From NCBI GenBank assembly GCA_023653095.1, contig JAMNXP010000004.1:1-64000 (forward strand): a stretch of 64,000 nucleotides of DNA. The letters run 5' to 3'. The notes beneath the pieces were generated by a model. That model saw only the letters and a program-made list of their open reading frames with translations. It made no database searches and had not been told where the DNA came from. This DNA is from Bacteroidia bacterium (GTDB lineage Bacteria; Bacteroidota; Bacteroidia; NS11-12g; UBA955). The translations under genes were made by a program, and so were the position numbers. Position 1 is the stretch's first letter; every line of letters begins with the position of its first letter. This document shows, one piece after another, positions 1 through 64,000 of this stretch.

Positions 1-905
1 CCTACACCAATTTTGGTGATCTTCCAATCGCCGCTCAAACCCGATTGGTTTGAAAGGTAGGTTCCACCAGCCCATCCATTGATCTTTCCACCTGCCAAGT
101 CAACGTCATCTACGTTACACTCTGCACCCATATCTACTTGGAAAGTAACACGGTATTTTGGAGCAGGTCTGCTTGGACAAGCATCGCATGAGCCATAGCA
201 AACTTTGCTCACTTCGATGTCAGCAGTGTTCACTGTAACACCACGATTGTTATTTGTAGCACAAGCACTTGGAACTGATTCGTCTGAGCCCCAAGCGTTC
301 CCGTTTACAAATTTGTACTCGTAACTTCCTGCAGCCAAGCAGAAAATGATTTCATGAATTTTGTTTGAAGAGTAAAGGTTTACCATTCTGTCTTTTCCTG
401 GGTTCCAACCTTGCAAGCTTCCTGCAATGTGAACACCATCAGTGCTAACTGAAGCTTCTTTTGCAAGATCAACTGCAATACGAACTGCGTATTGACCTGA
501 AGGTGCGCTTCCTTTGAATTTGAATGCAGGCAAATTTAATGTGTCGCTGCCTTTACCAGACCAAAACCAACGATTGTCGTTTGACTCACCGTTGTTCTTG
601 TGTCCTTTTTGGCTAATTGCTGGTACGCTCTCAACTCCAGATGACCAATCGTTGTTGTTGATGAATTTGTATTCAACAACTGTGTTTTCATCTACTTCAG
701 CATACACTGAGTAAATTCCGGTAGATCCTTCTTGAGTAAGAGTTGTTCCTGAGGGACTCCAACCCTGGAAGTTTCCAGCTACGTGAACCCCATTCGCGCT
801 TACAGTTTCTGATGACATGTCAACAGAAAACTTAACCATACGCTTCTGGGCAAATACCCCAACCGCAAAGGCTAGAGCACTTGATAAAAGTAATAGTTTT
901 TTCAT
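1..905 (-). CDS. Secreted protein with tandem starch-binding-like (E-set) modules, C-terminus beyond left edge
   Basis: The reading frame opens at an ATG at 905 and stays open to the window edge, so about 301 N-terminal residues are visible. A signal peptide (MKKLLLLSSALAFAVGVFAQ) is followed by three modules of about 100 residues. Each starts like VxFxVDM, and the first two continue into GVHVAGxFQGW and a YKFxN strand. This pattern resembles carbohydrate-binding E-set modules next to GH13 domains. The third module has paired cysteines. The gene is divergent from the secreted amylase at 1005, suggesting a shared role in alpha-glucan binding. A C-terminal sorting domain may lie beyond the edge. 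Secretion is well supported; ligand specificity is inferred. Confidence 0.75.
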   Translation of the reverse strand, partial: MKKLLLLSSALAFAVGVFAQKRMVKFSVDMSSETVSANGVHVAGNFQGWSPSGTTLTQEGSTGIYSVYAEVDENTVVEYKFINNNDWSSGVESVPAISQKGHKNNGESNDNRWFWSGKGSDTLNLPAFKFKGSAPSGQYAVRIAVDLAKEASVSTDGVHIAGSLQGWNPGKDRMVNLYSSNKIHEIIFCLAAGSYEYKFVNGNAWGSDESVPSACATNNNRGVTVNTADIEVSKVCYGSCDACPSRPAPKYRVTFQVDMGAECNVDDVDLAGGKINGWAGGTYLSNQSGLSGDWKITKIGV

Positions 906-1004
906 ATTGATAGAGTAATTTGTTAATCTTCGATGCAATATTAAATAAAAAAGTGTCATACTGACAATTACTACTTCAGAAAAAATGATTTTCTTTGTAA
1001 AGAG

Positions 1005-2921
1005 ATGATCAAAAAGTTAGGTTTCCATTTATTATTATTACCCATTTTCCTTGTTTTATCGATTAAATCAAATGCCCAGTTTTTCAATTTTTGGGGAAAA
1101 CCTAAAATTCAACAAAAAATCTATCATGTAGCACCACCGCACTGGTATTCAGGTTTTGAAGAGTCCAAACTTGAAATCATCCTTCATGCCGAGAACGCCG
1201 CTTATTTCACTTATTCACTCAACCCATCCGAAACCCCTACCCTCATAACTTTTGACACGTTCCTAAATTCAGCTAACAGACATGTAATTTACTTACGATT
1301 AAATGTCCCCCGAAACGCGAAAGCGCAAACACTAAAATTCACTGCTACCCCCATAGCAAACATCGATAAAAAGCTACGTTCCTTCGAATTTTCTTACGAA
1401 ATCAAGGAAAGAAGAAAGGACCCAATTCTACCAATTACTTCACAAGATGTTACCTATTTGATTTTCCCTGACCGATTTGCAAACGGTGATCTTGCCAATG
1501 ATAATGCCGAAGTTCAATATCCCGAAGAAGTAAACCGAAAAGCTCTGAAAGGCAGGCATGGCGGCGATTTGGAAGGAATTTCTAGCAAATTAGATTACCT
1601 CCAAGACCTTGGAATGACTACACTTTGGCTGAATCCCGTTCAGGAAAATGACCAGCAAAAAGAGAGTTTTCACGGTTATGCCATCACAGATAATTACAGA
1701 ATTGACCCGCGCCTAGGCACCAACGAACAATACAGAAAGCTTGGAGAAAACATGCGCAAACGTAACATGAAATTGGTGATGGACATCATTCCCAACCATG
1801 TGGGCGACAATCACTGGATGTATCAAAATTATGATACCGGCTGGTTCAATTTCAGAGACTCTTTTGTGCAAACCAATTTCAGGGCAAATACCGTGATGGA
1901 TCCGTACAGCTCTACCCAAGATCGCATCATGAATGTTGACGGTGCTTTTGTGAGAACCATGCCTGATTTCAATCAAAAAAATGAACACATCCGCATTTAT
2001 TTGGATCAGTTGTATTTGTGGTGGGTTGAATTCGCCGGACTCAGTGGCTATCGCATTGATACTTATCCGTATCCAGACCAAGAATACATGAATCACCTGT
2101 GTGAATTGCTTCTAAAATATTACCCAAAATTGGTCATTTACGGTGAAACTTGGGTAGAGCAAAGTGCAACTCAGGTGGCTTTTACCAAAAATAACATCAA
2201 AGGATTTGAGAAAAATCAACTACCTGGAGTGACTGATTTTGTGCTATGTTGGGCCATGCAAAAAGCTGGCTACGAGAAATACGGATGGCTTGAAGGGCTC
2301 AATCGCGTGTACCAAACCCTCGGCGAAGATTACCTTTATCAAGATCCCAACAAAAATCTCACCTTCCTAGACAACCACGACCTTTCGAGAATCTATTCTG
2401 TTCTAAATCAAGATTTCAACGCTTGGAAGCGTTCACAGAATCTATTGTTTACTCTTCGGGGGATGCCTCAAGTGTACTATGGAACTGAAATCTTAATGAC
2501 CGGAAAAACGAGTCCTTCTGATGCCTATGTCCGCTTTGATTTCCCCGGAGGATGGAAGTCTGATAGCATCAACAAATTCAAACCACAGGGACGCACCGCT
2601 CAGGAACAACAAGCATTCTTACACATTCAAAAACTGGCGAAATTCAGGGCCCAAAATCCGGTATTCTTAAATGGTAAAATGGTTCATTTCGCGGGAAAAG
2701 ACGAAACCTACAGCTATTTCCGCTACACAGATAATCAAGCAGTTTTCTGCATATACAGCCAATCTGACAAGGCCATTACAGTAGATTTATCACGCTATCA
2801 GGAAATCACCAAAAAATATCGAGGAATGAGAAACATTTTCTCGGGCGAAGTAGTGCTATTCCAGAACCCAAGCCTCATTTTGAGACCTCAAGCATCTGAA
2901 ATCTACGAGCTTTTCAATTAA
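1005..2921 (+). CDS. Secreted GH13 alpha-amylase / cyclomaltodextrinase-like glycosidase
   Basis: A 638-residue GH13 enzyme cleaving alpha-1,4-glucans. It has a signal peptide (about residues 1-25), an N-terminal immunoglobulin-like domain as in cyclomaltodextrinases and neopullulanases, and a TIM barrel from about residue 145. All GH13 signatures are present: DIIPNH from D260, GYRID with nucleophile D352, YGETW with acid/base E381, and LDNHD with D456. A C-terminal beta domain follows. The ATG lies 100 bp from the divergent starch-binding-like gene. Its stop overlaps the last 4 bp of the convergent sugar kinase gene. It could act in the periplasm like SusA; the exact product is not predictable. 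Confidence 0.9.
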   Translation: MIKKLGFHLLLLPIFLVLSIKSNAQFFNFWGKPKIQQKIYHVAPPHWYSGFEESKLEIILHAENAAYFTYSLNPSETPTLITFDTFLNSANRHVIYLRLNVPRNAKAQTLKFTATPIANIDKKLRSFEFSYEIKERRKDPILPITSQDVTYLIFPDRFANGDLANDNAEVQYPEEVNRKALKGRHGGDLEGISSKLDYLQDLGMTTLWLNPVQENDQQKESFHGYAITDNYRIDPRLGTNEQYRKLGENMRKRNMKLVMDIIPNHVGDNHWMYQNYDTGWFNFRDSFVQTNFRANTVMDPYSSTQDRIMNVDGAFVRTMPDFNQKNEHIRIYLDQLYLWWVEFAGLSGYRIDTYPYPDQEYMNHLCELLLKYYPKLVIYGETWVEQSATQVAFTKNNIKGFEKNQLPGVTDFVLCWAMQKAGYEKYGWLEGLNRVYQTLGEDYLYQDPNKNLTFLDNHDLSRIYSVLNQDFNAWKRSQNLLFTLRGMPQVYYGTEILMTGKTSPSDAYVRFDFPGGWKSDSINKFKPQGRTAQEQQAFLHIQKLAKFRAQNPVFLNGKMVHFAGKDETYSYFRYTDNQAVFCIYSQSDKAITVDLSRYQEITKKYRGMRNIFSGEVVLFQNPSLILRPQASEIYELFN

Positions 2922-3832
2922 GCGATGTGCATCATCTGCTCAAACTGAGCAAGACGCGCATTAAGCTCATCTAAGGTCACACTTGCTAGTCTCTCTGTTC
3001 CAAATTTCTCTACACAGAAACTAGCCATAGCACTTCCGTAAACTACTGCTTTCTTCATTGATTCAAAATCTGTGGCACCTTTGCTGGCCAGATATCCAAT
3101 AAATCCACCCGCAAAAGTATCCCCAGCTCCAGTAGGATCAAATACTTCTTCCAAAGGAAGCGCAGGACAGAAAAACACTTGATCTTCGGCACCAAACAAC
3201 AGTGCACCATGTTCCCCTTTTTTGATAATCAAAGTTTGAGGACCCATTTTCTGGATGATGCGGGCAGCTTTTCTCAAGCTATATTCACCTGATAATTGAC
3301 GTGCTTCTTCATCGTTAATGGTTAGAACATCCACCTTTGCAATGACCGTTTTCAATTCATCAAGGGCAATATCCATCCAAAAGTTCATGGTATCCATCAC
3401 TACTAGTTTTGGTTTTTGAGCCAAACGTTCGATGGTTGTAAGTTGCACTTGGGGACTTAAGTTCCCAAGCATAACAAAATCTGGAGCACTTTGACTTTGA
3501 GGAATGATGGGATCAAAATCACCCAATACATTCAACTCAGTAGTAATGGTATCGCGGCTATTCATATCGAGATGGTACTTTCCGTGCCAGAAGAAGGATT
3601 TTTGTCCTTCTTTAACTTGTAGTCCATCGGTATTGACACCTCTTTGGTTGAGGGTTTTCACAAAATCAAAATCAAAATCTTCACCCACAACGGCAACCAA
3701 ACCTACCTGATTATGCAACAGGGAAGTAGCCAAAGATATGTAAGAAGCGGCTCCACCCACAATTTTTCCAGTAGACCCAAAAGGGGTATCAATAGCGTCA
3801 AATGCAACAGAACCAATAACTAAGAGACTCAT
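2918..3832 (-). CDS. PfkB-family carbohydrate kinase
   Basis: A 304-residue cytoplasmic kinase of the ribokinase/PfkB superfamily that phosphorylates a sugar or nucleoside with ATP. The N-terminus carries the GSVAFDAIDTPFG strand and the GGAASYISLATS substrate-binding segment. The C-terminal signature DPTGAGDTFAGG contains the catalytic base D238. Length is typical of the family. A TACCTTTG -7 element lies on the minus strand at 3859-3866, back to back with the tRNA-Asn promoter. The 3' end overlaps the amylase stop by 4 bp. The substrate cannot be assigned; the neighbouring amylase is only a hint. Confidence 0.85.
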   Translation of the reverse strand: MSLLVIGSVAFDAIDTPFGSTGKIVGGAASYISLATSLLHNQVGLVAVVGEDFDFDFVKTLNQRGVNTDGLQVKEGQKSFFWHGKYHLDMNSRDTITTELNVLGDFDPIIPQSQSAPDFVMLGNLSPQVQLTTIERLAQKPKLVVMDTMNFWMDIALDELKTVIAKVDVLTINDEEARQLSGEYSLRKAARIIQKMGPQTLIIKKGEHGALLFGAEDQVFFCPALPLEEVFDPTGAGDTFAGGFIGYLASKGATDFESMKKAVVYGSAMASFCVEKFGTERLASVTLDELNARLAQFEQMMHIA

Positions 3833-3858
3833 TTGAAATTTTTTTATAATTTTTTTTA

Positions 3859-3898
3859 CAAAGGTATTGAATTTTTGCTCAGGAATGTATTAAATTTG
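3859..3898. promoter_or_regulatory. Back-to-back promoters for sugar kinase and tRNA-Asn
   Basis: On the plus strand, TTG at 3867-3869 and TAAATTTG at 3891-3898 are separated by 21 nt and match the TTG-N18-21-TAnnTTTG promoter form of this phylum, about 25 bp before tRNA-Asn. On the minus strand, TACCTTTG (3859-3866) lies 27 bp before the kinase ATG. Assigned by pattern only. Confidence 0.6.
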
Positions 3899-3923
3899 CA
3901 CTCCCGTTAGGGGAATAACAGAC

Positions 3924-4000
3924 TCCTTGATAGCTCAGCTGGTTAGAGCAATTGACTGTTAATCAATAGGTCGCTGGTTCGAGTCCAGCTCAGGGAGCCA
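3924..4000 (+). tRNA. tRNA-Asn (anticodon GTT)
   Basis: A complete cloverleaf can be drawn. The acceptor stem pairs TCCTTGA with TCAGGGA (one G-T wobble), followed by discriminator G and an encoded CCA. The D stem is GCTC/GAGC. The anticodon stem ATTGA/TCAAT encloses loop CTGTTAA with anticodon GTT. The T stem GCTGG/CCAGC encloses TTCGAGT. The 3' end is the attachment side of the adjacent island: the last three codons (including the stop) of the minus-strand recombinase lie inside this tRNA. Confidence 0.97.
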
Positions 4001-5514
4001 AACTAGACAAGGCGACAGAAATGTCGCCTTTCTTTTTTTCATCCCCTCGGAAACCCTTGATATCATTGAAGATTAGCGATGCCAAAATGCTGAGTTGGGT
4101 GGTTCGATATTCTCCCTTTTCAAAAACGAGAAAATCTTTAAATATCGAACCAATGATCTCTTTCTTTCCTCTTACATCTGCATTTTTATACAGGTAAGTT
4201 ACTGTTTTGTGCACAAGTAGCGCAGATCTCAAATTCTCCAAAGACTCTTTGGTATCTGTGGTCAGAGATTCTTTACGCAACTGCAACCGCAACATTTCAT
4301 TCTCACAGCGATCCAAAAGATTGTTGTACTTATCAGCAGATATTTTATCATCCATATATTCGTTTTCTATTTTCTCCTTACGAGCTGTAATCTTCTCCAT
4401 CTCTTTTTCAATATTCGAGAGCTCCAGTTTTTTGCCGCTGTTCATGGTTGAAATGAAATCTTTGAATACCTCATTGTACAAGTCATACATCTCATTTGTG
4501 AGTTCAAACGAATCCAGGTAATCTTCGAAAACTTGATTCACCAAACTTGCTCTTTGACGATAACCGCAACCCTTTTGACAATGGTAATAATGGTGCAAAG
4601 ATTGATTTCTTGATCTAGACGCACTTGCTGTAAGTGGCTTCTCACAATATGGGCACTTTAGTGATCCTCGCAATGGAAATTCTTCTCTTTCCTTTGAGAT
4701 TAAAATCTTCTTATTCCTATTAAGGATCTCCGTATTTCGAATAAACGTATGCATGCTGATTATTGGTGGATGTACGCCATCAACCAGATAACTTCTATCC
4801 TTTCCAAAAGCTGGAACAACTATTTTTCCAGCATAGGTAGGATTGCGGAGAATATTTAGAAAAGTTTGCTTGCTGATTTTAGCGCTCTTTCCTGTTCCAA
4901 AGATTTTTTTTCGCACTTCATCGGCACTGTAATTACCTCCAGCAAATAGCTCCAGAGCTTCTTGAACCAATTGATACTTCTCTGGACAGTAAGCAAGCGT
5001 TGACATATCCTCTTCATTACGAGTGTTTACATAACCAAATGGAGCCTTAGATGTGAAAGCCCCTGATTTTGCTGCCTTGTAGAGTCCTTCTTTAGTTCTT
5101 ACAGACACCTTGTCGTTCTCAATTTCTGGTGTCATCAGATAAAATGCCAACATCAGCTTGTTATCTGGAATACTCATATCCAACGGTTGCTCCAATGAAC
5201 GTACTTCGACATTCAAATTTTTTAAGACTCTAATCATTACGATATGCCTCTTCGCTGTTTCGAGAAAACCTATCCCAACGTGTAAAGAGAATAAAGTCGA
5301 CCTCAGTCTTATGACTTTTAACGTATTCCAGTAACCTCTGAAACTCTGGTCGATTAAAATCCTTTGCGCTGTAATCTTCTCTGAATACCTTCAACACATG
5401 GCTGTTTTCGTATTCACACACTTTGAGCAATCGCTCTTCTTGGTACTCCAAGCTATACCCTGTATTCGCTTGTTCATCTGTACTAACCCTAACGTAAATT
5501 ATTCCTTTTTTCAT
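3990..5514 (-). pseudogene. Large serine recombinase (island integrase), frameshifted
   Basis: Two overlapping reading frames together make one large serine recombinase. The first (5514 to 5230, 94 aa) has the resolvase catalytic start YVRVSTDEQ with the nucleophilic serine and ends after RWDRFSRNSEEAYR. The second (5237 to 3990, 415 aa) resumes at MIRVLKNLNVEV and continues through the recombinase domain, a zinc ribbon (CPYC...CQKGC) and a coiled coil. Removing one A near 5238 would restore a single protein of about 508 aa. The break is inside the catalytic domain, so the gene is probably inactive unless it is a sequencing error. The C-terminus ends within tRNA-Asn, as expected for a tRNA-targeting integrase. 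Confidence 0.85.
4009..4039 (+). terminator. Intrinsic terminator of tRNA-Asn
   Basis: AAGGCGACA (4009-4017), a GAAA tetraloop and TGTCGCCTT (4022-4030) form a perfect 9-bp stem followed by a T-rich run. It lies inside the 3' coding end of the minus-strand recombinase, so it probably arrived with, or was rebuilt by, the integrated element. Confidence 0.85.
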
Positions 5515-5642
5515 TTTGTATTTATTTTATAATCAATAGTCGCCAACATCTTCATGAAACCTAAGATGTCAAATAGTGTCTCTTCTGTAAGTCCCTCGTA
5601 TCTCGAACCCAGGATTTTTCTTGCCTTTTTTACTGTGATCAT
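5511..5642 (-). CDS. 43-aa small protein coupled to the recombinase
   Basis: The short frame MITVKKARKILGSRYEGL... has a strong Shine-Dalgarno-like GGAGGG a few bases upstream, unusual for this genome. Its TGA stop overlaps the recombinase ATG (ATGA), indicating translational coupling. The peptide is predicted helical, with a KKARKILG start followed by an acidic LTEETLFDIL segment. I cannot name a family. Position suggests a recombinase accessory or directionality factor, but that is inference. Confidence 0.55.
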   Translation of the reverse strand: MITVKKARKILGSRYEGLTEETLFDILGFMKMLATIDYKINTK

Positions 5643-5658
5643 CTTTCCATCCCTCCTG

Positions 5659-5895
5659 TTACCAAACCGCCTTTAAAAATTTAATTTCTGAACATCCCTC
5701 CTCAACATGCGAAGGCGCAACTTCATCCACAAACTCGCAGATTTGATCGGTTAGTTCAAAGACATCTATACTGCTTGTATTATGAGTCAACCACAGGGAT
5801 AGTACTTCATGTAAACTGTACGTTTTGATTTGTATTATAAATGTCTCATGTTGCCGTGCGACTTTTTGCCAATTGGTTTTTTCTAAATTTTTCAT
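5659..5895 (-). CDS. Hypothetical protein, 78 aa, in the recombinase operon
   Basis: An intact 78-residue frame, acidic towards the C-terminus and without signal peptide or membrane segment. It ends 16 bp upstream of the 43-aa frame and reads in the same direction, so it probably belongs to the recombinase transcript. No family recognised. Element-borne proteins of this size are often excision or maintenance factors, but nothing in the sequence proves that. Confidence 0.45.
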   Translation of the reverse strand: MKNLEKTNWQKVARQHETFIIQIKTYSLHEVLSLWLTHNTSSIDVFELTDQICEFVDEVAPSHVEEGCSEIKFLKAVW

Positions 5896-5990
5896 ATGTT
5901 TATTTTTAAATTTTTACTTCGTTTTAAACGGCATGACTTTCCCATCCCACGCCATGATGGTTGCTTTTTGAGTCTTTATTTTGTTTGATT

Positions 5991-6911
5991 TTAGCTTATC
6001 CTATCAAGCCTGTCTCTCATCCTCTGCAAGAACTTCAACTCAGCTTCTATCGCTTGTTTTAATTCTTCTGCATTTGTGGTGAGCTTTTCCGATCGAAACC
6101 TTGTCTGAGGGTTTATCTTAATTGGTTTTATCTCGATCCCGAAATGATTTCCTTTTTCATCTCGATGAATGATGTCAAATATCTTCGTGTACTCCGAGGG
6201 TGGAAGTTGATTCAACATCATCACTGCACTTGAATCTATAAACTTCTCCGCCTTTTCCTCTCCAAATTCTTTAACCAACTTAAAGTTATCAGGAGATAGT
6301 TTATCCCAACCTAATTGGTCTCTCACCTGATCTATTTCGAAAACTAACTTAGGCAGGAATGAACTTGATTTTCCACTCAGTATAATATTGCCTTGCCCAT
6401 TGAAGAAGTTTTCTCTGATTTCTTTGCTGAGGTGGAAATATTCATCGCTATCCTCTGTGGTAAGTTCTATATCATTGCCTTTACCTGAACCTGGTATTGA
6501 ATTGGGAAATCGCTTGACCCAAACCTCAGTTTTACTAAGGGTTATAGCACCGTAATACATTACTTTATCCCAGTCGCAAATTCCATTCTCACTTTTTTCA
6601 TACAGCAAGGCGTTTAGTTGACCAATTGCATCATTTGAGAGTCCAATTCGCTTTAAATAAAGGCTAAATTGAAATCCAATAGCATTGACCAATGAAAACC
6701 TCCTTTTTCCAGCGGTTCCCTCTCTATGAAAACGGATGAATCCATTGCTCTCATGGTAATTCAGCATCCTTGAGCTCAAATTCAGATCGAACTCGAACTG
6801 TGGATTCCTTATCAGGTTCATGAGCCCATCTGGTTCGCTTTGAGCTTTCAGATGCCCAATTATAGCATTGAACTCTTCCGTTGCTTCAATATTTACTCGA
6901 CTTCTTGACAT
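5991..6911 (-). CDS. MerR-like DNA-binding regulator, 306 aa
   Basis: Residues about 45-105 resemble a MerR-type winged helix: RMLNYHESNGFIRFHR, then a KRRFSLVNA wing and an LKRIGLSNDAIGQL helix. The remaining 200 residues are unlike known effector domains and end in a charged coiled-coil helix. The gene has its own promoter at 6931-6961. It lies between the recombinase operon and the polymerase-like gene, so it may control element genes. The DNA-binding call is moderate; function is unknown. Confidence 0.5.
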   Translation of the reverse strand: MSRSRVNIEATEEFNAIIGHLKAQSEPDGLMNLIRNPQFEFDLNLSSRMLNYHESNGFIRFHREGTAGKRRFSLVNAIGFQFSLYLKRIGLSNDAIGQLNALLYEKSENGICDWDKVMYYGAITLSKTEVWVKRFPNSIPGSGKGNDIELTTEDSDEYFHLSKEIRENFFNGQGNIILSGKSSSFLPKLVFEIDQVRDQLGWDKLSPDNFKLVKEFGEEKAEKFIDSSAVMMLNQLPPSEYTKIFDIIHRDEKGNHFGIEIKPIKINPQTRFRSEKLTTNAEELKQAIEAELKFLQRMRDRLDRIS

Positions 6912-6930
6912 TTCTTTTTCGAATCTGATG

Positions 6931-6961
6931 CAAATGTATGTTGAATAAATTTAACCTGCAA
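6931..6961 (-). promoter_or_regulatory. Promoter of the MerR-like gene
   Basis: On the minus strand, TTG (6961-6959), a 20-nt spacer and TACATTTG (6938-6931) lie 20 bp before the ATG at 6911. This is a close match to the TTG/TAnnTTTG consensus. Confidence 0.6.
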
Positions 6962-6995
6962 GTTTTGGAAGTTATTTTCTTACATCATGTATGAT

Positions 6996-8411
6996 TTATA
7001 ACCTTTTACTATTACTAATAATCTTCTTAATCGTCTGATTTACTGTGGTTTTGTTGATAAACATCTTGTAAGCCAAAGAATTTTCCAACAGATGCTTAGC
7101 ACGATCTTCTCGTGTTAATGGAAATGCCAATGGCTGTTTAGCTCCTGTCCAGTTGGATGTTTTCATATGTGGCTTGTAACCGTTATACGCTTCACACTCC
7201 TCTTCAATTATTTGCTTTACTGTTGCCAAGTCGCATTGTTTTGAAAGTATACAATCATGCACTGGAACAAACCAGATACCCAAATCGGTTAATCTACCAC
7301 AGACCTTTTCAATCATGATTGTACTCTCTTCACGTTGAAGGAATCGAGCTGCATCAGCATAATCGTTTTTCTTTTTGGTGTTGATGAAGGCAAGAAAGGT
7401 TGGGAATTTTGCCTCCAACGCTTTCAAATACTTGGTTTTACGCTTGGGATCTTTCTTCGAGAAAATAGGCATCAGCGTTTTAATTTTATTAGCCTTTAAT
7501 TCTTCGGGTGTAAATTCAAGGAACTCATTTATTGCGTTGTAAAACTGCCCATTTAGAACAGTATCAATGTATTCTGGTACATCGGGCAGCTTTTTACATA
7601 CATCCTCCCAGTTCTTCTTATTTGCCTTCATCTTTGCATAACCTACAAGACCTTTAATTCCAAAGTACATTTGAGAAGCACTGAGGTCGGTGCTCTATAT
7701 GTCTTCTCCATCAACCGTCAATGCTGGACGATACTTTCTACCTATTCCCGTCAAATTATGGTGTAAGCGACCGTAATCATCTTCTGTCAAATAGATATCC
7801 TTAATTTTTTTTGGAAAAGCTGATGAGCGACCATAACGCTTGGTTGAAGAGTTTAAATTGTAAAGGGCGCTTGTTACTGCATACATGCTTGTTTCGTTCA
7901 TATTCGCCAATTCAACGTATGACCAATCTATATCCACTCTAGCTATGTTATCTCGGATAGCAGAAAGTAAATTTAGCCCATCTGGCTTCGTCTCCAAACT
8001 ACCTTTCCTTGGCTTGGGTTTCCAGTGCTTCAGTTCAACTTGGTATACGTGAAATAGCTTGTTTCGATTCTTAATTCCGTAACCTTTAGAATAGTTAGAT
8101 ATTTTGTAGGATTCATCCACATCAATTAAATCAACCAACAATAGATAATCAATTACCTGCTTGTAGGTGATCCCTCCAGAACGACCCAGGTTTTTCTTCA
8201 AGAACTTGGAATGTAGATGAGTGAGTTCAACTCCCTTTTCGTCTTCGAAATATACTTTCAGAGAAACTCGGTGTATCTCAGCTATCACATACAGCATCTT
8301 GTCGAGTAGAATTTCATTGGATGACTCCTTTATTTTATTGGCTTTTAAAAGCGATGCTTTAATTCCCTCACGTGTAATTTCAACAGGGATTTTAATCAGG
8401 TACTGCTCCAT
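6996..8411 (-). pseudogene. Polymerase-like mobile-element protein interrupted by an in-frame amber codon
   Basis: Frames 8411-7695 and 7670-6996 share one phase. They are separated by a TAG at 7697-7695 and 24 nt that still encode STDLSASQ. Read through, the product is about 471 aa. The segment GRLHHNLTGIGRKYRPAL just before the stop, DLSASQMYF just after it and VPVHDCIL later resemble fold and motif order of family-A-like palms (metal-binding motif A and HD-containing motif C). This suggests an element replication protein. The TAG sits immediately before the presumed motif A, so the gene is probably dead. Family assignment is tentative. Confidence 0.5.
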
Positions 8412-8560
8412 ATATTCAATCTTTTTGTATAAGTATAAGCAATAATTACCTGTAAGTCAAGTGCACTTTTCAAACCCTAACTCATTTCAAACCCTTTTAT
8501 TTCCGCACCCTCCAGAGGATGGTGACACATTATGGTATAATTTACAAACTCAAATTAATT

Positions 8561-8624
8561 ATGAATATTAAAATGAATTTCAATATGAATTGGATTTTGT
8601 ATGAATAAAAAGGGCCTAATGAAT
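8561..8624. repeat. Iteron-like ATGAAT repeats in the divergent intergenic region
   Basis: The 295-bp AT-rich space between the polymerase-like gene and the XRE gene contains ATGAAT in one orientation at 8561, 8573, 8585, 8601 and 8619, spaced 12-18 bp. Iterons beside a replication-like gene would fit an element origin, but low complexity can create such words by chance. Confidence 0.35.
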
Positions 8625-8651
8625 TTAATTTGATTAATCCATTTTATATTT

Positions 8652-8670
8652 TGTTAAGCTACACTTAACA
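8652..8670. promoter_or_regulatory. Operator-like perfect inverted repeat upstream of the RM operon
   Basis: TGTTAAG (8652-8658), CTACA, CTTAACA (8664-8670) is a perfect 7-bp dyad 36 bp before the XRE start. A TATATTTC -7-like element follows at 8679-8686, so binding here would block RNA polymerase. Likely the binding site of the adjacent XRE controller. Confidence 0.6.
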
Positions 8671-8706
8671 TTTTTCATTATATTTCACCCCTTAAACGAG
8701 TAAACA

Positions 8707-8910
8707 ATGAATCGGATACCAGAGGTTCTGAAAGAGAAAGGAATGAAACAATCCCAATTGGCTGTCGCTCTTGGTTTGTCTAGGTCTTGCATTAGCCAAT
8801 ATTGCAGTGGTAAGGTGGATGTTCCTATCTCAAAGTTGATGGCAATAAGCGTAGCTCTAGATTGTGATATCACCGAATTACTTGTTCCAACTAAGAAGAA
8901 AAATAAATAA
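8707..8910 (+). CDS. XRE-family controller of the Type I RM operon
   Basis: A 67-residue single-domain Cro/C1-type helix-turn-helix protein. The recognition region is QSQLAVALGLSRSCISQYCSG, followed by a VPISKLMAISVALD helix and a lysine-rich tail. Its stop overlaps the hsdM start (TAATG), so it is the first gene of the hsd operon. With the inverted repeat at 8652-8670 this looks like a control-protein arrangement that regulates restriction gene expression. Size matches RM control proteins. Confidence 0.8.
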   Translation: MNRIPEVLKEKGMKQSQLAVALGLSRSCISQYCSGKVDVPISKLMAISVALDCDITELLVPTKKKNK

Positions 8911-11372
8911 TGGCAATAAAAAAATCTGAATTATACAGCAGCCTTTGGGCTGGAGCTGATGCGCTGAGAGGTGGAATGGATGCTTCCCAATACAAAGATT
9001 ATGTATTGGTGCTATTATTCCTAAAGTATGTAAGTGATAAAGCGGAAGCTGATCCTTATGCGTTGATTGAGGTACCCAAAGGGGCTTCATTTAAAGATGT
9101 AGCTGCGTTGAAAGGCACCAAAGACATTGGGGAGCAAATCGACATTGCTATTGGCAAAATTGCAAAAGCTAACGACCTGCAAAATGTAATTGATGTGGTT
9201 TCCTTCAACGATGAAGAGAAACTGGGTAAGGGCAAAGAGATGATTGACCGATTAAGTGACTTGGTTGCCATCTTTGAAAACCCTGCGCTCAATTTCAGTA
9301 AAAACAAAGCTGGTGGGGATGATATTTTGGGTGATGCCTATGAGTTTTTGATGCGACACTTTGCCACCGAATCGGGTAAAGCCAAAGGTCAATTCTATAC
9401 ACCATCTGAAGTTAGCCGTATCATGGCTTTGGTAATAGGTATTAAAAAAGGTGTTAAACAAAACCAAAGTTTTTATGATCCCACATCGGGTTCGGGTTCA
9501 TTGCTGCTTAAGGTGGCTGATGAATGCGATGGTTCAGCTTCTTTGTTTGGACAGGAGAAAGATGTGGCAACAGCCGCTTTGGCTAAAATGAACATGATTC
9601 TGCACAACAACCCAACCGCAGAAATCAAAAAGGGACAAAGCACCTTGTCAAACCCTTTATTTATAAATGAACAAGGTAATCTTAAAACCTTTGACTATTC
9701 GGTTGCTAATCCTCCGTTTTCGTTAAAAAACTGGACACAAGGGTTCAATCCCCAGGAAGATGAATTTGGCAGGTTTACAGGCTTTGGTATTCCCCCCGAA
9801 AAGAATGGTGATTATGCCTTCCTGTTGCACATCATAGCATCATTGAAAAGCACAGGAAAAGGTGCGGTGATTTTGCCGCATGGTGTATTGTTCCGTGGCA
9901 ATGCTGAGGCTGAAATCCGTAAAAACATCATTAAACAAGGTTTTATCAAAGGTATCATAGGCTTACCTGCCAACTTGTTTTATGGCACTGGTATTCCTGC
10001 TTGCATTATTGTGATTGATAAAGAAGATGCCGAAAAACGTCAAGGCATTTTTATGGTGGATGCCAGTAAAGGGTTTATGAAAGACGGGAACAAAAACCGT
10101 TTGCGTGACCAGGACATTCACAAAATTGTGGATGTGTTCAACAAACAACTGGAAATACCCAAATACAGTTGCTTTGTTCCCAACACCGAAATAGCTGACC
10201 CTAAAAACGATTACAACTTAAACATACCCCGTTACATTGATAGTCAGGAAGCGGAAGACATACAGGACATTGCTGCACATTTATTGGGTGGTATTCCTGA
10301 ACGTGATGTGGATGCATTGTCACCGTACTGGGATGCATACCCAAGACTAAAAGATGCTTTGTTTATAAAAAGTAAACGTGCTGGTTATTACGATTCCAAA
10401 CTGGAGAAGGATGCCATTAAGCAAACCATATTTAACCACCCCGATTTTAAAGCGTTTTCTGCCCGAATGAGCGATGTGTTTAACGCTTGGGCTAAAGACA
10501 CATCCAAAACATTAAAAGGGTTGCAAACGGGTTTTAAACCAAAAGAAATCATCCATCAGATTGCAGAGGACTTATTGACCACCTATGAAGGGAAAGCCTT
10601 ATTGGATAGATACGATGTGTACCAACATCTAATGAATTACTGGAATGATATGATGCAGGATGATTTGTACCAAATAACCGAAGATGGTTGGGTGGCAAAA
10701 CCATACCGCATTATGGAGAAGAACAAAAAGACGGGCAAAGAAACCGATAAAGGTTGGACATGCGATTTGGTTCCTCCTAGCTTAATCATTCAGCAGTATT
10801 TTAAAACAGAAAAAGACGCCTTGGAGGCTATGGAAGCTGAAAAGGAAAGCCTTGCAGCACAGTTAACTGAATTGGAAGAAGAACACAGTGGTGATGAAGG
10901 ATATTTTGCCGAGTTTGATAAGATAAACAAAGGTACTGTTACCAAAAGGATAAAAGAATTACAAGCTGCAAAACCAAAAGCGAAAAAAGAATCATTTGCC
11001 ATGGCAGCCGAAGATCCAGCAAGTTATGGAGAGCTAGCAGTGATGGAGCAATATATGGAGCTTTCGGATAAGCAGGTTAAAGTAAATGCAGACATTAAAA
11101 AGGCAAGCGAAGCCTTGGATAAAAAAGCCTGGGAGCAATATTCCAAACTTACCACCGAAGATGTAAAACAATTGGTTGTAGATGCCAAATGGATGAGCGC
11201 CATGCAAACAGCCATTGAGGGAGAAATGGAACGCATTAGCCAGCGTTTAACGGGGCGTATTAAGGAATTGATGGAACGCTACGAAACGCCATTGCCAGCA
11301 ATAGACAAGGAATTGACCGAACTGGAATACAAAGTAAATGCTCACCTTCAAAAAATGGGATTTGTATGGTAG
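8910..11372 (+). CDS. hsdM: Type I restriction-modification, modification subunit HsdM
   Basis: An 820-residue N6-adenine methyltransferase subunit that with HsdS methylates the recognition site. An HsdM N-terminal domain (EALRGGMDASQYKDYVL-like region near the start) precedes the SAM motif DPTSGSG from D190 and the catalytic NPPF at 267-270. After the catalytic domain there are about 300 extra residues with long charged coiled-coil stretches, making it longer than classic enzymes of about 500 aa. It starts inside the XRE stop (TAATG), ends in TAG, and overlaps hsdS by 7 bp. Confidence 0.93.
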   Translation: MAIKKSELYSSLWAGADALRGGMDASQYKDYVLVLLFLKYVSDKAEADPYALIEVPKGASFKDVAALKGTKDIGEQIDIAIGKIAKANDLQNVIDVVSFNDEEKLGKGKEMIDRLSDLVAIFENPALNFSKNKAGGDDILGDAYEFLMRHFATESGKAKGQFYTPSEVSRIMALVIGIKKGVKQNQSFYDPTSGSGSLLLKVADECDGSASLFGQEKDVATAALAKMNMILHNNPTAEIKKGQSTLSNPLFINEQGNLKTFDYSVANPPFSLKNWTQGFNPQEDEFGRFTGFGIPPEKNGDYAFLLHIIASLKSTGKGAVILPHGVLFRGNAEAEIRKNIIKQGFIKGIIGLPANLFYGTGIPACIIVIDKEDAEKRQGIFMVDASKGFMKDGNKNRLRDQDIHKIVDVFNKQLEIPKYSCFVPNTEIADPKNDYNLNIPRYIDSQEAEDIQDIAAHLLGGIPERDVDALSPYWDAYPRLKDALFIKSKRAGYYDSKLEKDAIKQTIFNHPDFKAFSARMSDVFNAWAKDTSKTLKGLQTGFKPKEIIHQIAEDLLTTYEGKALLDRYDVYQHLMNYWNDMMQDDLYQITEDGWVAKPYRIMEKNKKTGKETDKGWTCDLVPPSLIIQQYFKTEKDALEAMEAEKESLAAQLTELEEEHSGDEGYFAEFDKINKGTVTKRIKELQAAKPKAKKESFAMAAEDPASYGELAVMEQYMELSDKQVKVNADIKKASEALDKKAWEQYSKLTTEDVKQLVVDAKWMSAMQTAIEGEMERISQRLTGRIKELMERYETPLPAIDKELTELEYKVNAHLQKMGFVW

Positions 11373-12550
11373 TGGAGAAGGGGTACAAACAAACAGAGAT
11401 TGGAGTTATTCCAGTGGATTGGGAAGCGGTAAAAATTGAATCAATAATTAAATCCACCCAATTGGGCGGTAATTACTCAAATGATGAAGTTGAAAATGAA
11501 TTTCCGCTAATTAAAATGGGGAATTTATCAAGGGGTAAAATTAAACTTGATAAAATACAATACATTAGTAAAGGGAAGCCAAACGAAACTGACCTATTAA
11601 AGTTTGGGGATGTTTTGTTTAATACAAGAAACACCTTGGATTTGGTTGGTAAAGTGGCTATTTGGAGAGGTGAGTTATCAAGTGCTTATTTTAATTCAAA
11701 TATTATGCGCTTTAATTTCAATGACAATATTAGCTCAAGTTTATGGGTGAATTTGATATTGAACACACCAAATTTCATAACACAATTGAGGGGCATAGCA
11801 ATTGGAACCACAAGTGTAGCTGCAATTTATAATCGAGATCTTTTTAAACTCAAAATTCCACTCCCCTCACTCCCTGAACAAACCGCCATTGCCAATGCCT
11901 TATCGGATATGGATGCGCTGATAGCCCAAACCGAAAAGCTGATTGAGAAAAAGAAAGCCATCAAACAAGGGGTTATGCAGGAATTGTTGAAACCCAAAGA
12001 GGGTTGGGTGACGAAGAAGTTGGGGGAGGTTTGTGAAATCATTATGGGACAATCACCCTTGTCTGAATACTATAATTTTACTGGCATTGGTTTACCCTTA
12101 ATCCAAGGTAATGCAGATATAAAAAATCGAAAAACTATAACCAGAACGTATAGTTCAAATATTACAAAAAAAGGTAAGCTAGGTGATATTATTATGACTG
12201 TAAGAGCTCCAGTTGGGGAAATAGCTATATCGAGTTTTGAATGTTGTCTTGGAAGAGGGGTTTGCGCTCTTAGGTACGAAAATGATTTTATGTATCATTA
12301 TCTGATATCTATGGAAAATTATTGGAGTAGATTATCATCAGGATCAACTTTTGATAGCGTTAATTCTAGTCAAATAAGGGACTTGCCTATAACATTACCA
12401 GGAACGAAAAAAGAACAAATCGAAATAGCTAAAACACTAACAGACCTAGATAAAGATATTGAATTAACAGAAACTAAATTACAAAAACTCAAACACCAAA
12501 AACAGGGCATGATGCAGGCTTTGCATACGGGTAAAATACGATTGATATAA
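11366..12550 (+). CDS. hsdS: Type I restriction-modification, specificity subunit HsdS
   Basis: A 394-residue specificity subunit that sets the DNA target of the methylase and nuclease. Two variable target-recognition domains (about 20-150 and 210-340) are each followed by a conserved coiled-coil spacer: SLPEQTAIANALSDMDALI and KEQIEIAKTLTDLDKDIE. This internal duplication is typical of HsdS. The start overlaps the hsdM stop; its own stop overlaps the next ATG by one base. The TRDs cannot be converted to a target sequence by eye. Confidence 0.93.
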   Translation: MVVEKGYKQTEIGVIPVDWEAVKIESIIKSTQLGGNYSNDEVENEFPLIKMGNLSRGKIKLDKIQYISKGKPNETDLLKFGDVLFNTRNTLDLVGKVAIWRGELSSAYFNSNIMRFNFNDNISSSLWVNLILNTPNFITQLRGIAIGTTSVAAIYNRDLFKLKIPLPSLPEQTAIANALSDMDALIAQTEKLIEKKKAIKQGVMQELLKPKEGWVTKKLGEVCEIIMGQSPLSEYYNFTGIGLPLIQGNADIKNRKTITRTYSSNITKKGKLGDIIMTVRAPVGEIAISSFECCLGRGVCALRYENDFMYHYLISMENYWSRLSSGSTFDSVNSSQIRDLPITLPGTKKEQIEIAKTLTDLDKDIELTETKLQKLKHQKQGMMQALHTGKIRLI

Positions 12551-13449
12551 TGGCTTACCGAAAACAATATTTATTACAAGGGTTTATTACTAATGATTTA
12601 GCACTAAAAAGGAGCCATGAAATGGCTTTAGAAGCTGGTATTCCCGAAGGTAATTCTACAAAATATTTAGCTGCTTCAACGCAAATCGGCATTAATAATT
12701 GGGCATTAGTAATTGATGAGGAAAACCTAAATTATTTAACACCCGCAGAGCGCAGTTCTTCATTTTTTCACGAGATACCTAAGCCTGAACAATTTGTCAA
12801 ATTCTATACTCCAACCGTGTACAGATACATGCCCAAAAAGTTTGTTGATGAGTTTTTTAACGAAGGAAAATTAAAGATAGGTTCATTTAAAAAATTCAAA
12901 CAAAATGAAGACAGTCAAAAAGGTGATAGATCAGAAGGCAATGCTTATATATTTGGTAACTCAGGCACCCATTCGTTTGTAAGTGTTGCAAATTATGGAA
13001 GTGATGCATTTGTGCTTTCTACAAGCCTTTTAATTAGCAGCGAATTACAGACTTTATTCGACTCCGATGATTGTATAGTTATTACAGATCCTGTAAATTT
13101 TGCAATTGAGGTATCAAAAAAAATAGAGCATTTCAGGGGTTTGCTAGTTGGAGCATGTCGTTATCAGCCAAACAAAACTATTCAAAGAAATATTCCAAAT
13201 TTTGACATAGATAGTTTAAAGGTTAGTGAAATGGATCAAAGTATTGATATGAATAAACTATTTGCTCTTAGTTCAGATGTAGCGGGTGATGATGTGTTTT
13301 TTAACAAATTAATGATTCATAGCCCACAGCAAGAATATAGATTTATTTGGTTTACATGGGATGGCGATGTTCCTGAGTCAATTGATATCATATGCCCAGA
13401 GGCACAAAAATATTGTAGAAGATTAAACGAATTAGATCTCAACAGCTAA
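12550..13449 (+). CDS. Uncharacterised protein inserted between hsdS and hsdR
   Basis: A 299-residue soluble protein I cannot assign. The central segment VYRYMPKKFVDEFFNEG-KLKIGSFKKFK followed by a D-x-KGDRSEG stretch is reminiscent of DUF2971-type proteins, in which a YRY/F start precedes a strand with a G-x-L-x-x-G/S pattern. It overlaps hsdS by one base (TAATG) and ends one base before the hsdR ATG, so it is an integral member of the operon. It may be a defence accessory or effector; this rests on position only. Confidence 0.6.
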   Translation: MAYRKQYLLQGFITNDLALKRSHEMALEAGIPEGNSTKYLAASTQIGINNWALVIDEENLNYLTPAERSSSFFHEIPKPEQFVKFYTPTVYRYMPKKFVDEFFNEGKLKIGSFKKFKQNEDSQKGDRSEGNAYIFGNSGTHSFVSVANYGSDAFVLSTSLLISSELQTLFDSDDCIVITDPVNFAIEVSKKIEHFRGLLVGACRYQPNKTIQRNIPNFDIDSLKVSEMDQSIDMNKLFALSSDVAGDDVFFNKLMIHSPQQEYRFIWFTWDGDVPESIDIICPEAQKYCRRLNELDLNS

Positions 13450-13450
13450 T

Positions 13451-16400
13451 ATGAGAAAAGAACGCATTACTCAAAACCGAGTGGTTCAATTGCTGGTGGA
13501 AAAATTGAAATATACCTACCTGGGCAACCTGGAGGAACAGGAAAATAGCAATATCCGTGATGAGGATGTTAAGTCTTGGTTGGTAGAGTCAGGATATTCC
13601 GATGCTGTGATTGGTCGTGCATTGTTTGATTTTAAAAAAGCCGCAGCATTAAATCCAAGCGATGATTTATACCCCATAAACCGAGAGGTATATAACAAAC
13701 TGCGTTACGGTGTTAAGGTAAAAGATGATACATCCGATTTGGTACAAACTGTTTGGTTGATTGATTGGAAAAACCCACAACGAAATCATTTTGCTATTGC
13801 TGAAGAAGTAACGGTGAAAGGTGAAAATACCAAGCGTCCAGATATTGTGTTGTATGTAAACGGTATTGCATTGGGCGTGTTAGAACTCAAACGTGCCAGT
13901 GTTTCAGCTTCAGAAGGTATTCGCCAGAATTTGGACAACCAACAACACCGATTCATTAAACCGTTTTTCTCCACCATTCAAACCGTATTGGCAGGTAACG
14001 ACAGCCAGGGCTTGTTTTACGGCACCACCAAAACCCCTGAAAAGTTTTTCCTGAAATGGAAGGAGGATGATTACAATTACGATCCAAACAAAAACATACT
14101 AGACCAACACTTACTTCAGTTTTGCGCCAAAGAACGCATCCTAGAGTTTATTCATGATTATGTGGTGTTTGATGCAGGAGTAAAAAAGCTGTGTCGTCCC
14201 AACCAATTCTTTGGAGTTAAAGCAGCCCAACAGTTTATTCAAAAGCGTGAAGGAGGCATCATTTGGCATACCCAGGGTTCAGGCAAATCGCTGACCATGG
14301 TTTGGCTAGCAAAATGGATCAGAGAAAACCAAACGGATGCTCGTTTATTAATCATTACAGACAGAACCGAACTGGACGAGCAAATTGAAAAAGTATTCAA
14401 GGGTGTAGATGAACAGATCTACCGTACCAAAAGCGGTAGGGATTTGTTGGATAAACTGAATGGCACAACACCTTGGTTATTATGTTCACTTATACACAAG
14501 TTTGGAGGCAACGATGAAAACGATATGGATGATTTCATCAAAGAAATCAAGAAGCCAGCAGATTTTAAGCCCAAAGGAAACCTCTTCGTTTTTATAGATG
14601 AATGTCACCGTACACAAAGTGGAGAGCTGCATAAAGCCATGAAAGATCTGTTGCCAGAAGCATTATTTGTTGGCTTTACGGGAACACCATTACTTAAAAC
14701 GGACAAAAAGAAATCCATTGAAATATTTGGTAGATACATTCACACTTACAAATTCAACGAAGCCGTGGAAGATGGTGTGGTGTTGGATTTATTGTATGAA
14801 GCCCGTGATGTTGACCAAAAAATAACCGACCAAAAAGGTATTGATGAGTGGTTTGAAACGGTCACCAAAGAAATGAACGATTTGCCCAAAGCTGAGCTCA
14901 AACAGAAATGGGGAACCATGCAAAAAATCTTGAGTACCAAAGACCGTTTGCAAAAAATTGCCTTCGATATCATTAAAGATTTCAGGGTAAAGCCGAGGTT
15001 AAAGGATGGACGAGGTAATGCAATTTTAGTGACCAAAAGCATTTACGAAGCATGCCGATACTTTGAAATATTCCAGCAATTTGGGTTTAAGAAATGCGCC
15101 ATTGTAACCAGCTTTGAACCTTCAACTGCCAGTATCAAAGGTGAAACAACAGGTGATGGAGAGACCGAAAAACTTGAGCAATACGACATTTACCAAAAGA
15201 TGCTCAATGGCAAAGACCGAGAGCAATTTGAAAAGGATGTAAAAAAGCAATTCATAGACGAACCAGCCAACATGCAGCTTTTAATTGTGGTAGATAAACT
15301 GCTTACTGGTTTTGATGCTCCTAGTTGTACCTACTTATACATTGATAAAGAGATGCGTGACCACGGTTTGTTCCAGGCAATATGCAGGGTTAATCGCACT
15401 GAAAAAGAGGACAAGGAGTTTGGTTACATCGTGGACTATAAAAACTTGTTTAATAGCCTAAATCAGTCCATAGCAGATTACACTTCTGATGCCTTCGATG
15501 ACTTTGAAGAGGAAGACGTGAAGGGCTTATTGGTTGACCGTTTAGCCAAAGCAAAAGAACGATTGGAAGATGCCCTAGAAACTGTTTATGAATTAACCAA
15601 AAACGTTGAAGCCCCAAAACAGATTGAGCAATACATCAAATTTTTCTGCGGCAATATAGAAGATAAAGATGCATTGAAAGCCAATGAAGAAACCCGATTA
15701 ACATTCTACAAAGCGGTAGTTTCATTAATCAGGGCTTACAATAACATAGCTCCTGAAATGATTGAAGCAGGTTACAACCAGGCTGAAGCAGATAGGATTA
15801 AAAACAAGGTTGATGAGTATACCGAGCTTCGTAATGCCATTAAAATTGCAAGTGATGAGTACATTGATCTTAAACAATACGAGCCCGACATGAGGCAGTT
15901 ATTGGACATGTACCTGAGTGCAGACCCAAGTAGAACCATTTCAAATTTTGGCGATGCCAGCTTACTTCAAATTATTGTGGAACAAGGTATCGGAGCAGCA
16001 ACCGATAGACTACCGACAGCCATTAGGCGAAGCAAAGAAGCTGTTGCAGAAACGCTAGAAGCCAATATGCGTAAAGTAATTACACAAGAGATGCCTATCA
16101 ATCCTGTGTATTATGAACGCATGAGTGTACTGCTTCAGGAGTTGATACATCAACGTAAAAACGGTGCAATCAACTATGAGCAATTCTTGAAAAAGATTGA
16201 AGAAATGGCTAAGAAGGTTAAGCCAGAAAACAAACAAAGCCAATACCCTTCAAATATCAACACCCCAGCGAAACAAGCCATTTATGAAATTGTGGAGGAT
16301 GAAAACCTCACTTTAGCAATGGAGGCAGATGTAGCATATAACGTTGAAGAAAACTGGATTGGAAACACATTGAAAGAACGTAAGGTTAAACATGCTATTA

Positions 16401-16474
16401 GTCGTCATGTAAGTGATCCCGACATGGTAGAAACCATTTTAGAAGTAATTAAAAATCAGAAGGAGTATAGATAA
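13451..16474 (+). CDS. hsdR: Type I restriction-modification, restriction subunit HsdR
   Basis: A 1007-residue motor-nuclease subunit that translocates DNA and cuts unmethylated DNA. An N-terminal PD-(D/E)xK nuclease is visible with D131, E145 and K147 (ELK). The SF2 helicase follows, with Walker A TQGSGKS at 274-280 and DECH at 383-386. Motif GFTGTPL and the helicase C-terminal region with FQAICRVNRT come next. A helical C-terminal domain would contact HsdM. All key residues are present, so the system appears functional. Confidence 0.95.
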   Translation: MRKERITQNRVVQLLVEKLKYTYLGNLEEQENSNIRDEDVKSWLVESGYSDAVIGRALFDFKKAAALNPSDDLYPINREVYNKLRYGVKVKDDTSDLVQTVWLIDWKNPQRNHFAIAEEVTVKGENTKRPDIVLYVNGIALGVLELKRASVSASEGIRQNLDNQQHRFIKPFFSTIQTVLAGNDSQGLFYGTTKTPEKFFLKWKEDDYNYDPNKNILDQHLLQFCAKERILEFIHDYVVFDAGVKKLCRPNQFFGVKAAQQFIQKREGGIIWHTQGSGKSLTMVWLAKWIRENQTDARLLIITDRTELDEQIEKVFKGVDEQIYRTKSGRDLLDKLNGTTPWLLCSLIHKFGGNDENDMDDFIKEIKKPADFKPKGNLFVFIDECHRTQSGELHKAMKDLLPEALFVGFTGTPLLKTDKKKSIEIFGRYIHTYKFNEAVEDGVVLDLLYEARDVDQKITDQKGIDEWFETVTKEMNDLPKAELKQKWGTMQKILSTKDRLQKIAFDIIKDFRVKPRLKDGRGNAILVTKSIYEACRYFEIFQQFGFKKCAIVTSFEPSTASIKGETTGDGETEKLEQYDIYQKMLNGKDREQFEKDVKKQFIDEPANMQLLIVVDKLLTGFDAPSCTYLYIDKEMRDHGLFQAICRVNRTEKEDKEFGYIVDYKNLFNSLNQSIADYTSDAFDDFEEEDVKGLLVDRLAKAKERLEDALETVYELTKNVEAPKQIEQYIKFFCGNIEDKDALKANEETRLTFYKAVVSLIRAYNNIAPEMIEAGYNQAEADRIKNKVDEYTELRNAIKIASDEYIDLKQYEPDMRQLLDMYLSADPSRTISNFGDASLLQIIVEQGIGAATDRLPTAIRRSKEAVAETLEANMRKVITQEMPINPVYYERMSVLLQELIHQRKNGAINYEQFLKKIEEMAKKVKPENKQSQYPSNINTPAKQAIYEIVEDENLTLAMEADVAYNVEENWIGNTLKERKVKHAISRHVSDPDMVETILEVIKNQKEYR

Positions 16475-17166
16475 TGGTGGTGGCTGGTATAGAGGTTGAG
16501 TTGGTTCAGAAGGACATCAAGAACTTACACTTGGCGGTTTACCCTCCCAATGGCAGGGTACGTTTGGCAGCACCAATGGATGTGAACGAAAGAACCTTGG
16601 AGCTTTATGTTACCTCAAAAATACCATGGATCAGAAAGCAACAGCGTAAATTTACCAGCATTGATAGACAATCTGAAAGGCAATATGTAAACCGTGAATC
16701 GCATTATTTTTTAGGTAAACGCTATTTACTCAGGGTTCATGAAACAGACCACCCATATCGTTATCCAAAAGTTGAGTGCAAAACCAAAACATATATTGAC
16801 CTATTTGTAAAAGAGAACTACTCGACCGAACAACGTGCCGAGTTGATGAAAGAATGGTACCGAGTAAAGCTAAAAGATATTTTATCGGAGCTTGTGCCCA
16901 AATGGGAAGCTATACTCAATGTAAAAGCCAACCAAGTCAAAGTGCAAACCATGAGAACCAAATGGGGTTCGTGCAACACCGATAATGGGAATATACTGTT
17001 CAACATAGAACTAGCTAAAAAGCCTATTGAATGTATCGAATACGTTGTTGTGCATGAGCTATTGCACTTGATAGAAAGGAAACACAGCGACTTATTTAAA
17101 GCATATTTGGATAAGTATGTGCCGAATTGGAAGATGCAAAAAGAAGCACTAAATCAAGGAAATTAG
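16474..17166 (+). CDS. YgjP/DUF45-family zinc metalloprotease-like protein
   Basis: A 230-residue protein with the DUF45 pattern: a WGSCN segment, then VVHELLHLIERKHSDLF with zinc-binding H194-E195-x-x-H198 and a further conserved H in KHSDLF. Family members (YgjP) frequently accompany Type I RM genes. It overlaps hsdR by one base (TAATG) and is the last gene of the operon. Substrate is unknown; a role in turnover of RM subunits or phage proteins is possible. Confidence 0.85.
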   Translation: MVVAGIEVELVQKDIKNLHLAVYPPNGRVRLAAPMDVNERTLELYVTSKIPWIRKQQRKFTSIDRQSERQYVNRESHYFLGKRYLLRVHETDHPYRYPKVECKTKTYIDLFVKENYSTEQRAELMKEWYRVKLKDILSELVPKWEAILNVKANQVKVQTMRTKWGSCNTDNGNILFNIELAKKPIECIEYVVVHELLHLIERKHSDLFKAYLDKYVPNWKMQKEALNQGN

Positions 17167-17317
17167 ATAATAATTCAGTGATATTAGCGGAAATTCCACC
17201 GAGAAATCACACTACCCCAAAATGAATAAAAAATATCGAAAAGCACTGTAAATAAAGGCATTTCAAGGTGGCACCTCACAACCAGAAAATATATAAAGTT
17301 TGAGGTCTAATCATGTA

Positions 17318-17596
17318 TCATCCCTGATTCTCGATTTTTTTCGCCAAAAGTGACATCAACAAAACGCCAAACTGGTCTTGGGTCACCTTATAAATTTTCG
17401 GATTATTTCTGTTTGCTGGAACAATTTCAATCCAACCTTTATGGTTTGCTCCCTTCTCGATATAGTCATCAACATCCACTTTTTTTACACGCACATTGGT
17501 GGTTTCATTTGGTAGTTTAATGCTTTCGTTTTGCTTTTCAGTAGTTTGCGCATAGTAATCCAATAACTGCGCTTTTGTTATAACAATATTTTTCAT
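17318..17596 (-). CDS. Hypothetical protein, 92 aa
   Basis: A small soluble protein without recognisable family. It has a helical start, a central VRVKKVDVDDYIEKG strand-rich part and a C-terminal helix (QFGVLLMSLLAKKIEN). It is convergent with the RM operon across a 151-bp gap in which I see no gene or hairpin. Confidence 0.4.
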   Translation of the reverse strand: MKNIVITKAQLLDYYAQTTEKQNESIKLPNETTNVRVKKVDVDDYIEKGANHKGWIEIVPANRNNPKIYKVTQDQFGVLLMSLLAKKIENQG

Positions 17597-17950
17597 AATA
17601 TTTTTTAAGAATAAATAGTTACAATTGGAATTGCAGATTTAAAATTGTCCGATCAAATTTGTTCGATGACAGAGCCAATAAAACTTGCTCTGTTTCCAGG
17701 TTAACTAATAAGGTTACATAGTATAGGCCCTCCCTAACCCGTATCTTCTTCCCTGGGCCACTTCCTGCCTAGGTAAACATGGGCCTTAATCTCGTTTTCT
17801 TTAGCAACCTTCAAAAATTTTTTAAAATTTTTCAAAGTCCAAAAGTTCAGAAATCGTATCACGAACAAAAGTGTATCATTTTAATCTTTATAATGTATTA
17901 ATTGTGAAAACAAAACCGTATCTTTGTAATCTAAAAGAATTGGCTGATAC
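17597..17950. other. Gene-free 354-bp spacer with a -7 promoter element
   Basis: No supported gene. The only recognisable signal is TATCTTTG at 17919-17926, a -7 element 25 bp before the small ORF at 17951. GGCCC/GGGCC blocks at about 17727-17793 could pair into weak hairpins. An AT-only inverted stretch lies at about 17816-17834. Confidence 0.4.
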
Positions 17951-18103
17951 ATGGACAGATGTTACATTGAATATTTAAACGCATCAAAAAACTTTCAGAG
18001 GGACATCCTATACTTTGAGGGAGAGAATGCATATGAAGATGCGGTAGCTTGGGGACAAGCTAATTTGGAGAACTTTATTCGAGATATGATCAAATATGTT
18101 TGA
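17951..18103 (+). CDS. 50-aa small ORF overlapping the resolvase
   Basis: The frame MDRCYIEYLNASKNFQRD... is acidic and predicted helical. It follows a TATCTTTG promoter element by 25 bp and overlaps the resolvase start by 8 bp, so the two are probably translated from one transcript. No family recognised. Confidence 0.4.
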   Translation: MDRCYIEYLNASKNFQRDILYFEGENAYEDAVAWGQANLENFIRDMIKYV

Positions 18104-18740
18104 ATCTATGAAAACGAGAGTCGTGATTTTTTCGAGGGTATCTACCCTAGCACAGGATTATCAGAGACAAACTGATGAACTTTTGGAATACGCTTCAAAA
18201 ATGGGTTATTCAGTAGAACGAATCTTCGAGGAAAAGATAAGTGGGGCTAAGAAGAACGAAGAGCGCAAGGAGCTTATGGCAATGATGTCATTTATAAAGA
18301 GCAACCAAATTGAAAAGGTACTAACATGGGAACTGTCACGTATTGGGAGAAATGCGGTTCAGGTTTTACAGGTAGTTGAGATGCTCAATGAGGCTAAGGT
18401 AAGTTTGTTCATAAAAAACTACAACCTGGAAACACTTAACCCTGATGGAACCGTTAACCCACTGAGTCAATTCATGGTTCAGATCCTCAACTCAGTTAAT
18501 AAGATGGAGAGGCAAACCATCGTGCAGCGCTTGCAGAGTGGATATAAACAACACCGAGCACTAAACAAACCTGTTGGTAGAAAACCTGGGGTTCAAATTA
18601 AAACCGATGAACAATTTTTACAAGAGAACAAGGAAGTTGCTAAATTGCTAAAGCAAGGTTATTCTGTACGAAAGGTGATGAAGTTAACAGATAGGAGCAG
18701 CGGGACAGTACAGAAGGTTAAAAAGTTGTTCTCAATTTAA
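18096..18740 (+). CDS. Small serine recombinase (resolvase/invertase family)
   Basis: A 214-residue DNA resolvase/invertase. The catalytic domain starts FSRVSTLAQDYQRQ with nucleophile S16. The LTWELSRIGRNAVQVLQ segment supplies the conserved arginine region, and a C-terminal helix-turn-helix includes SVRKVMKLTDRSSGTVQKV. M5 (18108) is an alternative start. It lacks the zinc ribbon of large recombinases. It may mark a nested element that delivered the next gene. Confidence 0.85.
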   Translation: MFESMKTRVVIFSRVSTLAQDYQRQTDELLEYASKMGYSVERIFEEKISGAKKNEERKELMAMMSFIKSNQIEKVLTWELSRIGRNAVQVLQVVEMLNEAKVSLFIKNYNLETLNPDGTVNPLSQFMVQILNSVNKMERQTIVQRLQSGYKQHRALNKPVGRKPGVQIKTDEQFLQENKEVAKLLKQGYSVRKVMKLTDRSSGTVQKVKKLFSI

Positions 18741-18773
18741 TAGATAAGATTTTACAAGTTATTTAAAGCAAAA

Positions 18774-20390
18774 ATGAAAGATTCTAAATATAAATTTAAA
18801 CTACCGACATCAAAAAAAGGAGAGATTGATATTCCCCTTTCTGAAGGAAATGTACTATTTGTTTTGGGAGCTAATGGAGTAGGAAAATCAACACTAATGC
18901 AAAAAGTGTTTACTCAAAATAGCCAGCATGCAAAACGGATTCTTGCTCATAGACAGACTTGGTTTACTGACAATGCAATGAATATTACGGCTGCAAAAAA
19001 AAAACAGACAGAAAACAATATCAGATCGACCGACCACCAAGAATACTCAAGATGGAAAGACGATTATTCGCATCAAAGAACATCACTATCAATATTTGAT
19101 TTAATAAACTCCGAGAATATTAGAGCTAGAAATATTGCTACCGCAGTAGACAGTGACGAACTTGAATTGGCAAAAGAACATTCTAAAATTCAGGCACCAA
19201 TTCAAGCGATTAACGAACTTTTAGCTATTTCTAATATCCCTGTAAAGGTTATTTTAGGTAAAGACGAACAATTGTTTGCTGTTAAAAACGGCAGTAATCA
19301 ATACAGCATTGCAGAACTTTCAGACGGAGAAAGAAATGCGTTGCTAATTGGTGCAGACATATTAACAACTGAACCTAACTCATTAATTATTCTTGATGAA
19401 CCTGAAAGACACTTACACAGGTCAATCATTTCACCTTTATTAACAACATTATTTAGGAAAAGAAAAGATTGTGTTTTTATAGTCTCGACACACGATGTTC
19501 ATTTACCACTTGACTATGCGGAATCAAGTGTTTTGTTGGTAAGGAGCTGTAATTGGGAACACAATCATGTTAAAGATTGGGACGCTGACTTAATTGAACC
19601 AGGCACTTTAGTTCCTAATGCTATAAAAAGTGACATACTCGGATCTAAAAGAAAAATTCTATTTGTTGAAGGTAGAACAACTAGTTTAGATAGTCAAATC
19701 TATCAACTTATTTATCCAGATTGCTCAGTAATCCCTCAAGGTAATTGCGTTCAGGTAGAAAAAGCAGTTGAAGGCATCAAAGGAACTGAAGGCATCCATT
19801 GGATTGATGCTTTTGGATTAATTGATTCGGATGATAGAACTCCAGATCAAATTCAATCTTTACTTAAAAGAGGGATTGCATCAACTCCATTCTATTCTGT
19901 AGAAGCGCTATATTATCATCTAAATATTATTCAAAAAGTCGCCAAAAAAATTAGTGATCTTACAGGTCAAGACGAAAGAACACTGTATCAAAATGCAACT
20001 TCGAATATCATATCTGACATTACAATGCACAAAGAAAGACTGTGCGCCCGTCTTTGTGAAAAAAAGTTGAGGATTAAGGTAATGGCATCACTACCTACTC
20101 ATAAAGATATTACATCAAAAAGTGTATTAAACTTACAATTTGATTTAAATACAGAACTTCAAGCCGAAGTTGAATATTTCGAAAATCTAATTGCCAGCAA
20201 GAACATTGCTGAACTACTTGCTCGATATCCAATAAGAGAAACCCAAGTGCTGAATAATATTGTAAAAGGCATTGGGCTCACTATTGAACAATACGAAAGC
20301 TCAGTAAGAAAGTTGATTATTGATGAATCTGAAACAAAGGAATTCTATAAAAAGCTATTAGAACCCTTAACCAAGATGATAGAAGGCTAG
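18774..20390 (+). CDS. ABC-type ATPase fused to a TOPRIM/DUF4435-like domain (candidate PARIS-like or OLD-like defence protein)
   Basis: A 538-residue two-domain protein. The N-terminal ATPase has Walker A GANGVGKS (32-39), a signature-like ELSDGERNALL and Walker B ILDE (D208, E209). The C-terminal part starts at about 295 with ILFVEGRTTS (E299) and contains IDSDD (D351, D353), the E...DxD arrangement of a TOPRIM fold as in DUF4435. PARIS combines an AAA ATPase with DUF4435, as two genes or as one fusion. This protein fits the fusion but is compact. OLD-family nucleases are the alternative. Proximity to a Type I RM system is suggestive, since PARIS detects anti-restriction proteins. Confidence 0.75.
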   Translation: MKDSKYKFKLPTSKKGEIDIPLSEGNVLFVLGANGVGKSTLMQKVFTQNSQHAKRILAHRQTWFTDNAMNITAAKKKQTENNIRSTDHQEYSRWKDDYSHQRTSLSIFDLINSENIRARNIATAVDSDELELAKEHSKIQAPIQAINELLAISNIPVKVILGKDEQLFAVKNGSNQYSIAELSDGERNALLIGADILTTEPNSLIILDEPERHLHRSIISPLLTTLFRKRKDCVFIVSTHDVHLPLDYAESSVLLVRSCNWEHNHVKDWDADLIEPGTLVPNAIKSDILGSKRKILFVEGRTTSLDSQIYQLIYPDCSVIPQGNCVQVEKAVEGIKGTEGIHWIDAFGLIDSDDRTPDQIQSLLKRGIASTPFYSVEALYYHLNIIQKVAKKISDLTGQDERTLYQNATSNIISDITMHKERLCARLCEKKLRIKVMASLPTHKDITSKSVLNLQFDLNTELQAEVEYFENLIASKNIAELLARYPIRETQVLNNIVKGIGLTIEQYESSVRKLIIDESETKEFYKKLLEPLTKMIEG

Positions 20391-20423
20391 AACACAAATT
20401 CAACAATGCACCATTAATATATG

Positions 20424-20873
20424 CTACAAAGCAGGTTTAAATTGCTTCGGGTCTATAAAAGGAAGAAAAGCATTATGAAGTGGTGTCCCTTTGAAGGTTG
20501 CAAACATCACACCTCTAGTTGTTGACAAGGATATACTATTTATTATGTCTACCAACTGTTGTGGCAACGTAAGTTTGCCCTCAGATTCAATTTTAATGAG
20601 CTCTTCAAAATTCTTTAATTCAAAAATGCAGCTCACTGAAATGCCTCCCAAAATTGTGGATTGGTCTTCAGTAAGGATTTCAATATGAATTATAGCAAAT
20701 AAAAGTTTATTCGGGGCATCCGCTTTTGTTTCAATGTTGATATTGAAATTAAAGTTGCGAATATTGATTGTATCAGCTGTAGATATGCGTTGAGTGCTAC
20801 TGAGTAATTCAACACCCTTTAAAAGTATTTCAATATTCAAATTTTGTTGCTCTTCAGTTTTCTTATGCTTCAT
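20424..20873 (-). CDS. SecB-like chaperone of a toxin-antitoxin-chaperone (TAC) module
   Basis: A 149-residue protein with the SecB-like layout: beta strands NFNFNINIETKA and LLFAIIHIEILT, a cysteine-containing ISVSCIFELKNFEEL strand, then LPQQLVDIINSISLSTTRGV and a C-terminal FIDPKQF. In TAC systems a solitary SecB-like chaperone protects an aggregation-prone antitoxin. The start overlaps the HTH gene by 11 bp on the same strand. It is unlikely to be the housekeeping SecB. Confidence is moderate because the call rests on pattern rather than a search. Confidence 0.6.
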   Translation of the reverse strand: MKHKKTEEQQNLNIEILLKGVELLSSTQRISTADTINIRNFNFNINIETKADAPNKLLFAIIHIEILTEDQSTILGGISVSCIFELKNFEELIKIESEGKLTLPQQLVDIINSISLSTTRGVMFATFKGTPLHNAFLPFIDPKQFKPAL

Positions 20874-21315
20874 AACGATATGAGTTTATAGATGTAGATG
20901 CTCCTCCTAATAGTCTACTTAAATGCCACTGTCCCGAAATCTCACTTTCATTTATTGGAGTTCTTGGGGTGGTATCAACCAGGTAGTTTCCTGATGGCAC
21001 AACAAAAGCGGCTTGATACACAACCTTCACTTGAGGCTTACCATATAAAGCAGAAACTTCAATTCCTAAAACATAAGCTATATGTGTTAGAGTGTCTGTC
21101 GTAAAGTTGTGTGCACCACTCAACCACTTTGATATTTCAGGTTGAGTTTTGTTTAGCTCCGAGGCAAATCGAGTCTTTGACCAACCTTTAGACCTGATGA
21201 GATCTTCAATATTGGCAGCCAATTGCATTTTGACATTTGTCTGCTCCATTTCCAAAGGAGTTACCTCATCCAATAATTCTTGAAGTAATGGGCTGTTATA
21301 TTCTCTCGCTTTCAT
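20863..21315 (-). CDS. HTH antitoxin (HigA-like) with chaperone-addiction-like tail
   Basis: A 150-residue protein. Residues about 28-90 are an XRE helix-turn-helix (GWSKTRFASELNKTQPEISKWLSG, then a THIAYVLGIEV helix). The 55-residue C-terminal extension after this domain is uncharged and hydrophobic-aromatic (e.g. WHLSRLLGGASTSI), as expected for a segment recognised by a SecB-like chaperone. It sits between the toxin-like gene (20-bp gap) and the chaperone gene (11-bp overlap). Confidence 0.7.
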   Translation of the reverse strand: MKAREYNSPLLQELLDEVTPLEMEQTNVKMQLAANIEDLIRSKGWSKTRFASELNKTQPEISKWLSGAHNFTTDTLTHIAYVLGIEVSALYGKPQVKVVYQAAFVVPSGNYLVDTTPRTPINESEISGQWHLSRLLGGASTSINSYRYEA

Positions 21316-21335
21316 GATGTTGTCTGTTATGTTTG

Positions 21336-21833
21336 TTATTCTTCGTCTTCAAAAAAGTAAAAATTACCTTCTAGCTCTGGTTTGTCTCTCGACATGTATA
21401 TTTCTCCGTCATCCATACGCCTTGCAATGTCCTTGGCATATTCAATCATTCTAGTAGCTTCTTCCGTTAACTTTGGATCATCTTGCCAAGCAATTGTATC
21501 CTCCGTTTTCAACCCACCACCACCGAGAATTATAACGTCCGCACCATATCTAATACAATACAGCCTTAAATTCTTATCTAGTAGATCGTATAATGCACAA
21601 ACAAAATCCCCGTACTTACCTTCAAAATGTTTAAAATATGAATACCTTGCTCCATGCTTAGTGCCTATTAGCTTCAGCCTGTTATTTATATCTTTTACTT
21701 CATCCCTGAAATCTGCTATATTTTCATTTATAAAAACATCATACAAAGTCAAACCTCCTCTTTCTGGGACAATAGAGTACACAGTACACTGCATTCCACT
21801 TAAAGGATTCAATTTGACAATTTCGTATTCCAC
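21336..21833 (-). CDS. RelE/HigB-like toxin, first gene of the TAC module
   Basis: A 165-residue protein. The core KHGARYSYFKHFEGKYGDFVCALYD followed by KNLRLYCIRYGADVIILGGGG matches the strand order of RelE/HigB-type mRNA interferases, in which the LRLYCIRYG-type strands are typical. It is longer than usual (about 110 aa) because of extra N- and C-terminal residues. Its own promoter at 21891-21921 and an upstream palindrome indicate autoregulation. The gene order toxin, HTH antitoxin, SecB-like chaperone is that of HigB1-HigA1-Rv1957. Confidence 0.65.
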   Translation of the reverse strand: MEYEIVKLNPLSGMQCTVYSIVPERGGLTLYDVFINENIADFRDEVKDINNRLKLIGTKHGARYSYFKHFEGKYGDFVCALYDLLDKNLRLYCIRYGADVIILGGGGLKTEDTIAWQDDPKLTEEATRMIEYAKDIARRMDDGEIYMSRDKPELEGNFYFFEDEE

Positions 21834-21890
21834 CTATCTTTATGTGATTAAATGATGTTTAAATTTAACTCTTAACCTATAAACAGCTTG

Positions 21891-21921
21891 CAAATTTACG
21901 TCTTTCTCCCAAATAAGCAAA
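21891..21921 (-). promoter_or_regulatory. Promoter of the TAC operon
   Basis: On the minus strand, TTTG (21921-21918), a 19-nt spacer and TAAATTTG (21898-21891) match the Bacteroidota -33/-7 consensus exactly, 57 bp before the toxin ATG. Confidence 0.75.
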
Positions 21922-21938
21922 CTTTTTCCACATTTAAA

Positions 21939-21952
21939 TAACTTATAAGTTA
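21939..21952. promoter_or_regulatory. 14-bp palindrome upstream of the TAC promoter
   Basis: TAACTTATAAGTTA is a perfect palindrome immediately upstream of the -33 element. It is a likely operator for the HTH antitoxin. A related TTAACTCTTAAC lies between the -7 element and the toxin start. Confidence 0.5.
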
Positions 21953-22060
21953 ATTTTTTACTTTAAAATCGACCAAATACAAATTATCGCCAATAAAACT
22001 CCACCTATAATTCTGTTTAACAAGTAATTAAGTGTTGCATATGCACGCAACTCATCCCAG

Positions 22061-22093
22061 AATTGGTTCGAGAATAGCCCATTTTGGGGAGCA
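22061..22093 (+). other. Candidate distal island junction resembling a tRNA 3' end
   Basis: GGTTCGAG at 22065-22072 is identical to the T-arm of tRNA-Asn (3976-3983), and GGGAGCA at 22087-22093 resembles its GGGAGCCA end. The sequence between does not form a proper T stem. It may be a decayed attachment site marking the right end of the island, or coincidence. Confidence 0.25.
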
Positions 22094-22100
22094 AAAAAAT

Positions 22101-22134
22101 AAAAGGGTTATACTGTAATAGTATGACCCTTTTT
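22101..22134 (+). terminator. Strong intrinsic terminator hairpin
   Basis: AAAAGGGTTATACT (22101-22114), loop GTAAT and AGTATGACCCTTTT (22120-22133 plus a T) form a 14-bp stem with one G-T pair and a T-rich 3' side. It is largely symmetric, so it may stop transcription in both directions at the presumed island boundary. Confidence 0.7.
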
Positions 22135-22141
22135 ATGTTTT

Positions 22142-22249
22142 ATGAATAAGCCAGCCCAAGTCCTTAAAAAGTATCGAAATGAAATCATCGTGGGTCTACT
22201 TGTATTTCTCTTTTTGATTTTCAGATATCTAATTAAGTCCTTCTTTTAA
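22142..22249 (+). CDS. 35-aa single-span membrane peptide
   Basis: The frame MNKPAQVLKKYRNEIIVG followed by a 17-residue hydrophobic span (LLVFLFLIFRYLI) starts 8 bp after the terminator hairpin. No promoter is visible after the hairpin, so expression is doubtful. It could be a remnant. Confidence 0.3.
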   Translation: MNKPAQVLKKYRNEIIVGLLVFLFLIFRYLIKSFF

Positions 22250-22251
22250 AC

Positions 22252-22419
22252 TTGCCGGAAGTTCATACATTCATTCTCCTGATTGTCACATACTCAATCA
22301 TCGCATTACAGCTGAATCTTTTGCTGGAAAGGGGAGCCAAAATGCTTAGATATTTGCCTTTATCAAAAAACAAGGAACCATTAAAAATCGCTTCACATCG
22401 ATCTTACAGCATGATGTAA
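22252..22419 (+). pseudogene. Possible membrane-protein remnant
   Basis: An open frame without ATG (TTG at 22252) encodes about 55 residues with a hydrophobic segment TFILLIVTYSIIALQLNLLL. It follows the 35-aa frame in another phase. It looks like the tail of a decayed membrane protein. No other gene is visible between 21834 and 22518. Confidence 0.25.
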
Positions 22420-22518
22420 TTATCCGATGAAATTTTATCATCCATTAATTCATTTTGTCTGTACAGTTCCGACCTTTGTATTATCCAATAAGACATTCAC
22501 AATTTAAATATTAATGAA

Positions 22519-22944
22519 ATGAAAAATGAGATTTTTCCTTGCTTGTGGTTTGACGGAAAAGCCCAAGAAGCGGCAAAATTCTACTGTTCAATTTTCAAAA
22601 ATTCGGAAATTACAGCAGATAACCAGATGGTTGTTAACTTCAATCTCAATGGCAATAAATTTATGGGTTTAAATGGTGGACCTAACTATAAATTCAACGA
22701 AGCGGTATCGTTCGTAGTAAACTGCGATACACAAGCCGAAATTGACCACTACTGGGACAATCTAACTGCTGAAGGTGGAAAAGAAGGAAATTGCGGTTGG
22801 CTCAAAGATAAATTCGGAGTGTCTTGGCAAATAGTTCCTACATCTTTACCACGACTATTGAGCAACCCTGAAAAAGCTCAAAAAGTGACAGAAGCATTCT
22901 TGAAAATGAAAAAGTTTGACATTGAAACACTCGAAAACGTTTAA
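22519..22944 (+). CDS. VOC-superfamily protein, PhnB-like
   Basis: A 141-residue glyoxalase/bleomycin-resistance-fold protein. The start FPCLWFDGKAQEAAKFYCSIF and the later DHYWDNLTAEGGKEGNCGWLKDKFGVSWQIVP are diagnostic of the PhnB (3-demethylubiquinone methyltransferase-like) group. Most members have no proven substrate. It is the first gene after the island boundary and reads towards the methyltransferase. Confidence 0.85.
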   Translation: MKNEIFPCLWFDGKAQEAAKFYCSIFKNSEITADNQMVVNFNLNGNKFMGLNGGPNYKFNEAVSFVVNCDTQAEIDHYWDNLTAEGGKEGNCGWLKDKFGVSWQIVPTSLPRLLSNPEKAQKVTEAFLKMKKFDIETLENV

Positions 22945-22986
22945 AAAAGCCAGCCACTAAGCGCAGTTTTGCGACAGGCATAAAAC

Positions 22987-23760
22987 ATGACGATAAAAAT
23001 GGATATAATAAATTATAATAGGTTAGCTTGGAACAACTACGTTGACAAAAAAGTCAGATGGACAATTCCAATATCAGAACAAGAATTAGAAAACGCAAAA
23101 AATGGAACCTGGAATATTGTTTTGACTCCGAAAAAACCTGTGCCTCTTGATTGGTTTCCTAATTTGAACGGTTTAAAGATTTTAGGACTTGCATCTGGTG
23201 GTGGACAGCAAGGTCCAATTCTTGCAACTTTGGGAGCGGATGTAACAATATATGACAATTCTGAAAAGCAATTGCAACAAGACAAAATATTAAGTGACAG
23301 ATTTAATCTCGGTATAAAGACTGTTCAAGGTGATATGCAAGACCTTTCTGTGTTTACCAACAATTCATTTGATTTGGTTTTCAATCCTTGTTCAATACAC
23401 TTTGTGAACAACATTCTAAATGTTTGGCAAGAATGTTTCCGTGTTTTAAAACCAAATGGAATTTTAATGACTGGCCTAATCAATCCAATTTCATTTCAAC
23501 TCGACGAAGAAAAAATGAAACTAATTTATAAACAACCATTTTCAGATTTACTCTCATTACCCAAAGAAAAATTAGATGACCTTATAAAGAATAACGAAGC
23601 ACTTGTATTTGGACATAGCTTGACAGACCTAATTAGCGGACAATTAGAAGCTGGTTTTAACCTAACAAATATGTATGAAGATAATTGGGGTAAAGAAAGT
23701 AAAATGGATGATTTTTTTCCTGCCTTCATTGCAACAAGAGCAATTAAAAGAGTACAATGA
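22987..23760 (+). CDS. Class I SAM-dependent methyltransferase
   Basis: A 257-residue methyltransferase. SAM motif I is LKILGLASGGGQQGPIL, motif II is VTIYDNS, and the post-motif is GDMQDL, followed by FDLVFNPCSIHFV and the CFRVLKPNGIL strand. M5 (22999) is an equally good start. A small hairpin with stem CGCA/TGCG (22962-22973) lies just upstream. Its TGA overlaps the next ATG (ATGA), so it is coupled to the ClbS-like gene. The substrate is unknown. Confidence 0.8.
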   Translation: MTIKMDIINYNRLAWNNYVDKKVRWTIPISEQELENAKNGTWNIVLTPKKPVPLDWFPNLNGLKILGLASGGGQQGPILATLGADVTIYDNSEKQLQQDKILSDRFNLGIKTVQGDMQDLSVFTNNSFDLVFNPCSIHFVNNILNVWQECFRVLKPNGILMTGLINPISFQLDEEKMKLIYKQPFSDLLSLPKEKLDDLIKNNEALVFGHSLTDLISGQLEAGFNLTNMYEDNWGKESKMDDFFPAFIATRAIKRVQ

Positions 23761-24305
23761 TAAACAATAGAAAAACCGGCAATAAAAACAGTTTGACAAT
23801 TCCAAAAACCAAGGAGGAATTAATAAAAGAAATCATTGACAATTACACTAAATTAACGACAGAACTTTCCACTATTCCTAAAGACTGCACTACAAACAAA
23901 GAATTAGAAGGGCATTCAAAAAATACATTGATTAGCATCAATAACCTTATTGCTTATCTAGTTGGTTGGGGACAATTAGTTTTGAAATGGAACAATAGGA
24001 AAACACAAGAACTTCATGTTGACTTTCCTGAGACCGATTTTAAGTGGAATGAACTCGGACTAATCTCACAGAAATTTTATAAGGACTTCGAAAAAGACGA
24101 CTTTAATGCGCTTAAACAAAAACTTGAAAAGACAACAAACGATATACTAATCTTGATTGAAAGCAAAACAAACAAGGATCTTTATGAAGTGCCATGGTAC
24201 AACAAATAGACGTTGGGAAGAATGATACAACTCAATAATTCTTCGCCATTTAAGAATGCAAAGAATAGAATACGCAAATGGAAGAAAACCAAACAACTGA
24301 AATGA
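23757..24305 (+). pseudogene. ClbS/DfsB (DUF1706)-like protein truncated by an in-frame TAG
   Basis: The first 150 residues have the four-helix DinB-like fold of this family (TKEELIKEIIDNYTKL start, NNLIAYLVGWGQLVLKW). After VPWYNK there is a TAG at 24207-24209. The same frame then continues with TLGRMIQLNNSSPFKNAKNR and IRKWKK to a TGA at 24303-24305. That tail is the usual family C-terminus, where the stop replaces a position commonly tryptophan (TGG to TAG). The truncated protein lacks only the last helix and may or may not fold. Confidence 0.75.
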
Positions 24306-24370
24306 CCAAAAACACTCATTTTGTCGAGAGGTATTTTTTGTACTAAATTTAAAATCAAATTTTCGATTCA

Positions 24371-25116
24371 GTGATTAAAACAACCATCCCATCTTCTCCG
24401 ATTCTTCAACAATACATCGATTGTTTCTATACATATGAAAGAACGTCAGATTCAAATTTTCATTATGTTGCTTTCCCTCATTTTAATACAGGAATTTCTA
24501 ATTTTTATGGAGTTTCAGTTCAACGCAACAAATGGAATCTTGAATTTTCTGAAAACAACAAGATGGGAGTACATGTATAGATTTTAGGAAAATACACCAA
24601 CCCATTACTGATCAAATACAGTGGAAGAATTCGTGAAGTCTCCATTGTTTTCAAGCCACTAGGTCTAAATAGATTCTTTCATAACAACTACCTTTCGATA
24701 GCACCTGAATTTTCTCAAGAATTACCCAATGAACAGTGGCATCAATTTGGAGAGAGCTTTTTCTCAGAAGGTTTGAATCTCAATCATTTAGAAGTATTTT
24801 TACTCTCCCAATTTTCAGAGAACCCACATTTATCAAAAATTGAGAAATCATTACCATTATTAGTCAACAACTTAGATCGAAAGCCCATTACCGTAATTTC
24901 AAAACAATTAGGCCTCAATGTTAAAACTTACCAAAGGCAATTTAAAACACACATAGGTTGCTCACCCGTAGAATACCGAAGAATTTGCAGATTCAGAAAT
25001 TTGACCAATCCTATTTCATCAAGGAATTTCGAAAACTAACAAACCATAACCCCTCAGACTTTTTTAAATCAACGAGTAAAGTAGACGGAGAAAAGATTAT
25101 TTGGGAAATTAAATAA
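24371..25116 (+). pseudogene. AraC-family transcriptional regulator, decayed
   Basis: The N-terminal sensor-like part (IPSSPILQQYIDCFYTYE) runs to a TAG at 24578-24580. The same frame continues with ILGKYTNPLLIKYSGRI through a helix-turn-helix region (ITVISKQLGLNVKTYQRQFK, GCSPVEYRRI). Near 25000 an internal deletion shifts the frame, which then resumes as QSYFIKEFRKLTNHNPSDFF to a TAA at 25114-25116. At least two inactivating lesions are present, one a likely CAG-to-TAG change. Confidence 0.85.
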
Positions 25117-25183
25117 TGTCTTAAAAATACAATTTCGATTTAATTAGACGAACGAATTTTGACGTGAAATAAATTACATCAAA

Positions 25184-25426
25184 ATGAAAACCCCGATTAA
25201 AAAATTTCTTTATGCTGGATTCCTTGTATTAGGAATTTATCAAATTATTTACAAAAGAGATTACATGGAAGCCGCGGCATCACTTGGAATAGCATTGGCA
25301 TTTGACCCCTTTAACTTAGAACAAAATTGGAATCAACGACCCACCTGGCAAAAAACTCTCCTAATAGCTCATTTGGCTTTGGTTGACGCAATGTTTGGAT
25401 TCGGCATTGGATTAAATAACCATTGA
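25184..25426 (+). CDS. Small hypothetical membrane-associated protein, 80 aa
   Basis: An intact frame with two hydrophobic segments (FLYAGFLVLGIYQIIY and LLIAHLALVDAMFGFGIGL) and a central DPFNLEQNW. I recognise no named family. It is codirectional with the following two membrane genes. Confidence 0.5.
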   Translation: MKTPIKKFLYAGFLVLGIYQIIYKRDYMEAAASLGIALAFDPFNLEQNWNQRPTWQKTLLIAHLALVDAMFGFGIGLNNH

Positions 25427-25509
25427 GTTAATTTAATTAACAATCAAATTGTTCAATCTGAAACAATAGACAAAATTGAAATATACACATTCAGAATGTA
25501 TATTGCACT

Positions 25510-25686
25510 ATGAAAATTAAAGTTGGCCGTAATAGCCATGGTATTGCAATCGGCACTGCAGTAGGTCTAGCTCTAGGTTATGCAATTGGCCTTAAAACCT
25601 TACACTTAAAGCGAAGCATGGCCCTTGGATTGGCTGTAGGTGTTGCACTTGGCGCAATCATCGATTTTTTTAATAAAGATAAATAA
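25510..25686 (+). CDS. 58-aa glycine-zipper membrane protein
   Basis: The frame MKIKVGRNSHGIAIGTAVGLALGYAIGL ... LGLAVGVALGAIID has two glycine-rich hydrophobic helices of the glycine-zipper type. It ends 2 bp before the next gene, with which it is probably cotranscribed. Confidence 0.55.
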   Translation: MKIKVGRNSHGIAIGTAVGLALGYAIGLKTLHLKRSMALGLAVGVALGAIIDFFNKDK

Positions 25687-25688
25687 AC

Positions 25689-26057
25689 ATGCAAAAACGT
25701 AAAAATATTATCTATTGGGCAGCTACACTTTGGTTAAGCCTTGGAATGATTTCTACCGGTATTGTACAAACCATTCAAATGAAAGAAGAACTTCAAAAAA
25801 TGAATTCTCTCGGCTACCCAGGCTATTTTATGTCCATTATTGGCATTTGGAAACTCTTGGGAGTATTAGTAATATTACTGCCTAAGCTTCACCTTTTAAA
25901 AGAATGGGCTTATGCTGGATTTTTCTTTGTGATGTCAGGTGCTATTTTTTCTCACTTAGCAAATTCTAGTCAACTTTCAGAATATTTTGGTCCAATCCTT
26001 TTGATAGTTTTAACCTTTATCTCTTGGTATTTCAGACCAGAAAGCAGAAAATCTTAA
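25689..26057 (+). CDS. DoxX-like membrane protein
   Basis: A 122-residue protein with four hydrophobic segments. The start YWAATLWLSLGMISTGIVQ, the YPGYFMSIIGIWKLLGVLVIL core and a C-terminal YFGPILLIVLTFISWYFRP are typical of DoxX-like proteins. Function within the family is poorly known. It is convergent with the GNAT gene across a short array of 7-bp repeats. Confidence 0.75.
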   Translation: MQKRKNIIYWAATLWLSLGMISTGIVQTIQMKEELQKMNSLGYPGYFMSIIGIWKLLGVLVILLPKLHLLKEWAYAGFFFVMSGAIFSHLANSSQLSEYFGPILLIVLTFISWYFRPESRKS

Positions 26058-26112
26058 GAACACATCAATCCCCCCCCCAATCAATGTCATACGTGGCATG
26101 AATCCAATCTTC

Positions 26113-26147
26113 AACTCTAAACCCTAAACTTTAAACTCTAAACTTCC
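26113..26147. repeat. Heptamer array A (AACYYTA units)
   Basis: Five consecutive 7-bp units: AACTCTA, AACCCTA, AACTTTA, AACTCTA, AACTTCC. The array lies between convergent genes and provides the stop codon (TAG on the minus strand, 26140-26138) of the GNAT gene. Its reverse complement word (TTTAGAG) recurs in array F. Confidence 0.85.
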
Positions 26148-26662
26148 CTCAAATCCTTCACAAACCACAAATCAGTCTGCGGTGTACTTCCCAAAGGAAA
26201 ATCATTCTCTACTCCAGAGTTTACAAATCCGTGTTTCTGGTAAAATCCACGTGCCCGAAAATTGTATTCCCAAACCGATAAATACATCATCTCGTATCCT
26301 GAATCTCGAGCAAATTGGAGGGCAAAATCCATCAAAACATCCGCAGCACCTAAGCCGTGATAATCTTTTAAAAAGTAAAATCGAACCAATTCTACGCAAT
26401 TCAAACCCGCCAAAGATTCTAACGGACAAGCATGTTTATTGTTTATTCGCATGTATCCTTGAGCCGTGCCCTCGTCCTCTAGAAAAAAGAAATTATCAGA
26501 AGCATCTTGAAGCTCCGCCGAGCATTGCTCATCGTTGAAATACAAATCTAAAACACCTTTCATATCTTCCTTGGTACATGTACCCCCAAAGGTATCATCG
26601 AAGGTCTTTCGACCTAAGGTTTGGAGCAATTTTAAATCACCAATATCTGCGCGACGAATCAT
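26138..26662 (-). CDS. GNAT-family N-acetyltransferase
   Basis: A 174-residue acetyltransferase using acetyl-CoA. It shows the GNAT order: an N-terminal IRRADIGDLKLLQTLGRKTF, the LVRFYFLKDYHGLGAADVLMDFAL pyrophosphate-binding region (with GLGAA), and the C-terminal WEYNFRARGFYQKHGF. A TACATTTG -7 element (26674-26667, minus) lies just before the ATG. Its last codons and TAG stop fall within heptamer array A. The acceptor substrate is unknown. Confidence 0.85.
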   Translation of the reverse strand: MIRRADIGDLKLLQTLGRKTFDDTFGGTCTKEDMKGVLDLYFNDEQCSAELQDASDNFFFLEDEGTAQGYMRINNKHACPLESLAGLNCVELVRFYFLKDYHGLGAADVLMDFALQFARDSGYEMMYLSVWEYNFRARGFYQKHGFVNSGVENDFPLGSTPQTDLWFVKDLREV

Positions 26663-26708
26663 CGAACAAATGTAGATATTTTATTAAATTGCCCTTTCAA
26701 ATTAAACT

Positions 26709-27116
26709 ATGAATATCTCAAAACCCCTAAACATTAGCCTTTGGACTGCCCAAGGTTTATTAGCAGCAGCATTTGCTATGGCTGGATTTATGAAAATGAC
26801 GGTTTCTACAGAAATTCTCGCAGAACAAGGGATGACCTTTGTCGAAGATTATGGAGTTGGAATGGTAAGATTCATTGGAATTGCCGAGTTTCTCGGTGCA
26901 TTAGGACTAATTCTTCCTTTAATTCTGAAAATTAAACCCATCCTCACTCCTATTGCTGCCATTGGCTTGTCCATTATCATGGTATTGGCTTGCATTTATC
27001 ACATTTCAAACAACGAACCCTTCCTGCCAACCGTAGTATTTTTCGCGGCATCGGTTTTTGTTGCTTGGGGACGATTTAAGTCTCTGGAATTTAGAAATAA
27101 AAACAATGAACATTAA
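26709..27116 (+). CDS. DoxX-family membrane protein
   Basis: A 135-residue four-helix membrane protein. The LLAAAFAMAGFMKMT start, GMVRFIGIAEFLGALGLILP core and LSIIMVLACIYHI helix follow the DoxX pattern. It overlaps the following thioesterase-like gene by 11 bp and is divergent from the GNAT gene (46-bp gap). Confidence 0.85.
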   Translation: MNISKPLNISLWTAQGLLAAAFAMAGFMKMTVSTEILAEQGMTFVEDYGVGMVRFIGIAEFLGALGLILPLILKIKPILTPIAAIGLSIIMVLACIYHISNNEPFLPTVVFFAASVFVAWGRFKSLEFRNKNNEH

Positions 27117-27522
27117 TGACATTCCTTACAACCAACTATTGGGGATTCAGAATACAGACAACGATTTGTATCTTCTGAAACTAGATGAAAACACCAAATA
27201 TCACAATCACATTCAATCCATCCACGCAGCAGCCTTGTTTTCATTAGCCGAAGCAACTGCGGCTAAGTTCCTATTGATGAACTTTCATGAATTTGAAGGC
27301 AACGCCATTCCTCTGCTTCGGAAATCAGAAATCAAATTCAAGAAACCTACACCAGGGCCCGTTTATTCTAAAGCAATTCTATTGGAAGAATCGATAGAGA
27401 ATATATCTACTACTCTTCGTGAAAAGTCCAAAGCACTGCTAAAAATTCAAGTTCAATTATTCAACAACCAAGAAGAAACCATCATGTTTGGTGACTTTGA
27501 ATGGTTTGTTTCTTTGAAATAA
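27106..27522 (+). CDS. Hotdog-fold thioesterase-like protein (DUF4442/YiiD_C type)
   Basis: A 138-residue protein starting MNINDIPYNQLLGI. The segment IQSIHAAALFSLAEATAAKFLL is the central helix of hotdog thioesterases, and the FKKPTPGPVYSKAILLEES strands follow. The ATG at 27106 is preferred over an upstream in-frame start because it gives the usual length. Substrate unknown. Confidence 0.7.
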   Translation: MNINDIPYNQLLGIQNTDNDLYLLKLDENTKYHNHIQSIHAAALFSLAEATAAKFLLMNFHEFEGNAIPLLRKSEIKFKKPTPGPVYSKAILLEESIENISTTLREKSKALLKIQVQLFNNQEETIMFGDFEWFVSLK

Positions 27523-27617
27523 AAAATCTTAGTTCTGATTATTCTTAGACTGCTGCTAATTCCAAGATATGTCATAGAAAACAGAAAATAGCCTATATTT
27601 GACTTATCCCCCAATCA

Positions 27618-27937
27618 ATGAAATTTTTCACCAAATTTGTCGCCTTACTATTTATAAACGGACCCATCCTAATAACTAGTTTGTCTGCACAAACCGAGAT
27701 CGACGGACTTTTCATGGGCAAGAACAACTTCTGGGGGGATTTGATATACGAAAAAACGATATGCCGTTTATCAGCAATGATATGGAGTGGACACGAATTG
27801 GACTAAGCGGCAAAAAAGGTATTCCAAAAATATCTGGACTTAGCATCATGGGTGGTGCATTTTATACCTTATCTGGTAGAAATATGGGACAAAGTACAGG
27901 ATGGTCTGCAGGAGCTGTTTATCAATTTGAATTCTAA
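27618..27937 (+). pseudogene. Outer-membrane beta-barrel protein remnant
   Basis: A signal peptide (MKFFTKFVALLFINGPILIT) and an AQTEIDGLFMGKNNFWGDLIYEK start are followed by a frameshift in an A-run near 27757; one extra A would restore the frame. The correct frame then reads DMPFISNDMEWTRIGLSGKK to a C-terminal AGAVYQFEF, ending in phenylalanine as outer-membrane barrels do. The visible length (about 105 residues) is far too short for a barrel, so the middle is also deleted. A TATATTTG promoter element survives at 27594-27601. Its TAA overlaps the next ATG. Confidence 0.7.
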
Positions 27938-29474
27938 TGAAATTAAAGTTTAAGTTACTCATCGCCACGGCATTGTTTGCCATTTCTTGTCAACGTGAAA
28001 TAGACGAAAGAAATTCCTATTTCCCTCCCCTAAATCCTATAAATTGGATACCCATGCTGGCAATTGGCTTCCCATTTTATTGACAAACAACGAAGAGTTC
28101 GTTATTGAGGCACCTGAATTGGTCACATCAGCAAATTATAAATTAGAACTAAACGAAATCAAAAGTGCCCAAAATAGAAATTCAAAAGAGGATATCGATA
28201 ATTTAAATTACTGGCAAGCGGGCACCGTCTTAAGATGGAATGAAATACTCAGGGAATTGGTCGCAAAATACAATCTACCTTCCTACCAAAACGAAGACAA
28301 TACCTATCCCATCCCCAGCCCGAACAACCCGTTGGCCTACCCTTACTTCCCATTTGCAAATCCACCTTATGCAGCGCGCGCTTATGCCTATGTCAGCGCC
28401 GCTCAATACGATGCATTGGTTGCAGCTTACCACTACAAAGACAAATACAAACGATTGAGGCCTAATCAAGTAGATCCAAGTATTCAAGTTAAGGGTACGA
28501 ATTTCAATGATTTCTCATATCCTTGCGAGCAAGCAGTAGCAGCGGGTGCCGCTGTAGCAATGATGAGCCAACTTTTCCCCGGTGACATTGATTATTTGCA
28601 GAAAAAGCTCACTGATTGTATCAACAGCAGAATTTTTGCTGGAACAAATGTGCGCAGCGAAATAGAAGCAGGCCTTAAATTAGGTAAACAAGTGGCTCAA
28701 AAGTTCATCAATAGAGCTAGAAATGATCGCGCTGGAAAATCGGTAGGAACACCTGCAGATTGGGAACTATTTGTAACTACTACAATAAATAGAGGTGAGA
28801 TTCCTTGGAAAAGCCTCGAAACTCCAGCTAGGCCACCCATGTTACCATTGTTCGGTAAAACCATTGGATTTTTAGTTGATACCACAGAAGTTGTAAACGG
28901 AAGACCAGCACCTCCACCATCAATATCATCAGAGCAATTTAAAAAGGAACTCAACGAGGTCCTCGAAATCAGCCAAAATGCCACCCGTGAAAATATGCGT
29001 ATTGTTCATTTTTGGGGTGATGGTGCTGGTACTTACACTCCACCGGGCCATTAGAATGCCATCGCTTGTGAAGATTTCGTGCAGTTGAAATTTAGCGAAG
29101 TGCGCTGGGCCAGAAACTTAGCTCTCTTAAATATGGCCATGTTTGATGCCGCCATTTGTTGTTGGGACGCAAAATTCTACTATTTCAATCCCCGTCCAAG
29201 TCAAATCAACCCAAAAATCAAGACCCTAACAGGGGCGCCTAATTTCCCGGCATACGTAAGCGGACATAGCACCTTCAGTGGGGCTGCAGCGACAGTACTC
29301 TCACACATCAACAGCTCAAAATCATTTCAGTACAACTCTATGGCAGAAGAAGCAAGTTTGAGCAGATTATTGGGAGCCATTCACTACCGAAGCGACATTG
29401 AAGTGGGTTTGCAAATGGGCAAAAATATAGGCAACAAAGCGGTGTCAATAGCAAAAAATGATGGTGCGGAGTGA
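27937..29474 (+). pseudogene. PAP2-superfamily phosphatase / vanadium haloperoxidase-like lipoprotein, decayed
   Basis: The ATG at 27937 gives a lipoprotein signal (LLIATALFAISC). The frame then shifts near 28035 into LDTHAGNWLPILL and runs to a TAG at 29052-29054 after TYTPPGH. The same frame continues with NAIACEDFVQLKFSEVRWAR through the PAP2 motifs: PAYVSGHSTFSGAAA and SRLLGAIHYRSDIEVG. The TAG replaces a position usually tryptophan. Two lesions make loss of function likely. It was probably cotranscribed with the preceding outer-membrane gene. Confidence 0.85.
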
Positions 29475-29479
29475 GAGCA

Positions 29480-30031
29480 TTACAAGTCACCATTAATAGA
29501 ACTACACATTCCTAATCCTTTGTAAATTCCGTCTTGATTTTTTTTCGGGGGAAGTTCATTCTCAAACCGCATTCCAGCTTTTTTCATAACCTTCAGAGAA
29601 CCCAAATTATCCGTAAAATAAGTCCCAAAAATTCTCTGAGTTCCCATTTCTTCAAATCCATATTCCAATATACGCTTTAAACTTTCTGTAGCATAACCCA
29701 TTCCCCATAGCTCTTTAGCAAACCAATATCCTACTTCGAAAGAGGATGATTCTTCTCTCCAATGCAGACCAATTTCACCCGCAAAATCGAGCGTGCTCTT
29801 AACTTTGACACACCAAACAATTCCCTTCTCCTGTTCAAACAAGGTATTTAAAAAATCCAATCTACCTAAAGCATACTTATACGTATAAGGATAAGGTAAA
29901 TTGTTCGTTTGTATGCTAATTTCTTTATGGTTGCACTTTTCAACCAGTGAATTTAAATCCTCATATACCAATCTGCTAAAAATCAATCGTTCACTTTCGA
30001 GTATTGGAAATGTTGTTGGCCAAAGATGCAT
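29480..30031 (-). CDS. GNAT-family acetyltransferase, RimJ/RimL type
   Basis: A 183-residue acetyltransferase of the RimJ-like group. It has an N-terminal LESERLIFSRLVYEDLNSL, a GEIGLHWREESSSFEVGYWF strand pair, the ELWGMGYATESLKRIL acetyl-CoA site and a C-terminal NLGSLKVMKKAGMRFE. Targets are often N-terminal amino groups of proteins, or antibiotics. The 3' end is 5 bp from the decayed PAP2 gene. Confidence 0.85.
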   Translation of the reverse strand: MHLWPTTFPILESERLIFSRLVYEDLNSLVEKCNHKEISIQTNNLPYPYTYKYALGRLDFLNTLFEQEKGIVWCVKVKSTLDFAGEIGLHWREESSSFEVGYWFAKELWGMGYATESLKRILEYGFEEMGTQRIFGTYFTDNLGSLKVMKKAGMRFENELPPKKNQDGIYKGLGMCSSINGDL

Positions 30032-30132
30032 GTTGCTAAATTAACAATTTCATCTAAAACAAAAGACTTTTTAACGAATCGATTTAGGTTTCACGCGAGC
30101 GAAAGTTATTTTGTTGACGTATAAAAAAATAT

Positions 30133-30344
30133 TTGAGCATTACAACCATTGCCGCTGAAGGCGAAAAACAAGCCGTTATCATCGCCGCTCAAGGATTTGT
30201 AGAAGTTGAAAAATCAGAGCCGAAGGTGTTGCAAATGCTAACAAAACTGAAGCTTTCAAATCACTCTCCAACAGCAATAATTCAAAGGTGATCATCACCG
30301 ATGTCAAGACACCATTATTGGGTATTCCTGAGGGTGGTAAATAA
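30133..30344 (+). pseudogene. SPFH/prohibitin-like C-terminal remnant
   Basis: Residues TTIAAEGEKQAVIIAAQGF, then after a frameshift at about 30215 AEGVANANKTEAFKSL and KTPLLGIPEGGK with a TAA at 30342-30344, match the alanine/glutamate-rich coiled-coil end of stomatin/prohibitin (SPFH) proteins. The N-terminal SPFH domain is gone. Nothing else is visible between 30032 and 30414. Confidence 0.6.
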
Positions 30345-30414
30345 TTCCTTTGCGACTTTTCTCACAATCGAATTCTCCGCAACAAGGTAACTTTGCACCA
30401 TTAATTATAACATC

Positions 30415-30780
30415 ATGCCTACAATTCAATTAAACAGCGAAAAATTCAAAGAAGAAGTTTTTGATTATACCACCGAAAAAGAATGGAAATTCAAAGGCTC
30501 TCAACCCGCCATCATTGATTTTTACGCTGATTGGTGCGGCCCATGCAAAGTAGTTGCTCCTATCCTAGAAGAACTCAGCAATGAATTCCCGGAAATTACC
30601 ATCTACAAAGTGAATACCGAAATTGAGCAAGAATTGTCTTACGTCTTCCAAATCAAAAGCATTCCGAGCATTTTATTCATCCCCATGAACAAACAACCCA
30701 TGATGCAAGCCGGAGCAATGCCAAAAATGACCTTGAAGGAAATTATCGAAAAAGAACTATTAGCCGCCAAAGACCAATAG
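30415..30780 (+). CDS. Thioredoxin
   Basis: A 121-residue thioredoxin with the WCGPCK active site at 40-45 and the cis-proline segment SIPSILFI. A TAACTTTG -7 element lies at 30388-30395, 20 bp before the ATG. It acts as a cytoplasmic disulfide reductase. The last codons (K-D-Q) and the TAG stop are encoded by the first two units of heptamer array B, so the repeat has invaded, or been fixed at, the gene's 3' end. Confidence 0.92.
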   Translation: MPTIQLNSEKFKEEVFDYTTEKEWKFKGSQPAIIDFYADWCGPCKVVAPILEELSNEFPEITIYKVNTEIEQELSYVFQIKSIPSILFIPMNKQPMMQAGAMPKMTLKEIIEKELLAAKDQ

Positions 30781-30899
30781 CCAAAGACCAAAGACCAAAG
30801 ACCAAGGACCAAAGACCAAGGACCAAAGACCAAGGACCAAAGACCAAGGACCAAAGACCAAAGACCAAAGACCAAGGACCAAGGTCCAAAACCTAAAGT
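30767..30899. repeat. Heptamer array B (CCAAAGA/CCAAGGA units)
   Basis: Nineteen consecutive 7-bp units, mostly CCAAAGA and CCAAGGA, several in an alternating 14-bp pattern. Unit 2 (CCAATAG) contains the thioredoxin stop. The final unit (CTAAAGT) contains the stop of the convergent SRPBCC gene. The array therefore fills the whole intergenic space. Confidence 0.95.
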
Positions 30900-31309
30900 C
30901 CCTCGCAGTACTTCTTGAAATTATTCAAAATCATCTGCCAGCCCTGTTTTTGCATTTCGGCGGTATTCTGATCTTCAGGTGTGAATCTCTCTACTACTTT
31001 GACCCCCGCTTCTGTTTCGAAAAATTCCACCTCTACACTCCGACTTTCTCCTAAATCTTCACCCAAACTGAATACCACACGACTCATTGGGGTTATTTCG
31101 CGGTAATGTCCCCAGAAATCAAAAGAAAAAGAGCCGTCTTTGGCAGCCATGGCATTGCTGAACTTACCTCCTATTTGAAAGTCTACTTCAGACGATGGAC
31201 AATGCCAGTCATCGGAGGCGAAGTTCCAACCTGTAATGTGTTCGCTTGAATTAAAACAGTTCCAAACCTTTTCCAAAGGAGCTTCAACCAACACCTCTAC
31301 TTCTATCAT
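30893..31309 (-). CDS. SRPBCC-family (AHSA1-like) protein
   Basis: About 138 residues with a START-like helix-grip fold. The start IEVEVLVEAPLEKVWNCFNS, then HITGWNFASDDWHCP, a GGKFSNAM strand and the C-terminal QKQGWQMILNNFKKYCE helix are typical of the AHSA1 group. The start at MIEVEV (31309) fits the family better than ATGs upstream. Probable small hydrophobic ligand; function unknown. The TAG stop comes from array B. Confidence 0.85.
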   Translation of the reverse strand: MIEVEVLVEAPLEKVWNCFNSSEHITGWNFASDDWHCPSSEVDFQIGGKFSNAMAAKDGSFSFDFWGHYREITPMSRVVFSLGEDLGESRSVEVEFFETEAGVKVVERFTPEDQNTAEMQKQGWQMILNNFKKYCEGL

Positions 31310-31400
31310 TTGCATAAACAAAGATATTTATATTTGCCTTGCTATGAAAACCCTAAAACTACCGGTGAAGGCATGGCATTCGAAGAATACCACTATGGCT

Positions 31401-32210
31401 TCACTCGTTTTGTGATGCAGGTTCGCTAAGAAGGTTCAAACACTCCTTCACAATTGATTTCCGGGCTTCCATGAAATTCGGCGCACTCACTTGCTCAATA
31501 AATAAAGCAAAAATCAATCTGCCCTCTGGGGTGTTTTTGAAACCCACATACCAGCCCTGATCTATTCCATCAGATTGGGTCCAACCTGTCTTGGCACAGA
31601 GAGTAGAATCGCCTTCCACTCTCATAATTTGAAGCATATTTTTCTTTGTTTCGGGGGATATTTCAAGCTCGTCGGAACAAAATCTTCTTAAAAATGACAC
31701 TTGCTCAAAAGGAGTAATTCTAAAATCCCCAACCAACCAAAAGTTATCAATATTCCCAGAATCAATAATAATCAATGGAGCGTAATTCAACTTTTTCAAC
31801 CATTCCTGCATTCTCTCTGACCCAATCTTTCGAGCCACCTCCTGATAACAGGGTACGCAAGAACTTTGAAATGCTTCTCGGAGATTCATGTCGCGCTCCC
31901 AAATGGAAAACATCCGTTTTTGCCCGTCCCAATGAAATATAGAATCTACAGAGGGAATCATTCCGGTTTCAAGGCCAATCATGGAATTCGCAATTTTAAA
32001 GGTAGATGCGGGCAGATGTCCCAAAGCACCTCCGCGAAAATTATTGGAATAATAGGTTGATGTTTTATCGTTTAGCACCACAATGACACCTTTAACTTGA
32101 TGTGAATCAATGATACGCTGAAAATCATCTCTGTTTCTTAGACTGTTTTCCAAAACTTGAGCATTCGAAAAGCCCACTGCACATAAAAAAAGAAATGTTA
32201 ACAATCGCAT
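31401..32210 (-). CDS. Class D beta-lactamase
   Basis: A 269-residue periplasmic serine beta-lactamase with signal peptide MRLLTFLFLCAVGFSNAQ. The catalytic S69-T-F-K72 tetrad, S117-C-V (SxV motif) and the AKTGW (KTG) motif are present, as is the FWLVGDFRITPFEQV region typical of OXA enzymes. The usual YGN motif reads SGN here. Start chosen at 32210 to give a clean signal peptide 19 bp after the GH1 stop. Hydrolysis of penicillins is expected; spectrum is not predictable. Confidence 0.88.
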   Translation of the reverse strand: MRLLTFLFLCAVGFSNAQVLENSLRNRDDFQRIIDSHQVKGVIVVLNDKTSTYYSNNFRGGALGHLPASTFKIANSMIGLETGMIPSVDSIFHWDGQKRMFSIWERDMNLREAFQSSCVPCYQEVARKIGSERMQEWLKKLNYAPLIIIDSGNIDNFWLVGDFRITPFEQVSFLRRFCSDELEISPETKKNMLQIMRVEGDSTLCAKTGWTQSDGIDQGWYVGFKNTPEGRLIFALFIEQVSAPNFMEARKSIVKECLNLLSEPASQNE

Positions 32211-32229
32211 GCTCAAATCTAACGATATT

Positions 32230-33624
32230 TTAACCACCCTTCAATGCAGATTGCCACCATTTTGCCGAGTCTTTCAGAATTCGTTTTTGTGTGGAGTAGT
32301 CTACATAAACCAGTCCAAACCTCTCCGAAAATCCTTCGCTCCATTCAAAATTATCGGTTAAACTCCACACAAAATACCCTGAAACGGGAATCCCTTGTTG
32401 TTTTGCGGAGCGCAAGACTTCCAAATGATTTTTAAAAAATCCAATTCTCTTTTCATCATTGACTTTTCCATCCACAAGTTCATCTCTAAAACAAACACCA
32501 TTCTCAGAAACAACCAGATCTTTGAAACCGTATTCATGGAATCGTTTCAGGCAATCTAAAAGTCCTTTGGGGTAAATTTCCCGACCCATTGAATTCATTA
32601 TAACACCTCTTTTCGATGCAGGGATTTCACGTCCCCCGAAAAAAGGAATCAGACGAGACTTCTTAACAACTACCCTGAAATAATATTGAATTCCAACAAA
32701 ATCAAAAGTGCACTTTATAGAATCCATGTCGCCCGGTTCAATATACTGTTCCAATCTTTTCAAGGCAGGTAGATCTTCAAACGGATAACCTAAACCCAAA
32801 TGTGGCTCCACAAACAACCGATTCAAAAGAACATCAATTCTCTTGGCCGCGAGAAAATCTTTTATTTCAGCGCCTTCAACCGGAGAACAACTATATGCCA
32901 TACCTACCATTGCATCGGGTTGATGAGATTTAATTTTTCTACAGGCGGCAGCTACAGATAATAGCACGTAATGAACCGCCCTCAAAAAACCGAAGGGAGA
33001 CTTCTTACCAGGGGCGTGATAACCAGACAAATAGCCCAAAGAAACAAAAGCGGCGGGCTCATTGGCGATGAACCATTTCTTCACATTAGATCCAAATAGT
33101 TGAACACAATTCTCCACGTAGATTTCGAAATAATCAATGATCTTCCTGTTTGACCATCCGCCAAACTTTTGCAATTCCGAAGGCAAATCCCAATGGTAGA
33201 GCGTCACCCAAGGTTGCATTCCTTCGTTGATGATAGTCTCAATTAGATTATGGTAAAAAGCAACACCTTCCGTGTTTAACTCTTTCATGCCCGGTTGCAT
33301 CAAACGCGCCCAAGAAATAGAAAATCGAAATTGCTTAAACCCCAAAGAACTTGCTAGTTTAACATCTTCGGTGTACTTGTGGTAAAAATCGGTAGCAACT
33401 TGAGCATTTGAACCATCCTTAATATTACTGGAATTCTTGGTAAAATCATCCCAAATGGTCATAGACCTACCACCTTCATTTGCTGCACCTTCCACCTGAA
33501 AAGCCGCATTGGCCACGCCCCATTTGAAGTCAATGCCCATCTCCTGAATCATGGTCTGATCAGCTTTTGCAAAAGCTGTTGTAATAACACCCGCACTTCC
33601 CAAAATCCATGTACGCCTTTTCAT
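32230..33624 (-). CDS. GH1 beta-glucosidase family protein, exported
   Basis: A 464-residue GH1 enzyme, a TIM barrel hydrolysing beta-glycosides. The acid/base E189 lies in ANEPAAF and the nucleophile E374 in VVSENGV. The start FKWGVANAAFQVEGAANEGG and the end VWSLTDNFEWSEGF are hallmarks of the family. The N-terminus MKRRTWILGSAGVITTAFA looks like a twin-arginine-type export signal, unusual for GH1. The gene lies upstream of and codirectional with the beta-lactamase. Confidence 0.9.
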   Translation of the reverse strand: MKRRTWILGSAGVITTAFAKADQTMIQEMGIDFKWGVANAAFQVEGAANEGGRSMTIWDDFTKNSSNIKDGSNAQVATDFYHKYTEDVKLASSLGFKQFRFSISWARLMQPGMKELNTEGVAFYHNLIETIINEGMQPWVTLYHWDLPSELQKFGGWSNRKIIDYFEIYVENCVQLFGSNVKKWFIANEPAAFVSLGYLSGYHAPGKKSPFGFLRAVHYVLLSVAAACRKIKSHQPDAMVGMAYSCSPVEGAEIKDFLAAKRIDVLLNRLFVEPHLGLGYPFEDLPALKRLEQYIEPGDMDSIKCTFDFVGIQYYFRVVVKKSRLIPFFGGREIPASKRGVIMNSMGREIYPKGLLDCLKRFHEYGFKDLVVSENGVCFRDELVDGKVNDEKRIGFFKNHLEVLRSAKQQGIPVSGYFVWSLTDNFEWSEGFSERFGLVYVDYSTQKRILKDSAKWWQSALKGG

Positions 33625-33724
33625 TTTGCAAATCACTTTTTTATCTTTCAGCTTTAATGTTATCTTATTGATATTTAAACATTAATACGTTGTTTATAAA
33701 TCAAAATTAACTAACTTCGAAAAT

Positions 33725-34174
33725 ATGGAATTCAGAATTCTTCAAACCGATACTTCCGTTGATTTGGTAGAATATCTAAAATTCTATCTCTCCGAAAACT
33801 CCGATGCTCAAATCATCATTGGTTGTGACTCCAAAAATAGAGATTCTCTGACCATTTATGCCGTAGTAGTAGTTTTATATAAGCCTCGTCGCGGCGGACA
33901 TGTACTCTACTCAAAAAAGCGCATCCCCAGAGTGAAAGAACGATGGAACCGCCTTTGGCATGAAGTGGAAATCTCGGTTAATCTAGCCAATGAATTGGTA
34001 GAACTAGGACTTCCCAAACCCGTATTTATAGACCTTGACCTAAACCCAGACCCGCGTTTCAAATCAAACGATGTGGTCCGCGCTGCAGTGGGATTGGTTG
34101 AATCTATGGGATATGTAGCCAGAACCAAGCCCTACAGCTTGTGTGCCAGCTACGCTGCTGATAAAGTCTGTTAA
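33725..34174 (+). CDS. RNase H-like fold protein, DUF458 family
   Basis: A 149-residue protein. IIIGCDSKNRDSLTIYAVVVVLY carries the aspartate strand of an RNase H-like fold, VFIDLDLNPDPRFKSNDVV the second acidic motif and GYVARTKPYSLCASYAADKVC the C-terminus, as in DUF458/YkuK proteins. A weak TAACTTCG element lies upstream. Function is unproven. Confidence 0.75.
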   Translation: MEFRILQTDTSVDLVEYLKFYLSENSDAQIIIGCDSKNRDSLTIYAVVVVLYKPRRGGHVLYSKKRIPRVKERWNRLWHEVEISVNLANELVELGLPKPVFIDLDLNPDPRFKSNDVVRAAVGLVESMGYVARTKPYSLCASYAADKVC

Positions 34175-34176
34175 TC

Positions 34177-34208
34177 TATCGAGTATTTTTAGCTCGTATC
34201 GAGTATTT
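34177..34208 (+). promoter_or_regulatory. Two direct repeats upstream of the ABC exporter
   Basis: TATCGAGTATTT occurs at 34177-34188 and 34197-34208, 20 bp apart, i.e. about two helical turns. They lie just upstream of the TATGTTTG element at 34232-34239. A plausible activator or repressor site for the exporter genes. Confidence 0.4.
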
Positions 34209-34246
34209 CTTATCCGTAGTTACAAAACCACTATGTTTGCAAATCC

Positions 34247-35152
34247 ATGATTCGCGTTCAAAACCTATATAAGTATTACGAGGAAGTTTGCATCAACGAC
34301 AATATATCCCTCGAAATAAAAGAAGGCAGTATCTTTGGCCTGTTAGGACCCAACGGCGCTGGTAAAACTACGCTCATGCGTATGCTATCTACCGTCACTA
34401 CACCAGACCGTGGCGAAATTTATTTCCAAGATCAGCTTCTGTCTAACAAACACATTCCCTTTATTGGTTACATGCCCGAAGAACGCGGACTATACCGCAA
34501 AATGTCTGTAGTAGATCAATTGCTCTATTTTGCCGAGCTTAAGGGACTTAAACGCAGTCAAGCCAAAGAACAGGTGAAATACTGGCTTAAACGACTTGAA
34601 ATCATTGATTGGGCAGAAAAGAAAATGGAGGAACTCTCTAAAGGAATGGCACAAAAAATACAATTCATTTCTACCATCCTTCACCAGCCCAAGTTTCTCA
34701 TATTAGATGAACCTTTTAGCGGATTTGACCCCGTGAACGCAGACCTTGTTAAAGACCTCATCATCGAATTGAAAAAACAAGGCACCACCATCTTGTTCTC
34801 CACACACCGAATGGATAACGTTGAAGAACTTTGCGACCGACTTGCCATCATTCACAAAGGGAAAAAAGTACTAGACGGCTCCATTCACGAAGTCAGAAGA
34901 TCGTATTTCAATCACGAATATGATATTCTATTCAACGGCAATGAAATTCCATCTGAACTACCCACGTGGGCAACCTTGCAAAAAACATCTAATTCAGAAT
35001 TTGGCTATTTAAAAGCCCGCATCCATTTAACAGAACCCTCAAAAACTCAAGACCTCATTTCTTGGGCACACGAAACCCATCAAATGATTGGATTTCAAGA
35101 AAATGTACCCACAATGCACCAGATTTTCGTTGATAAAGTAACCCAAGCATGA
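34247..35152 (+). CDS. ABC transporter ATP-binding protein, NatA-like
   Basis: A 301-residue ATPase with Walker A GPNGAGKTT (34-42), signature LSKGM (130-134) and Walker B LDEP (D154, E155). A C-terminal extension of about 80 residues is typical of NatA-type subunits. A TATGTTTG -7 element ends only 7 bp before the ATG, implying a leaderless or nearly leaderless mRNA. It overlaps the permease gene by 4 bp. Confidence 0.9.
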   Translation: MIRVQNLYKYYEEVCINDNISLEIKEGSIFGLLGPNGAGKTTLMRMLSTVTTPDRGEIYFQDQLLSNKHIPFIGYMPEERGLYRKMSVVDQLLYFAELKGLKRSQAKEQVKYWLKRLEIIDWAEKKMEELSKGMAQKIQFISTILHQPKFLILDEPFSGFDPVNADLVKDLIIELKKQGTTILFSTHRMDNVEELCDRLAIIHKGKKVLDGSIHEVRRSYFNHEYDILFNGNEIPSELPTWATLQKTSNSEFGYLKARIHLTEPSKTQDLISWAHETHQMIGFQENVPTMHQIFVDKVTQA

Positions 35153-36474
35153 AAAACATTTTAGTCATCCTTAAAAAAGAATACCTGACCCGAATCAAGA
35201 ACAAATCGTTCATCATCATGACATTTGTTGGCCCCATCTTGATGGTGGCATTCTACGCCGGGGCCATATATTTTGCCACTCAAGGCGCCGAAGACAATCG
35301 CACCCAAACCATTTATTTTTCTTCAAAAAGAGATTACGTTCGCCCTTCGGAAAGCACTTTCACCTTCGATAAGTTCTTGTTCATCAAAACCGATCAACCT
35401 CGAGATACCATTTTAGCCTCCATCAAGAATGAAACCGCAGATGCATGGCTAAACATACAAGACGAAGACTTGCGAACGCTCGATAGCACCGAACTCATCA
35501 GCAACGGCGCATTATCACTCTCGCAAAACAGCGCCCTCGAAGGATTCATCAAAGACGAAATCCGCCAAAAAATCCTTCAAAACCAAGGCATCAATAAAGC
35601 AACCTTAGACTCCGCAGAAGTTCTTGGCGGCATCAACAAACTTGAAGTTGCTGATTCTGGAAACACTGAATCAAGCGCAACGGGCATCAAAAGCGGCGTT
35701 GGCTTCGCCATGGCCCTCATCATTTACATGTTCATCTTCATTTACGGATCCATGGTCATGCGCTCAGCGATGGAAGAAAAAACCAACCGCATCGTTGAAG
35801 TCATTGTCAGTTCCGTGAAGCCCTTCGAACTCATGATGGGCAAAATTTTGGGCGTCGCCCTCGTTGGACTTACCCAATTCTTGGCCTGGATCATACTATC
35901 AGTGGCCCTCATTTCGGGCGCCTCCACCGTTTTGAAAATTGGCGCCAACTCCATACCTGCTGGCATGAATACTTCTACTGGCATGGCTCCGCCTGCCGGT
36001 CTTTCTGCTCCTTCCGGGGGACTTGAACTCATTTCTCAACTTAACAGTTTACCTTATTGGGAAATTGGAATCATCTTTATTCTCTTTTTTCTCGGGGGAT
36101 ATTTACTCTACTCTAGCATCTTCGCCGCCATCGGATCGGCAGTTAACCAAGATACCGACGTCCAACAATTCATGATGCCCGTCAGTCTTCCATTGGTTTT
36201 TGGATTCATCATTGCTCAATCAGTGGTATTCCAAGCCCCACACGGAAAACTCGCCAAAATCTTCTCCATGATACCTTTAACCAGTCCGGTAGTGATGGCC
36301 GTTCGCGCACCGTTTGGCGTGCCAATTTCCGAAATCATCGCCAGCTTTTTACTTCTCGCATTAACCTTTATATTGATGGTCTGGCTCTCAGCCAAAATCT
36401 ACCGAATTGGCATTTTGTCTTACGGCAAAAAACCCACTTGGAAGGATTTTGTCAAATGGATAAGACAATCATAA
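35149..36474 (+). CDS. ABC transporter permease, NatB-like
   Basis: A 441-residue ABC-2 type permease. One N-terminal membrane helix (SFIIMTFVGPILMVAFYAGA) is followed by a large extracytoplasmic domain (about 45-225) and at least five C-terminal helices. The conserved MEEKTNRIVEVIVSSVKPFE loop identifies the NatB group. A proline/glycine/methionine-rich loop lies at about 270-285. It functions with the preceding ATPase; substrate (Na+, drug or peptide) is not predictable. Confidence 0.88.
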   Translation: MKNILVILKKEYLTRIKNKSFIIMTFVGPILMVAFYAGAIYFATQGAEDNRTQTIYFSSKRDYVRPSESTFTFDKFLFIKTDQPRDTILASIKNETADAWLNIQDEDLRTLDSTELISNGALSLSQNSALEGFIKDEIRQKILQNQGINKATLDSAEVLGGINKLEVADSGNTESSATGIKSGVGFAMALIIYMFIFIYGSMVMRSAMEEKTNRIVEVIVSSVKPFELMMGKILGVALVGLTQFLAWIILSVALISGASTVLKIGANSIPAGMNTSTGMAPPAGLSAPSGGLELISQLNSLPYWEIGIIFILFFLGGYLLYSSIFAAIGSAVNQDTDVQQFMMPVSLPLVFGFIIAQSVVFQAPHGKLAKIFSMIPLTSPVVMAVRAPFGVPISEIIASFLLLALTFILMVWLSAKIYRIGILSYGKKPTWKDFVKWIRQS

Positions 36475-36540
36475 AAGACTGTTCGTAAAGAATTTTGACC
36501 AATTCTTTGAATATTACACAACATTCAATAGATTGGCCCT

Positions 36541-37008
36541 ATGATTCGATCAGCGTTAACCGTATCGGTTTTCATTTTCATTGTTTCCACCACATGGTTG
36601 GCCTTTGAAAAATTGATTGGCCTGCATGGATCCCTGATTGAATACCATCCAATAGTTACCCTGTTTTTGCTCCCAATCATCATCTTGATTACGGCAAAAT
36701 CCACACAACTTTATCGATTCAAGCAAGGTGGAAAAATCACCTTTACACACGCCCTATTCTTCGGACTCACCCTTACCGCATTCAACTGCGCCCTTGCCCC
36801 AGCTACACTCTGGATCTTCGAAACCTTCATCAATCCCAACTTTTATAAAGACTTCATCAAATATTCCATAGACCACGGCCTACACGACAAGGTAACAGCT
36901 TTTGATTACTTCAACCACGACAACTATTTAAGAGAATCGTTGCTCGGCCAAGCAGCTATGGGTACAATTTTAAGTATTATCCTTGCATTTAGCTCAAGTA
37001 GAAAATGA
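36541..37008 (+). CDS. DUF4199 family membrane protein
   Basis: A 155-residue protein with four hydrophobic helices. The pattern of a helix pair, ITFTHALFFGLTLTAFNC, then a cytoplasmic YFNHDNYLRESLLGQAAMG segment and a last helix is that of DUF4199, common in this phylum. Function unknown. Convergent with parC across array E. Confidence 0.7.
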   Translation: MIRSALTVSVFIFIVSTTWLAFEKLIGLHGSLIEYHPIVTLFLLPIIILITAKSTQLYRFKQGGKITFTHALFFGLTLTAFNCALAPATLWIFETFINPNFYKDFIKYSIDHGLHDKVTAFDYFNHDNYLRESLLGQAAMGTILSIILAFSSSRK

Positions 37009-37017
37009 TACCGGTTT

Positions 37018-37067
37018 TCGGTAATCGGTGATCGGTGATCAGCCGTAAGTCTCCGGCGAAGCCGTCA
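37018..37067. repeat. Heptamer array E with shared hairpin module
   Basis: Units TCGGTAA, TCGGTGA, TCGGTGA, TCAGCCG are followed by TAAGTC and the 20-bp module AGTCTCCGGCGAAGCCGTCA (37048-37067), which contains a CGGC/GCCG hairpin. The identical 20-bp module is in array D (54966-54985). The module contains the parC stop codon. Confidence 0.85.
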
Positions 37068-39761
37068 CAACAAATTCAACTGCCCGTTATCAGATAAACC
37101 CGCATCAGGAGGCTCGGGTGAATTGCCATTGTCATCATTCGATGAATCATCTTGATCAGTAGAATCATCTGAAAGATCTTCAATAATTGGCTCTTCTATC
37201 ACTTCGGGTGCGCCCTCCATGGGAGTTAATAATTGAACTTTTTTAACAAGGTCAAAGCTCAATCTGTTGCCTACTGCTTTCCAGCCTTTGACATCCATGA
37301 ATTCTGTGAGATTCACGTCAACTACCTCTTTCTCCTTTTTCTTGTTCTCAGTGGTTAGTTGAATCAGCGCTGGATTAGCCAAGGAACAAGCAATGAGCTG
37401 CGAACCTTTTTCCTCCGATATAAAAATAAATTTCTTCTCTAAAGTGCTAGTTTCTATGATGAAGCGCTTCACGAAATAGTTCTTCGATTTTCCGTCCAAA
37501 TAAACCACCTGCAACGGCAAGTCTGCATAGAATTTCTGTATGAGATAGACATCAGCAGGTTCGTAGCGATTGATCAACTCGTAATTAGTAATCTCATAAC
37601 TACCTTCTTTGTAAATCACTAAGATGCGGTCTTCACCGTTGAAATCACCCAAGAACTTTCCTTTTTCATCGCCGTTCAATCGGCCCGTTAAATCATCCCA
37701 CCAAATATTGACTCCGCCCAAGGTTGAACCTCCTTTTTCTTTGAGGTCAACGCGTTTCACGGGATACTTGGTTATTTGATTTCCGGAAGCACTCTTGCCT
37801 TTGATGGCCAACTTCGCAAAATCGTATTCAAAACTCTTGAGCCTCGCATTGGCCGATGCACTCAAATGTATGGTCACTTTTTCAGCTTCGCCATTGGCGT
37901 TGGAAGTAAAATACAACACCGCCGACTTTGGGTTTTCGTTGGCCATATTATAAATCTTTTCCCTAATCAAGCCCGTGGCATTGAAACGTTTTGCCATGGC
38001 TTTTTTGGCACTACCGTCCCAATAAATCAAATTATAAGTAGTTCGCTCGTCACCTTTGCGCCAAACATCTACATGAATAATGTCTTTACCGTAAAAATGT
38101 TTATCTGTGACTTTTGCCACCGAATACGAACCATCTTTCCGGAAAGCAATTATATCATCAATATCGCTGCAATCAGTAACAAAAACGTCCTTCTTCAGAG
38201 CCGTACCCACAAATCCTTCGTCAAAATTGGCGTACAACTTCACGTTTGCAGCAGCAACAACATTAGCCTCAATATTGTCAAAAACACGAATCTCCGTTTT
38301 ACGCTCTCTGCCAGCGCCGTATTTTTTGATCAGCTGTTTGAAATATTCAACGGCAAAATCTACAATGTGCTCTAAATGATGCTTTACTTCTTCTATTTCA
38401 TTCTCAATACCGCGTATCAACTCATCGGCTTTGAAGGCGTCAAACTTGGAAATTCTCTTGATTTTAATTTCCGTCAATCTCACCAAATCGTCTTGAGTTA
38501 CTTCACGTTGAAGCAACTTCTTAAACGGATCCAGTCCTTTATCAATGGCGGCTAACACAGCATCCCACGTTTCACATTCTTCAATGTCGCGGTAGATTCT
38601 ATTCTCGATGAATATTTTTTCGAGGGACGAAAAATGCCACTTCTCCTCCAGTTCGCCCAACTGAATTTCCAACTCGGTGCGTAGCAATCTCAGTGTATTC
38701 TCGGTACTGGCCTTGAGAATTTCGCTAACGCCAACAAACAGCGGACGATCTTCAAAAATGACACAGGCCAACGGCGAAACCGAAACTTCACAATCGGTGA
38801 AGGCATACAACGCATTGATGGCCATATCAGGACTGATACCCGGAGCCAATTGAATTTCAATTTCAACGTCGCGCGCGGTGTTATCAATTACTTTTTTGAC
38901 CTTGATTTTTCCATTATCGCTGGCTTTGATGATGCTTTCAATCAAGCTGCCCGTGGTGGTTCCGAATGGAATTTCTTTTATCAGGAGGGTACTTTTATCT
39001 TTCTCCTCAATTCTGGCTCTAATTCGAACTTTCGCTCCTTTTTTTCCGTCGTTGTAGGCGGAAAAGTCAGCAAGTCCCCCGGTCAAAAAATCAGGAAAAA
39101 TCTCAACTTTTTTGCCCTTCAAAATCTGGATACTCGCTTCACACAATTCAATGAAATTGTGCGGCATGATCTTGGTAGACAAGCCAACAGCAATACCCTC
39201 AACCCCTTGTGCCAAGAGCAATGGAAACTTCATGGGAAGATTAATGGGTTCTCTCTTCCTTCCGTCGTAACTGCGTTGCCATTCAGTGGTTTTCTCATTG
39301 AAAGCCACCTCCTTGGCAAACTTTGAAAGTCTCGCTTCAATGTAACGAGGCGCGGCAGCAGAATCTCCAGTTCTAACATCACCCCAGTTACCTTGGGTAT
39401 CAATGAGAAGATCTTTCTGACCAATATTCACCAGCGCATCTCCAATGGCTGCATCGCCGTGAGGGTGGTACGCCATGGTAGCACCTATGATGTTTGCCAC
39501 CTTGTTAAAGCGACCATCATCCATTTCATTCATGGCATGAAGAATTCTGCGTTGAACCGGCTTTAAACCATCTTCCAATGCAGGAATAGCGCGCTCCAAA
39601 ATAACGTAGCTCGCGTATTCTACGAACCAATCTTTGAAGAGCCCTGCAACGGGCTTCACCACTCCCCCAACACCAACTTCACTCGAATTTTCACTCGATT
39701 GTTCTTCTGGGGATGTTAAATCAGCCTCTAAATCGTCTAAATCCATGATCAATGACTTCAA
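37065..39761 (-). CDS. parC: DNA topoisomerase IV subunit A
   Basis: An 898-residue type II topoisomerase A subunit that cleaves and rejoins DNA for chromosome decatenation. The winged-helix region GRFNKVANIIGATMAYHPHGD and the active-site tyrosine in PRYIEARLSKF are intact. The C-terminal DNA-wrapping region is followed by an acidic Asp/Ser-rich tail. M6 (39746) is an alternative start. Topo IV rather than gyrase is inferred from the divergent C-terminal domain and from pairing with ParE at 56.7 kb. The stop codon lies in array E. Confidence 0.85.
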   Translation of the reverse strand: MKSLIMDLDDLEADLTSPEEQSSENSSEVGVGGVVKPVAGLFKDWFVEYASYVILERAIPALEDGLKPVQRRILHAMNEMDDGRFNKVANIIGATMAYHPHGDAAIGDALVNIGQKDLLIDTQGNWGDVRTGDSAAAPRYIEARLSKFAKEVAFNEKTTEWQRSYDGRKREPINLPMKFPLLLAQGVEGIAVGLSTKIMPHNFIELCEASIQILKGKKVEIFPDFLTGGLADFSAYNDGKKGAKVRIRARIEEKDKSTLLIKEIPFGTTTGSLIESIIKASDNGKIKVKKVIDNTARDVEIEIQLAPGISPDMAINALYAFTDCEVSVSPLACVIFEDRPLFVGVSEILKASTENTLRLLRTELEIQLGELEEKWHFSSLEKIFIENRIYRDIEECETWDAVLAAIDKGLDPFKKLLQREVTQDDLVRLTEIKIKRISKFDAFKADELIRGIENEIEEVKHHLEHIVDFAVEYFKQLIKKYGAGRERKTEIRVFDNIEANVVAAANVKLYANFDEGFVGTALKKDVFVTDCSDIDDIIAFRKDGSYSVAKVTDKHFYGKDIIHVDVWRKGDERTTYNLIYWDGSAKKAMAKRFNATGLIREKIYNMANENPKSAVLYFTSNANGEAEKVTIHLSASANARLKSFEYDFAKLAIKGKSASGNQITKYPVKRVDLKEKGGSTLGGVNIWWDDLTGRLNGDEKGKFLGDFNGEDRILVIYKEGSYEITNYELINRYEPADVYLIQKFYADLPLQVVYLDGKSKNYFVKRFIIETSTLEKKFIFISEEKGSQLIACSLANPALIQLTTENKKKEKEVVDVNLTEFMDVKGWKAVGNRLSFDLVKKVQLLTPMEGAPEVIEEPIIEDLSDDSTDQDDSSNDDNGNSPEPPDAGLSDNGQLNLL

Positions 39762-39853
39762 ATCTATTGCTTAAACTTCTTTGTTCCTAAACAGTTTATT
39801 CACATCCAAACCATGTGCCATTTTGTCAGTTTATAGTATATTTGTAACTAGAT

Positions 39854-41122
39854 ATGGATTTGCAGCAGGTAAAACAACGATTTGGCATCATTGGAAACAG
39901 CCCTTTGTTAAATGCCGCTTTGCAAACCGCCACCAAAGTTGCTCCCACCGATATGAACGTCTTAATTCAAGGCGAGAGTGGTGTCGGAAAAGAAAGCTTT
40001 TCAAAGGTAATTCATCTTCTCAGCAACCGCAAACACGCGCCCTTTATTGCCGTAAACTGCGGTGCCATTCCCGAAGGAACCATAGACAGTGAACTTTTTG
40101 GACATGAAAAAGGTGCTTTTACAGGCGCCACCGATAAACGCAAGGGCTATTTTGAAAGCGTAAACGGAGGCACCATCTTCCTAGACGAAGTTGGAGAGCT
40201 TCCCCTCGGGACTCAAGCACGCTTACTTCGTATTCTCGAAAACGGTGAATTCATCAAAGTGGGTAGCTCCGCTGTCCAAAAAACAGACGTCCGAATTGTT
40301 GCGGCGACCAACAGAGATTTGCTTGAACGTGCACGAATGGGCAAATTCAGAGAAGATCTTTACTACCGACTTGCAACTGTACCCATTCGAGTACCAAAAC
40401 TCCTCGACAGAAAACAAGATACTTATTTGCTTTTCCTAAAGTTCAGCTCTGATTTCGCTGAAACACATCACCGGAACATCTTAGAACTAACCCCAGACGC
40501 GCAAAGAGTACTTTCTGAATACCCATGGCCAGGCAATATTCGTCAGCTGAAAAACGTAACCGAACAAGTCTGCGTTCTCGAATCATCTGATATCATTGAC
40601 ACTCCAACCCTTCTAAGATATTTACCACCTGTTGAATCCCACCTTCCAATATTGCTCGGAAAAATAGATGGCAACTACGAGGGAATGAGTGAGCGAGATA
40701 TTTTTTACAAAGTCCTAGTTGACCTCCGAAGAGACGTAAACGACCTCAAAAAAGTAGTTTTTGGCCTCCTCGAAAACAACGAACCCATCACCAATACCAC
40801 ACCCAATTACAATCCCGCCCCAACATACTCACAAGATTCTTCGACGCCAAACAGACTGCAACTTCCCAATGAAACCAGTCGAGTACATGAATACGAAACC
40901 ACATCATTCAATTCAAACAATGATGAAGACGACGAAGATTTCATTGAGGCCGAAACCTATTCTTCTGACACTGACTCAACCCTAAGTCTTGAAGCAAAAG
41001 AAATTGAAATGATTCGGTTAGCCCTTACTAAAAACCACGGAAAACGCAAAAAAGCCGCCGATGACTTGGGCATTTCGGAAAGAACCTTATACCGCAAAAT
41101 CAAACAATACGATTTAGAATGA
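39854..41122 (+). CDS. Sigma54-dependent transcriptional activator (no receiver domain)
   Basis: A 422-residue AAA+ activator. Walker A is GESGVGKE (40-47), the sigma54-contact loop is GAFTGATDKRKGYFE and Walker B is GGTIFLDEVGEL. The C-terminal Fis-type helix-turn-helix reads RKKAADDLGISERTLYRKI. It lacks an N-terminal regulatory domain, so it may be constitutive or controlled by partners. A TATATTTG element lies at 39837-39844. It overlaps lptE by 4 bp, linking it to envelope genes. Confidence 0.9.
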   Translation: MDLQQVKQRFGIIGNSPLLNAALQTATKVAPTDMNVLIQGESGVGKESFSKVIHLLSNRKHAPFIAVNCGAIPEGTIDSELFGHEKGAFTGATDKRKGYFESVNGGTIFLDEVGELPLGTQARLLRILENGEFIKVGSSAVQKTDVRIVAATNRDLLERARMGKFREDLYYRLATVPIRVPKLLDRKQDTYLLFLKFSSDFAETHHRNILELTPDAQRVLSEYPWPGNIRQLKNVTEQVCVLESSDIIDTPTLLRYLPPVESHLPILLGKIDGNYEGMSERDIFYKVLVDLRRDVNDLKKVVFGLLENNEPITNTTPNYNPAPTYSQDSSTPNRLQLPNETSRVHEYETTSFNSNNDEDDEDFIEAETYSSDTDSTLSLEAKEIEMIRLALTKNHGKRKKAADDLGISERTLYRKIKQYDLE

Positions 41123-41622
41123 AGTCAATCACCAAAATTCTCATAGCAGTCATTGCAGTATTGACAACGTCTTGCGGCATCTATAATTTTAGGGGTGCTA
41201 ACATCCCAGACGACGTAAAAACTTTCAGCGTGGGATTTTTCTCCAACGAAGCATCATACGTAAATCCTAGCCTCTCCGTTGACTTAACAGAAAAGCTCAA
41301 AACCAAATTCCAAACCGAAACCACGTTAAACCTCAAATCAGACGACGGCGACTACCAAATGTCAGGTGTCGTGAAACGATACGAAATAACTCCGGCCGCA
41401 CTGAACGCTCAAACTAGCGCTGCACAAACGCAATTCAGCATCACCATAAACGTAGACTTTATTTGCCCCAAACATCCAGAAAAAGACTTCAGCAAAGATT
41501 TCACATCCTCCACCACTTTTGACGCTTCCACTGAATTCAGCAGTGTAGAATCATCACTAACAGCCGAACTCACAGAAATCATTGTACAACAAATTTTTGC
41601 CGCCATTGCCTTAGATTGGTAA
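41119..41622 (+). CDS. lptE: LptE-family lipoprotein (LPS assembly)
   Basis: A 167-residue outer-membrane lipoprotein that partners LptD in lipopolysaccharide insertion. The lipobox is LTTSCG; the mature start GIYNFRGANIPDDVKTFSV and the FQTETTLNLKSDDGDYQMSG segment are typical of LptE in this phylum. Overlap with the sigma54 activator suggests one operon continuing to secG. Confidence 0.85.
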   Translation: MKSITKILIAVIAVLTTSCGIYNFRGANIPDDVKTFSVGFFSNEASYVNPSLSVDLTEKLKTKFQTETTLNLKSDDGDYQMSGVVKRYEITPAALNAQTSAAQTQFSITINVDFICPKHPEKDFSKDFTSSTTFDASTEFSSVESSLTAELTEIIVQQIFAAIALDW

Positions 41623-41658
41623 TCAATCATTAATTACCTCTTTTCAGAAGAACCCAAC

Positions 41659-42597
41659 ATGAACGCCCAGGAACTCCAAAAAATATTGCATCAACCAAAA
41701 TCCATAGACGCCAGTACAGCGATGGAGTTGATGCAATTATGCAAGGAATTCCCCTATTTTGCCTGGCCCTTCGCAGCGCTCACTTCCTATCAATTAGAAA
41801 AAAACGACTTCCGTCTCGAAAATACCCTTCATCAAACTTCACTGCGCACCCACAACCGCCAATGGCTGCAAGATTACCTATTCAAACCAGCGGACAGCGA
41901 GCAGCTGACAGCGTTCAGCCGACAGCAATCAGCTGACAGTTTAGAGGTTAGAGAGGAGAGTTTAGAGCGAACAGCGGACAGCGGACAGCCTACCACCGAT
42001 CACCGACCACCGATCACCGATAACCGACCACCGATCACCGAAAATCTAGAAGCCATCAACCCTTCTTTAAATCCTCTTGAGCAAGACGTTATTGAATTAG
42101 AAATAGAAACCGTTGAAAATCTTGAAAGTCTTCCCATAGAAGAAACTGAAGAGGTTGAGCCTAAATCAAAACCCGTAAGATTGGTCGCTCCTGTGTATAA
42201 CTTGGAAGACCTTTTCCCAGCCCCTGAACCCGATGTACCCAAACAAGTGGCATCATCTGACTTTTATGCATGGTTGAATGCAGGAAGTGCACAAAAAAAC
42301 ACCCCTGCGAATAAACCAATTGAACGAAAAGAAGATCTTATTGAAAAGTTCTTGAAGACAAAGCCCAGTATTTCAAGGCCAAAACAGGAATTTTATACTC
42401 CTGAAAAAGCCATGAAGAAAAGCGAAGTACTGAACAATAAAATTGTAACTGAAACATTGGCAAAGATTTACACCAAACAAGGAAACTTCGAAAAAGCAAT
42501 AGATGCTTATGAACAGTTGAGTTTGAAATTTCCCGAAAAAAAGACGTACTTTGCAAACCTTATTGATCAAATAAAAAAAGAAAATAATTTATCATGA
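41659..42597 (+). CDS. TPR-like protein carrying a translated heptamer array
   Basis: A 312-residue protein. The N-terminal part (LMQLCKEFPYFAWPFAALTS) and the C-terminal tetratricopeptide pair (IVTETLAKIYTKQGNFEKAI, AYEQLSLKFPEK) are conserved-looking. Residues about 77-128 are the translation of 22 consecutive 7-bp units (array F), giving low-complexity sequence such as TTDHRPPITDNRPPITE. The frame stays open throughout. It overlaps secG by 4 bp, so it is in the lptE-secG operon. Confidence 0.75.
   Translation: MNAQELQKILHQPKSIDASTAMELMQLCKEFPYFAWPFAALTSYQLEKNDFRLENTLHQTSLRTHNRQWLQDYLFKPADSEQLTAFSRQQSADSLEVREESLERTADSGQPTTDHRPPITDNRPPITENLEAINPSLNPLEQDVIELEIETVENLESLPIEETEEVEPKSKPVRLVAPVYNLEDLFPAPEPDVPKQVASSDFYAWLNAGSAQKNTPANKPIERKEDLIEKFLKTKPSISRPKQEFYTPEKAMKKSEVLNNKIVTETLAKIYTKQGNFEKAIDAYEQLSLKFPEKKTYFANLIDQIKKENNLS
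41888..42041. repeat. Heptamer array F inside a coding sequence
   Basis: Twenty-two uninterrupted 7-bp units: CAGCNNN types, then GAGNNNA types (GAGTTTA), then CAGCGGA, then CCACCGA/TCACCGA. The words are reverse complements of those in arrays A, C, D and E. The register never slips over 154 bp. Confidence 0.95.
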
Positions 42598-42890
42598 ATT
42601 GGATACTCATTTTAGCCGCAATCGTTTCCATCTTGTTGATCTTGGTGATTTTAGTTCAAAATCCCAAAGGAGGCGGATTGGCATCTAACTTCTCACAAGG
42701 AAATCAAATTTTCGGAGTTGAAAAAACAACCGATATCGTTGAAAAAGTAACCTGGGGCGGTGCAATCTTAATTGTAATCGTTTCATTGATTGCTTCTTCT
42801 TACAATGGCGGAAGAAAAGCCGCTTCACAAAACCAACCCGCAGCAGATAAAGTGGAGTTGCCCGATGTGAAAATTCCAGCGAAGAAGTAA
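42594..42890 (+). CDS. secG: Preprotein translocase subunit SecG
   Basis: A 98-residue membrane protein with two helices (LILAAIVSILLILVILVQ and ILIVIVSLIASS) flanking the conserved loop NPKGGGLASNFSQGNQIFGV. It is part of SecYEG. Start overlaps the TPR gene stop by 4 bp. A bidirectional terminator follows at 42911-42940. Confidence 0.93.
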   Translation: MNWILILAAIVSILLILVILVQNPKGGGLASNFSQGNQIFGVEKTTDIVEKVTWGGAILIVIVSLIASSYNGGRKAASQNQPAADKVELPDVKIPAKK

Positions 42891-42910
42891 TACAAATACC
42901 TTTATAAACA

Positions 42911-42940
42911 AAAAAAGGCTTCCCGAGGGAAGCCTTTTTT
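42911..42940. terminator. Bidirectional intrinsic terminator between secG and hutU
   Basis: AAAAAAGGCTTCC / GGAAGCCTTTTTT forms a 13-bp stem with a CGAG loop. A-run and T-run flanks make it work on both strands for the convergent genes. Confidence 0.92.
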
Positions 42941-42945
42941 TATAC

Positions 42946-44625
42946 TTACTTATTCTTTAATCTCTCCAATAAATCTAAGCCGTGTTGCTTGGCTGTTTCC
43001 TTGGCAATTTCATATCCAGCATCGGCATGTCTTACCACACCCATTCCTGGATCGTTGTGCAACACCCTGCGCAGACGTTCTTCTGCATCAGCAGTTCCAT
43101 CGGCAACAATCACCATTCCTGAATGGATGGAATATCCCATACCAACTCCGCCACCGTGATGCAAACTCACCCAACTGGCTCCACCTGCAGTGTTTACCAA
43201 GGCGTTCAAAATAGGCCAGTCCGCAACCGCATCAGATCCATCCAACATAGCTTCGGTTTCTCTATTGGGAGATGCTACTGAACCTGTATCCAAATGATCT
43301 CTTCCAATAACTATTGGCGCCTTCAATTCGCCTGTTCTCACCATTTCATTGAATGCCAAGGCCGCTTTTTGACGCGCACCTTGTCCAATCCAACAGATTC
43401 TTGCCGGCAATCCCTGAAATTCAATGCGGTCTTGAGCCATCGTGATCCAACGTTTCAAGCCTTCATCCTCAGGAAACAACTCCAATATTTTTTTGTCTGT
43501 CTTGTATATATCTTCAGGATCTCCGCTCAAAGCTACCCATCTAAATGGACCTTTGCCTTGGCAGAACAACGGACGAATGTACGCCGGCACAAATCCAGGA
43601 AAATCAAAGGCATTCTTAACTCCAACCTCCAAAGCACGGCCCCTCAAATTATTGCCATAATCAAACACAATAGAGCCTTTTTGTTGCATTTCCAACATCA
43701 ACTCAACGTGTCTAGCCATAGTTTTATAACTCAAATCCACATATTTATCAGGGTCGTTCTTTCTCAATCTATCCGCCGCTTCAACGTCCATCCCTTCGGG
43801 GTAATAACCAATCAAAGGGTCATGCGCTGATGTCTGATCAGTTAAGGTATCTGGAATAATTCCGCGCTCTAACATCCTCGAGAGCAAATCAACTGCATTG
43901 CATAACACCCCAATACTAACACCTGCGCCTTCTTTTTTTGCCAACAATGCCTTGTCTATGGCATCGTCAATATCGCGACTCATCACATCTAAGTAACGGG
44001 TTTCCAAACGCTTTCTAATACGCCATTCTTCCACTTCCGCAACCAAGGCTACCCCCTCATTCATGGTAATGGCCAATGGTTGCGCACCACCCATGCCTCC
44101 CAATCCGGCGGTCACATTCAATGTACCTTTTAAAGTACCACCAAAATGTTGGCGTGCACATTCTGCGTAGGTTTCATAGGTACCTTGAACTATTCCTTGT
44201 GAACCAATATAAATCCAACTTCCGGCCGTCATTTGACCGTACATCATCAACCCCTTAGCCTCTAACTCCCTGAAATGATCCCAGTTAGCCCAATTAGGAA
44301 CCAATTGACTATTGCTAATCAATACCCTTGGAGCATCTTTGTGCGTAGGCAAAATAGCCACCGGCTTACCGCTTTGAACCATTAACGTTTCATTGTCGTT
44401 CAAATCAATCAGAGCTTTACAAATATTGTCGAAAGCTTCCCAGTTACGAGCTGCTTTTCCAAGTCCGCCGTAAACAATCAAACCTTCGGGACGCTCCGCA
44501 ACATCTGGATCCAAATTATTGTGCAACATTCTGTATGCCGCTTCTTGAACCCATCCCTTACAAACCAACTGATTGCCGATGGGCGATTTCACCGGCCTTG
44601 GACCTGATATCTTTTCGTTTGACAT
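42946..44625 (-). CDS. hutU: Urocanate hydratase
   Basis: A 559-residue enzyme converting urocanate to imidazolonepropionate in histidine degradation, using tightly bound NAD+. The NAD-binding [16 protein letters not shown] and the conserved [23 protein letters not shown] and [13 protein letters not shown] motifs are present, and length is normal. No other hut gene is nearby. It may be cotranscribed with tex, whose stop is 12 bp away. Confidence 0.95.
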
Positions 44626-44637
44626 ACTGCAAAGGTA

Positions 44638-46776
44638 CTAAAACTTCGCCGTAAGGCCGATTCTCTTGCGCTGCAAATCAACCTCTGTCACCCGCACCTT
44701 CAATTGCTGTCCCAATGAAACCGCCTCCGATGGATGCTTGATAAACTGCTTAGAAAGTTGACTGATATGAACCAAGCCATCTTGCTTCACTCCTATATCA
44801 ACAAAGGCTCCAAAGTTGGTCACGTTAGTGACTATTCCGTTGAGTTCCATTCCTATTTCCAGATCATTGATGGATTTCACCCCGTCTTCAAACACTATAT
44901 TTTGTGCCTCTCCACGCGGATCTAAACCGGGTTTTTTCAGTTCCTGAAGGATGTCTTGAAGAGTCAATAATCCCAAGCTTTCCTTTTCATTCACATAGTT
45001 CTTAGCCTCTATTTTCTCTATCAATTCTTCTCTTCCAATCAGATCATGAACCTTCACTCCAAGATCCTTACTCATCTGCTCAATCACTGCATACCTTTCA
45101 GGGTGCACAGATGAATTGTCTAACGGATTTTTACCATCTCTTACACGTAAAAATCCAGCACATTGCTCAAACGCTTTATCACCCAATCTCGGCACTTTCT
45201 TTAACTCCAATCTACTTTTAAATGCCCCATTTTCTTTTCGATAGTTAACAATATTCTGAGCCAAAGACGGCCCCAATCCACTCACATATGACAATAAATG
45301 TTTACTCGCGGTATTCAAATTGACACCTACCTTGTTCACCGCCGACTCAACCACTGACTGCAATCTTTTTGATAAAAGTGTTTGATTCACATCGTGCTGA
45401 TATTGTCCAACGCCAATGCTTTTGGGGTCAATCTTCACCAATTCAGCCAGCGGATCCATCAATCTTCTTCCAATACTGATGGCTCCACGAACAGTTACGT
45501 CTTGATTGGGAAATTCTTCCCTAGCCGCTTCCGACGCGCTGTAAATACTCGCCCCCGCCTCATTAACCATGTACACCGATATATCTTGCGTCATCTTTGC
45601 TTCACTCAATGCATCGTTTACAAAAGACAAAGTCTCTCTTCCTGCAGTACCATTTCCAATAGCAATGGCCTCCACATAATATTTCTTGATGGCATCAAAT
45701 AATATCTGTTTTGATTTAACTACCTCTCTTTGCGGCTCATGCGGATAAATCGTTGAATTGAAGACCAAATCGCCCGTCGCAGACAAGCACACCAACTTGC
45801 ATCCCGTTCTAAAACCTGGATCTAAAGCCATCATGGCTTTTTGCCCAACGGGTGAGGCTAATAACAATTGCTGAGCATTCAACGCAAACACCGAAATTGC
45901 ATCTTCATCAGATTTTTCTTTGAACAAAGACAACATCTCGTTTTCCAAACTAGGCTGCAGCAATCTCGAATAAGCATCGTTCATGGCTAATTTTACCTGA
46001 TCGGTGAGCTCTGAATATCCCTTTAAAAACTTCCGCTTCAATAGGGCAATTGCCCGTTCTTCTTCGGGCTCAACGCTAACCTTCAAAAATCCCAAATCAA
46101 CGCCCCTGTTCATGGCCAAAAAACGGTGTGAAGGACACCTTCTCAACGGCTCACTGTATTCAAAATAATCTCTAAACTTCTGAGCTTCTGCATCATCTTT
46201 CTTTCCTCTGGCCGCTTTGCTGGATATTGTAGCTTGATTTTCAAATAAATCCCTCAGCGACGCCCTAATTTCAGCATCTTCGTTTATCCACTCCGCAATA
46301 ATGTCTCTAGCTCCCGCCAAAGCTTCTTCTTCCGATGTCACCTGATCATTCAAAAATTGATCCAATTGATTGAGAATTCGCTGATTTTTTTGGTCAAATA
46401 ACTCTTTAGCCAAAGGCTCCAATCCTTTCTCACGGGCAACATCCGCTCGGGTCTTCCTCCTTGCCTTGTACGGTAAATACAGGTCTTCCACCTGGCTAAT
46501 TTCCGTGCAGGCCTCGATAGACTTCCTCAATTCTGGCGTCAACTTTCCAAGTTCTTCTATTTTCTCTAAAACGGTTTGTTTTCTTTTCTGGAGGACATCT
46601 ATACGTTCGGCCTCATCTTTGATCTTACCAATTTCAACCTCATCTAAATTACCCGTTTTCTCTTTTCTATAACGGGCCATAAACGGCACCGTAGCCCCTT
46701 CCGATATCAAATCCAAGACAGCTTTCACTTGCCATGGTTTCAACCCCAATAATTCAGCAATTCTTTGTTCCACCAT
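44638..46776 (-). CDS. tex: Tex-family RNA-binding transcription accessory protein
   Basis: A 712-residue Tex protein. An N-terminal helical region (GATVPFMARYRKEKTGNLDE) is followed by a YqgF-like domain (ALDPGFRTGCKL), helix-hairpin-helix motifs (SYVSGLGPSLAQNIVNYRKE) and a C-terminal S1 domain (GIVTNVTNFGAFVDIGV). Start at 46776 (MVEQRIAELL) fits the family better than an upstream ATG. It binds RNA and nucleic-acid-associated complexes. Confidence 0.93.
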   Translation of the reverse strand: MVEQRIAELLGLKPWQVKAVLDLISEGATVPFMARYRKEKTGNLDEVEIGKIKDEAERIDVLQKRKQTVLEKIEELGKLTPELRKSIEACTEISQVEDLYLPYKARRKTRADVAREKGLEPLAKELFDQKNQRILNQLDQFLNDQVTSEEEALAGARDIIAEWINEDAEIRASLRDLFENQATISSKAARGKKDDAEAQKFRDYFEYSEPLRRCPSHRFLAMNRGVDLGFLKVSVEPEEERAIALLKRKFLKGYSELTDQVKLAMNDAYSRLLQPSLENEMLSLFKEKSDEDAISVFALNAQQLLLASPVGQKAMMALDPGFRTGCKLVCLSATGDLVFNSTIYPHEPQREVVKSKQILFDAIKKYYVEAIAIGNGTAGRETLSFVNDALSEAKMTQDISVYMVNEAGASIYSASEAAREEFPNQDVTVRGAISIGRRLMDPLAELVKIDPKSIGVGQYQHDVNQTLLSKRLQSVVESAVNKVGVNLNTASKHLLSYVSGLGPSLAQNIVNYRKENGAFKSRLELKKVPRLGDKAFEQCAGFLRVRDGKNPLDNSSVHPERYAVIEQMSKDLGVKVHDLIGREELIEKIEAKNYVNEKESLGLLTLQDILQELKKPGLDPRGEAQNIVFEDGVKSINDLEIGMELNGIVTNVTNFGAFVDIGVKQDGLVHISQLSKQFIKHPSEAVSLGQQLKVRVTEVDLQRKRIGLTAKF

Positions 46777-46867
46777 ACAAATATAGGTTGCCTCACAAAT
46801 GGTCAATGGTTTTGTTAAGTGATTTTAGTCACTGCAAATCCACAAAAAAAACAAGAACTTCGCCTTT

Positions 46868-47272
46868 ATGAAAAATATCGCATTCGCATTTTTAATGACT
46901 GCATCAACTTTATACGCTGTTGCATGCAGTTCACCAACTGTAAACGTGGCAACTACAGAAAACTCTCCCGCAGCATCTGCTACCATCACCGAACAAGGCA
47001 GCAATCCAACTGACACCACCAAAAAAGGCAAAACCATCATTGTTGATGTGCGCACCCCCGAAGAATGGAACAACGACGGCCATGCAAACTGCACCACATT
47101 GATTCCCCTTAACGAACTCGAAAGCAAAATGGAAACCCTCCGTGGTTACGATAAAATTGTATTAGTATGCCGCAGCGGTGCTCGCGCCGGACGTGCCCAA
47201 GAACTCCTCCAAGCCAACGGCTTCAAAGACGTCAGCAACGCCGGTCCTTGGCAAAATGCGCCGTGTAAGTAG
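46868..47272 (+). CDS. Rhodanese-like domain lipoprotein
   Basis: A 134-residue protein with a lipoprotein signal ending AVACSS, a Thr/Ser-rich linker and a rhodanese domain (IIVDVRTPEEWNNDGHANC). The active-site loop is CRSGAR with C101. It probably transfers sulfane sulfur or senses redox at the cell envelope. Its TAG is followed within 6 bp by heptamer array C. Confidence 0.88.
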   Translation: MKNIAFAFLMTASTLYAVACSSPTVNVATTENSPAASATITEQGSNPTDTTKKGKTIIVDVRTPEEWNNDGHANCTTLIPLNELESKMETLRGYDKIVLVCRSGARAGRAQELLQANGFKDVSNAGPWQNAPCK

Positions 47273-47277
47273 TTTTT

Positions 47278-47578
47278 GGTCCTTGGTCCTTGGTCCTTGG
47301 TCCTTGGTCCTTGGACCTTGGTCCTTGGACCTTGGCTGACGGCACTCAGCACTCAACTCTCAGCTGTCGGCTGTCGGCTGTCGGCTATCGGCTGTCGGCT
47401 GTCGGCTGTCGGCTGTCGGCTGTCGGCTATCGGCTGTCGGCTATCGGCTATCGGCTGACTGCTGTCGGCTGTCGGCTGTCGGCTATCGGCTGTCGGCTAT
47501 CGGCTATCGGCTGTCGGCTGTCGGCCAAAGACCAAGGACCAAAGTCCAAAGTCCAAAGACCAAAGACCAAAGTCCAAA
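47278..47578. repeat. Heptamer array C: 43 units in perfect register
   Basis: The 301 bp divide exactly into 43 units of 7 bp. The word drifts along the array: GGTCCTT/GGACCTT (8 units), GGCTGAC, GGCACTC, AGCACTC, AACTCTC, AGCTGTC, then about 22 units of GGCTGTC/GGCTATC, then GGCCAAA and GACCAAA/GTCCAAA (8 units). The first and last blocks are reverse complements, so the transcript of either strand could fold into a long stem. It occupies nearly all the space between the convergent rhodanese and icmF genes. Confidence 0.97.
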
Positions 47579-47598
47579 GCTTTTAGCTTTTGACTTTT

Positions 47599-50500
47599 TT
47601 ACATATTCCTCCTGTACTGACCACCCACTTCAAACATCGATTCTGTGAGTTGGCCAAGGGTGCAGAATTTTGCGGCTTCCATGATTTGAGCAAACATATT
47701 TTCGTTGCGAATAGCGGCCATTTGTAATTCTTTGAAATTACGCTCCGCCTGTTCTCCATACATTCCTTTTACCAATTGTACGGTATTGATTTGCTGTTGC
47801 TTTTCCTCTTCAGTGCTTCGGATGACTTCTCCTGGACGCACCGTTGGGGATCCCTTACTGCTCAAGAACGTATTTACACCAATGATGGGATATTCACCCG
47901 TATGTTTTAAGGTTTCGTAATAAAGACTTTCCTCTTGGATTTTTCCACGCTGGTACATGGTTTCCATAGCACCTAACACTCCACCCCTTTCAGTAATGCG
48001 GTCAAATTCGGCCAATACTGCTTCTTCTACCAAATCAGTAAGCTCTTCAATGATGAATGCGCCTTGAATAGGATTCTCATTCTTCGCCAATCCCAACTCT
48101 TTGTTGATGATCAACTGAATGGCCATAGCACGACGCACACTTTCCTCTGTAGGAGTGGTGATTGCTTCATCGTAAGCATTGGTATGCAAAGAATTACAGT
48201 TATCGTAAATAGCATACAACGCTTGGAGAGTTGTACGAATGTCGTTGAAGTCAATTTCTTGGGCGTGCAAACTTCTTCCAGATGTTTGAATGTGATACTT
48301 CAACATCTGAGAACGAGCGTTACCTCCATATTTATTCTTCATGGCCTTTGCCCAAATTCTGCGGGCTACACGTCCAATTACAGCGTATTCAGGATCCACA
48401 CCGTTACTGAAGAAGAAACTTAAGTTAGGAGCAAAATCATCAATGTTCATTCCACGACTTAAGTAGTATTCAACATAAGTGAATCCATTGGCCAAGGTAA
48501 ACGCTAATTGAGAAATGGGATTAGCTCCTGCCTCAGCTATATGATATCCGCTGATACTCACCGAATAGAAATTTCTCACCTTGTTGTGAATGAAATATTC
48601 TTGAACATCACCCATCAAACGCAAGGCAAATTCAGTTGAGAAAATACAGGTATTTTGAGCCTGATCTTCTTTTAAAATATCTGCTTGAACCGTACCCCTC
48701 ACTTGAGAAAGCGTCCAATTTTTGATTTCTTGATAAACTTCCGCAGGCAATACCTGATCTCCAGTTACACCCAACAACATCAGTCCCAATCCGTCGTTAC
48801 CCGAGGGTAAATCCCCGTGATAAACCGGGCGGGAAAGTCCCTTAGACGCATAAATGGAATCAATCTTGGCATTCACCTCAGATTCTAGCCCATTTTTGCG
48901 AATGTATAATTCACACTGTTGATCAATGGCCGCATTCATGAAATAACCCAGCAACATGGGCGCCGGACCGTTAATGGTCATCGATACCGAGGTCATGGGG
49001 TCAGCCAAGTTGAAGCCGCTGTAAAGTTTTTTTGCGTCATCCAAACAACAGATGCTCACGCCAGAGTTCCCAATTTTTCCGTAAATATCTGGGCGCAAAT
49101 CAGGATTTCGACCGTAGAGAGTCACCGAGTCAAATGCCGTACTCAAGCGCTTGGCGGGCATATCTTGACTTACATAGTGAAAACGGCGATTGGTTCTTTC
49201 TGGACTTCCTTCACCAGCAAACATACGGGTGGGGTCTTCTCCTTCGCGTTTGAACGGATAAATACCTGCGGTGTAAGGAAACTGACCCGGCAAATTTTCT
49301 TGCAAACGCCAGTGTAAAATATCTCCCCATGCCTCGTATTTAGGCGTCGAAACTTTGGGAATTTGCGAGTGACTTAAGCTTTCGGTATGCGTTTTAATGC
49401 GCAATTCCTTGTCTCGAACTTTGAAAATATAATCTTCGTTGCGGTACTTTTGAGCTTCTTCGGCCCAATCAGAAATGAGTTTTCTATTTTCGGGGGACAG
49501 TTGCTCGTTTAATTGATCATAAAGTTGATTCAACTCAGAAGTGAGTGCATCAGATGCAGAACCGCTTTCCGAAATATGCTTCAACGTTTCGCTAATTGCA
49601 TACATACGCTGAGCAATCTTTTGCTGTGCCTTACCTGTAGAGTTATATAATCTATTGTTTTCGGAAATCTCTGATAAATACCTGTTTCTTGCTGGAGGAA
49701 TGATGAAAATCTTTTCGCTCAACTCTGTATCTGACTTCCAGTTACTACCCAAATCTGCACCTGTCTTTGCTGAAATAGTATCCATCAAACAACGATATAA
49801 ACTGTTCATACCTGGATCATTGAATTGAGAAGCAATGGTTCCAAAAACAGGCATGCTATCAACTTCGGCATCAAACAATTTGTGATTGCGCTGAAACTGT
49901 TTTCTCACATCCCTCAAAGCATCTAATGCACCGCGTTTATCAAATTTATTGAGCGCCACCACATCAGCATAATCCAGCATATCAATTTTCTCCAATTGAG
50001 TTGCTGCACCATATTCTGGAGTCATTACGTAAAGCGCTACGTCGCAATGTTCTGTAATTTGAGTATCGCTTTGTCCAATACCGCTGGTTTCAACAATGAT
50101 GAGGTCATATCCAGCAACCTTTAAAATGTCTACTGCATCGTCAATGTGCGAACTCATAGCCAGATTCGCTTGACGCGTGGCCATGGAACGCATGTAAACA
50201 CGAGGATGATTGATGGAATTCATTCGAATTCTATCTCCCAACAAGGCGCCACCGGTTTTTCTTTTTGAAGGATCGATTGAAATGATAGCCATTTTCTTAT
50301 CAGAAAAATCCAACAAGAACCTGCGTACCACTTCATCTATCAAACTGCTTTTTCCTGCACCACCTGTACCGGTGATTCCCAATACAGGTACTTTAATATC
50401 AGCAGCTTTATCGCGCATTTCGGCCAATACCGAAGCATGCAATTCAGAATAATTTTCTGCAGAAGTGATCAAACGGGCTATTGACATTGAGTCTCCCACC

Positions 50501-50982
50501 CTATCAACCACCTTTTTTACCTCACCGTTTAATTTATGCCCAGTAGGAAAATCGCTTTGTTGAACTAAATCATTGATCATGCCCTGCAAACCCATTTCAC
50601 GACCATCATCGGGAGAATAAATGCGAGTAATTCCATAATCCATCAATTCTTTGATTTCTTCAGGAAGGATAACTCCACCGCCTCCACCAAAGATCTTGAT
50701 GTGCGAAGCACCGCGCTCCTGTAGCAAGTCGTACATGTATTTGAAATATTCAATATGACCGCCTTGATAACTAGTCATGGCAATAGCATTTGCATCTTCT
50801 TGGATGGCAGTATCAACTACTTCCAATACGCTTCTATCATGGCCTAAATGAATCACTTCGCATCCTGTTGACTGGATGATTCTACGCATAACGTTAATCG
50901 CTGCGTCGTGTCCGTCGAATAAACTTGCCGCAGTTACAATGCGAACCTTGTTTACCGGAACATAGACTTGTTGCTCCAACAT
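47599..50982 (-). CDS. icmF: Fused isobutyryl-CoA mutase (IcmF)
   Basis: An 1127-residue adenosylcobalamin enzyme that rearranges isobutyryl-CoA and n-butyryl-CoA. The N-terminal B12-binding domain carries [11 protein letters not shown] with Co-ligand H25. A MeaB-like GTPase chaperone follows, with P-loop GTGGAGKSS near 205-212. The C-terminal mutase barrel (from about 560) includes [19 protein letters not shown]. This fused order is diagnostic of IcmF rather than methylmalonyl-CoA mutase. A promoter with almost no leader lies at 50988-51016. No cobalamin riboswitch is evident upstream. Confidence 0.93.
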
Positions 50983-50987
50983 AGCCG

Positions 50988-51016
50988 CAAATTTAACCCA
51001 AATTGGTCTTTTTCAA
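50988..51016 (-). promoter_or_regulatory. Promoter of icmF (leaderless type)
   Basis: On the minus strand, TTG (51016-51014), 18 nt and TAAATTTG (50995-50988) end 5 bp before the ATG. Transcription would begin at or next to the start codon. Confidence 0.6.
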
Positions 51017-51177
51017 TCTTTTTTTGGGGGATAACACCCCTTTTTGTGTTTAGTAACCATAACTCGTTCTTTAGAAGTTGTTTTTTACCGATTGTGACTC
51101 AAGTATGACGAACCTCGGGAAAACATATTTCTGAATTATGCGTCTTGTAGTTGTTATTTTTTATTGGTTTAGTTTGG

Positions 51178-51516
51178 TTAACGGAGATCCCGCAATAGCG
51201 GGATTTTCGTTATGTAGTGAATTCCAAGAACAGCCAAACCCACTATAAAAAAGGGTTGTGCAATAGAGCGAGTGGTATCGTTCATATAAAACTCTCCAAA
51301 CATCCAAATCACGTTAGCACAAATCCAAAACATCACGGCTAGATTGTGCGCAAACTCGGTCTTATCTGCTCTCGAATACCAAGCCAAATAGATTGCCAAC
51401 AATACTGTAGGCACTGCCATTGAAAGTCCCAAGATCCTAAAATCCATAATCCAAGCAAAATCCTTGACCAACCACAACACAATGTGGAAGTTCTCTTTCT
51501 TGCGTAAAGCGTGCAT
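51178..51516 (-). CDS. Small multi-span membrane protein
   Basis: About 112 residues with three or four hydrophobic helices: ILGLSMAVPTVLLAIYLAWY, FAHNLAVMFWICANVIWMFG and PFFIVGLAVLGIHYI. The start at MHALRKKENFHI (51516) is preferred over the ATG at 51543, which lies only 2 bp from the divergent GSCFA start. Function unknown. Confidence 0.7.
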   Translation of the reverse strand: MHALRKKENFHIVLWLVKDFAWIMDFRILGLSMAVPTVLLAIYLAWYSRADKTEFAHNLAVMFWICANVIWMFGEFYMNDTTRSIAQPFFIVGLAVLGIHYITKIPLLRDLR

Positions 51517-51545
51517 ATCAACAAAAATAGGACTATTTTGCATGC

Positions 51546-52298
51546 GTGAATCTGTTTTTCATGGGGTCTTGTTTTTCAACTGAAATGCATCAACGCGCCC
51601 TCCAATTAGAAATCCCTTCGTACTCCAATCCCTTTGGCACCATCTTTTCGCCTACCGCATTGGCCGAAACCTTAGACCAGATCTATAAACTAGAAGTGCC
51701 TCCCTTTTACGAATACAAAGAGAACTTCCATTGTTTGTTGTTTGCAAATAGATTTCAAAATCCCTCAAAAACCGAACTCACAGAACAGATATCAACCGTT
51801 TTAGCTGAATCAAAACAACAATTAGAAGTCGCCACTCATATTTTTATCACCTTAGGCACGGCCACCATTTATGAGCACGTCGAATACAAAAATTGGGTAG
51901 GAAACTGTCAAAAATTACCGCAAAATCAGTTTACCAAACGACAATTGACTTTTTCCGAAATCAAAACGTCCCTCGAAAAAATCAAAAATACCGTCCCCAA
52001 AATCAATCCCAAAGCCAAACTCATTTTTACCGTTTCGCCAGTGAGACACCTGAGAGATGGACTATTGATGAACAGCGTTAGCAAGGCGCTTCTAAGGGCT
52101 GCGGTGCATGAAATTTGCACAGAATCACCTGAGCAAATAGAGTATTTCCCCAGTTATGAAATAGTTGCGGAGGAGCTTAAAGACTTGAAATATTACAAAG
52201 CTGATCAAGCTCACCCCACCGAAGAGGCCATCAATATTGTGTTTGAACGCTTTAAAGAAACCTATTGTTTCTCAGGAACCAATCTATCTAGCAACTGA
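51546..52298 (+). CDS. GSCFA-family SGNH hydrolase-like protein
   Basis: A 250-residue protein of the GSCFA family. The signature FMGSCFS at the N-terminus carries the putative nucleophile. Later THIFITLGTATIY, FTVSPVRHLRDGL and the C-terminal DQAHPTEEAI (catalytic Asp/His-like) follow the SGNH layout. The start is GTG at 51546; an in-frame stop 15 bp upstream excludes a longer N-terminus, so it is shorter there than many relatives. It overlaps the convergent lipoprotein gene by 37 bp. Confidence 0.85.
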   Translation: MNLFFMGSCFSTEMHQRALQLEIPSYSNPFGTIFSPTALAETLDQIYKLEVPPFYEYKENFHCLLFANRFQNPSKTELTEQISTVLAESKQQLEVATHIFITLGTATIYEHVEYKNWVGNCQKLPQNQFTKRQLTFSEIKTSLEKIKNTVPKINPKAKLIFTVSPVRHLRDGLLMNSVSKALLRAAVHEICTESPEQIEYFPSYEIVAEELKDLKYYKADQAHPTEEAINIVFERFKETYCFSGTNLSSN

Positions 52299-52885
52299 TC
52301 CACGTGTTCACTAACTCTTTGATAAGAGGGTTCTACCGTATCCAACCGGTCTGTGATGTCAATGGTTTTCAGCTCGCACTCGTCAAGATCTACTTGAAGG
52401 CCCTTCATTTCTTCCTTGAAGCCCTCCAAATCTTGATCAAAATCTCCCTTTTTTACCCTAGTCTCCAGTCCTTTTAAATTGTAAAAAGCATTTTCGGCCA
52501 TTAAAACTGCGTTCTTGTATTGGTTTGCGGCCGTTTTATACAATCTGAAAGTTTCGTTATAGATGTTAAACTGAAGTTTATCGTCTTCAGTCAGTGCATC
52601 ACCCGGAATAAAATTCGCTCTGATTCTTTGAGCTGCCATTTCCGTTTTGCGCTCTTCAAACTCATCAATTTCAAAATGGAATTGCCCTCTTATGTCGTTC
52701 AATTGAGCCCACGCCGAATCCAATTTCAATTGCATAGCCTTGCGAAGTTCCACTTTTGAATCAGACTCTGACTGACTGTTACCGGTACAAGCAACCAAAC
52801 CAAACGTCAAAATAATTGACAAAAAACCCAACAGAATCCAAGGGTTTCGTGATTTTTGGCCTATTTTAGTGTCGAAATTATGCAT
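52262..52885 (-). CDS. Coiled-coil lipoprotein of unknown function
   Basis: A 207-residue protein starting MHNFDTKIG, with hydrophobic helix ILLGFLSIILTFGLVACTG ending in a lipobox cysteine, followed by a fully helical, charged body (LDSAWAQLNDIRGQFHFEID and EGFKEEMKGLQVDLDECEL) predicted as coiled coil. The start codon shares the palindrome ATGCAT with the divergent chromate transporter start. The 3' end overlaps GSCFA by 37 bp. Confidence 0.7.
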   Translation of the reverse strand: MHNFDTKIGQKSRNPWILLGFLSIILTFGLVACTGNSQSESDSKVELRKAMQLKLDSAWAQLNDIRGQFHFEIDEFEERKTEMAAQRIRANFIPGDALTEDDKLQFNIYNETFRLYKTAANQYKNAVLMAENAFYNLKGLETRVKKGDFDQDLEGFKEEMKGLQVDLDECELKTIDITDRLDTVEPSYQRVSEHVDQLLDRLVPEKQ

Positions 52886-54118
52886 GAGTCCACAAACATA
52901 CAAAAAGGCAAGCAATTTCAGTTTCTGAAAACCGTTTTGTGGCTCGGTTTGACCGCCTTTGGCGGCCCTCAGATGCATCTTCCCCATTTCAAAAAAAGAC
53001 TCATTGAACGTAAACGCTTCATCACTCAAGAAGACCTTATAGAAATCACCGCTTTTTGCAATTTATTGCCTGGCCCCACCACCACACAAACCATTACTAC
53101 TGTTGGATTAAAATTGGGCGGCCCTAGGCTAGCCATCCTTACCGTTCTATTTTGGGCATTGCCTGGCGCAGCACTCATGTTATTGTTGGCCCTGTCTCCC
53201 AAATTTTTATCTGCCCACCAACTTCAATACATATCCGCCACGGTGGTAGGATTTATGGTTTATGGCTTCCTTAGCATGAGCCAATGGATGGAAAAAACTC
53301 CTTTGAACTGGGGTATCCTCATTGTTTCGGGCATCCTTGGATTTGCCATACATACTCCATTAATCTTCCCCATTGGCGTTGTATTGGCAGCCCTCTTTAG
53401 CGCGAAATTTGGCAAACATTCAGGTCCAAAAACCATCCTTCCAAAATCTGAAATCAAATGGAGAAACCTTACGGTATTTTTCATCATTTTCACGGCTGTA
53501 GGAGCTGGTGGACTGTTCCTCAGCAAATACAAAACCCAATCAAAATGGTTACAACCCGTTGTGTATTTTGAAAACACCTATCGAATGGGAGCCCTTTCAT
53601 TTGGCGGAGGTAACGTATTGGCAGCCATGACTATGGAACAATATGTTCACCATAAAAAGAGAATGACTCTCGATGAACTGAACACTGGAATTGGCGCCAT
53701 TCAAGCCGCTCCCGGCCCTAACTTCAACCTAGCCGTTTACACCAACGCAGTCGCTATGAGAAACGCCGGTTATCAAAAATCAGGTCAAATTTTAGGAGGA
53801 CTTATAGGACTCATTGCCGTTTTTCTGCCTGGTATTCTCTTAGTTTTATTCGCCTATCCTATTTGGTCTATTCTCCAAAACTACTCTGGACTACAAAGAT
53901 CTATTCCCGGTATTTTCGCCGTTTCAGTGGGCTTCATCTTAACCGCATCTCTCATTCTCTGTGAGCAACTCCTTATCAACATCCAAAATCTTCCCTCATC
54001 AAAAATATCTACACACCTTTTTGTTCTTACATCCACAGTAGTTATGCTCTACTCCAAGAAATTCTCCACACCTTTGGTCGTTTTATTCTCCATCCTCGTA
54101 GGTTGGCTGCTTCCTTAA
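52880..54118 (+). CDS. chrA: Chromate transporter (CHR family, two-domain)
   Basis: A 412-residue membrane protein with two homologous CHR halves. The first has LGLTAFGGPQMHLPHF and FCNLLPGPTTTQT. The second has MGALSFGGGNVLAAM and IGAIQAAPGPNFNLAVYTN. These are the paired FGG and PGP signatures. It probably exports chromate or another oxyanion. ATG at 52880 is within ATGCAT shared with the divergent lipoprotein; an in-frame TTG at 52856 is the alternative. Confidence 0.9.
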   Translation: MHESTNIQKGKQFQFLKTVLWLGLTAFGGPQMHLPHFKKRLIERKRFITQEDLIEITAFCNLLPGPTTTQTITTVGLKLGGPRLAILTVLFWALPGAALMLLLALSPKFLSAHQLQYISATVVGFMVYGFLSMSQWMEKTPLNWGILIVSGILGFAIHTPLIFPIGVVLAALFSAKFGKHSGPKTILPKSEIKWRNLTVFFIIFTAVGAGGLFLSKYKTQSKWLQPVVYFENTYRMGALSFGGGNVLAAMTMEQYVHHKKRMTLDELNTGIGAIQAAPGPNFNLAVYTNAVAMRNAGYQKSGQILGGLIGLIAVFLPGILLVLFAYPIWSILQNYSGLQRSIPGIFAVSVGFILTASLILCEQLLINIQNLPSSKISTHLFVLTSTVVMLYSKKFSTPLVVLFSILVGWLLP

Positions 54119-54144
54119 GTTAAATTTTCATTATCTTCGTGACT

Positions 54145-54843
54145 ATGAGTTTCGGGGCTTTTCGGGGGATGTTCGCTCTCTCTGCATTCCTTCTTTTTAG
54201 CAATTACCTGTTTGCTCAGCGCAAACCCCAAAACAATAATCCGTACATTCTATTCACTGGCTTAGTTCTAACTTCAGATAGCTTAAAACCCATTCCTTTA
54301 GTTAGCATCAAAAGCTCCCGCCGCGGACTCATTGGCTACTCCGATGACAACGGATTCTTTGACGTGGTTGTCAGAAAAGGCGACACAGTCTATTTTGTTC
54401 AAGTCGAAAAAGTCAGCTCTTTTCACGTCATTCCAGACACACTATCCAGCAATCGTTATTCGGTAGTAAAACTGATGACCCAAGATACCATTCACTTGTC
54501 GGCTATCTTCATCAAAGCATTACCTTTGAAAACCCTTTTCAATCACGAATTCGTCAACCGTGACATTCCCGATGACCCACTAGAAAGAGCCCGCAAAAAT
54601 CTAGAAAACGAAGCCGTTAAAGAAGAACTTCGACAAAGACCCGCAGATGCTGCTCAAGCTCAAGCGCTTTTGGCACGCAACAGAGCTGAACAACTCTACT
54701 ATTATAACCAAATTCCTCCCCAAAGATATTTGAGCCCAACCGCATGGATGCAATTCTTCGAAGCTTGGAAACGCGGAGATTTCAAGAAAAAACCCGCAAA
54801 AAAGAGCACTTACGTAAGTCCTTATTCGCCCGTTACGAGGTAA
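54145..54843 (+). CDS. Secreted carboxypeptidase-like regulatory-domain protein
   Basis: A 232-residue exported protein. A signal peptide (MFALSAFLLFSNYLFAQ) is followed by a beta-sandwich resembling CarboxypepD_reg: FTGLVLTSDSLKPIPLVSI, GLIGYSDDNGFFDVVVRKGD. The second half is helical and charged (ARKNLENEAVKEELRQRPAD), ending in a lysine-rich tail. Such proteins are common in this phylum; role unknown. The stop is followed by array D. Confidence 0.7.
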   Translation: MSFGAFRGMFALSAFLLFSNYLFAQRKPQNNNPYILFTGLVLTSDSLKPIPLVSIKSSRRGLIGYSDDNGFFDVVVRKGDTVYFVQVEKVSSFHVIPDTLSSNRYSVVKLMTQDTIHLSAIFIKALPLKTLFNHEFVNRDIPDDPLERARKNLENEAVKEELRQRPADAAQAQALLARNRAEQLYYYNQIPPQRYLSPTAWMQFFEAWKRGDFKKKPAKKSTYVSPYSPVTR

Positions 54844-54852
54844 ACAGTTTTT

Positions 54853-55058
54853 AGTGATCGGTGATCGGTGATCGGTGATCAGCCCTCAGCACTCAGCTAT
54901 CAGCTATCAGCACTCAGCTATCAGCCGCTACGCGAAGCGTAAGTCCCATAGTCCCATAGTCACATAGTCTCCGGCGAAGCCGTCAGCCGTCAGCCGCCAG
55001 CCAAAGACCAAAGACCAAAGACCAAGACCAAAGACCAAAGACCAAAGACCAAAGACCT
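54853..55058. repeat. Heptamer array D with two hairpin modules
   Basis: Units AGTGATC, three GGTGATC, AGCCCTC, AGCACTC, AGCTATC (mixed) and AGCCGCT run in one register (54853-54929). Then come hairpin CGCTACGCGAAGCG, 8-bp units GTCCCATA, module AGTCTCCGGCGAAGCCGTCA (54966-54985, identical to array E), GTCAGCC units, and eight AAAGACC-type units (one is 6 bp). The last bases contain the TAG of the convergent epimerase gene. Confidence 0.93.
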
Positions 55059-56091
55059 ACCCTCTATACTCCGAATTCTTACTCGTACTTCTCATCAACT
55101 CCGTTGTAATTGGTATCTTGATGCTGAATAACTCACAGAATTTGGCAACAGCAAAAACCAAATGGTATACCAGACCTTGAAGAGGCCATTTGGCTGGTTT
55201 ATATCCGTAGGCATGTGCCACAGAAGATATTAATTTTTCAAAAGTTAGATTGTGTGAAACGCACAAGAATCGATTCTCAGAACTTGGTGTTTGCAATTCA
55301 TTGGTGATCTTTTTTGCCAGATCTTCCACAAAAACAAATCCATTGGAACCCACCGGATAAAATGGATTTCCGTTCTTAACCACGTCTATTACTTGCGTGG
55401 AACTAGTGTACCCATCGCCTTGTCCCAAGACCACCCCTGGATAAAAAACGCTGACTTCTAAACCTTCTTCCTTTCCCCTCCAAACTTCCAATTCTGCATA
55501 ATATTTACTCAGTGCGTAGTCTGTGTTATAGGGCGATTCTTCCCAAGGAGTATTTAACGTAATGGGGCCATCTTCAGTAGGCCTGCCTAAGGCGGCTATA
55601 GAACTGACATGCAGGAATCTTTTCACCCCAGCTTTCAAACACGCATTGACCAAGTTTCGAGAGCCCTCCACGTTGTCACGAAGCATCTTTTCCCTGTCTT
55701 TTGGATGAAAAGAAATGATGGCCGCACAATGCACCACCGCATCATAAGGGGCAGAATTTACCGCCTCTAAAACTTCATCGTAATCAATCAAGTCTACCGA
55801 TACCTTTTCGAAACTCCCATTTAAATACAAATCTGAATCGGTAAATTCATAAGGGGTCAACCTCTCTGCGAATTCCGACAAATGACTTTTCAAACGCAAC
55901 ATTCCCTGATCGTGTGTAGAGTCACCTGCTCCAGATGTTGCGCTACGATATATTCGAGCCACAGAATCAAACAAAGTCCAATTTGACTTGCCTTCGCGGT
56001 GACATAAAACCAATTCATGGCCAGTCCGCTTCAATTGTTGAACCACGTGACTTCCAATGAAACCCGTAGCTCCTGTAACTAAAACTTTCAT
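55057..56091 (-). CDS. NAD-dependent epimerase/dehydratase family protein
   Basis: A 344-residue extended short-chain dehydrogenase. The Rossmann start is KVLVTGATGFIGSHVVQQL; VVHCAAIISFHPKDREKM, a conserved FLHVSSIAALG strand and the catalytic Y-x-x-x-K in NTDYALSKYYAELE are intact. It resembles dihydroflavonol-reductase/3-beta-HSD-like members. An insertion at about 45-110 is unusual. Start at MKVLVTG (56091) overlaps nothing; the stop is in array D. Substrate unknown. Confidence 0.85.
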   Translation of the reverse strand: MKVLVTGATGFIGSHVVQQLKRTGHELVLCHREGKSNWTLFDSVARIYRSATSGAGDSTHDQGMLRLKSHLSEFAERLTPYEFTDSDLYLNGSFEKVSVDLIDYDEVLEAVNSAPYDAVVHCAAIISFHPKDREKMLRDNVEGSRNLVNACLKAGVKRFLHVSSIAALGRPTEDGPITLNTPWEESPYNTDYALSKYYAELEVWRGKEEGLEVSVFYPGVVLGQGDGYTSSTQVIDVVKNGNPFYPVGSNGFVFVEDLAKKITNELQTPSSENRFLCVSHNLTFEKLISSVAHAYGYKPAKWPLQGLVYHLVFAVAKFCELFSIKIPITTELMRSTSKNSEYRG

Positions 56092-56092
56092 T

Positions 56093-56653
56093 TTATTTAC
56101 CGACGGTGCTGTCACCTTGTTTCTTAAGAAGCGCTTCAAGTTGTTGCTCGGGAGTCACCAAACCACTGCGAATCATCTTGGCTGATTCTGCGGCACCCTG
56201 ACTTAGCGGATTTTCGGGGAAACTATCTCGAATCAATTCATAAAGTCTTAAAGCTTCGTCATACACACCAAACTTTTCGAAATAATATGCAGCGTACAAG
56301 GCCATGTCCAACCTGCGAGCCTTGTTGGTTTTAAAGTTCTGTAAATAGTAATCAGCCCATTGTGCCGATTTTAATTTCTCGGTTTCGCCGCGCTTACCGG
56401 TAATATTTACCAATTGAAAACACAAAAATTCACTTTCGGCGTGCTTGGGATATTTTTTCACAAAAGCCTCCAATATTGAATCAGCATTGCGAGGCAAACT
56501 ATCAATATTCAATTGATTAACGTCTTCAGGCAAAAACGCTTTGAGCTCATTCACCGCTTTCAGGTCACGGTCAATTTCAGATTGGCAAGACGCTAAAAGT
56601 CCTAAGAAGATGAACAATCCCCCGAAAAAAAACAATCGCTGAAACCTTTTCAT
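56093..56653 (-). CDS. Tetratricopeptide-like lipoprotein
   Basis: A 186-residue lipoprotein: signal FFFGGLFIFLGLLASCQ with lipobox cysteine, then helical repeats (ADSILEAFVKKYPKHAESEF, FEKFGVYDEALRLYELIRD, FPENPLSQGAAESAKM) of TPR type. One of the TTTCGGGGGA motifs lies in its signal peptide codons. It ends 1 bp before the epimerase ATG and is probably cotranscribed. Confidence 0.7.
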   Translation of the reverse strand: MKRFQRLFFFGGLFIFLGLLASCQSEIDRDLKAVNELKAFLPEDVNQLNIDSLPRNADSILEAFVKKYPKHAESEFLCFQLVNITGKRGETEKLKSAQWADYYLQNFKTNKARRLDMALYAAYYFEKFGVYDEALRLYELIRDSFPENPLSQGAAESAKMIRSGLVTPEQQLEALLKKQGDSTVGK

Positions 56654-56733
56654 ACCGCGAAAATAGGCAATCGAAAGTCAGTTGTGAAAAACTTGCGAAC
56701 AGCATTTGCAATTATTGAGTTAAACTTGCTACA

Positions 56734-58593
56734 ATGAGCGACCAACTGCAACCACAATATACCGAAAATGAAATTCGAAGTCTGGATTGGAAAGAACACA
56801 TCCGACTAAGACCGGGTATGTATATTGGTAAATTGGGCGACGGTAAATCGCCCGATGACGGAATTTACGTACTCATCAAAGAGGTCATTGACAACTCCAT
56901 TGACGAACACGTCATGGGCAACGGAAAACGCATTGAAGTCAATATCACCGATGAAAAAGTGACGGTTCGCGACTTTGGACGAGGAATTCCTTTGGGGAAA
57001 GTGGTTGATGTAGTATCAAAAATCAATACCGGTGGTAAATACGATAGCCGCGCGTTCCAAAAATCAGTGGGACTGAACGGTGTGGGTTTGAAAGCAGTTA
57101 ACGCACTAAGCAGCTATTTTTTGGTGCAAAGTTTCAGAGACGGAAAATCCAAACGCGCCGAGTTCAACAGAGGTGAATTGACAGGTGATCATCCCGAAGA
57201 AACCACCGAGCAAACCAACGGAACCCTTTTGGTTTTTGAACCTGACAATACCATCTTCAAAAACTACCGCTTCATACAAGATTTTATCAGAGAACAGGTT
57301 AAAAACTATACCTACCTCAACAGTCAGCTGACCATAAAATACAACGGCGAAAATTTCGCTTCTCGTAGAGGACTTCTAGACCTTTTAGAAACCAAAGTAC
57401 CACCCGAAAGCGCATTATATCCAGTCATTCATTTAAAAGCCGAAGACTTCGAAATTGCCATGACGCATACTGAAGCATACGGTGAAGAATACTATTCTTT
57501 CGTGAATGGACAGTACACTACACAAGGCGGAACCCACCTTCAAGCTTTTAGAGAAGCTTATGTGAGAACCATCCGTGAATTCTATAAAAAAGATTACGAC
57601 GCTGCTGATATCCGAAGTTCAATCACCGCTGCAGTCAGCTTGAGAGTAGTTGAACCCGTGTTTGAAAGTCAGACAAAAACCAAATTGGGTAGCCAAGAAA
57701 TGGAGCCAGGCGGACAATCACTCAAATCAGCAGTTTTTGAGTTTGTAAAAAAGCAGCTCGATGATTACCTCCACAAAAATCCCGCTACCGCAGATGCCCT
57801 GCTCAAGAAAATCCTTCAAAACGAAAGAGAAAGGAAAGACATGGCGGGAGTGCAAAAATTGGCCAAGGAAAGAGCCAAACGAGCCAATCTGCACAATAAA
57901 AAATTGCGCGATTGCCGCACACACTTGCCTGATCACAAAAAGGACGAACGTTATGAATCAACCTTGTTCATCACCGAGGGAGATTCAGCGAGCGGAAGCA
58001 TCACCAAAAGTAGAAATCCCGACCTTCAAGCCGTCTTTTCTCTCAGAGGTAAACCTTTAAATTGTTACGGACTGAAGAAAAAAATCGTATACGAAAACGA
58101 AGAGTTTAACCTGCTTCAACATGCCTTAGACATCGAAGAATCGCTCGAAAATCTTCGCTACAATAATATTGTTATTGCCACAGATGCCGACGTTGACGGA
58201 ATGCACATCAGACTTTTGATGATGACCTTCTTTTTGCAATTTTTCCCTGACTTGGTAAGAAATGGACACCTGTACATTTTGCAAACACCCCTGTTCAGAG
58301 TACGTAACAAGAAGGAAACCATCTACTGTTTCTCTGATAGAGAACGTCAGGATGCCATCAAAAAGCTCGGACCAAAACCTGAAATCACCCGATTCAAAGG
58401 TCTTGGAGAGATTTCTCCCGATGAGTTTGGAAAGTTTATTGGAAACGACATCAGATTGGAACCCGTCATTCTCAAAGAAGATGCCAACATTGAAAAACTC
58501 TTGAAATACTACATGGGAAAAAACACCCCAGAACGCCAAGAGTTCATCATTGATAATCTTTACATTGAGAAAAATGACCTCGTGGAAGTTTAA
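56734..58593 (+). CDS. parE: DNA topoisomerase IV subunit B
   Basis: A 619-residue ATPase subunit of topoisomerase IV. The GHKL ATP site includes [19 protein letters not shown] and [14 protein letters not shown]. The TOPRIM domain has [10 protein letters not shown] and [14 protein letters not shown]. The C-terminal [10 protein letters not shown] is present. It pairs with ParC encoded 17 kb away. The short length and single lineage-specific form argue for ParE rather than GyrB. Confidence 0.9.
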
Positions 58594-59860
58594 CGTTAGC
58601 GTTTGGCTTTCGCTATTTTTACTTGCAATCCTCTTTGCATGGGAACGCACCCTGTATGCAGACAGCGCCTACACCTTATTTAATGTTCTCAACGGGTTCC
58701 CAGCGGTTGAACATTTCCGTCTGACCCAACAATTAAACCTATTGCCAGCCCAAATTGGGGTTCTCTTGCAATTACCCATTCGAGCGATTGCCATTTTGCT
58801 CTCTTTAACCCCATTAATTTGGGCGTTTGCTGCAACTTGGTACTCCACCATTCATTTAAAAAACGTTCGTTGGAGCTTCTATTTCTTGGGTATTTTCTTG
58901 GTTACAGGCCCAGAATTTCAATTCCTAGGCACAGCCGAAATGATTCTAGCTCTAATTTTCGGGGGACTTTTTGCCATGGAAACTAGAAAGTCCATGATCT
59001 TCCTGTGGGCCATCCTAGCCTACCTCGCCCATCCAGGCATTTTACCCGCTTTACTGGCGGCTTCCCTGTTTCAGAAACAGATCAAATTTCCCCTTATAGC
59101 CATCACCAGCAGCGTTGTATTTAAAGTTCTCTTCATTCCCAGTTCAGGTTATGAAAATCAAATTTTATCTAACCTTTTGAACATCTCAAATGTATTCCAA
59201 AGTTGGGGTTGGCACTACTTTTACACCTCCTTATTTGGGGGGTGGGCGTTGCCTTATCTCGTCGTTTTTATTGCGGGATTGGTCGCATTTTTAGGCCAAC
59301 AGAGATGGCTATATTTCAGCACCACAGCTTTGACTGCCTTTTTCATCACCTACCTCTATCAAGACGGCGACTCGGGCATGATGATGCAGAAAAGTTATGC
59401 TCCGCTATGGTTGATTTTGGCACTTCCTCTGCTCCATGCAAAAGAATCTTCCGTCTTCAAAAAACTTCTGTTGATCTCTTTTTTCGGGGGATGTTTTTAC
59501 GTTTGTAAACAAGCCAAGTTTCACATTCAAAGACAACAGGAACTGGAAAAGAGAATTTCGAAAATGCCCATCGAGAGCAAAAAAATCATCACAACCAACG
59601 TTGGCTTTCCGGCAGATATTTATGGAATTCCATGGGCCATCCCCTACGAAACATTGATATACAGCACGCATCTCAACCCTGAAAAACCGATCACCATCTG
59701 CATATCAGACAGTTCATCACTAAAAGAACTAATATCCAACAAAAAGCCCCTGGGAAAAAATGAATTCCGAGGGGCTTCTTTTGCATTTCCTTTGAAACAG
59801 AAAAGTCTGAACCAAAGGTATTTTTCAACGCTTTCAACCGATGCATATAGCATCGAATAA
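58574..59860 (+). CDS. Polytopic membrane protein of unknown function
   Basis: A 428-residue protein with about nine to ten hydrophobic helices, e.g. [17 protein letters not shown] and [15 protein letters not shown]-like segments, and a soluble C-terminal tail. I recognise no named family; the layout resembles glycosyltransferase-like membrane proteins. The start at 58574 overlaps parE by 20 bp. Two TTTCGGGGGA motifs lie in its coding region. Its 3' end contains the terminator of the convergent ahcY. Confidence 0.6.
59744..59777 (-). terminator. ahcY terminator inside the neighbour's coding region
   Basis: AAGCCCCT (59744-59751) pairs with AGGGGCTT (59770-59777), with an inner GGAA/TTCC extension. 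Reading on the minus strand, the stem is followed by TTTTT. It lies within the 3' end of the convergent membrane-protein gene, 92 bp beyond the ahcY stop. Confidence 0.75.
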
Positions 59861-59868
59861 AAGACCTA

Positions 59869-61182
59869 TTAGTAACGGTATTCGTCGCGCTTGAATGGAC
59901 CGCTCTGAGACACACCAATGTATTCAGCTTGCTCGGGAGTCAATTCAGTCAATTCAACACCAATCTTAGCCAAGTGCAATTTTGCCACTTTCTCATCTAG
60001 GTGCTTTGGTAATACATAAACTTCGTTTTTGTATTTACCGTGATTCATCCAAAGTTCCATCTGAGCTAAGGTTTGGTTGGTGAAGCTGTTACTCATCACG
60101 AAACTTGGGTGCCCCATGGCGCAACCCAAATTCACCAAACGACCTTCAGCTAAAACAATCACTTCATGTCCGTCAACATTGAAAATATCAACTTGAGGCT
60201 TCACGGTGTACTTGGTTGATCCGTAATTTTTGTTCAACCATGCCATGTCAATCTCGTTATCAAAGTGTCCGATGTTACAAACGATGGTTTTATCTTTCAT
60301 TGCTTTGAAGTGTTTCTCAGCAACGATGTTGCAGTTACCCGTTGCTGTAACAACAATATCAACCAAAGGAATGGCTGTTTCAAGTCGCAACACTTGGAAA
60401 CCATCCATAGCCGCTTGAAGCGCGCAAATAGGATCAACCTCAGTTACAATTACGCGAGCACCTGCTCCACGCAAACTCTCTGCTGAACCCTTACCAACGT
60501 CACCATAACCACAGACAACGGCTACTTTACCAGCCATCATAGTATCTGTCGCACGGCGAATAGCGTCAACCAAACTTTCTTTACAACCGTATTTGTTGTC
60601 AAATTTGCTCTTAGTTACTGAGTCATTGATGTTGATTGCGGGCAAAGGCAAAGTACCTTTAACCATACGCTCATACAAACGGTGAACTCCAGTAGTAGTT
60701 TCTTCAGAGATACCACATATTCCAGCCACCAATTCAGGATAGCGATCCAAACACATGTTGGTAAGATCACCTCCGTCATCCAAAATCATGTTCAAAGGCT
60801 GGCGATCTTCGCCAAAGAATAAGGTTTGTTCAATACACCAATCAAACTCCTCTTCAGTCATGCCTTTCCAAGCGTACACTGGGATTCCTGCAGCAGCGAT
60901 AGCCGCAGCAGCGTGGTCTTGCGTAGAGAAAATATTGCAAGAACTCCAAGTCACATCAGCACCCAATTCTGCCAATGTTTCAATTAACACCGCAGTTTGG
61001 ATGGTCATGTGCAAGCAGCCTGCAATGCGGGCTCCGGCTAATGGTTTTGACGCGCCGAACTCTTCGCGCAATGCCATCAATCCAGGCATTTCGGCTTCGG
61101 CCAATTTAATTTCTTTTCTACCCCACTCAGCGAGTGTGATGTCTTTTACTTTGTAAGGAATATAGGTTGATGCTGTAGACAT
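59869..61182 (-). CDS. ahcY: Adenosylhomocysteinase
   Basis: A 437-residue enzyme hydrolysing S-adenosylhomocysteine to adenosine and homocysteine, recycling the methylation product. The substrate motifs [13 protein letters not shown] and DDGGDLTNM, the NAD site [19 protein letters not shown] and the C-terminal PFKRDEYRY are intact. Start at 61182 ([12 protein letters not shown]) is preferred; a TATCTTTG element lies at 61208-61201 on the minus strand, about 18 bp upstream. Confidence 0.96.
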
Positions 61183-61210
61183 GTTCCGAATTTTAAACTG
61201 CAAAGATAGT

Positions 61211-61324
61211 TCAAAATCCGCAATTGCACCCACCCTTCTTCTGAGTGCGCGGTCTAGGTGTACCGCAAGAAACTATGGTTCCAATCACCAAAAAACAAGC
61301 CACCGTCAACAAGAATTTTCGCAT
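61211..61324 (-). CDS. Short lipoprotein, 37 aa
   Basis: The frame [21 protein letters not shown] has a lipoprotein signal, leaving a mature peptide of only 18 residues rich in basic residues and ending GGCNCGF. An adjacent ATG one codon upstream is possible. Upstream of and codirectional with ahcY. Too small for the usual gene size but with a clear lipobox. Confidence 0.5.
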
Positions 61325-61375
61325 CATACACTGCGAATATAAGGTGATTTGAACTAAATCACTGAACTTTGCTTC

Positions 61376-62023
61376 ATGACTGTTTTGAGCATCGTAGACT
61401 TCTTCAGCGATTGGCTGCTGCACCTAGACGAGAAACTCACTTATTTAGTGGGTACCTACAAAAACTTAACCTACCTCATCCTTTTTGCCATTGTGTTCAC
61501 CGAAACGGGCCTGGTAGTCATGCCCCTTTTGCCTGGCGACTCCCTCCTTTTTGCCGCCGGATCGATTGCTGCTCTTGACAATACGTTGAACATTTTCGTG
61601 CTCATCCCTCTACTAATTGCCGCTGCATTGCTCGGCGATAACACAAATTATTTCATCGGCTCTAAATTTGGAACCCGCGTCTTTGACCTCAATTGGAAGC
61701 TTCTGAAACGCGAATACCTCACCCAAACCGAAGAATTTTACGCCAAACACGGCGGTTACACCCTCATCATGGCCCGTTTTGTTCCTATCGTAAGAACCTT
61801 CGCCCCTTTTGCTGCGGGTATGGGCTCCATGACCTACGGAAAATTCTTGGGTTACTGCATCGCCGGTGCCGTTCTTTGGGTAACATCTATCACTTCTTTG
61901 GGATATGCCCTCGGGAACCATCCTTGGGTTAAAGATAACTTCGAAACCGTAGTCTTTGGCATCATCGGAATCTCCGTATTGCCCATGATTTGGCAGGCCG
62001 TAAAATCCAAATTCAAGAAATAA
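61376..62023 (+). CDS. DedA-family membrane protein
   Basis: A 215-residue membrane protein. VFTETGLVVMPLLPGDSLLF, GDNTNYFIGSKFG and the ARFVPIVRTFAPFAAGMGSM motif with conserved arginines identify DedA/SNARE-associated proteins, implicated in lipid scrambling and membrane homeostasis. It is 2 bp from aroE. Confidence 0.92.
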   Translation: MTVLSIVDFFSDWLLHLDEKLTYLVGTYKNLTYLILFAIVFTETGLVVMPLLPGDSLLFAAGSIAALDNTLNIFVLIPLLIAAALLGDNTNYFIGSKFGTRVFDLNWKLLKREYLTQTEEFYAKHGGYTLIMARFVPIVRTFAPFAAGMGSMTYGKFLGYCIAGAVLWVTSITSLGYALGNHPWVKDNFETVVFGIIGISVLPMIWQAVKSKFKK

Positions 62024-62025
62024 AC

Positions 62026-62772
62026 ATGTCGCTTTCCAAAGACCAGCATTTCGCGCTCGGACTCATTGGAAACCCCGTTGAACACTCCCGTTCGCCCCAA
62101 ATTTTTGAGTGTTTTTTTTCTTCCGAAGGATATTCTCACGCCCAATACCACCTTTTCCCCTTGAATTCAGTGCATGAACTGAATGAATTGATCTCATCCC
62201 AACCAGCACTAATGGGTTTTAACGTAACCATACCATTCAAGCAAGACATCCTATCTATACTGCATTATATATCCCCGGAAGCACTTTCTATAGGAGCCGT
62301 AAATACCGTAAAAATCATCAGGAATCGTGAATCTAAAACTCATGAATTGCATGGATACAACACCGATTACTTTGGCTTTGAGGCTAGTTTAAAAGAACTT
62401 CCCCAGAAACCACAAAAAGCCATTGTCATAGGCACAGGAGGGTCATCAAAAGCCGTGACAGCCGTTCTCAAAGCACACGAAATTCCTTTTTCTTACGTTA
62501 GTAGAAGTATGTGTTTGACTCTGTCTGAAACCTCTTATTCCAAAACCCTCATTGTCAATTGTACCCCGGTTGGAATGCATCCTAAAATTGATGAAACTCC
62601 CCTGGTAAATCTGCACTCTTTTGACAACACTTGCACCCTCATTGACTTGATTTACAACCCTGATCAAACTTTAATCATGAAACAATGCCAAAAAAATGGC
62701 ATTTTTGCAATGAACGGAAAACGCATGTTGCAAATCCAAGCCGAAAAAGCTTGGAGTATTTTCAAATCTTAA
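62026..62772 (+). CDS. aroE: Shikimate dehydrogenase
   Basis: A 248-residue NADP-dependent enzyme reducing 3-dehydroshikimate to shikimate in aromatic amino acid synthesis. Substrate motifs NPVEHSRSP and GFNVTIPFKQ (catalytic lysine), HGYNTDYFGFE, the nucleotide site VIGTGGSSKAV and the C-terminal GKRMLQIQAEKAW are intact. ATG at 62026, 2 bp after the dedA stop, is preferred over an upstream start inside dedA. Confidence 0.94.
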   Translation: MSLSKDQHFALGLIGNPVEHSRSPQIFECFFSSEGYSHAQYHLFPLNSVHELNELISSQPALMGFNVTIPFKQDILSILHYISPEALSIGAVNTVKIIRNRESKTHELHGYNTDYFGFEASLKELPQKPQKAIVIGTGGSSKAVTAVLKAHEIPFSYVSRSMCLTLSETSYSKTLIVNCTPVGMHPKIDETPLVNLHSFDNTCTLIDLIYNPDQTLIMKQCQKNGIFAMNGKRMLQIQAEKAWSIFKS

Positions 62773-62773
62773 T

Positions 62774-64000
62774 ATGAAAAAAAATTACATTCTCGCCTTC
62801 TCCTTATCGGCACTCTTCGTTGCCTGTGGCGGACCCAAAACTGTGGTAGACGGAGAAAAACAAATCTTCACCCGTCAAGAAGTTGGTGAAATCCTCAACA
62901 ACATCCTTTATGCAGGAGGAAAGGATCTTCCTTACCAAGCCCCAGTAGATAAACCTTGGGTTTTAAATCATACAGATTTGGATATCTCTGTTGATTTTGA
63001 TAAACACACCATCAACGGAACTGCTACTCTTACGCTTCAGCCGTATTATTACCTTCAAGATAGTTTGGTATTAGACGCCAAGAAGATGGATATTTTTGAT
63101 GTGCGATTATCTAGCCAAAATGGCGCTCCCACGGGGCCTGCACCAGAAAAACTAAATTACACTTACAATGATTCATTGCATTTAATCATCAAGTTTAAAG
63201 AAAATTACACCGCCAATCAGAAAGTTCAAATCAGCATTGATTACCAAGCAAACCCTGATAGAAAAGTATTTCAATTAGACCAGACCACCGGCACTGCAAT
63301 CAAAAGCGACAAAGGTGCATATTTTGTCAATACTGACGGCAAAGACCCCGTTAGCCCCATGCAAATGTGGACACAAGGCGAACCACAAGCCAATTCTTGT
63401 TGGTTTCCAACAATTGATGTCCCCAACCAAAAACACACCCATAAGATAAAAGTTAAATATCCATCTCAACTGACCTGCATCAGTAACGGCTTAAGAATAT
63501 CCTCAGAAACCGAAAAACTTGCAGCTAACGCTGGCGCACCTATGAAACCTACAAAAACGGATGTATGGGAAATGAACCAACCTCACGCCGTTTACCTCAC
63601 CATGTTGGCCATTGGAGACTGGAAGGCAGTAAAAGACCGTTCTATTAAGTTTGATAAAGAAATTCCTGTTCAGTACTTTGTAGAAGACATATATACCTCA
63701 GATGCGAAAGCCGTTTTTGGTAATACGCCTGAGATGATTGAGTTTTTCAGTTCTTTTACTGGAGTTCCTTTTATGTGGGCAAAATACGATCAAATTGTTG
63801 CCCGTGACTTTGTGAGCGGCGCCATGGAAAACACCACCGCGGTCATTCACAATGAACGTCTTCAAGACCCTGATAACGACATGGAAGACTACGTTGCTCA
63901 TGAACTTTTCCATCACTGGTTTGGAGATTATGTTACATGCGAAAGTTGGGCTCACCTGACTCTGAATGAGAGCTTCGCCAACTATTCAGAGTACCTTTGG
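62774..64000 (+). CDS. M1-family aminopeptidase lipoprotein, C-terminus beyond right edge
   Basis: 409 residues are visible. A lipoprotein signal (LSALFVACGG) precedes the M1 N-terminal beta domain. The substrate-binding GAMEN (349-353) and zinc site H376-E-L-F-H380 with third ligand E399 (LNES) are intact with the correct 18-residue spacing. It removes N-terminal amino acids from peptides, probably at the periplasmic face. It begins one base after aroE and is probably cotranscribed. Confidence 0.92.
   Translation, partial: MKKNYILAFSLSALFVACGGPKTVVDGEKQIFTRQEVGEILNNILYAGGKDLPYQAPVDKPWVLNHTDLDISVDFDKHTINGTATLTLQPYYYLQDSLVLDAKKMDIFDVRLSSQNGAPTGPAPEKLNYTYNDSLHLIIKFKENYTANQKVQISIDYQANPDRKVFQLDQTTGTAIKSDKGAYFVNTDGKDPVSPMQMWTQGEPQANSCWFPTIDVPNQKHTHKIKVKYPSQLTCISNGLRISSETEKLAANAGAPMKPTKTDVWEMNQPHAVYLTMLAIGDWKAVKDRSIKFDKEIPVQYFVEDIYTSDAKAVFGNTPEMIEFFSSFTGVPFMWAKYDQIVARDFVSGAMENTTAVIHNERLQDPDNDMEDYVAHELFHHWFGDYVTCESWAHLTLNESFANYSEYLW

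Follow-up and report, generated by a model that had tools for sequence, protein, structure and literature searches.

The STRR repeats of heterocystous cyanobacteria are tandem heptamers, as are the arrays analyzed here, and REP/BIME elements are mosaic 3'-end repeats that are dispersed in trans by a protein (RAYT) whose gene they flank. The likeness of REP/BIME elements to our arrays is an analogy: the unit here measures 7 bp, as opposed to a palindrome of 20-40 bp, and no RAYT was found. We know of no function for stand-alone S23/IVP genes, which encode four-helix bundles. No accepted origin exists for the heptamer arrays reported from bacteria; tying them to S23/IVP genes makes both testable.

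The IVS of the Coxiella 23S rRNA is described, in the accessible part of PMC4990558, as a short and selfish sequence with inverted ends, an S23-family ORF and, upstream of this ORF, tandem heptamers whose number varies among strains. It is the only printed case of heptamers beside an S23 ORF that we found among openly licensed papers. As far as that part of PMC4990558 goes, the PF05635 elements described below share with the IVS the short length, the inverted ends, the S23-family ORF and the tandem repeats; unlike the IVS, which lies inside the 23S rRNA, they sit between protein genes and carry repeat arms on both sides, their units measure 7, 8 or 10 nt, and apparent gene-less derivatives occur genome-wide. 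The GGGNATC heptamers of Xanthomonas and Nostoc lie on the coding strand just past stop codons and on the non-coding strand before starts (PMC4692102, accessible part). They share this placement, period 7, inverted pairs, unit-number variation and scarcity in divergent gaps with our arrays, but form a single G4-forming word family, whereas our arrays mix words, and the main ones (GGTGATC, TTTGGTC and GGCTGTC) contain no GGG and hence not the G-tract in each unit that is the hallmark of GGGNATC repeats. No link of these heptamers to an S23 gene was found in the same part of that paper. TAACTGA and mixed heptamers are known from Beggiatoaceae, Cyanobacteria and Bacteroidetes; in the accessible text of PMC4679880 they resemble our arrays in being intergenic, in mixing words (Microcystis) and in that orthologous gaps without arrays are shorter, but those of Beggiatoaceae are, unlike ours, mostly upstream of starts, with no element gene proposed. 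Heptamer-derived bacterial satellites are dispersed like our arrays, and transposition of non-coding satellites has been proposed, but the accessible part of PMC6749651 names no mobile gene. A sequence-only reading of the present DNA had regarded a mixed-word version specific to convergent genes as new; mixed heptamers are already in print for Microcystis (PMC4679880), and the strand geometry for Xanthomonas/Nostoc (PMC4692102).

The window is the whole stretch of 64,000 nucleotides from a Bacteroidia bacterium (genome G000). TRF called period 7 at 26113-26144, 30767-30890, 41888-42041 (several rows), 47276-47579 and 54854-55057, and a lag-7 scan added a short array at 37012-37040. The six arrays noticed by the sequence-only reading are thus real, including their words, which belong to one vocabulary as earlier described; the arrays at 26113 (4.6 copies) and 37012 (29 bp by lag-7) are weak. 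Convergent genes flank five of the six; the remaining one (41888-42041) falls inside a plus-strand ORF. The array flanks are protein genes, with no 23S rRNA insertion.

26113..26147, no strand: short heptamer array of AACTCTA/AACCCTA words, overlapping the 3' end of a minus-strand gene (convergent gap 26057/26138)
30767..30899, no strand: heptamer array of GACCAAA/GACCAAG words, between a plus-strand thioredoxin family gene and a minus-strand AHSA1 gene
37012..37067, no strand: short array of GGTAATC/GGTGATC, then the CGGCGAAGCCG mini-hairpin motif, in a convergent gap
41888..42041, no strand: heptamer array (TRF) inside the plus-strand ORF 41659-42597, which has a weak TPR match
46868..47272, plus strand: rhodanese-domain gene beside the largest array (Pfam match)
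47276..47598, no strand: largest array of the window, CTTGGTC, then GGCTGTC, then GACCAAA words, occupying the entire convergent gap
47599..50982, minus strand: fused methylmalonyl-CoA mutase gene beside the largest array (Pfam match; relatives exist in the genus)
54169..54843, plus strand: gene beside array 54854, an ORF call with no Pfam match
54854..55057, no strand: array of GGTGATC, AGCTATC/AGCACTC, mini-hairpin motifs, GTCAGCC and GACCAAA, occupying the entire convergent gap
55057..56091, minus strand: NAD-dependent epimerase family gene beside array 54854 (Pfam match)

The array at 30767..30899 contains the final codons and the stop of the thioredoxin family gene and reaches the stop of the AHSA1 gene. 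That at 37012..37067 is flanked by a DUF4199 gene and a DNA topoisomerase IV-gyrase subunit A family gene, and the same 3' end in the relative G002 carries an array built of other words.

At one threshold, the lag-7 scan returned nine segments in 400 kb of this genome (C1) and six in the window, and lags that are not multiples of 7 returned none except one each at lag 22 (C1) and at lags 8, 20 and 27 (window); lowering the threshold brings up a few segments at other lags. A Markov resample of C1 gave no lag-7 segment. The special status of 7 therefore holds, with no other period enriched by TRF and lag scans of the window and 400 kb of C1, as does the observation that words switch in register: the dominant phase is kept at 195 of 198 junctions (about 29% at random), counting only junction types that occur at least five times. 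One shared grid spans both arms of the arrays, something that plain decay does not predict and that was counted against the arm origin proposed below.

G/T-rich words point inward from both array edges. Among 70 arrays of G000, 42 are inward and 1 outward, while 24 read alike at both ends and 3 are ties; the edge words A, C and D point inward 85 times and outward 4 times, and B words have no polarity. The corresponding ratio in other phyla is 28:4. Array-free gaps show no G/T polarity, which rules out ordinary gap composition as the source of the skew. Array vocabularies are almost private to each species, and between the relatives compared arrays differ by whole units, as at C1:630023, or in every word at the same site. 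Hairpin selection on the arrays was rejected, as native pairs of halves form weaker folds than swapped pairs do (none of 198 permutations folded as weakly), and so was slippage through mini-hairpins whose 2-bp stem and triloop add up to 7 nt, for which there is no enrichment (0.30 versus 0.335 in shuffles, n=80 distinct words). Nor do the units contain an excess of short palindromes.

It is the link of heptamer arrays to S23/IVP genes, a lead found outside the window, that accounts for most array features. The whole element, as we propose it, starts with an arm of short tandem repeats, mostly G-rich, which is followed by a brief leader, by the PF05635 gene, whose product is the S23/23S-IVP four-helix-bundle protein, and by a second arm that is mostly C-rich and inverted relative to the first. 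With several periods tried per locus, two-sided short tandem repeats within 160 bp were found at 10 of 14 full-length copies of the genus (seven at period 7, two at 10, one at 9), at 13 of 16 copies of a first plasmid set (12 at period 7, one at 8) and at 9 of 10 copies of a second (four at period 7, five at 8), and were lacking at 4, 3 and 1 copies, respectively. Pooled, 22 of 26 plasmid copies, near-copies (L341/L342, L359/L360) included, are two-sided, 16 of 26 at period 7 alone. For the plasmids, the background was scored solely at period 7: on three 50-kb cyanobacterial plasmid stretches 3/3 PF05635 genes are flanked versus 1/122 other ORFs. Under a slightly different criterion the genome background at period 7 is 15/859 genes in G000 and 3/296 in G002, the PF05635 gene included in each, and 0/146 in G005, 0/170 in G007 and 0/125 in G008. 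In detail, L344 and L349 reach the threshold on one side only, L327, whose left array lies farther out, is two-sided only if distances above 160 bp are allowed, L331 passes only at a lower threshold, and the period-9 match of L335 may be due to chance. Both arms of L343 read alike instead of being inverted, and the 3' repeats closest to the L367 gene are not inverted.

At least three inverted 9-mers are common to the locus's own flanks at 24 of 30 PF05635 loci, versus 94 of 870 mismatched flank pairs, and at 6 of 10 loci of a second set. The arms of solo arrays in G000 are not matched in this way (inverted-word matching 9 versus 13.3 expected), a difference from element arms, which match each other, that was also counted against the arm origin. 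Repeat unit length (7, 8, 10) clusters on a tree of 39 PF05635 proteins, with 8 changes against a mean of 13.3 in shuffles (0/200 as low); element gene coordinates and period labels were assigned by hand for this tree, L354 was left off and L335 was labelled none although its flank test gave period 9. One genome, G004, holds one decamer-flanked and one heptamer-flanked copy. PF05635 is present without clear heptamer arms in G011 and G006, and G001, G012 and G013, which have no PF05635 match, were left out of the array scan. In bacteria of other phyla PF05635 (plasmid copies) also sits between short tandem repeats; at 80 cross-phylum array loci only 2 of 71 short ORFs near arrays are PF05635, and a scan of viral contigs gave 20 pattern matches, none related to the PF05635 query.

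In the gap of the largest window array, G005 and G010 each have a complete PF05635 element, G002 has an array of different words, and G008 and G001 have, by eye, an intrinsic-terminator-like hairpin. The G002 gap orthologous to array 54854 measures about 18-24 bp and has no array. At C1:635190-635425 G000 retains the left array and leader of a G002 element (96% over 80 bp) without the gene; the likeliest reading is that an element stood here and its gene was lost, a direction of change that we infer. The four element leaders tried against G000 matched, besides the flank of the intact copy, only one array region. In G000, which is 75% complete, PF05635 occurs once intact and once broken, against dozens of arrays, and this paucity of copies and leaders relative to array number was counted against the arm origin as well. 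No PF05635 gene or remnant was found in the window, which likewise counts against that origin, and its arrays are therefore filed only as a gene-less derivative. The flanked gene lies outside the window and was thus out of reach of the sequence-only reading.

On balance, we consider it more likely than not that the window arrays derive from a small selfish S23/IVP (PF05635) element, whose arms they would be without the gene. Such an element would insert into gene gaps and later lose its PF05635 gene, the arms staying behind. The arms would then lengthen and shorten by 7-nt slippage, swap words among loci and survive where neither promoter nor coding sequence is harmed, mostly at 3' ends. The inward G/T-rich strand at both array edges would be a leftover of the inverted geometry of the two arms. 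If true, this would account for the inward G-rich strand and for the change of vocabulary between sister species, and would describe a very small mobile element without a recognisable transposase; the unit of 7 would be explained as an element property, given that other clades of the protein are accompanied by units of 8 and 10. Far more tentatively, S23/IVP proteins might drive widespread transposase-free selfish elements and dictate the length and writing of their own inverted arms (7, 8 or 10 nt by clade), perhaps with a leader RNA, in which case the orphan STRR/heptamer arrays of many phyla would be gene-less arms; this broader idea is possible but doubtful.

The sequence-only interpretation of the arrays is, overall, partly supported. 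In 778 kb of this genome arrays occur in 19/97 convergent, 8/432 codirectional and 1/96 divergent gaps, and they usually adjoin stop codons. The 81 array regions in 1.11 Mb, a sample in which 14 of 16 stretches were picked for holding array words, comprise 33 convergent, 28 codirectional, 8 divergent and 9 intragenic cases, some of which could reflect false ORFs running through open repeats, plus 3 at the ends of stretches, so that arrays are mainly intergenic. The convergent location claimed as specific is thus a strong preference in this genome but no rule. Nor is it a general trait: with crude gene calls, convergent gaps are not clearly favoured at 80 array loci from other phyla (17/86 intergenic arrays versus 76/466 gaps; another 37 arrays were classed as intragenic and 9 as lying at ends).

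The suggestion that arrays act as bidirectional transcript ends holds insofar as they sit where terminators are missing, and fails insofar as their halves are not selected hairpins. Intrinsic terminators were found at 10/62 array convergent ends (shuffled 21) versus 26/52 array-free ones (shuffled 3; p 0.0001), but shuffled arrays yield so many false terminators that 10/62 says no more than that arrays do not exceed chance. If arrays were selected to stop both convergent transcripts, substituting for intrinsic terminators, this deficit and the terminator-like hairpin in the orthologous gap of G008 and G001 would be expected; we regard such selection as improbable, as own halves fold more weakly than swapped ones, arrays are also found in codirectional and divergent gaps and within coding sequence, the G002 counterpart of the array 54854 gap spans only about 24 bp, and the terminator detector fires also in array-bearing orthologous gaps of G002, G005 and G010. 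Plain slippage satellites, whose 7-nt units would arise and expand by replication slippage, spread by recombination and survive in tolerant 3' gaps, with PF05635 merely inserting into them, fit the unit-number differences between relatives (C1:630023), the array placement, which follows a tolerance pattern, and the fact that most arrays have no PF05635 gene nearby; the idea that a polymerase sets unit length is cited in the accessible part of PMC4692102. We still judge such satellites unlikely in view of the inward polarity (42:1 in G000, 28:4 in other phyla, none in array-free gaps), of the two PF05635 copies of G004, one flanked at period 7 and the other at period 10, of the clustering of period on the protein tree and of the three plasmid stretches, where two-sided repeats occur at PF05635 and hardly elsewhere.

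Inward G-rich strands could also arise if a telomerase- or DRT10-like activity added templated heptamers to broken DNA and the two ends were then joined, which is consistent with the head-to-head polarity and with the ability of the bacterial reverse transcriptase DRT10 to make tandem repeats (PMC12632851, accessible part). This route is very improbable here: RVT_1 was found in 1/14 genus genomes (one partial in G000) and not in the array-bearing G002 (99% complete), Ku in 0/14, and a common grid runs across both arms. REP/BIME-like spread by a Y1 (RAYT) transposase would suit the mosaic words and the 3'-end and convergent preference, as in REPs (PMC1525189, accessible part), yet is scarcely credible and the least probable reading of all, with Y1_Tnp in 1/14 genus genomes (G012 only), absent from G002 and from G000, which is only 75% complete, and no short-palindrome enrichment in the units. 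Arms of an S23/IVP element are the reading we prefer.

On the plasmid of Anabaena sp. 90, the gene annotated as avd does not belong to the repeat-flanked ORFs. The likeness of the PF05635 proteins to the DGR accessory protein Avd consists in a match below the family cut-off of 40 between the L171 protein and bAvd-like PF22296 (E 1.5e-5, 25.9 bits).

The six 7-bp arrays that the sequence-only reading had described in the window were recovered by TRF and a lag-7 scan. Its view of seven as a special period was borne out in 400 kb of contig C1 of the source genome (G000) plus the window, where 7 and its multiples were prominent and hardly any other period occurred. Gaps between genes (called with a dicodon model) were censused over the whole of C1 and 1-124 kb of C6, the contig that holds the window (778 kb in total). 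Arrays were present in 19/97 convergent gaps, 8/432 codirectional gaps (holding 9 arrays) and 1/96 divergent gaps (Fisher p ~4e-9 and ~2e-5, computed with 9/432 codirectional); of the remaining arrays four were scored intragenic and one lies at an end. As a rule an array begins no further than about 20 bp from a stop codon; frequently it fills the whole gap. The 275 kb of C1:50000-325000 contain no array, have convergent gaps mostly below 20 bp and are lower in GC than the array-rich regions. The window array at 41888-42041 lies within an ORF that weakly matches TPR; in the relative G002, the start of contig C23 (L241, 8-94) has a weak period-7 stretch, also scored intragenic and possibly in the same gene.

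A G002 gene enclosed by two arrays, which belongs to PF05635 (23S_rRNA_IVP, the S23 family of four-helix-bundle proteins), was the entry point to a candidate source of the arrays. The genus holds 16 PF05635 copies, two of them partial, across 10/14 genomes. Short tandem repeats lie within 160 bp on both sides of 10/14 full-length copies, a count for which, as for the PF05635 copies on plasmids, more than one period was tried at each locus; the unit is 7 bp at seven of these ten, 10 bp at two and 9 bp at one. The intact G000 copy has arms built from words of its host genome, GGTGGTC on the left and GATCACC on the right, and G004 has one decamer-flanked and one heptamer-flanked copy. By eye, the leaders of the loci L325 and L334 both contain TATCGCCAAGG about 30-45 bp upstream of the ORF; this may be a conserved motif.

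Four word classes make up the arrays: A (GGTGATC), B (GGCTGTC/GGCTGAC), C (TTTGGTC) and D (TTTAGAG). Among 70 arrays of at least 70 bp, 42 carry G/T-rich words left and their complements right, one shows the opposite, 24 have both ends alike and three are ties; array-free gaps lack a G/T skew of this kind. Edge words of classes A, C and D point inward 85 times versus 4 outward, and B words (consensus RGCYGWC, self-complementary) have no edge polarity. Phase of the word classes is uniform in 195/198 junctions (types seen at least five times) and is also kept in 39/55 block pairs at least 14 nt apart; this grid extends across both arms. In solo arrays, with no PF05635 gene between their halves, the arms are not matched (9 vs 13.3 expected), and folding is weaker with an array's own halves than with swapped ones. 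Long perfect palindromes are unstable, and their loss may have left these arms unmatched. GCGAAGC mini-hairpin motifs occur in or beside G000 arrays, including window positions 37045-37067 and 54925-54990; CGGCGAAGCCG has nine copies (0.08 expected), five of them within 60 bp of an array, as are 4/4 copies of ACGCGAAGCGT.

The word set is almost confined to this genome. (RGCYGWC)x3 is present in 2/108 genomes of the order, G000 and G002, and GACCAAA x3 (up to two mismatches) in 3/38, G000 included. G002, the nearest relative, mainly uses other heptamers, and those of G005 and G010 are AT-rich. No heptamer arrays were found in 153 kb of G008 or in 240 kb of G007, which has 10-bp arrays instead; degenerate ones (GTTTATAAAG-like; L247, L250, L252) follow many G007 genes, and its PF05635 gene also adjoins 10-bp repeats. 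Orthologous gaps in G002 carry an array at 4/5 G000 array sites versus 1/11 array-free convergent ones. Where flanks are 91-95% identical between the two genomes (two cases) the words are the same and differences comprise whole units; at 80-85% (two cases) every word differs. Window array 54854-55057 has no counterpart in G002, where the gap is about 18-24 bp. A contig scan with GACCAAR x3 gave at least 109 stretches in many phyla, 80 of which were taken as loci; among 63 arrays at these loci, polarity is inward in 28 versus 4, with 30 alike at both ends and one tie.

Intrinsic terminators were detected at 26/52 array-free convergent ends in G000, 21/30 in G007 and 14/16 in G008, with lower values in G005 (12/32) and G002 (6/20). 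At array-bearing convergent ends they number 10/62 (G000), 3/16 (G002) and 1/6 (G005), no excess over shuffles, so the arrays occupy terminator-less sites. No terminator structure was identified in the arrays themselves. At orthologous gaps that bear arrays, the same detector was positive in G002, G005 and G010.

In two relatives the gap that corresponds to the window's largest array (47276-47598) is occupied by a whole PF05635 element, each beside the same mutase gene:

G005:C27:593-904, PF05635 gene
G010:C217:9329-9646, PF05635 gene

In G002 this gap contains an array of other words, in G008 and G001 a terminator-like hairpin, and in G003 it measures about 10 bp. The G002 element is retained at C1:635190-635425 in G000 as far as its left array and leader (96% over 80 bp); the PF05635 gene is missing, and an array follows the leader in its place. 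Because a motif in this leader recurs, by eye, in the intact G000 copy, the leader is taken as part of the element and the locus as probable gene loss, which would be the only direct case. The window itself yielded no PF05635 remnant. Its arrays would be gene-less arms of PF05635 elements. That arrays are such arms is the best reading overall, held with moderate confidence, tempered slightly by the number of periods tried at each locus and by a gene-loss case whose direction is inferred.

Repeat-flanked PF05635 genes occur in several phyla. In tblastn against plasmids the G000 protein hit 20 records and a Calothrix relative, used as a second query, hit 42; 16 loci of the former and 10 further ones of the latter were analysed. 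Two-sided repeats of period 7 or 8 flank 13/16 and 9/10 genes, with arms mostly G-rich 5' and C-rich 3' (GGGAACA / TGTTCCC in Nostoc edaphicum). In three 50-kb plasmid stretches only 4/125 ORFs have two-sided period-7 arrays, namely three PF05635 genes and one neighbour. At least three inverted 9-mers are common to both flanks in 24/30 own pairs versus 94/870 mismatched pairs, and in 6/10 own pairs of the second plasmid set. On a tree of 39 proteins, unit length changes 8 times versus 13.3 in shuffles (0/200 as low); 5/7 copies with 8-bp units fall in one branch (support 88/72), and the two with 10-bp units are sisters (94/78). Since near-copies among the rows favour clustering, this result is supportive rather than proof. 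Three S23 elements on cyanobacterial plasmids (L340, L346, L349) have cas-type genes as neighbours: two of them separate cas6 from cas4, and the other separates cas10 from a Cmr3-family gene.

The closest published work is Rehm 2015, MacGregor 2015 and a paper on the Coxiella IVS (PMC4990558). The last of these describes heptamers in tandem upstream of the S23 ORF, numbering two or three depending on the strain, and its authors term the IVS selfish. Within the openly licensed literature searched, the Coxiella paper alone mentions both IVS/S23 and heptamers. A reverse transcriptase fragment near the start of another G000 contig (L224, G000:C11:326-886) is the sole RVT_1 match in the 14 genus genomes.
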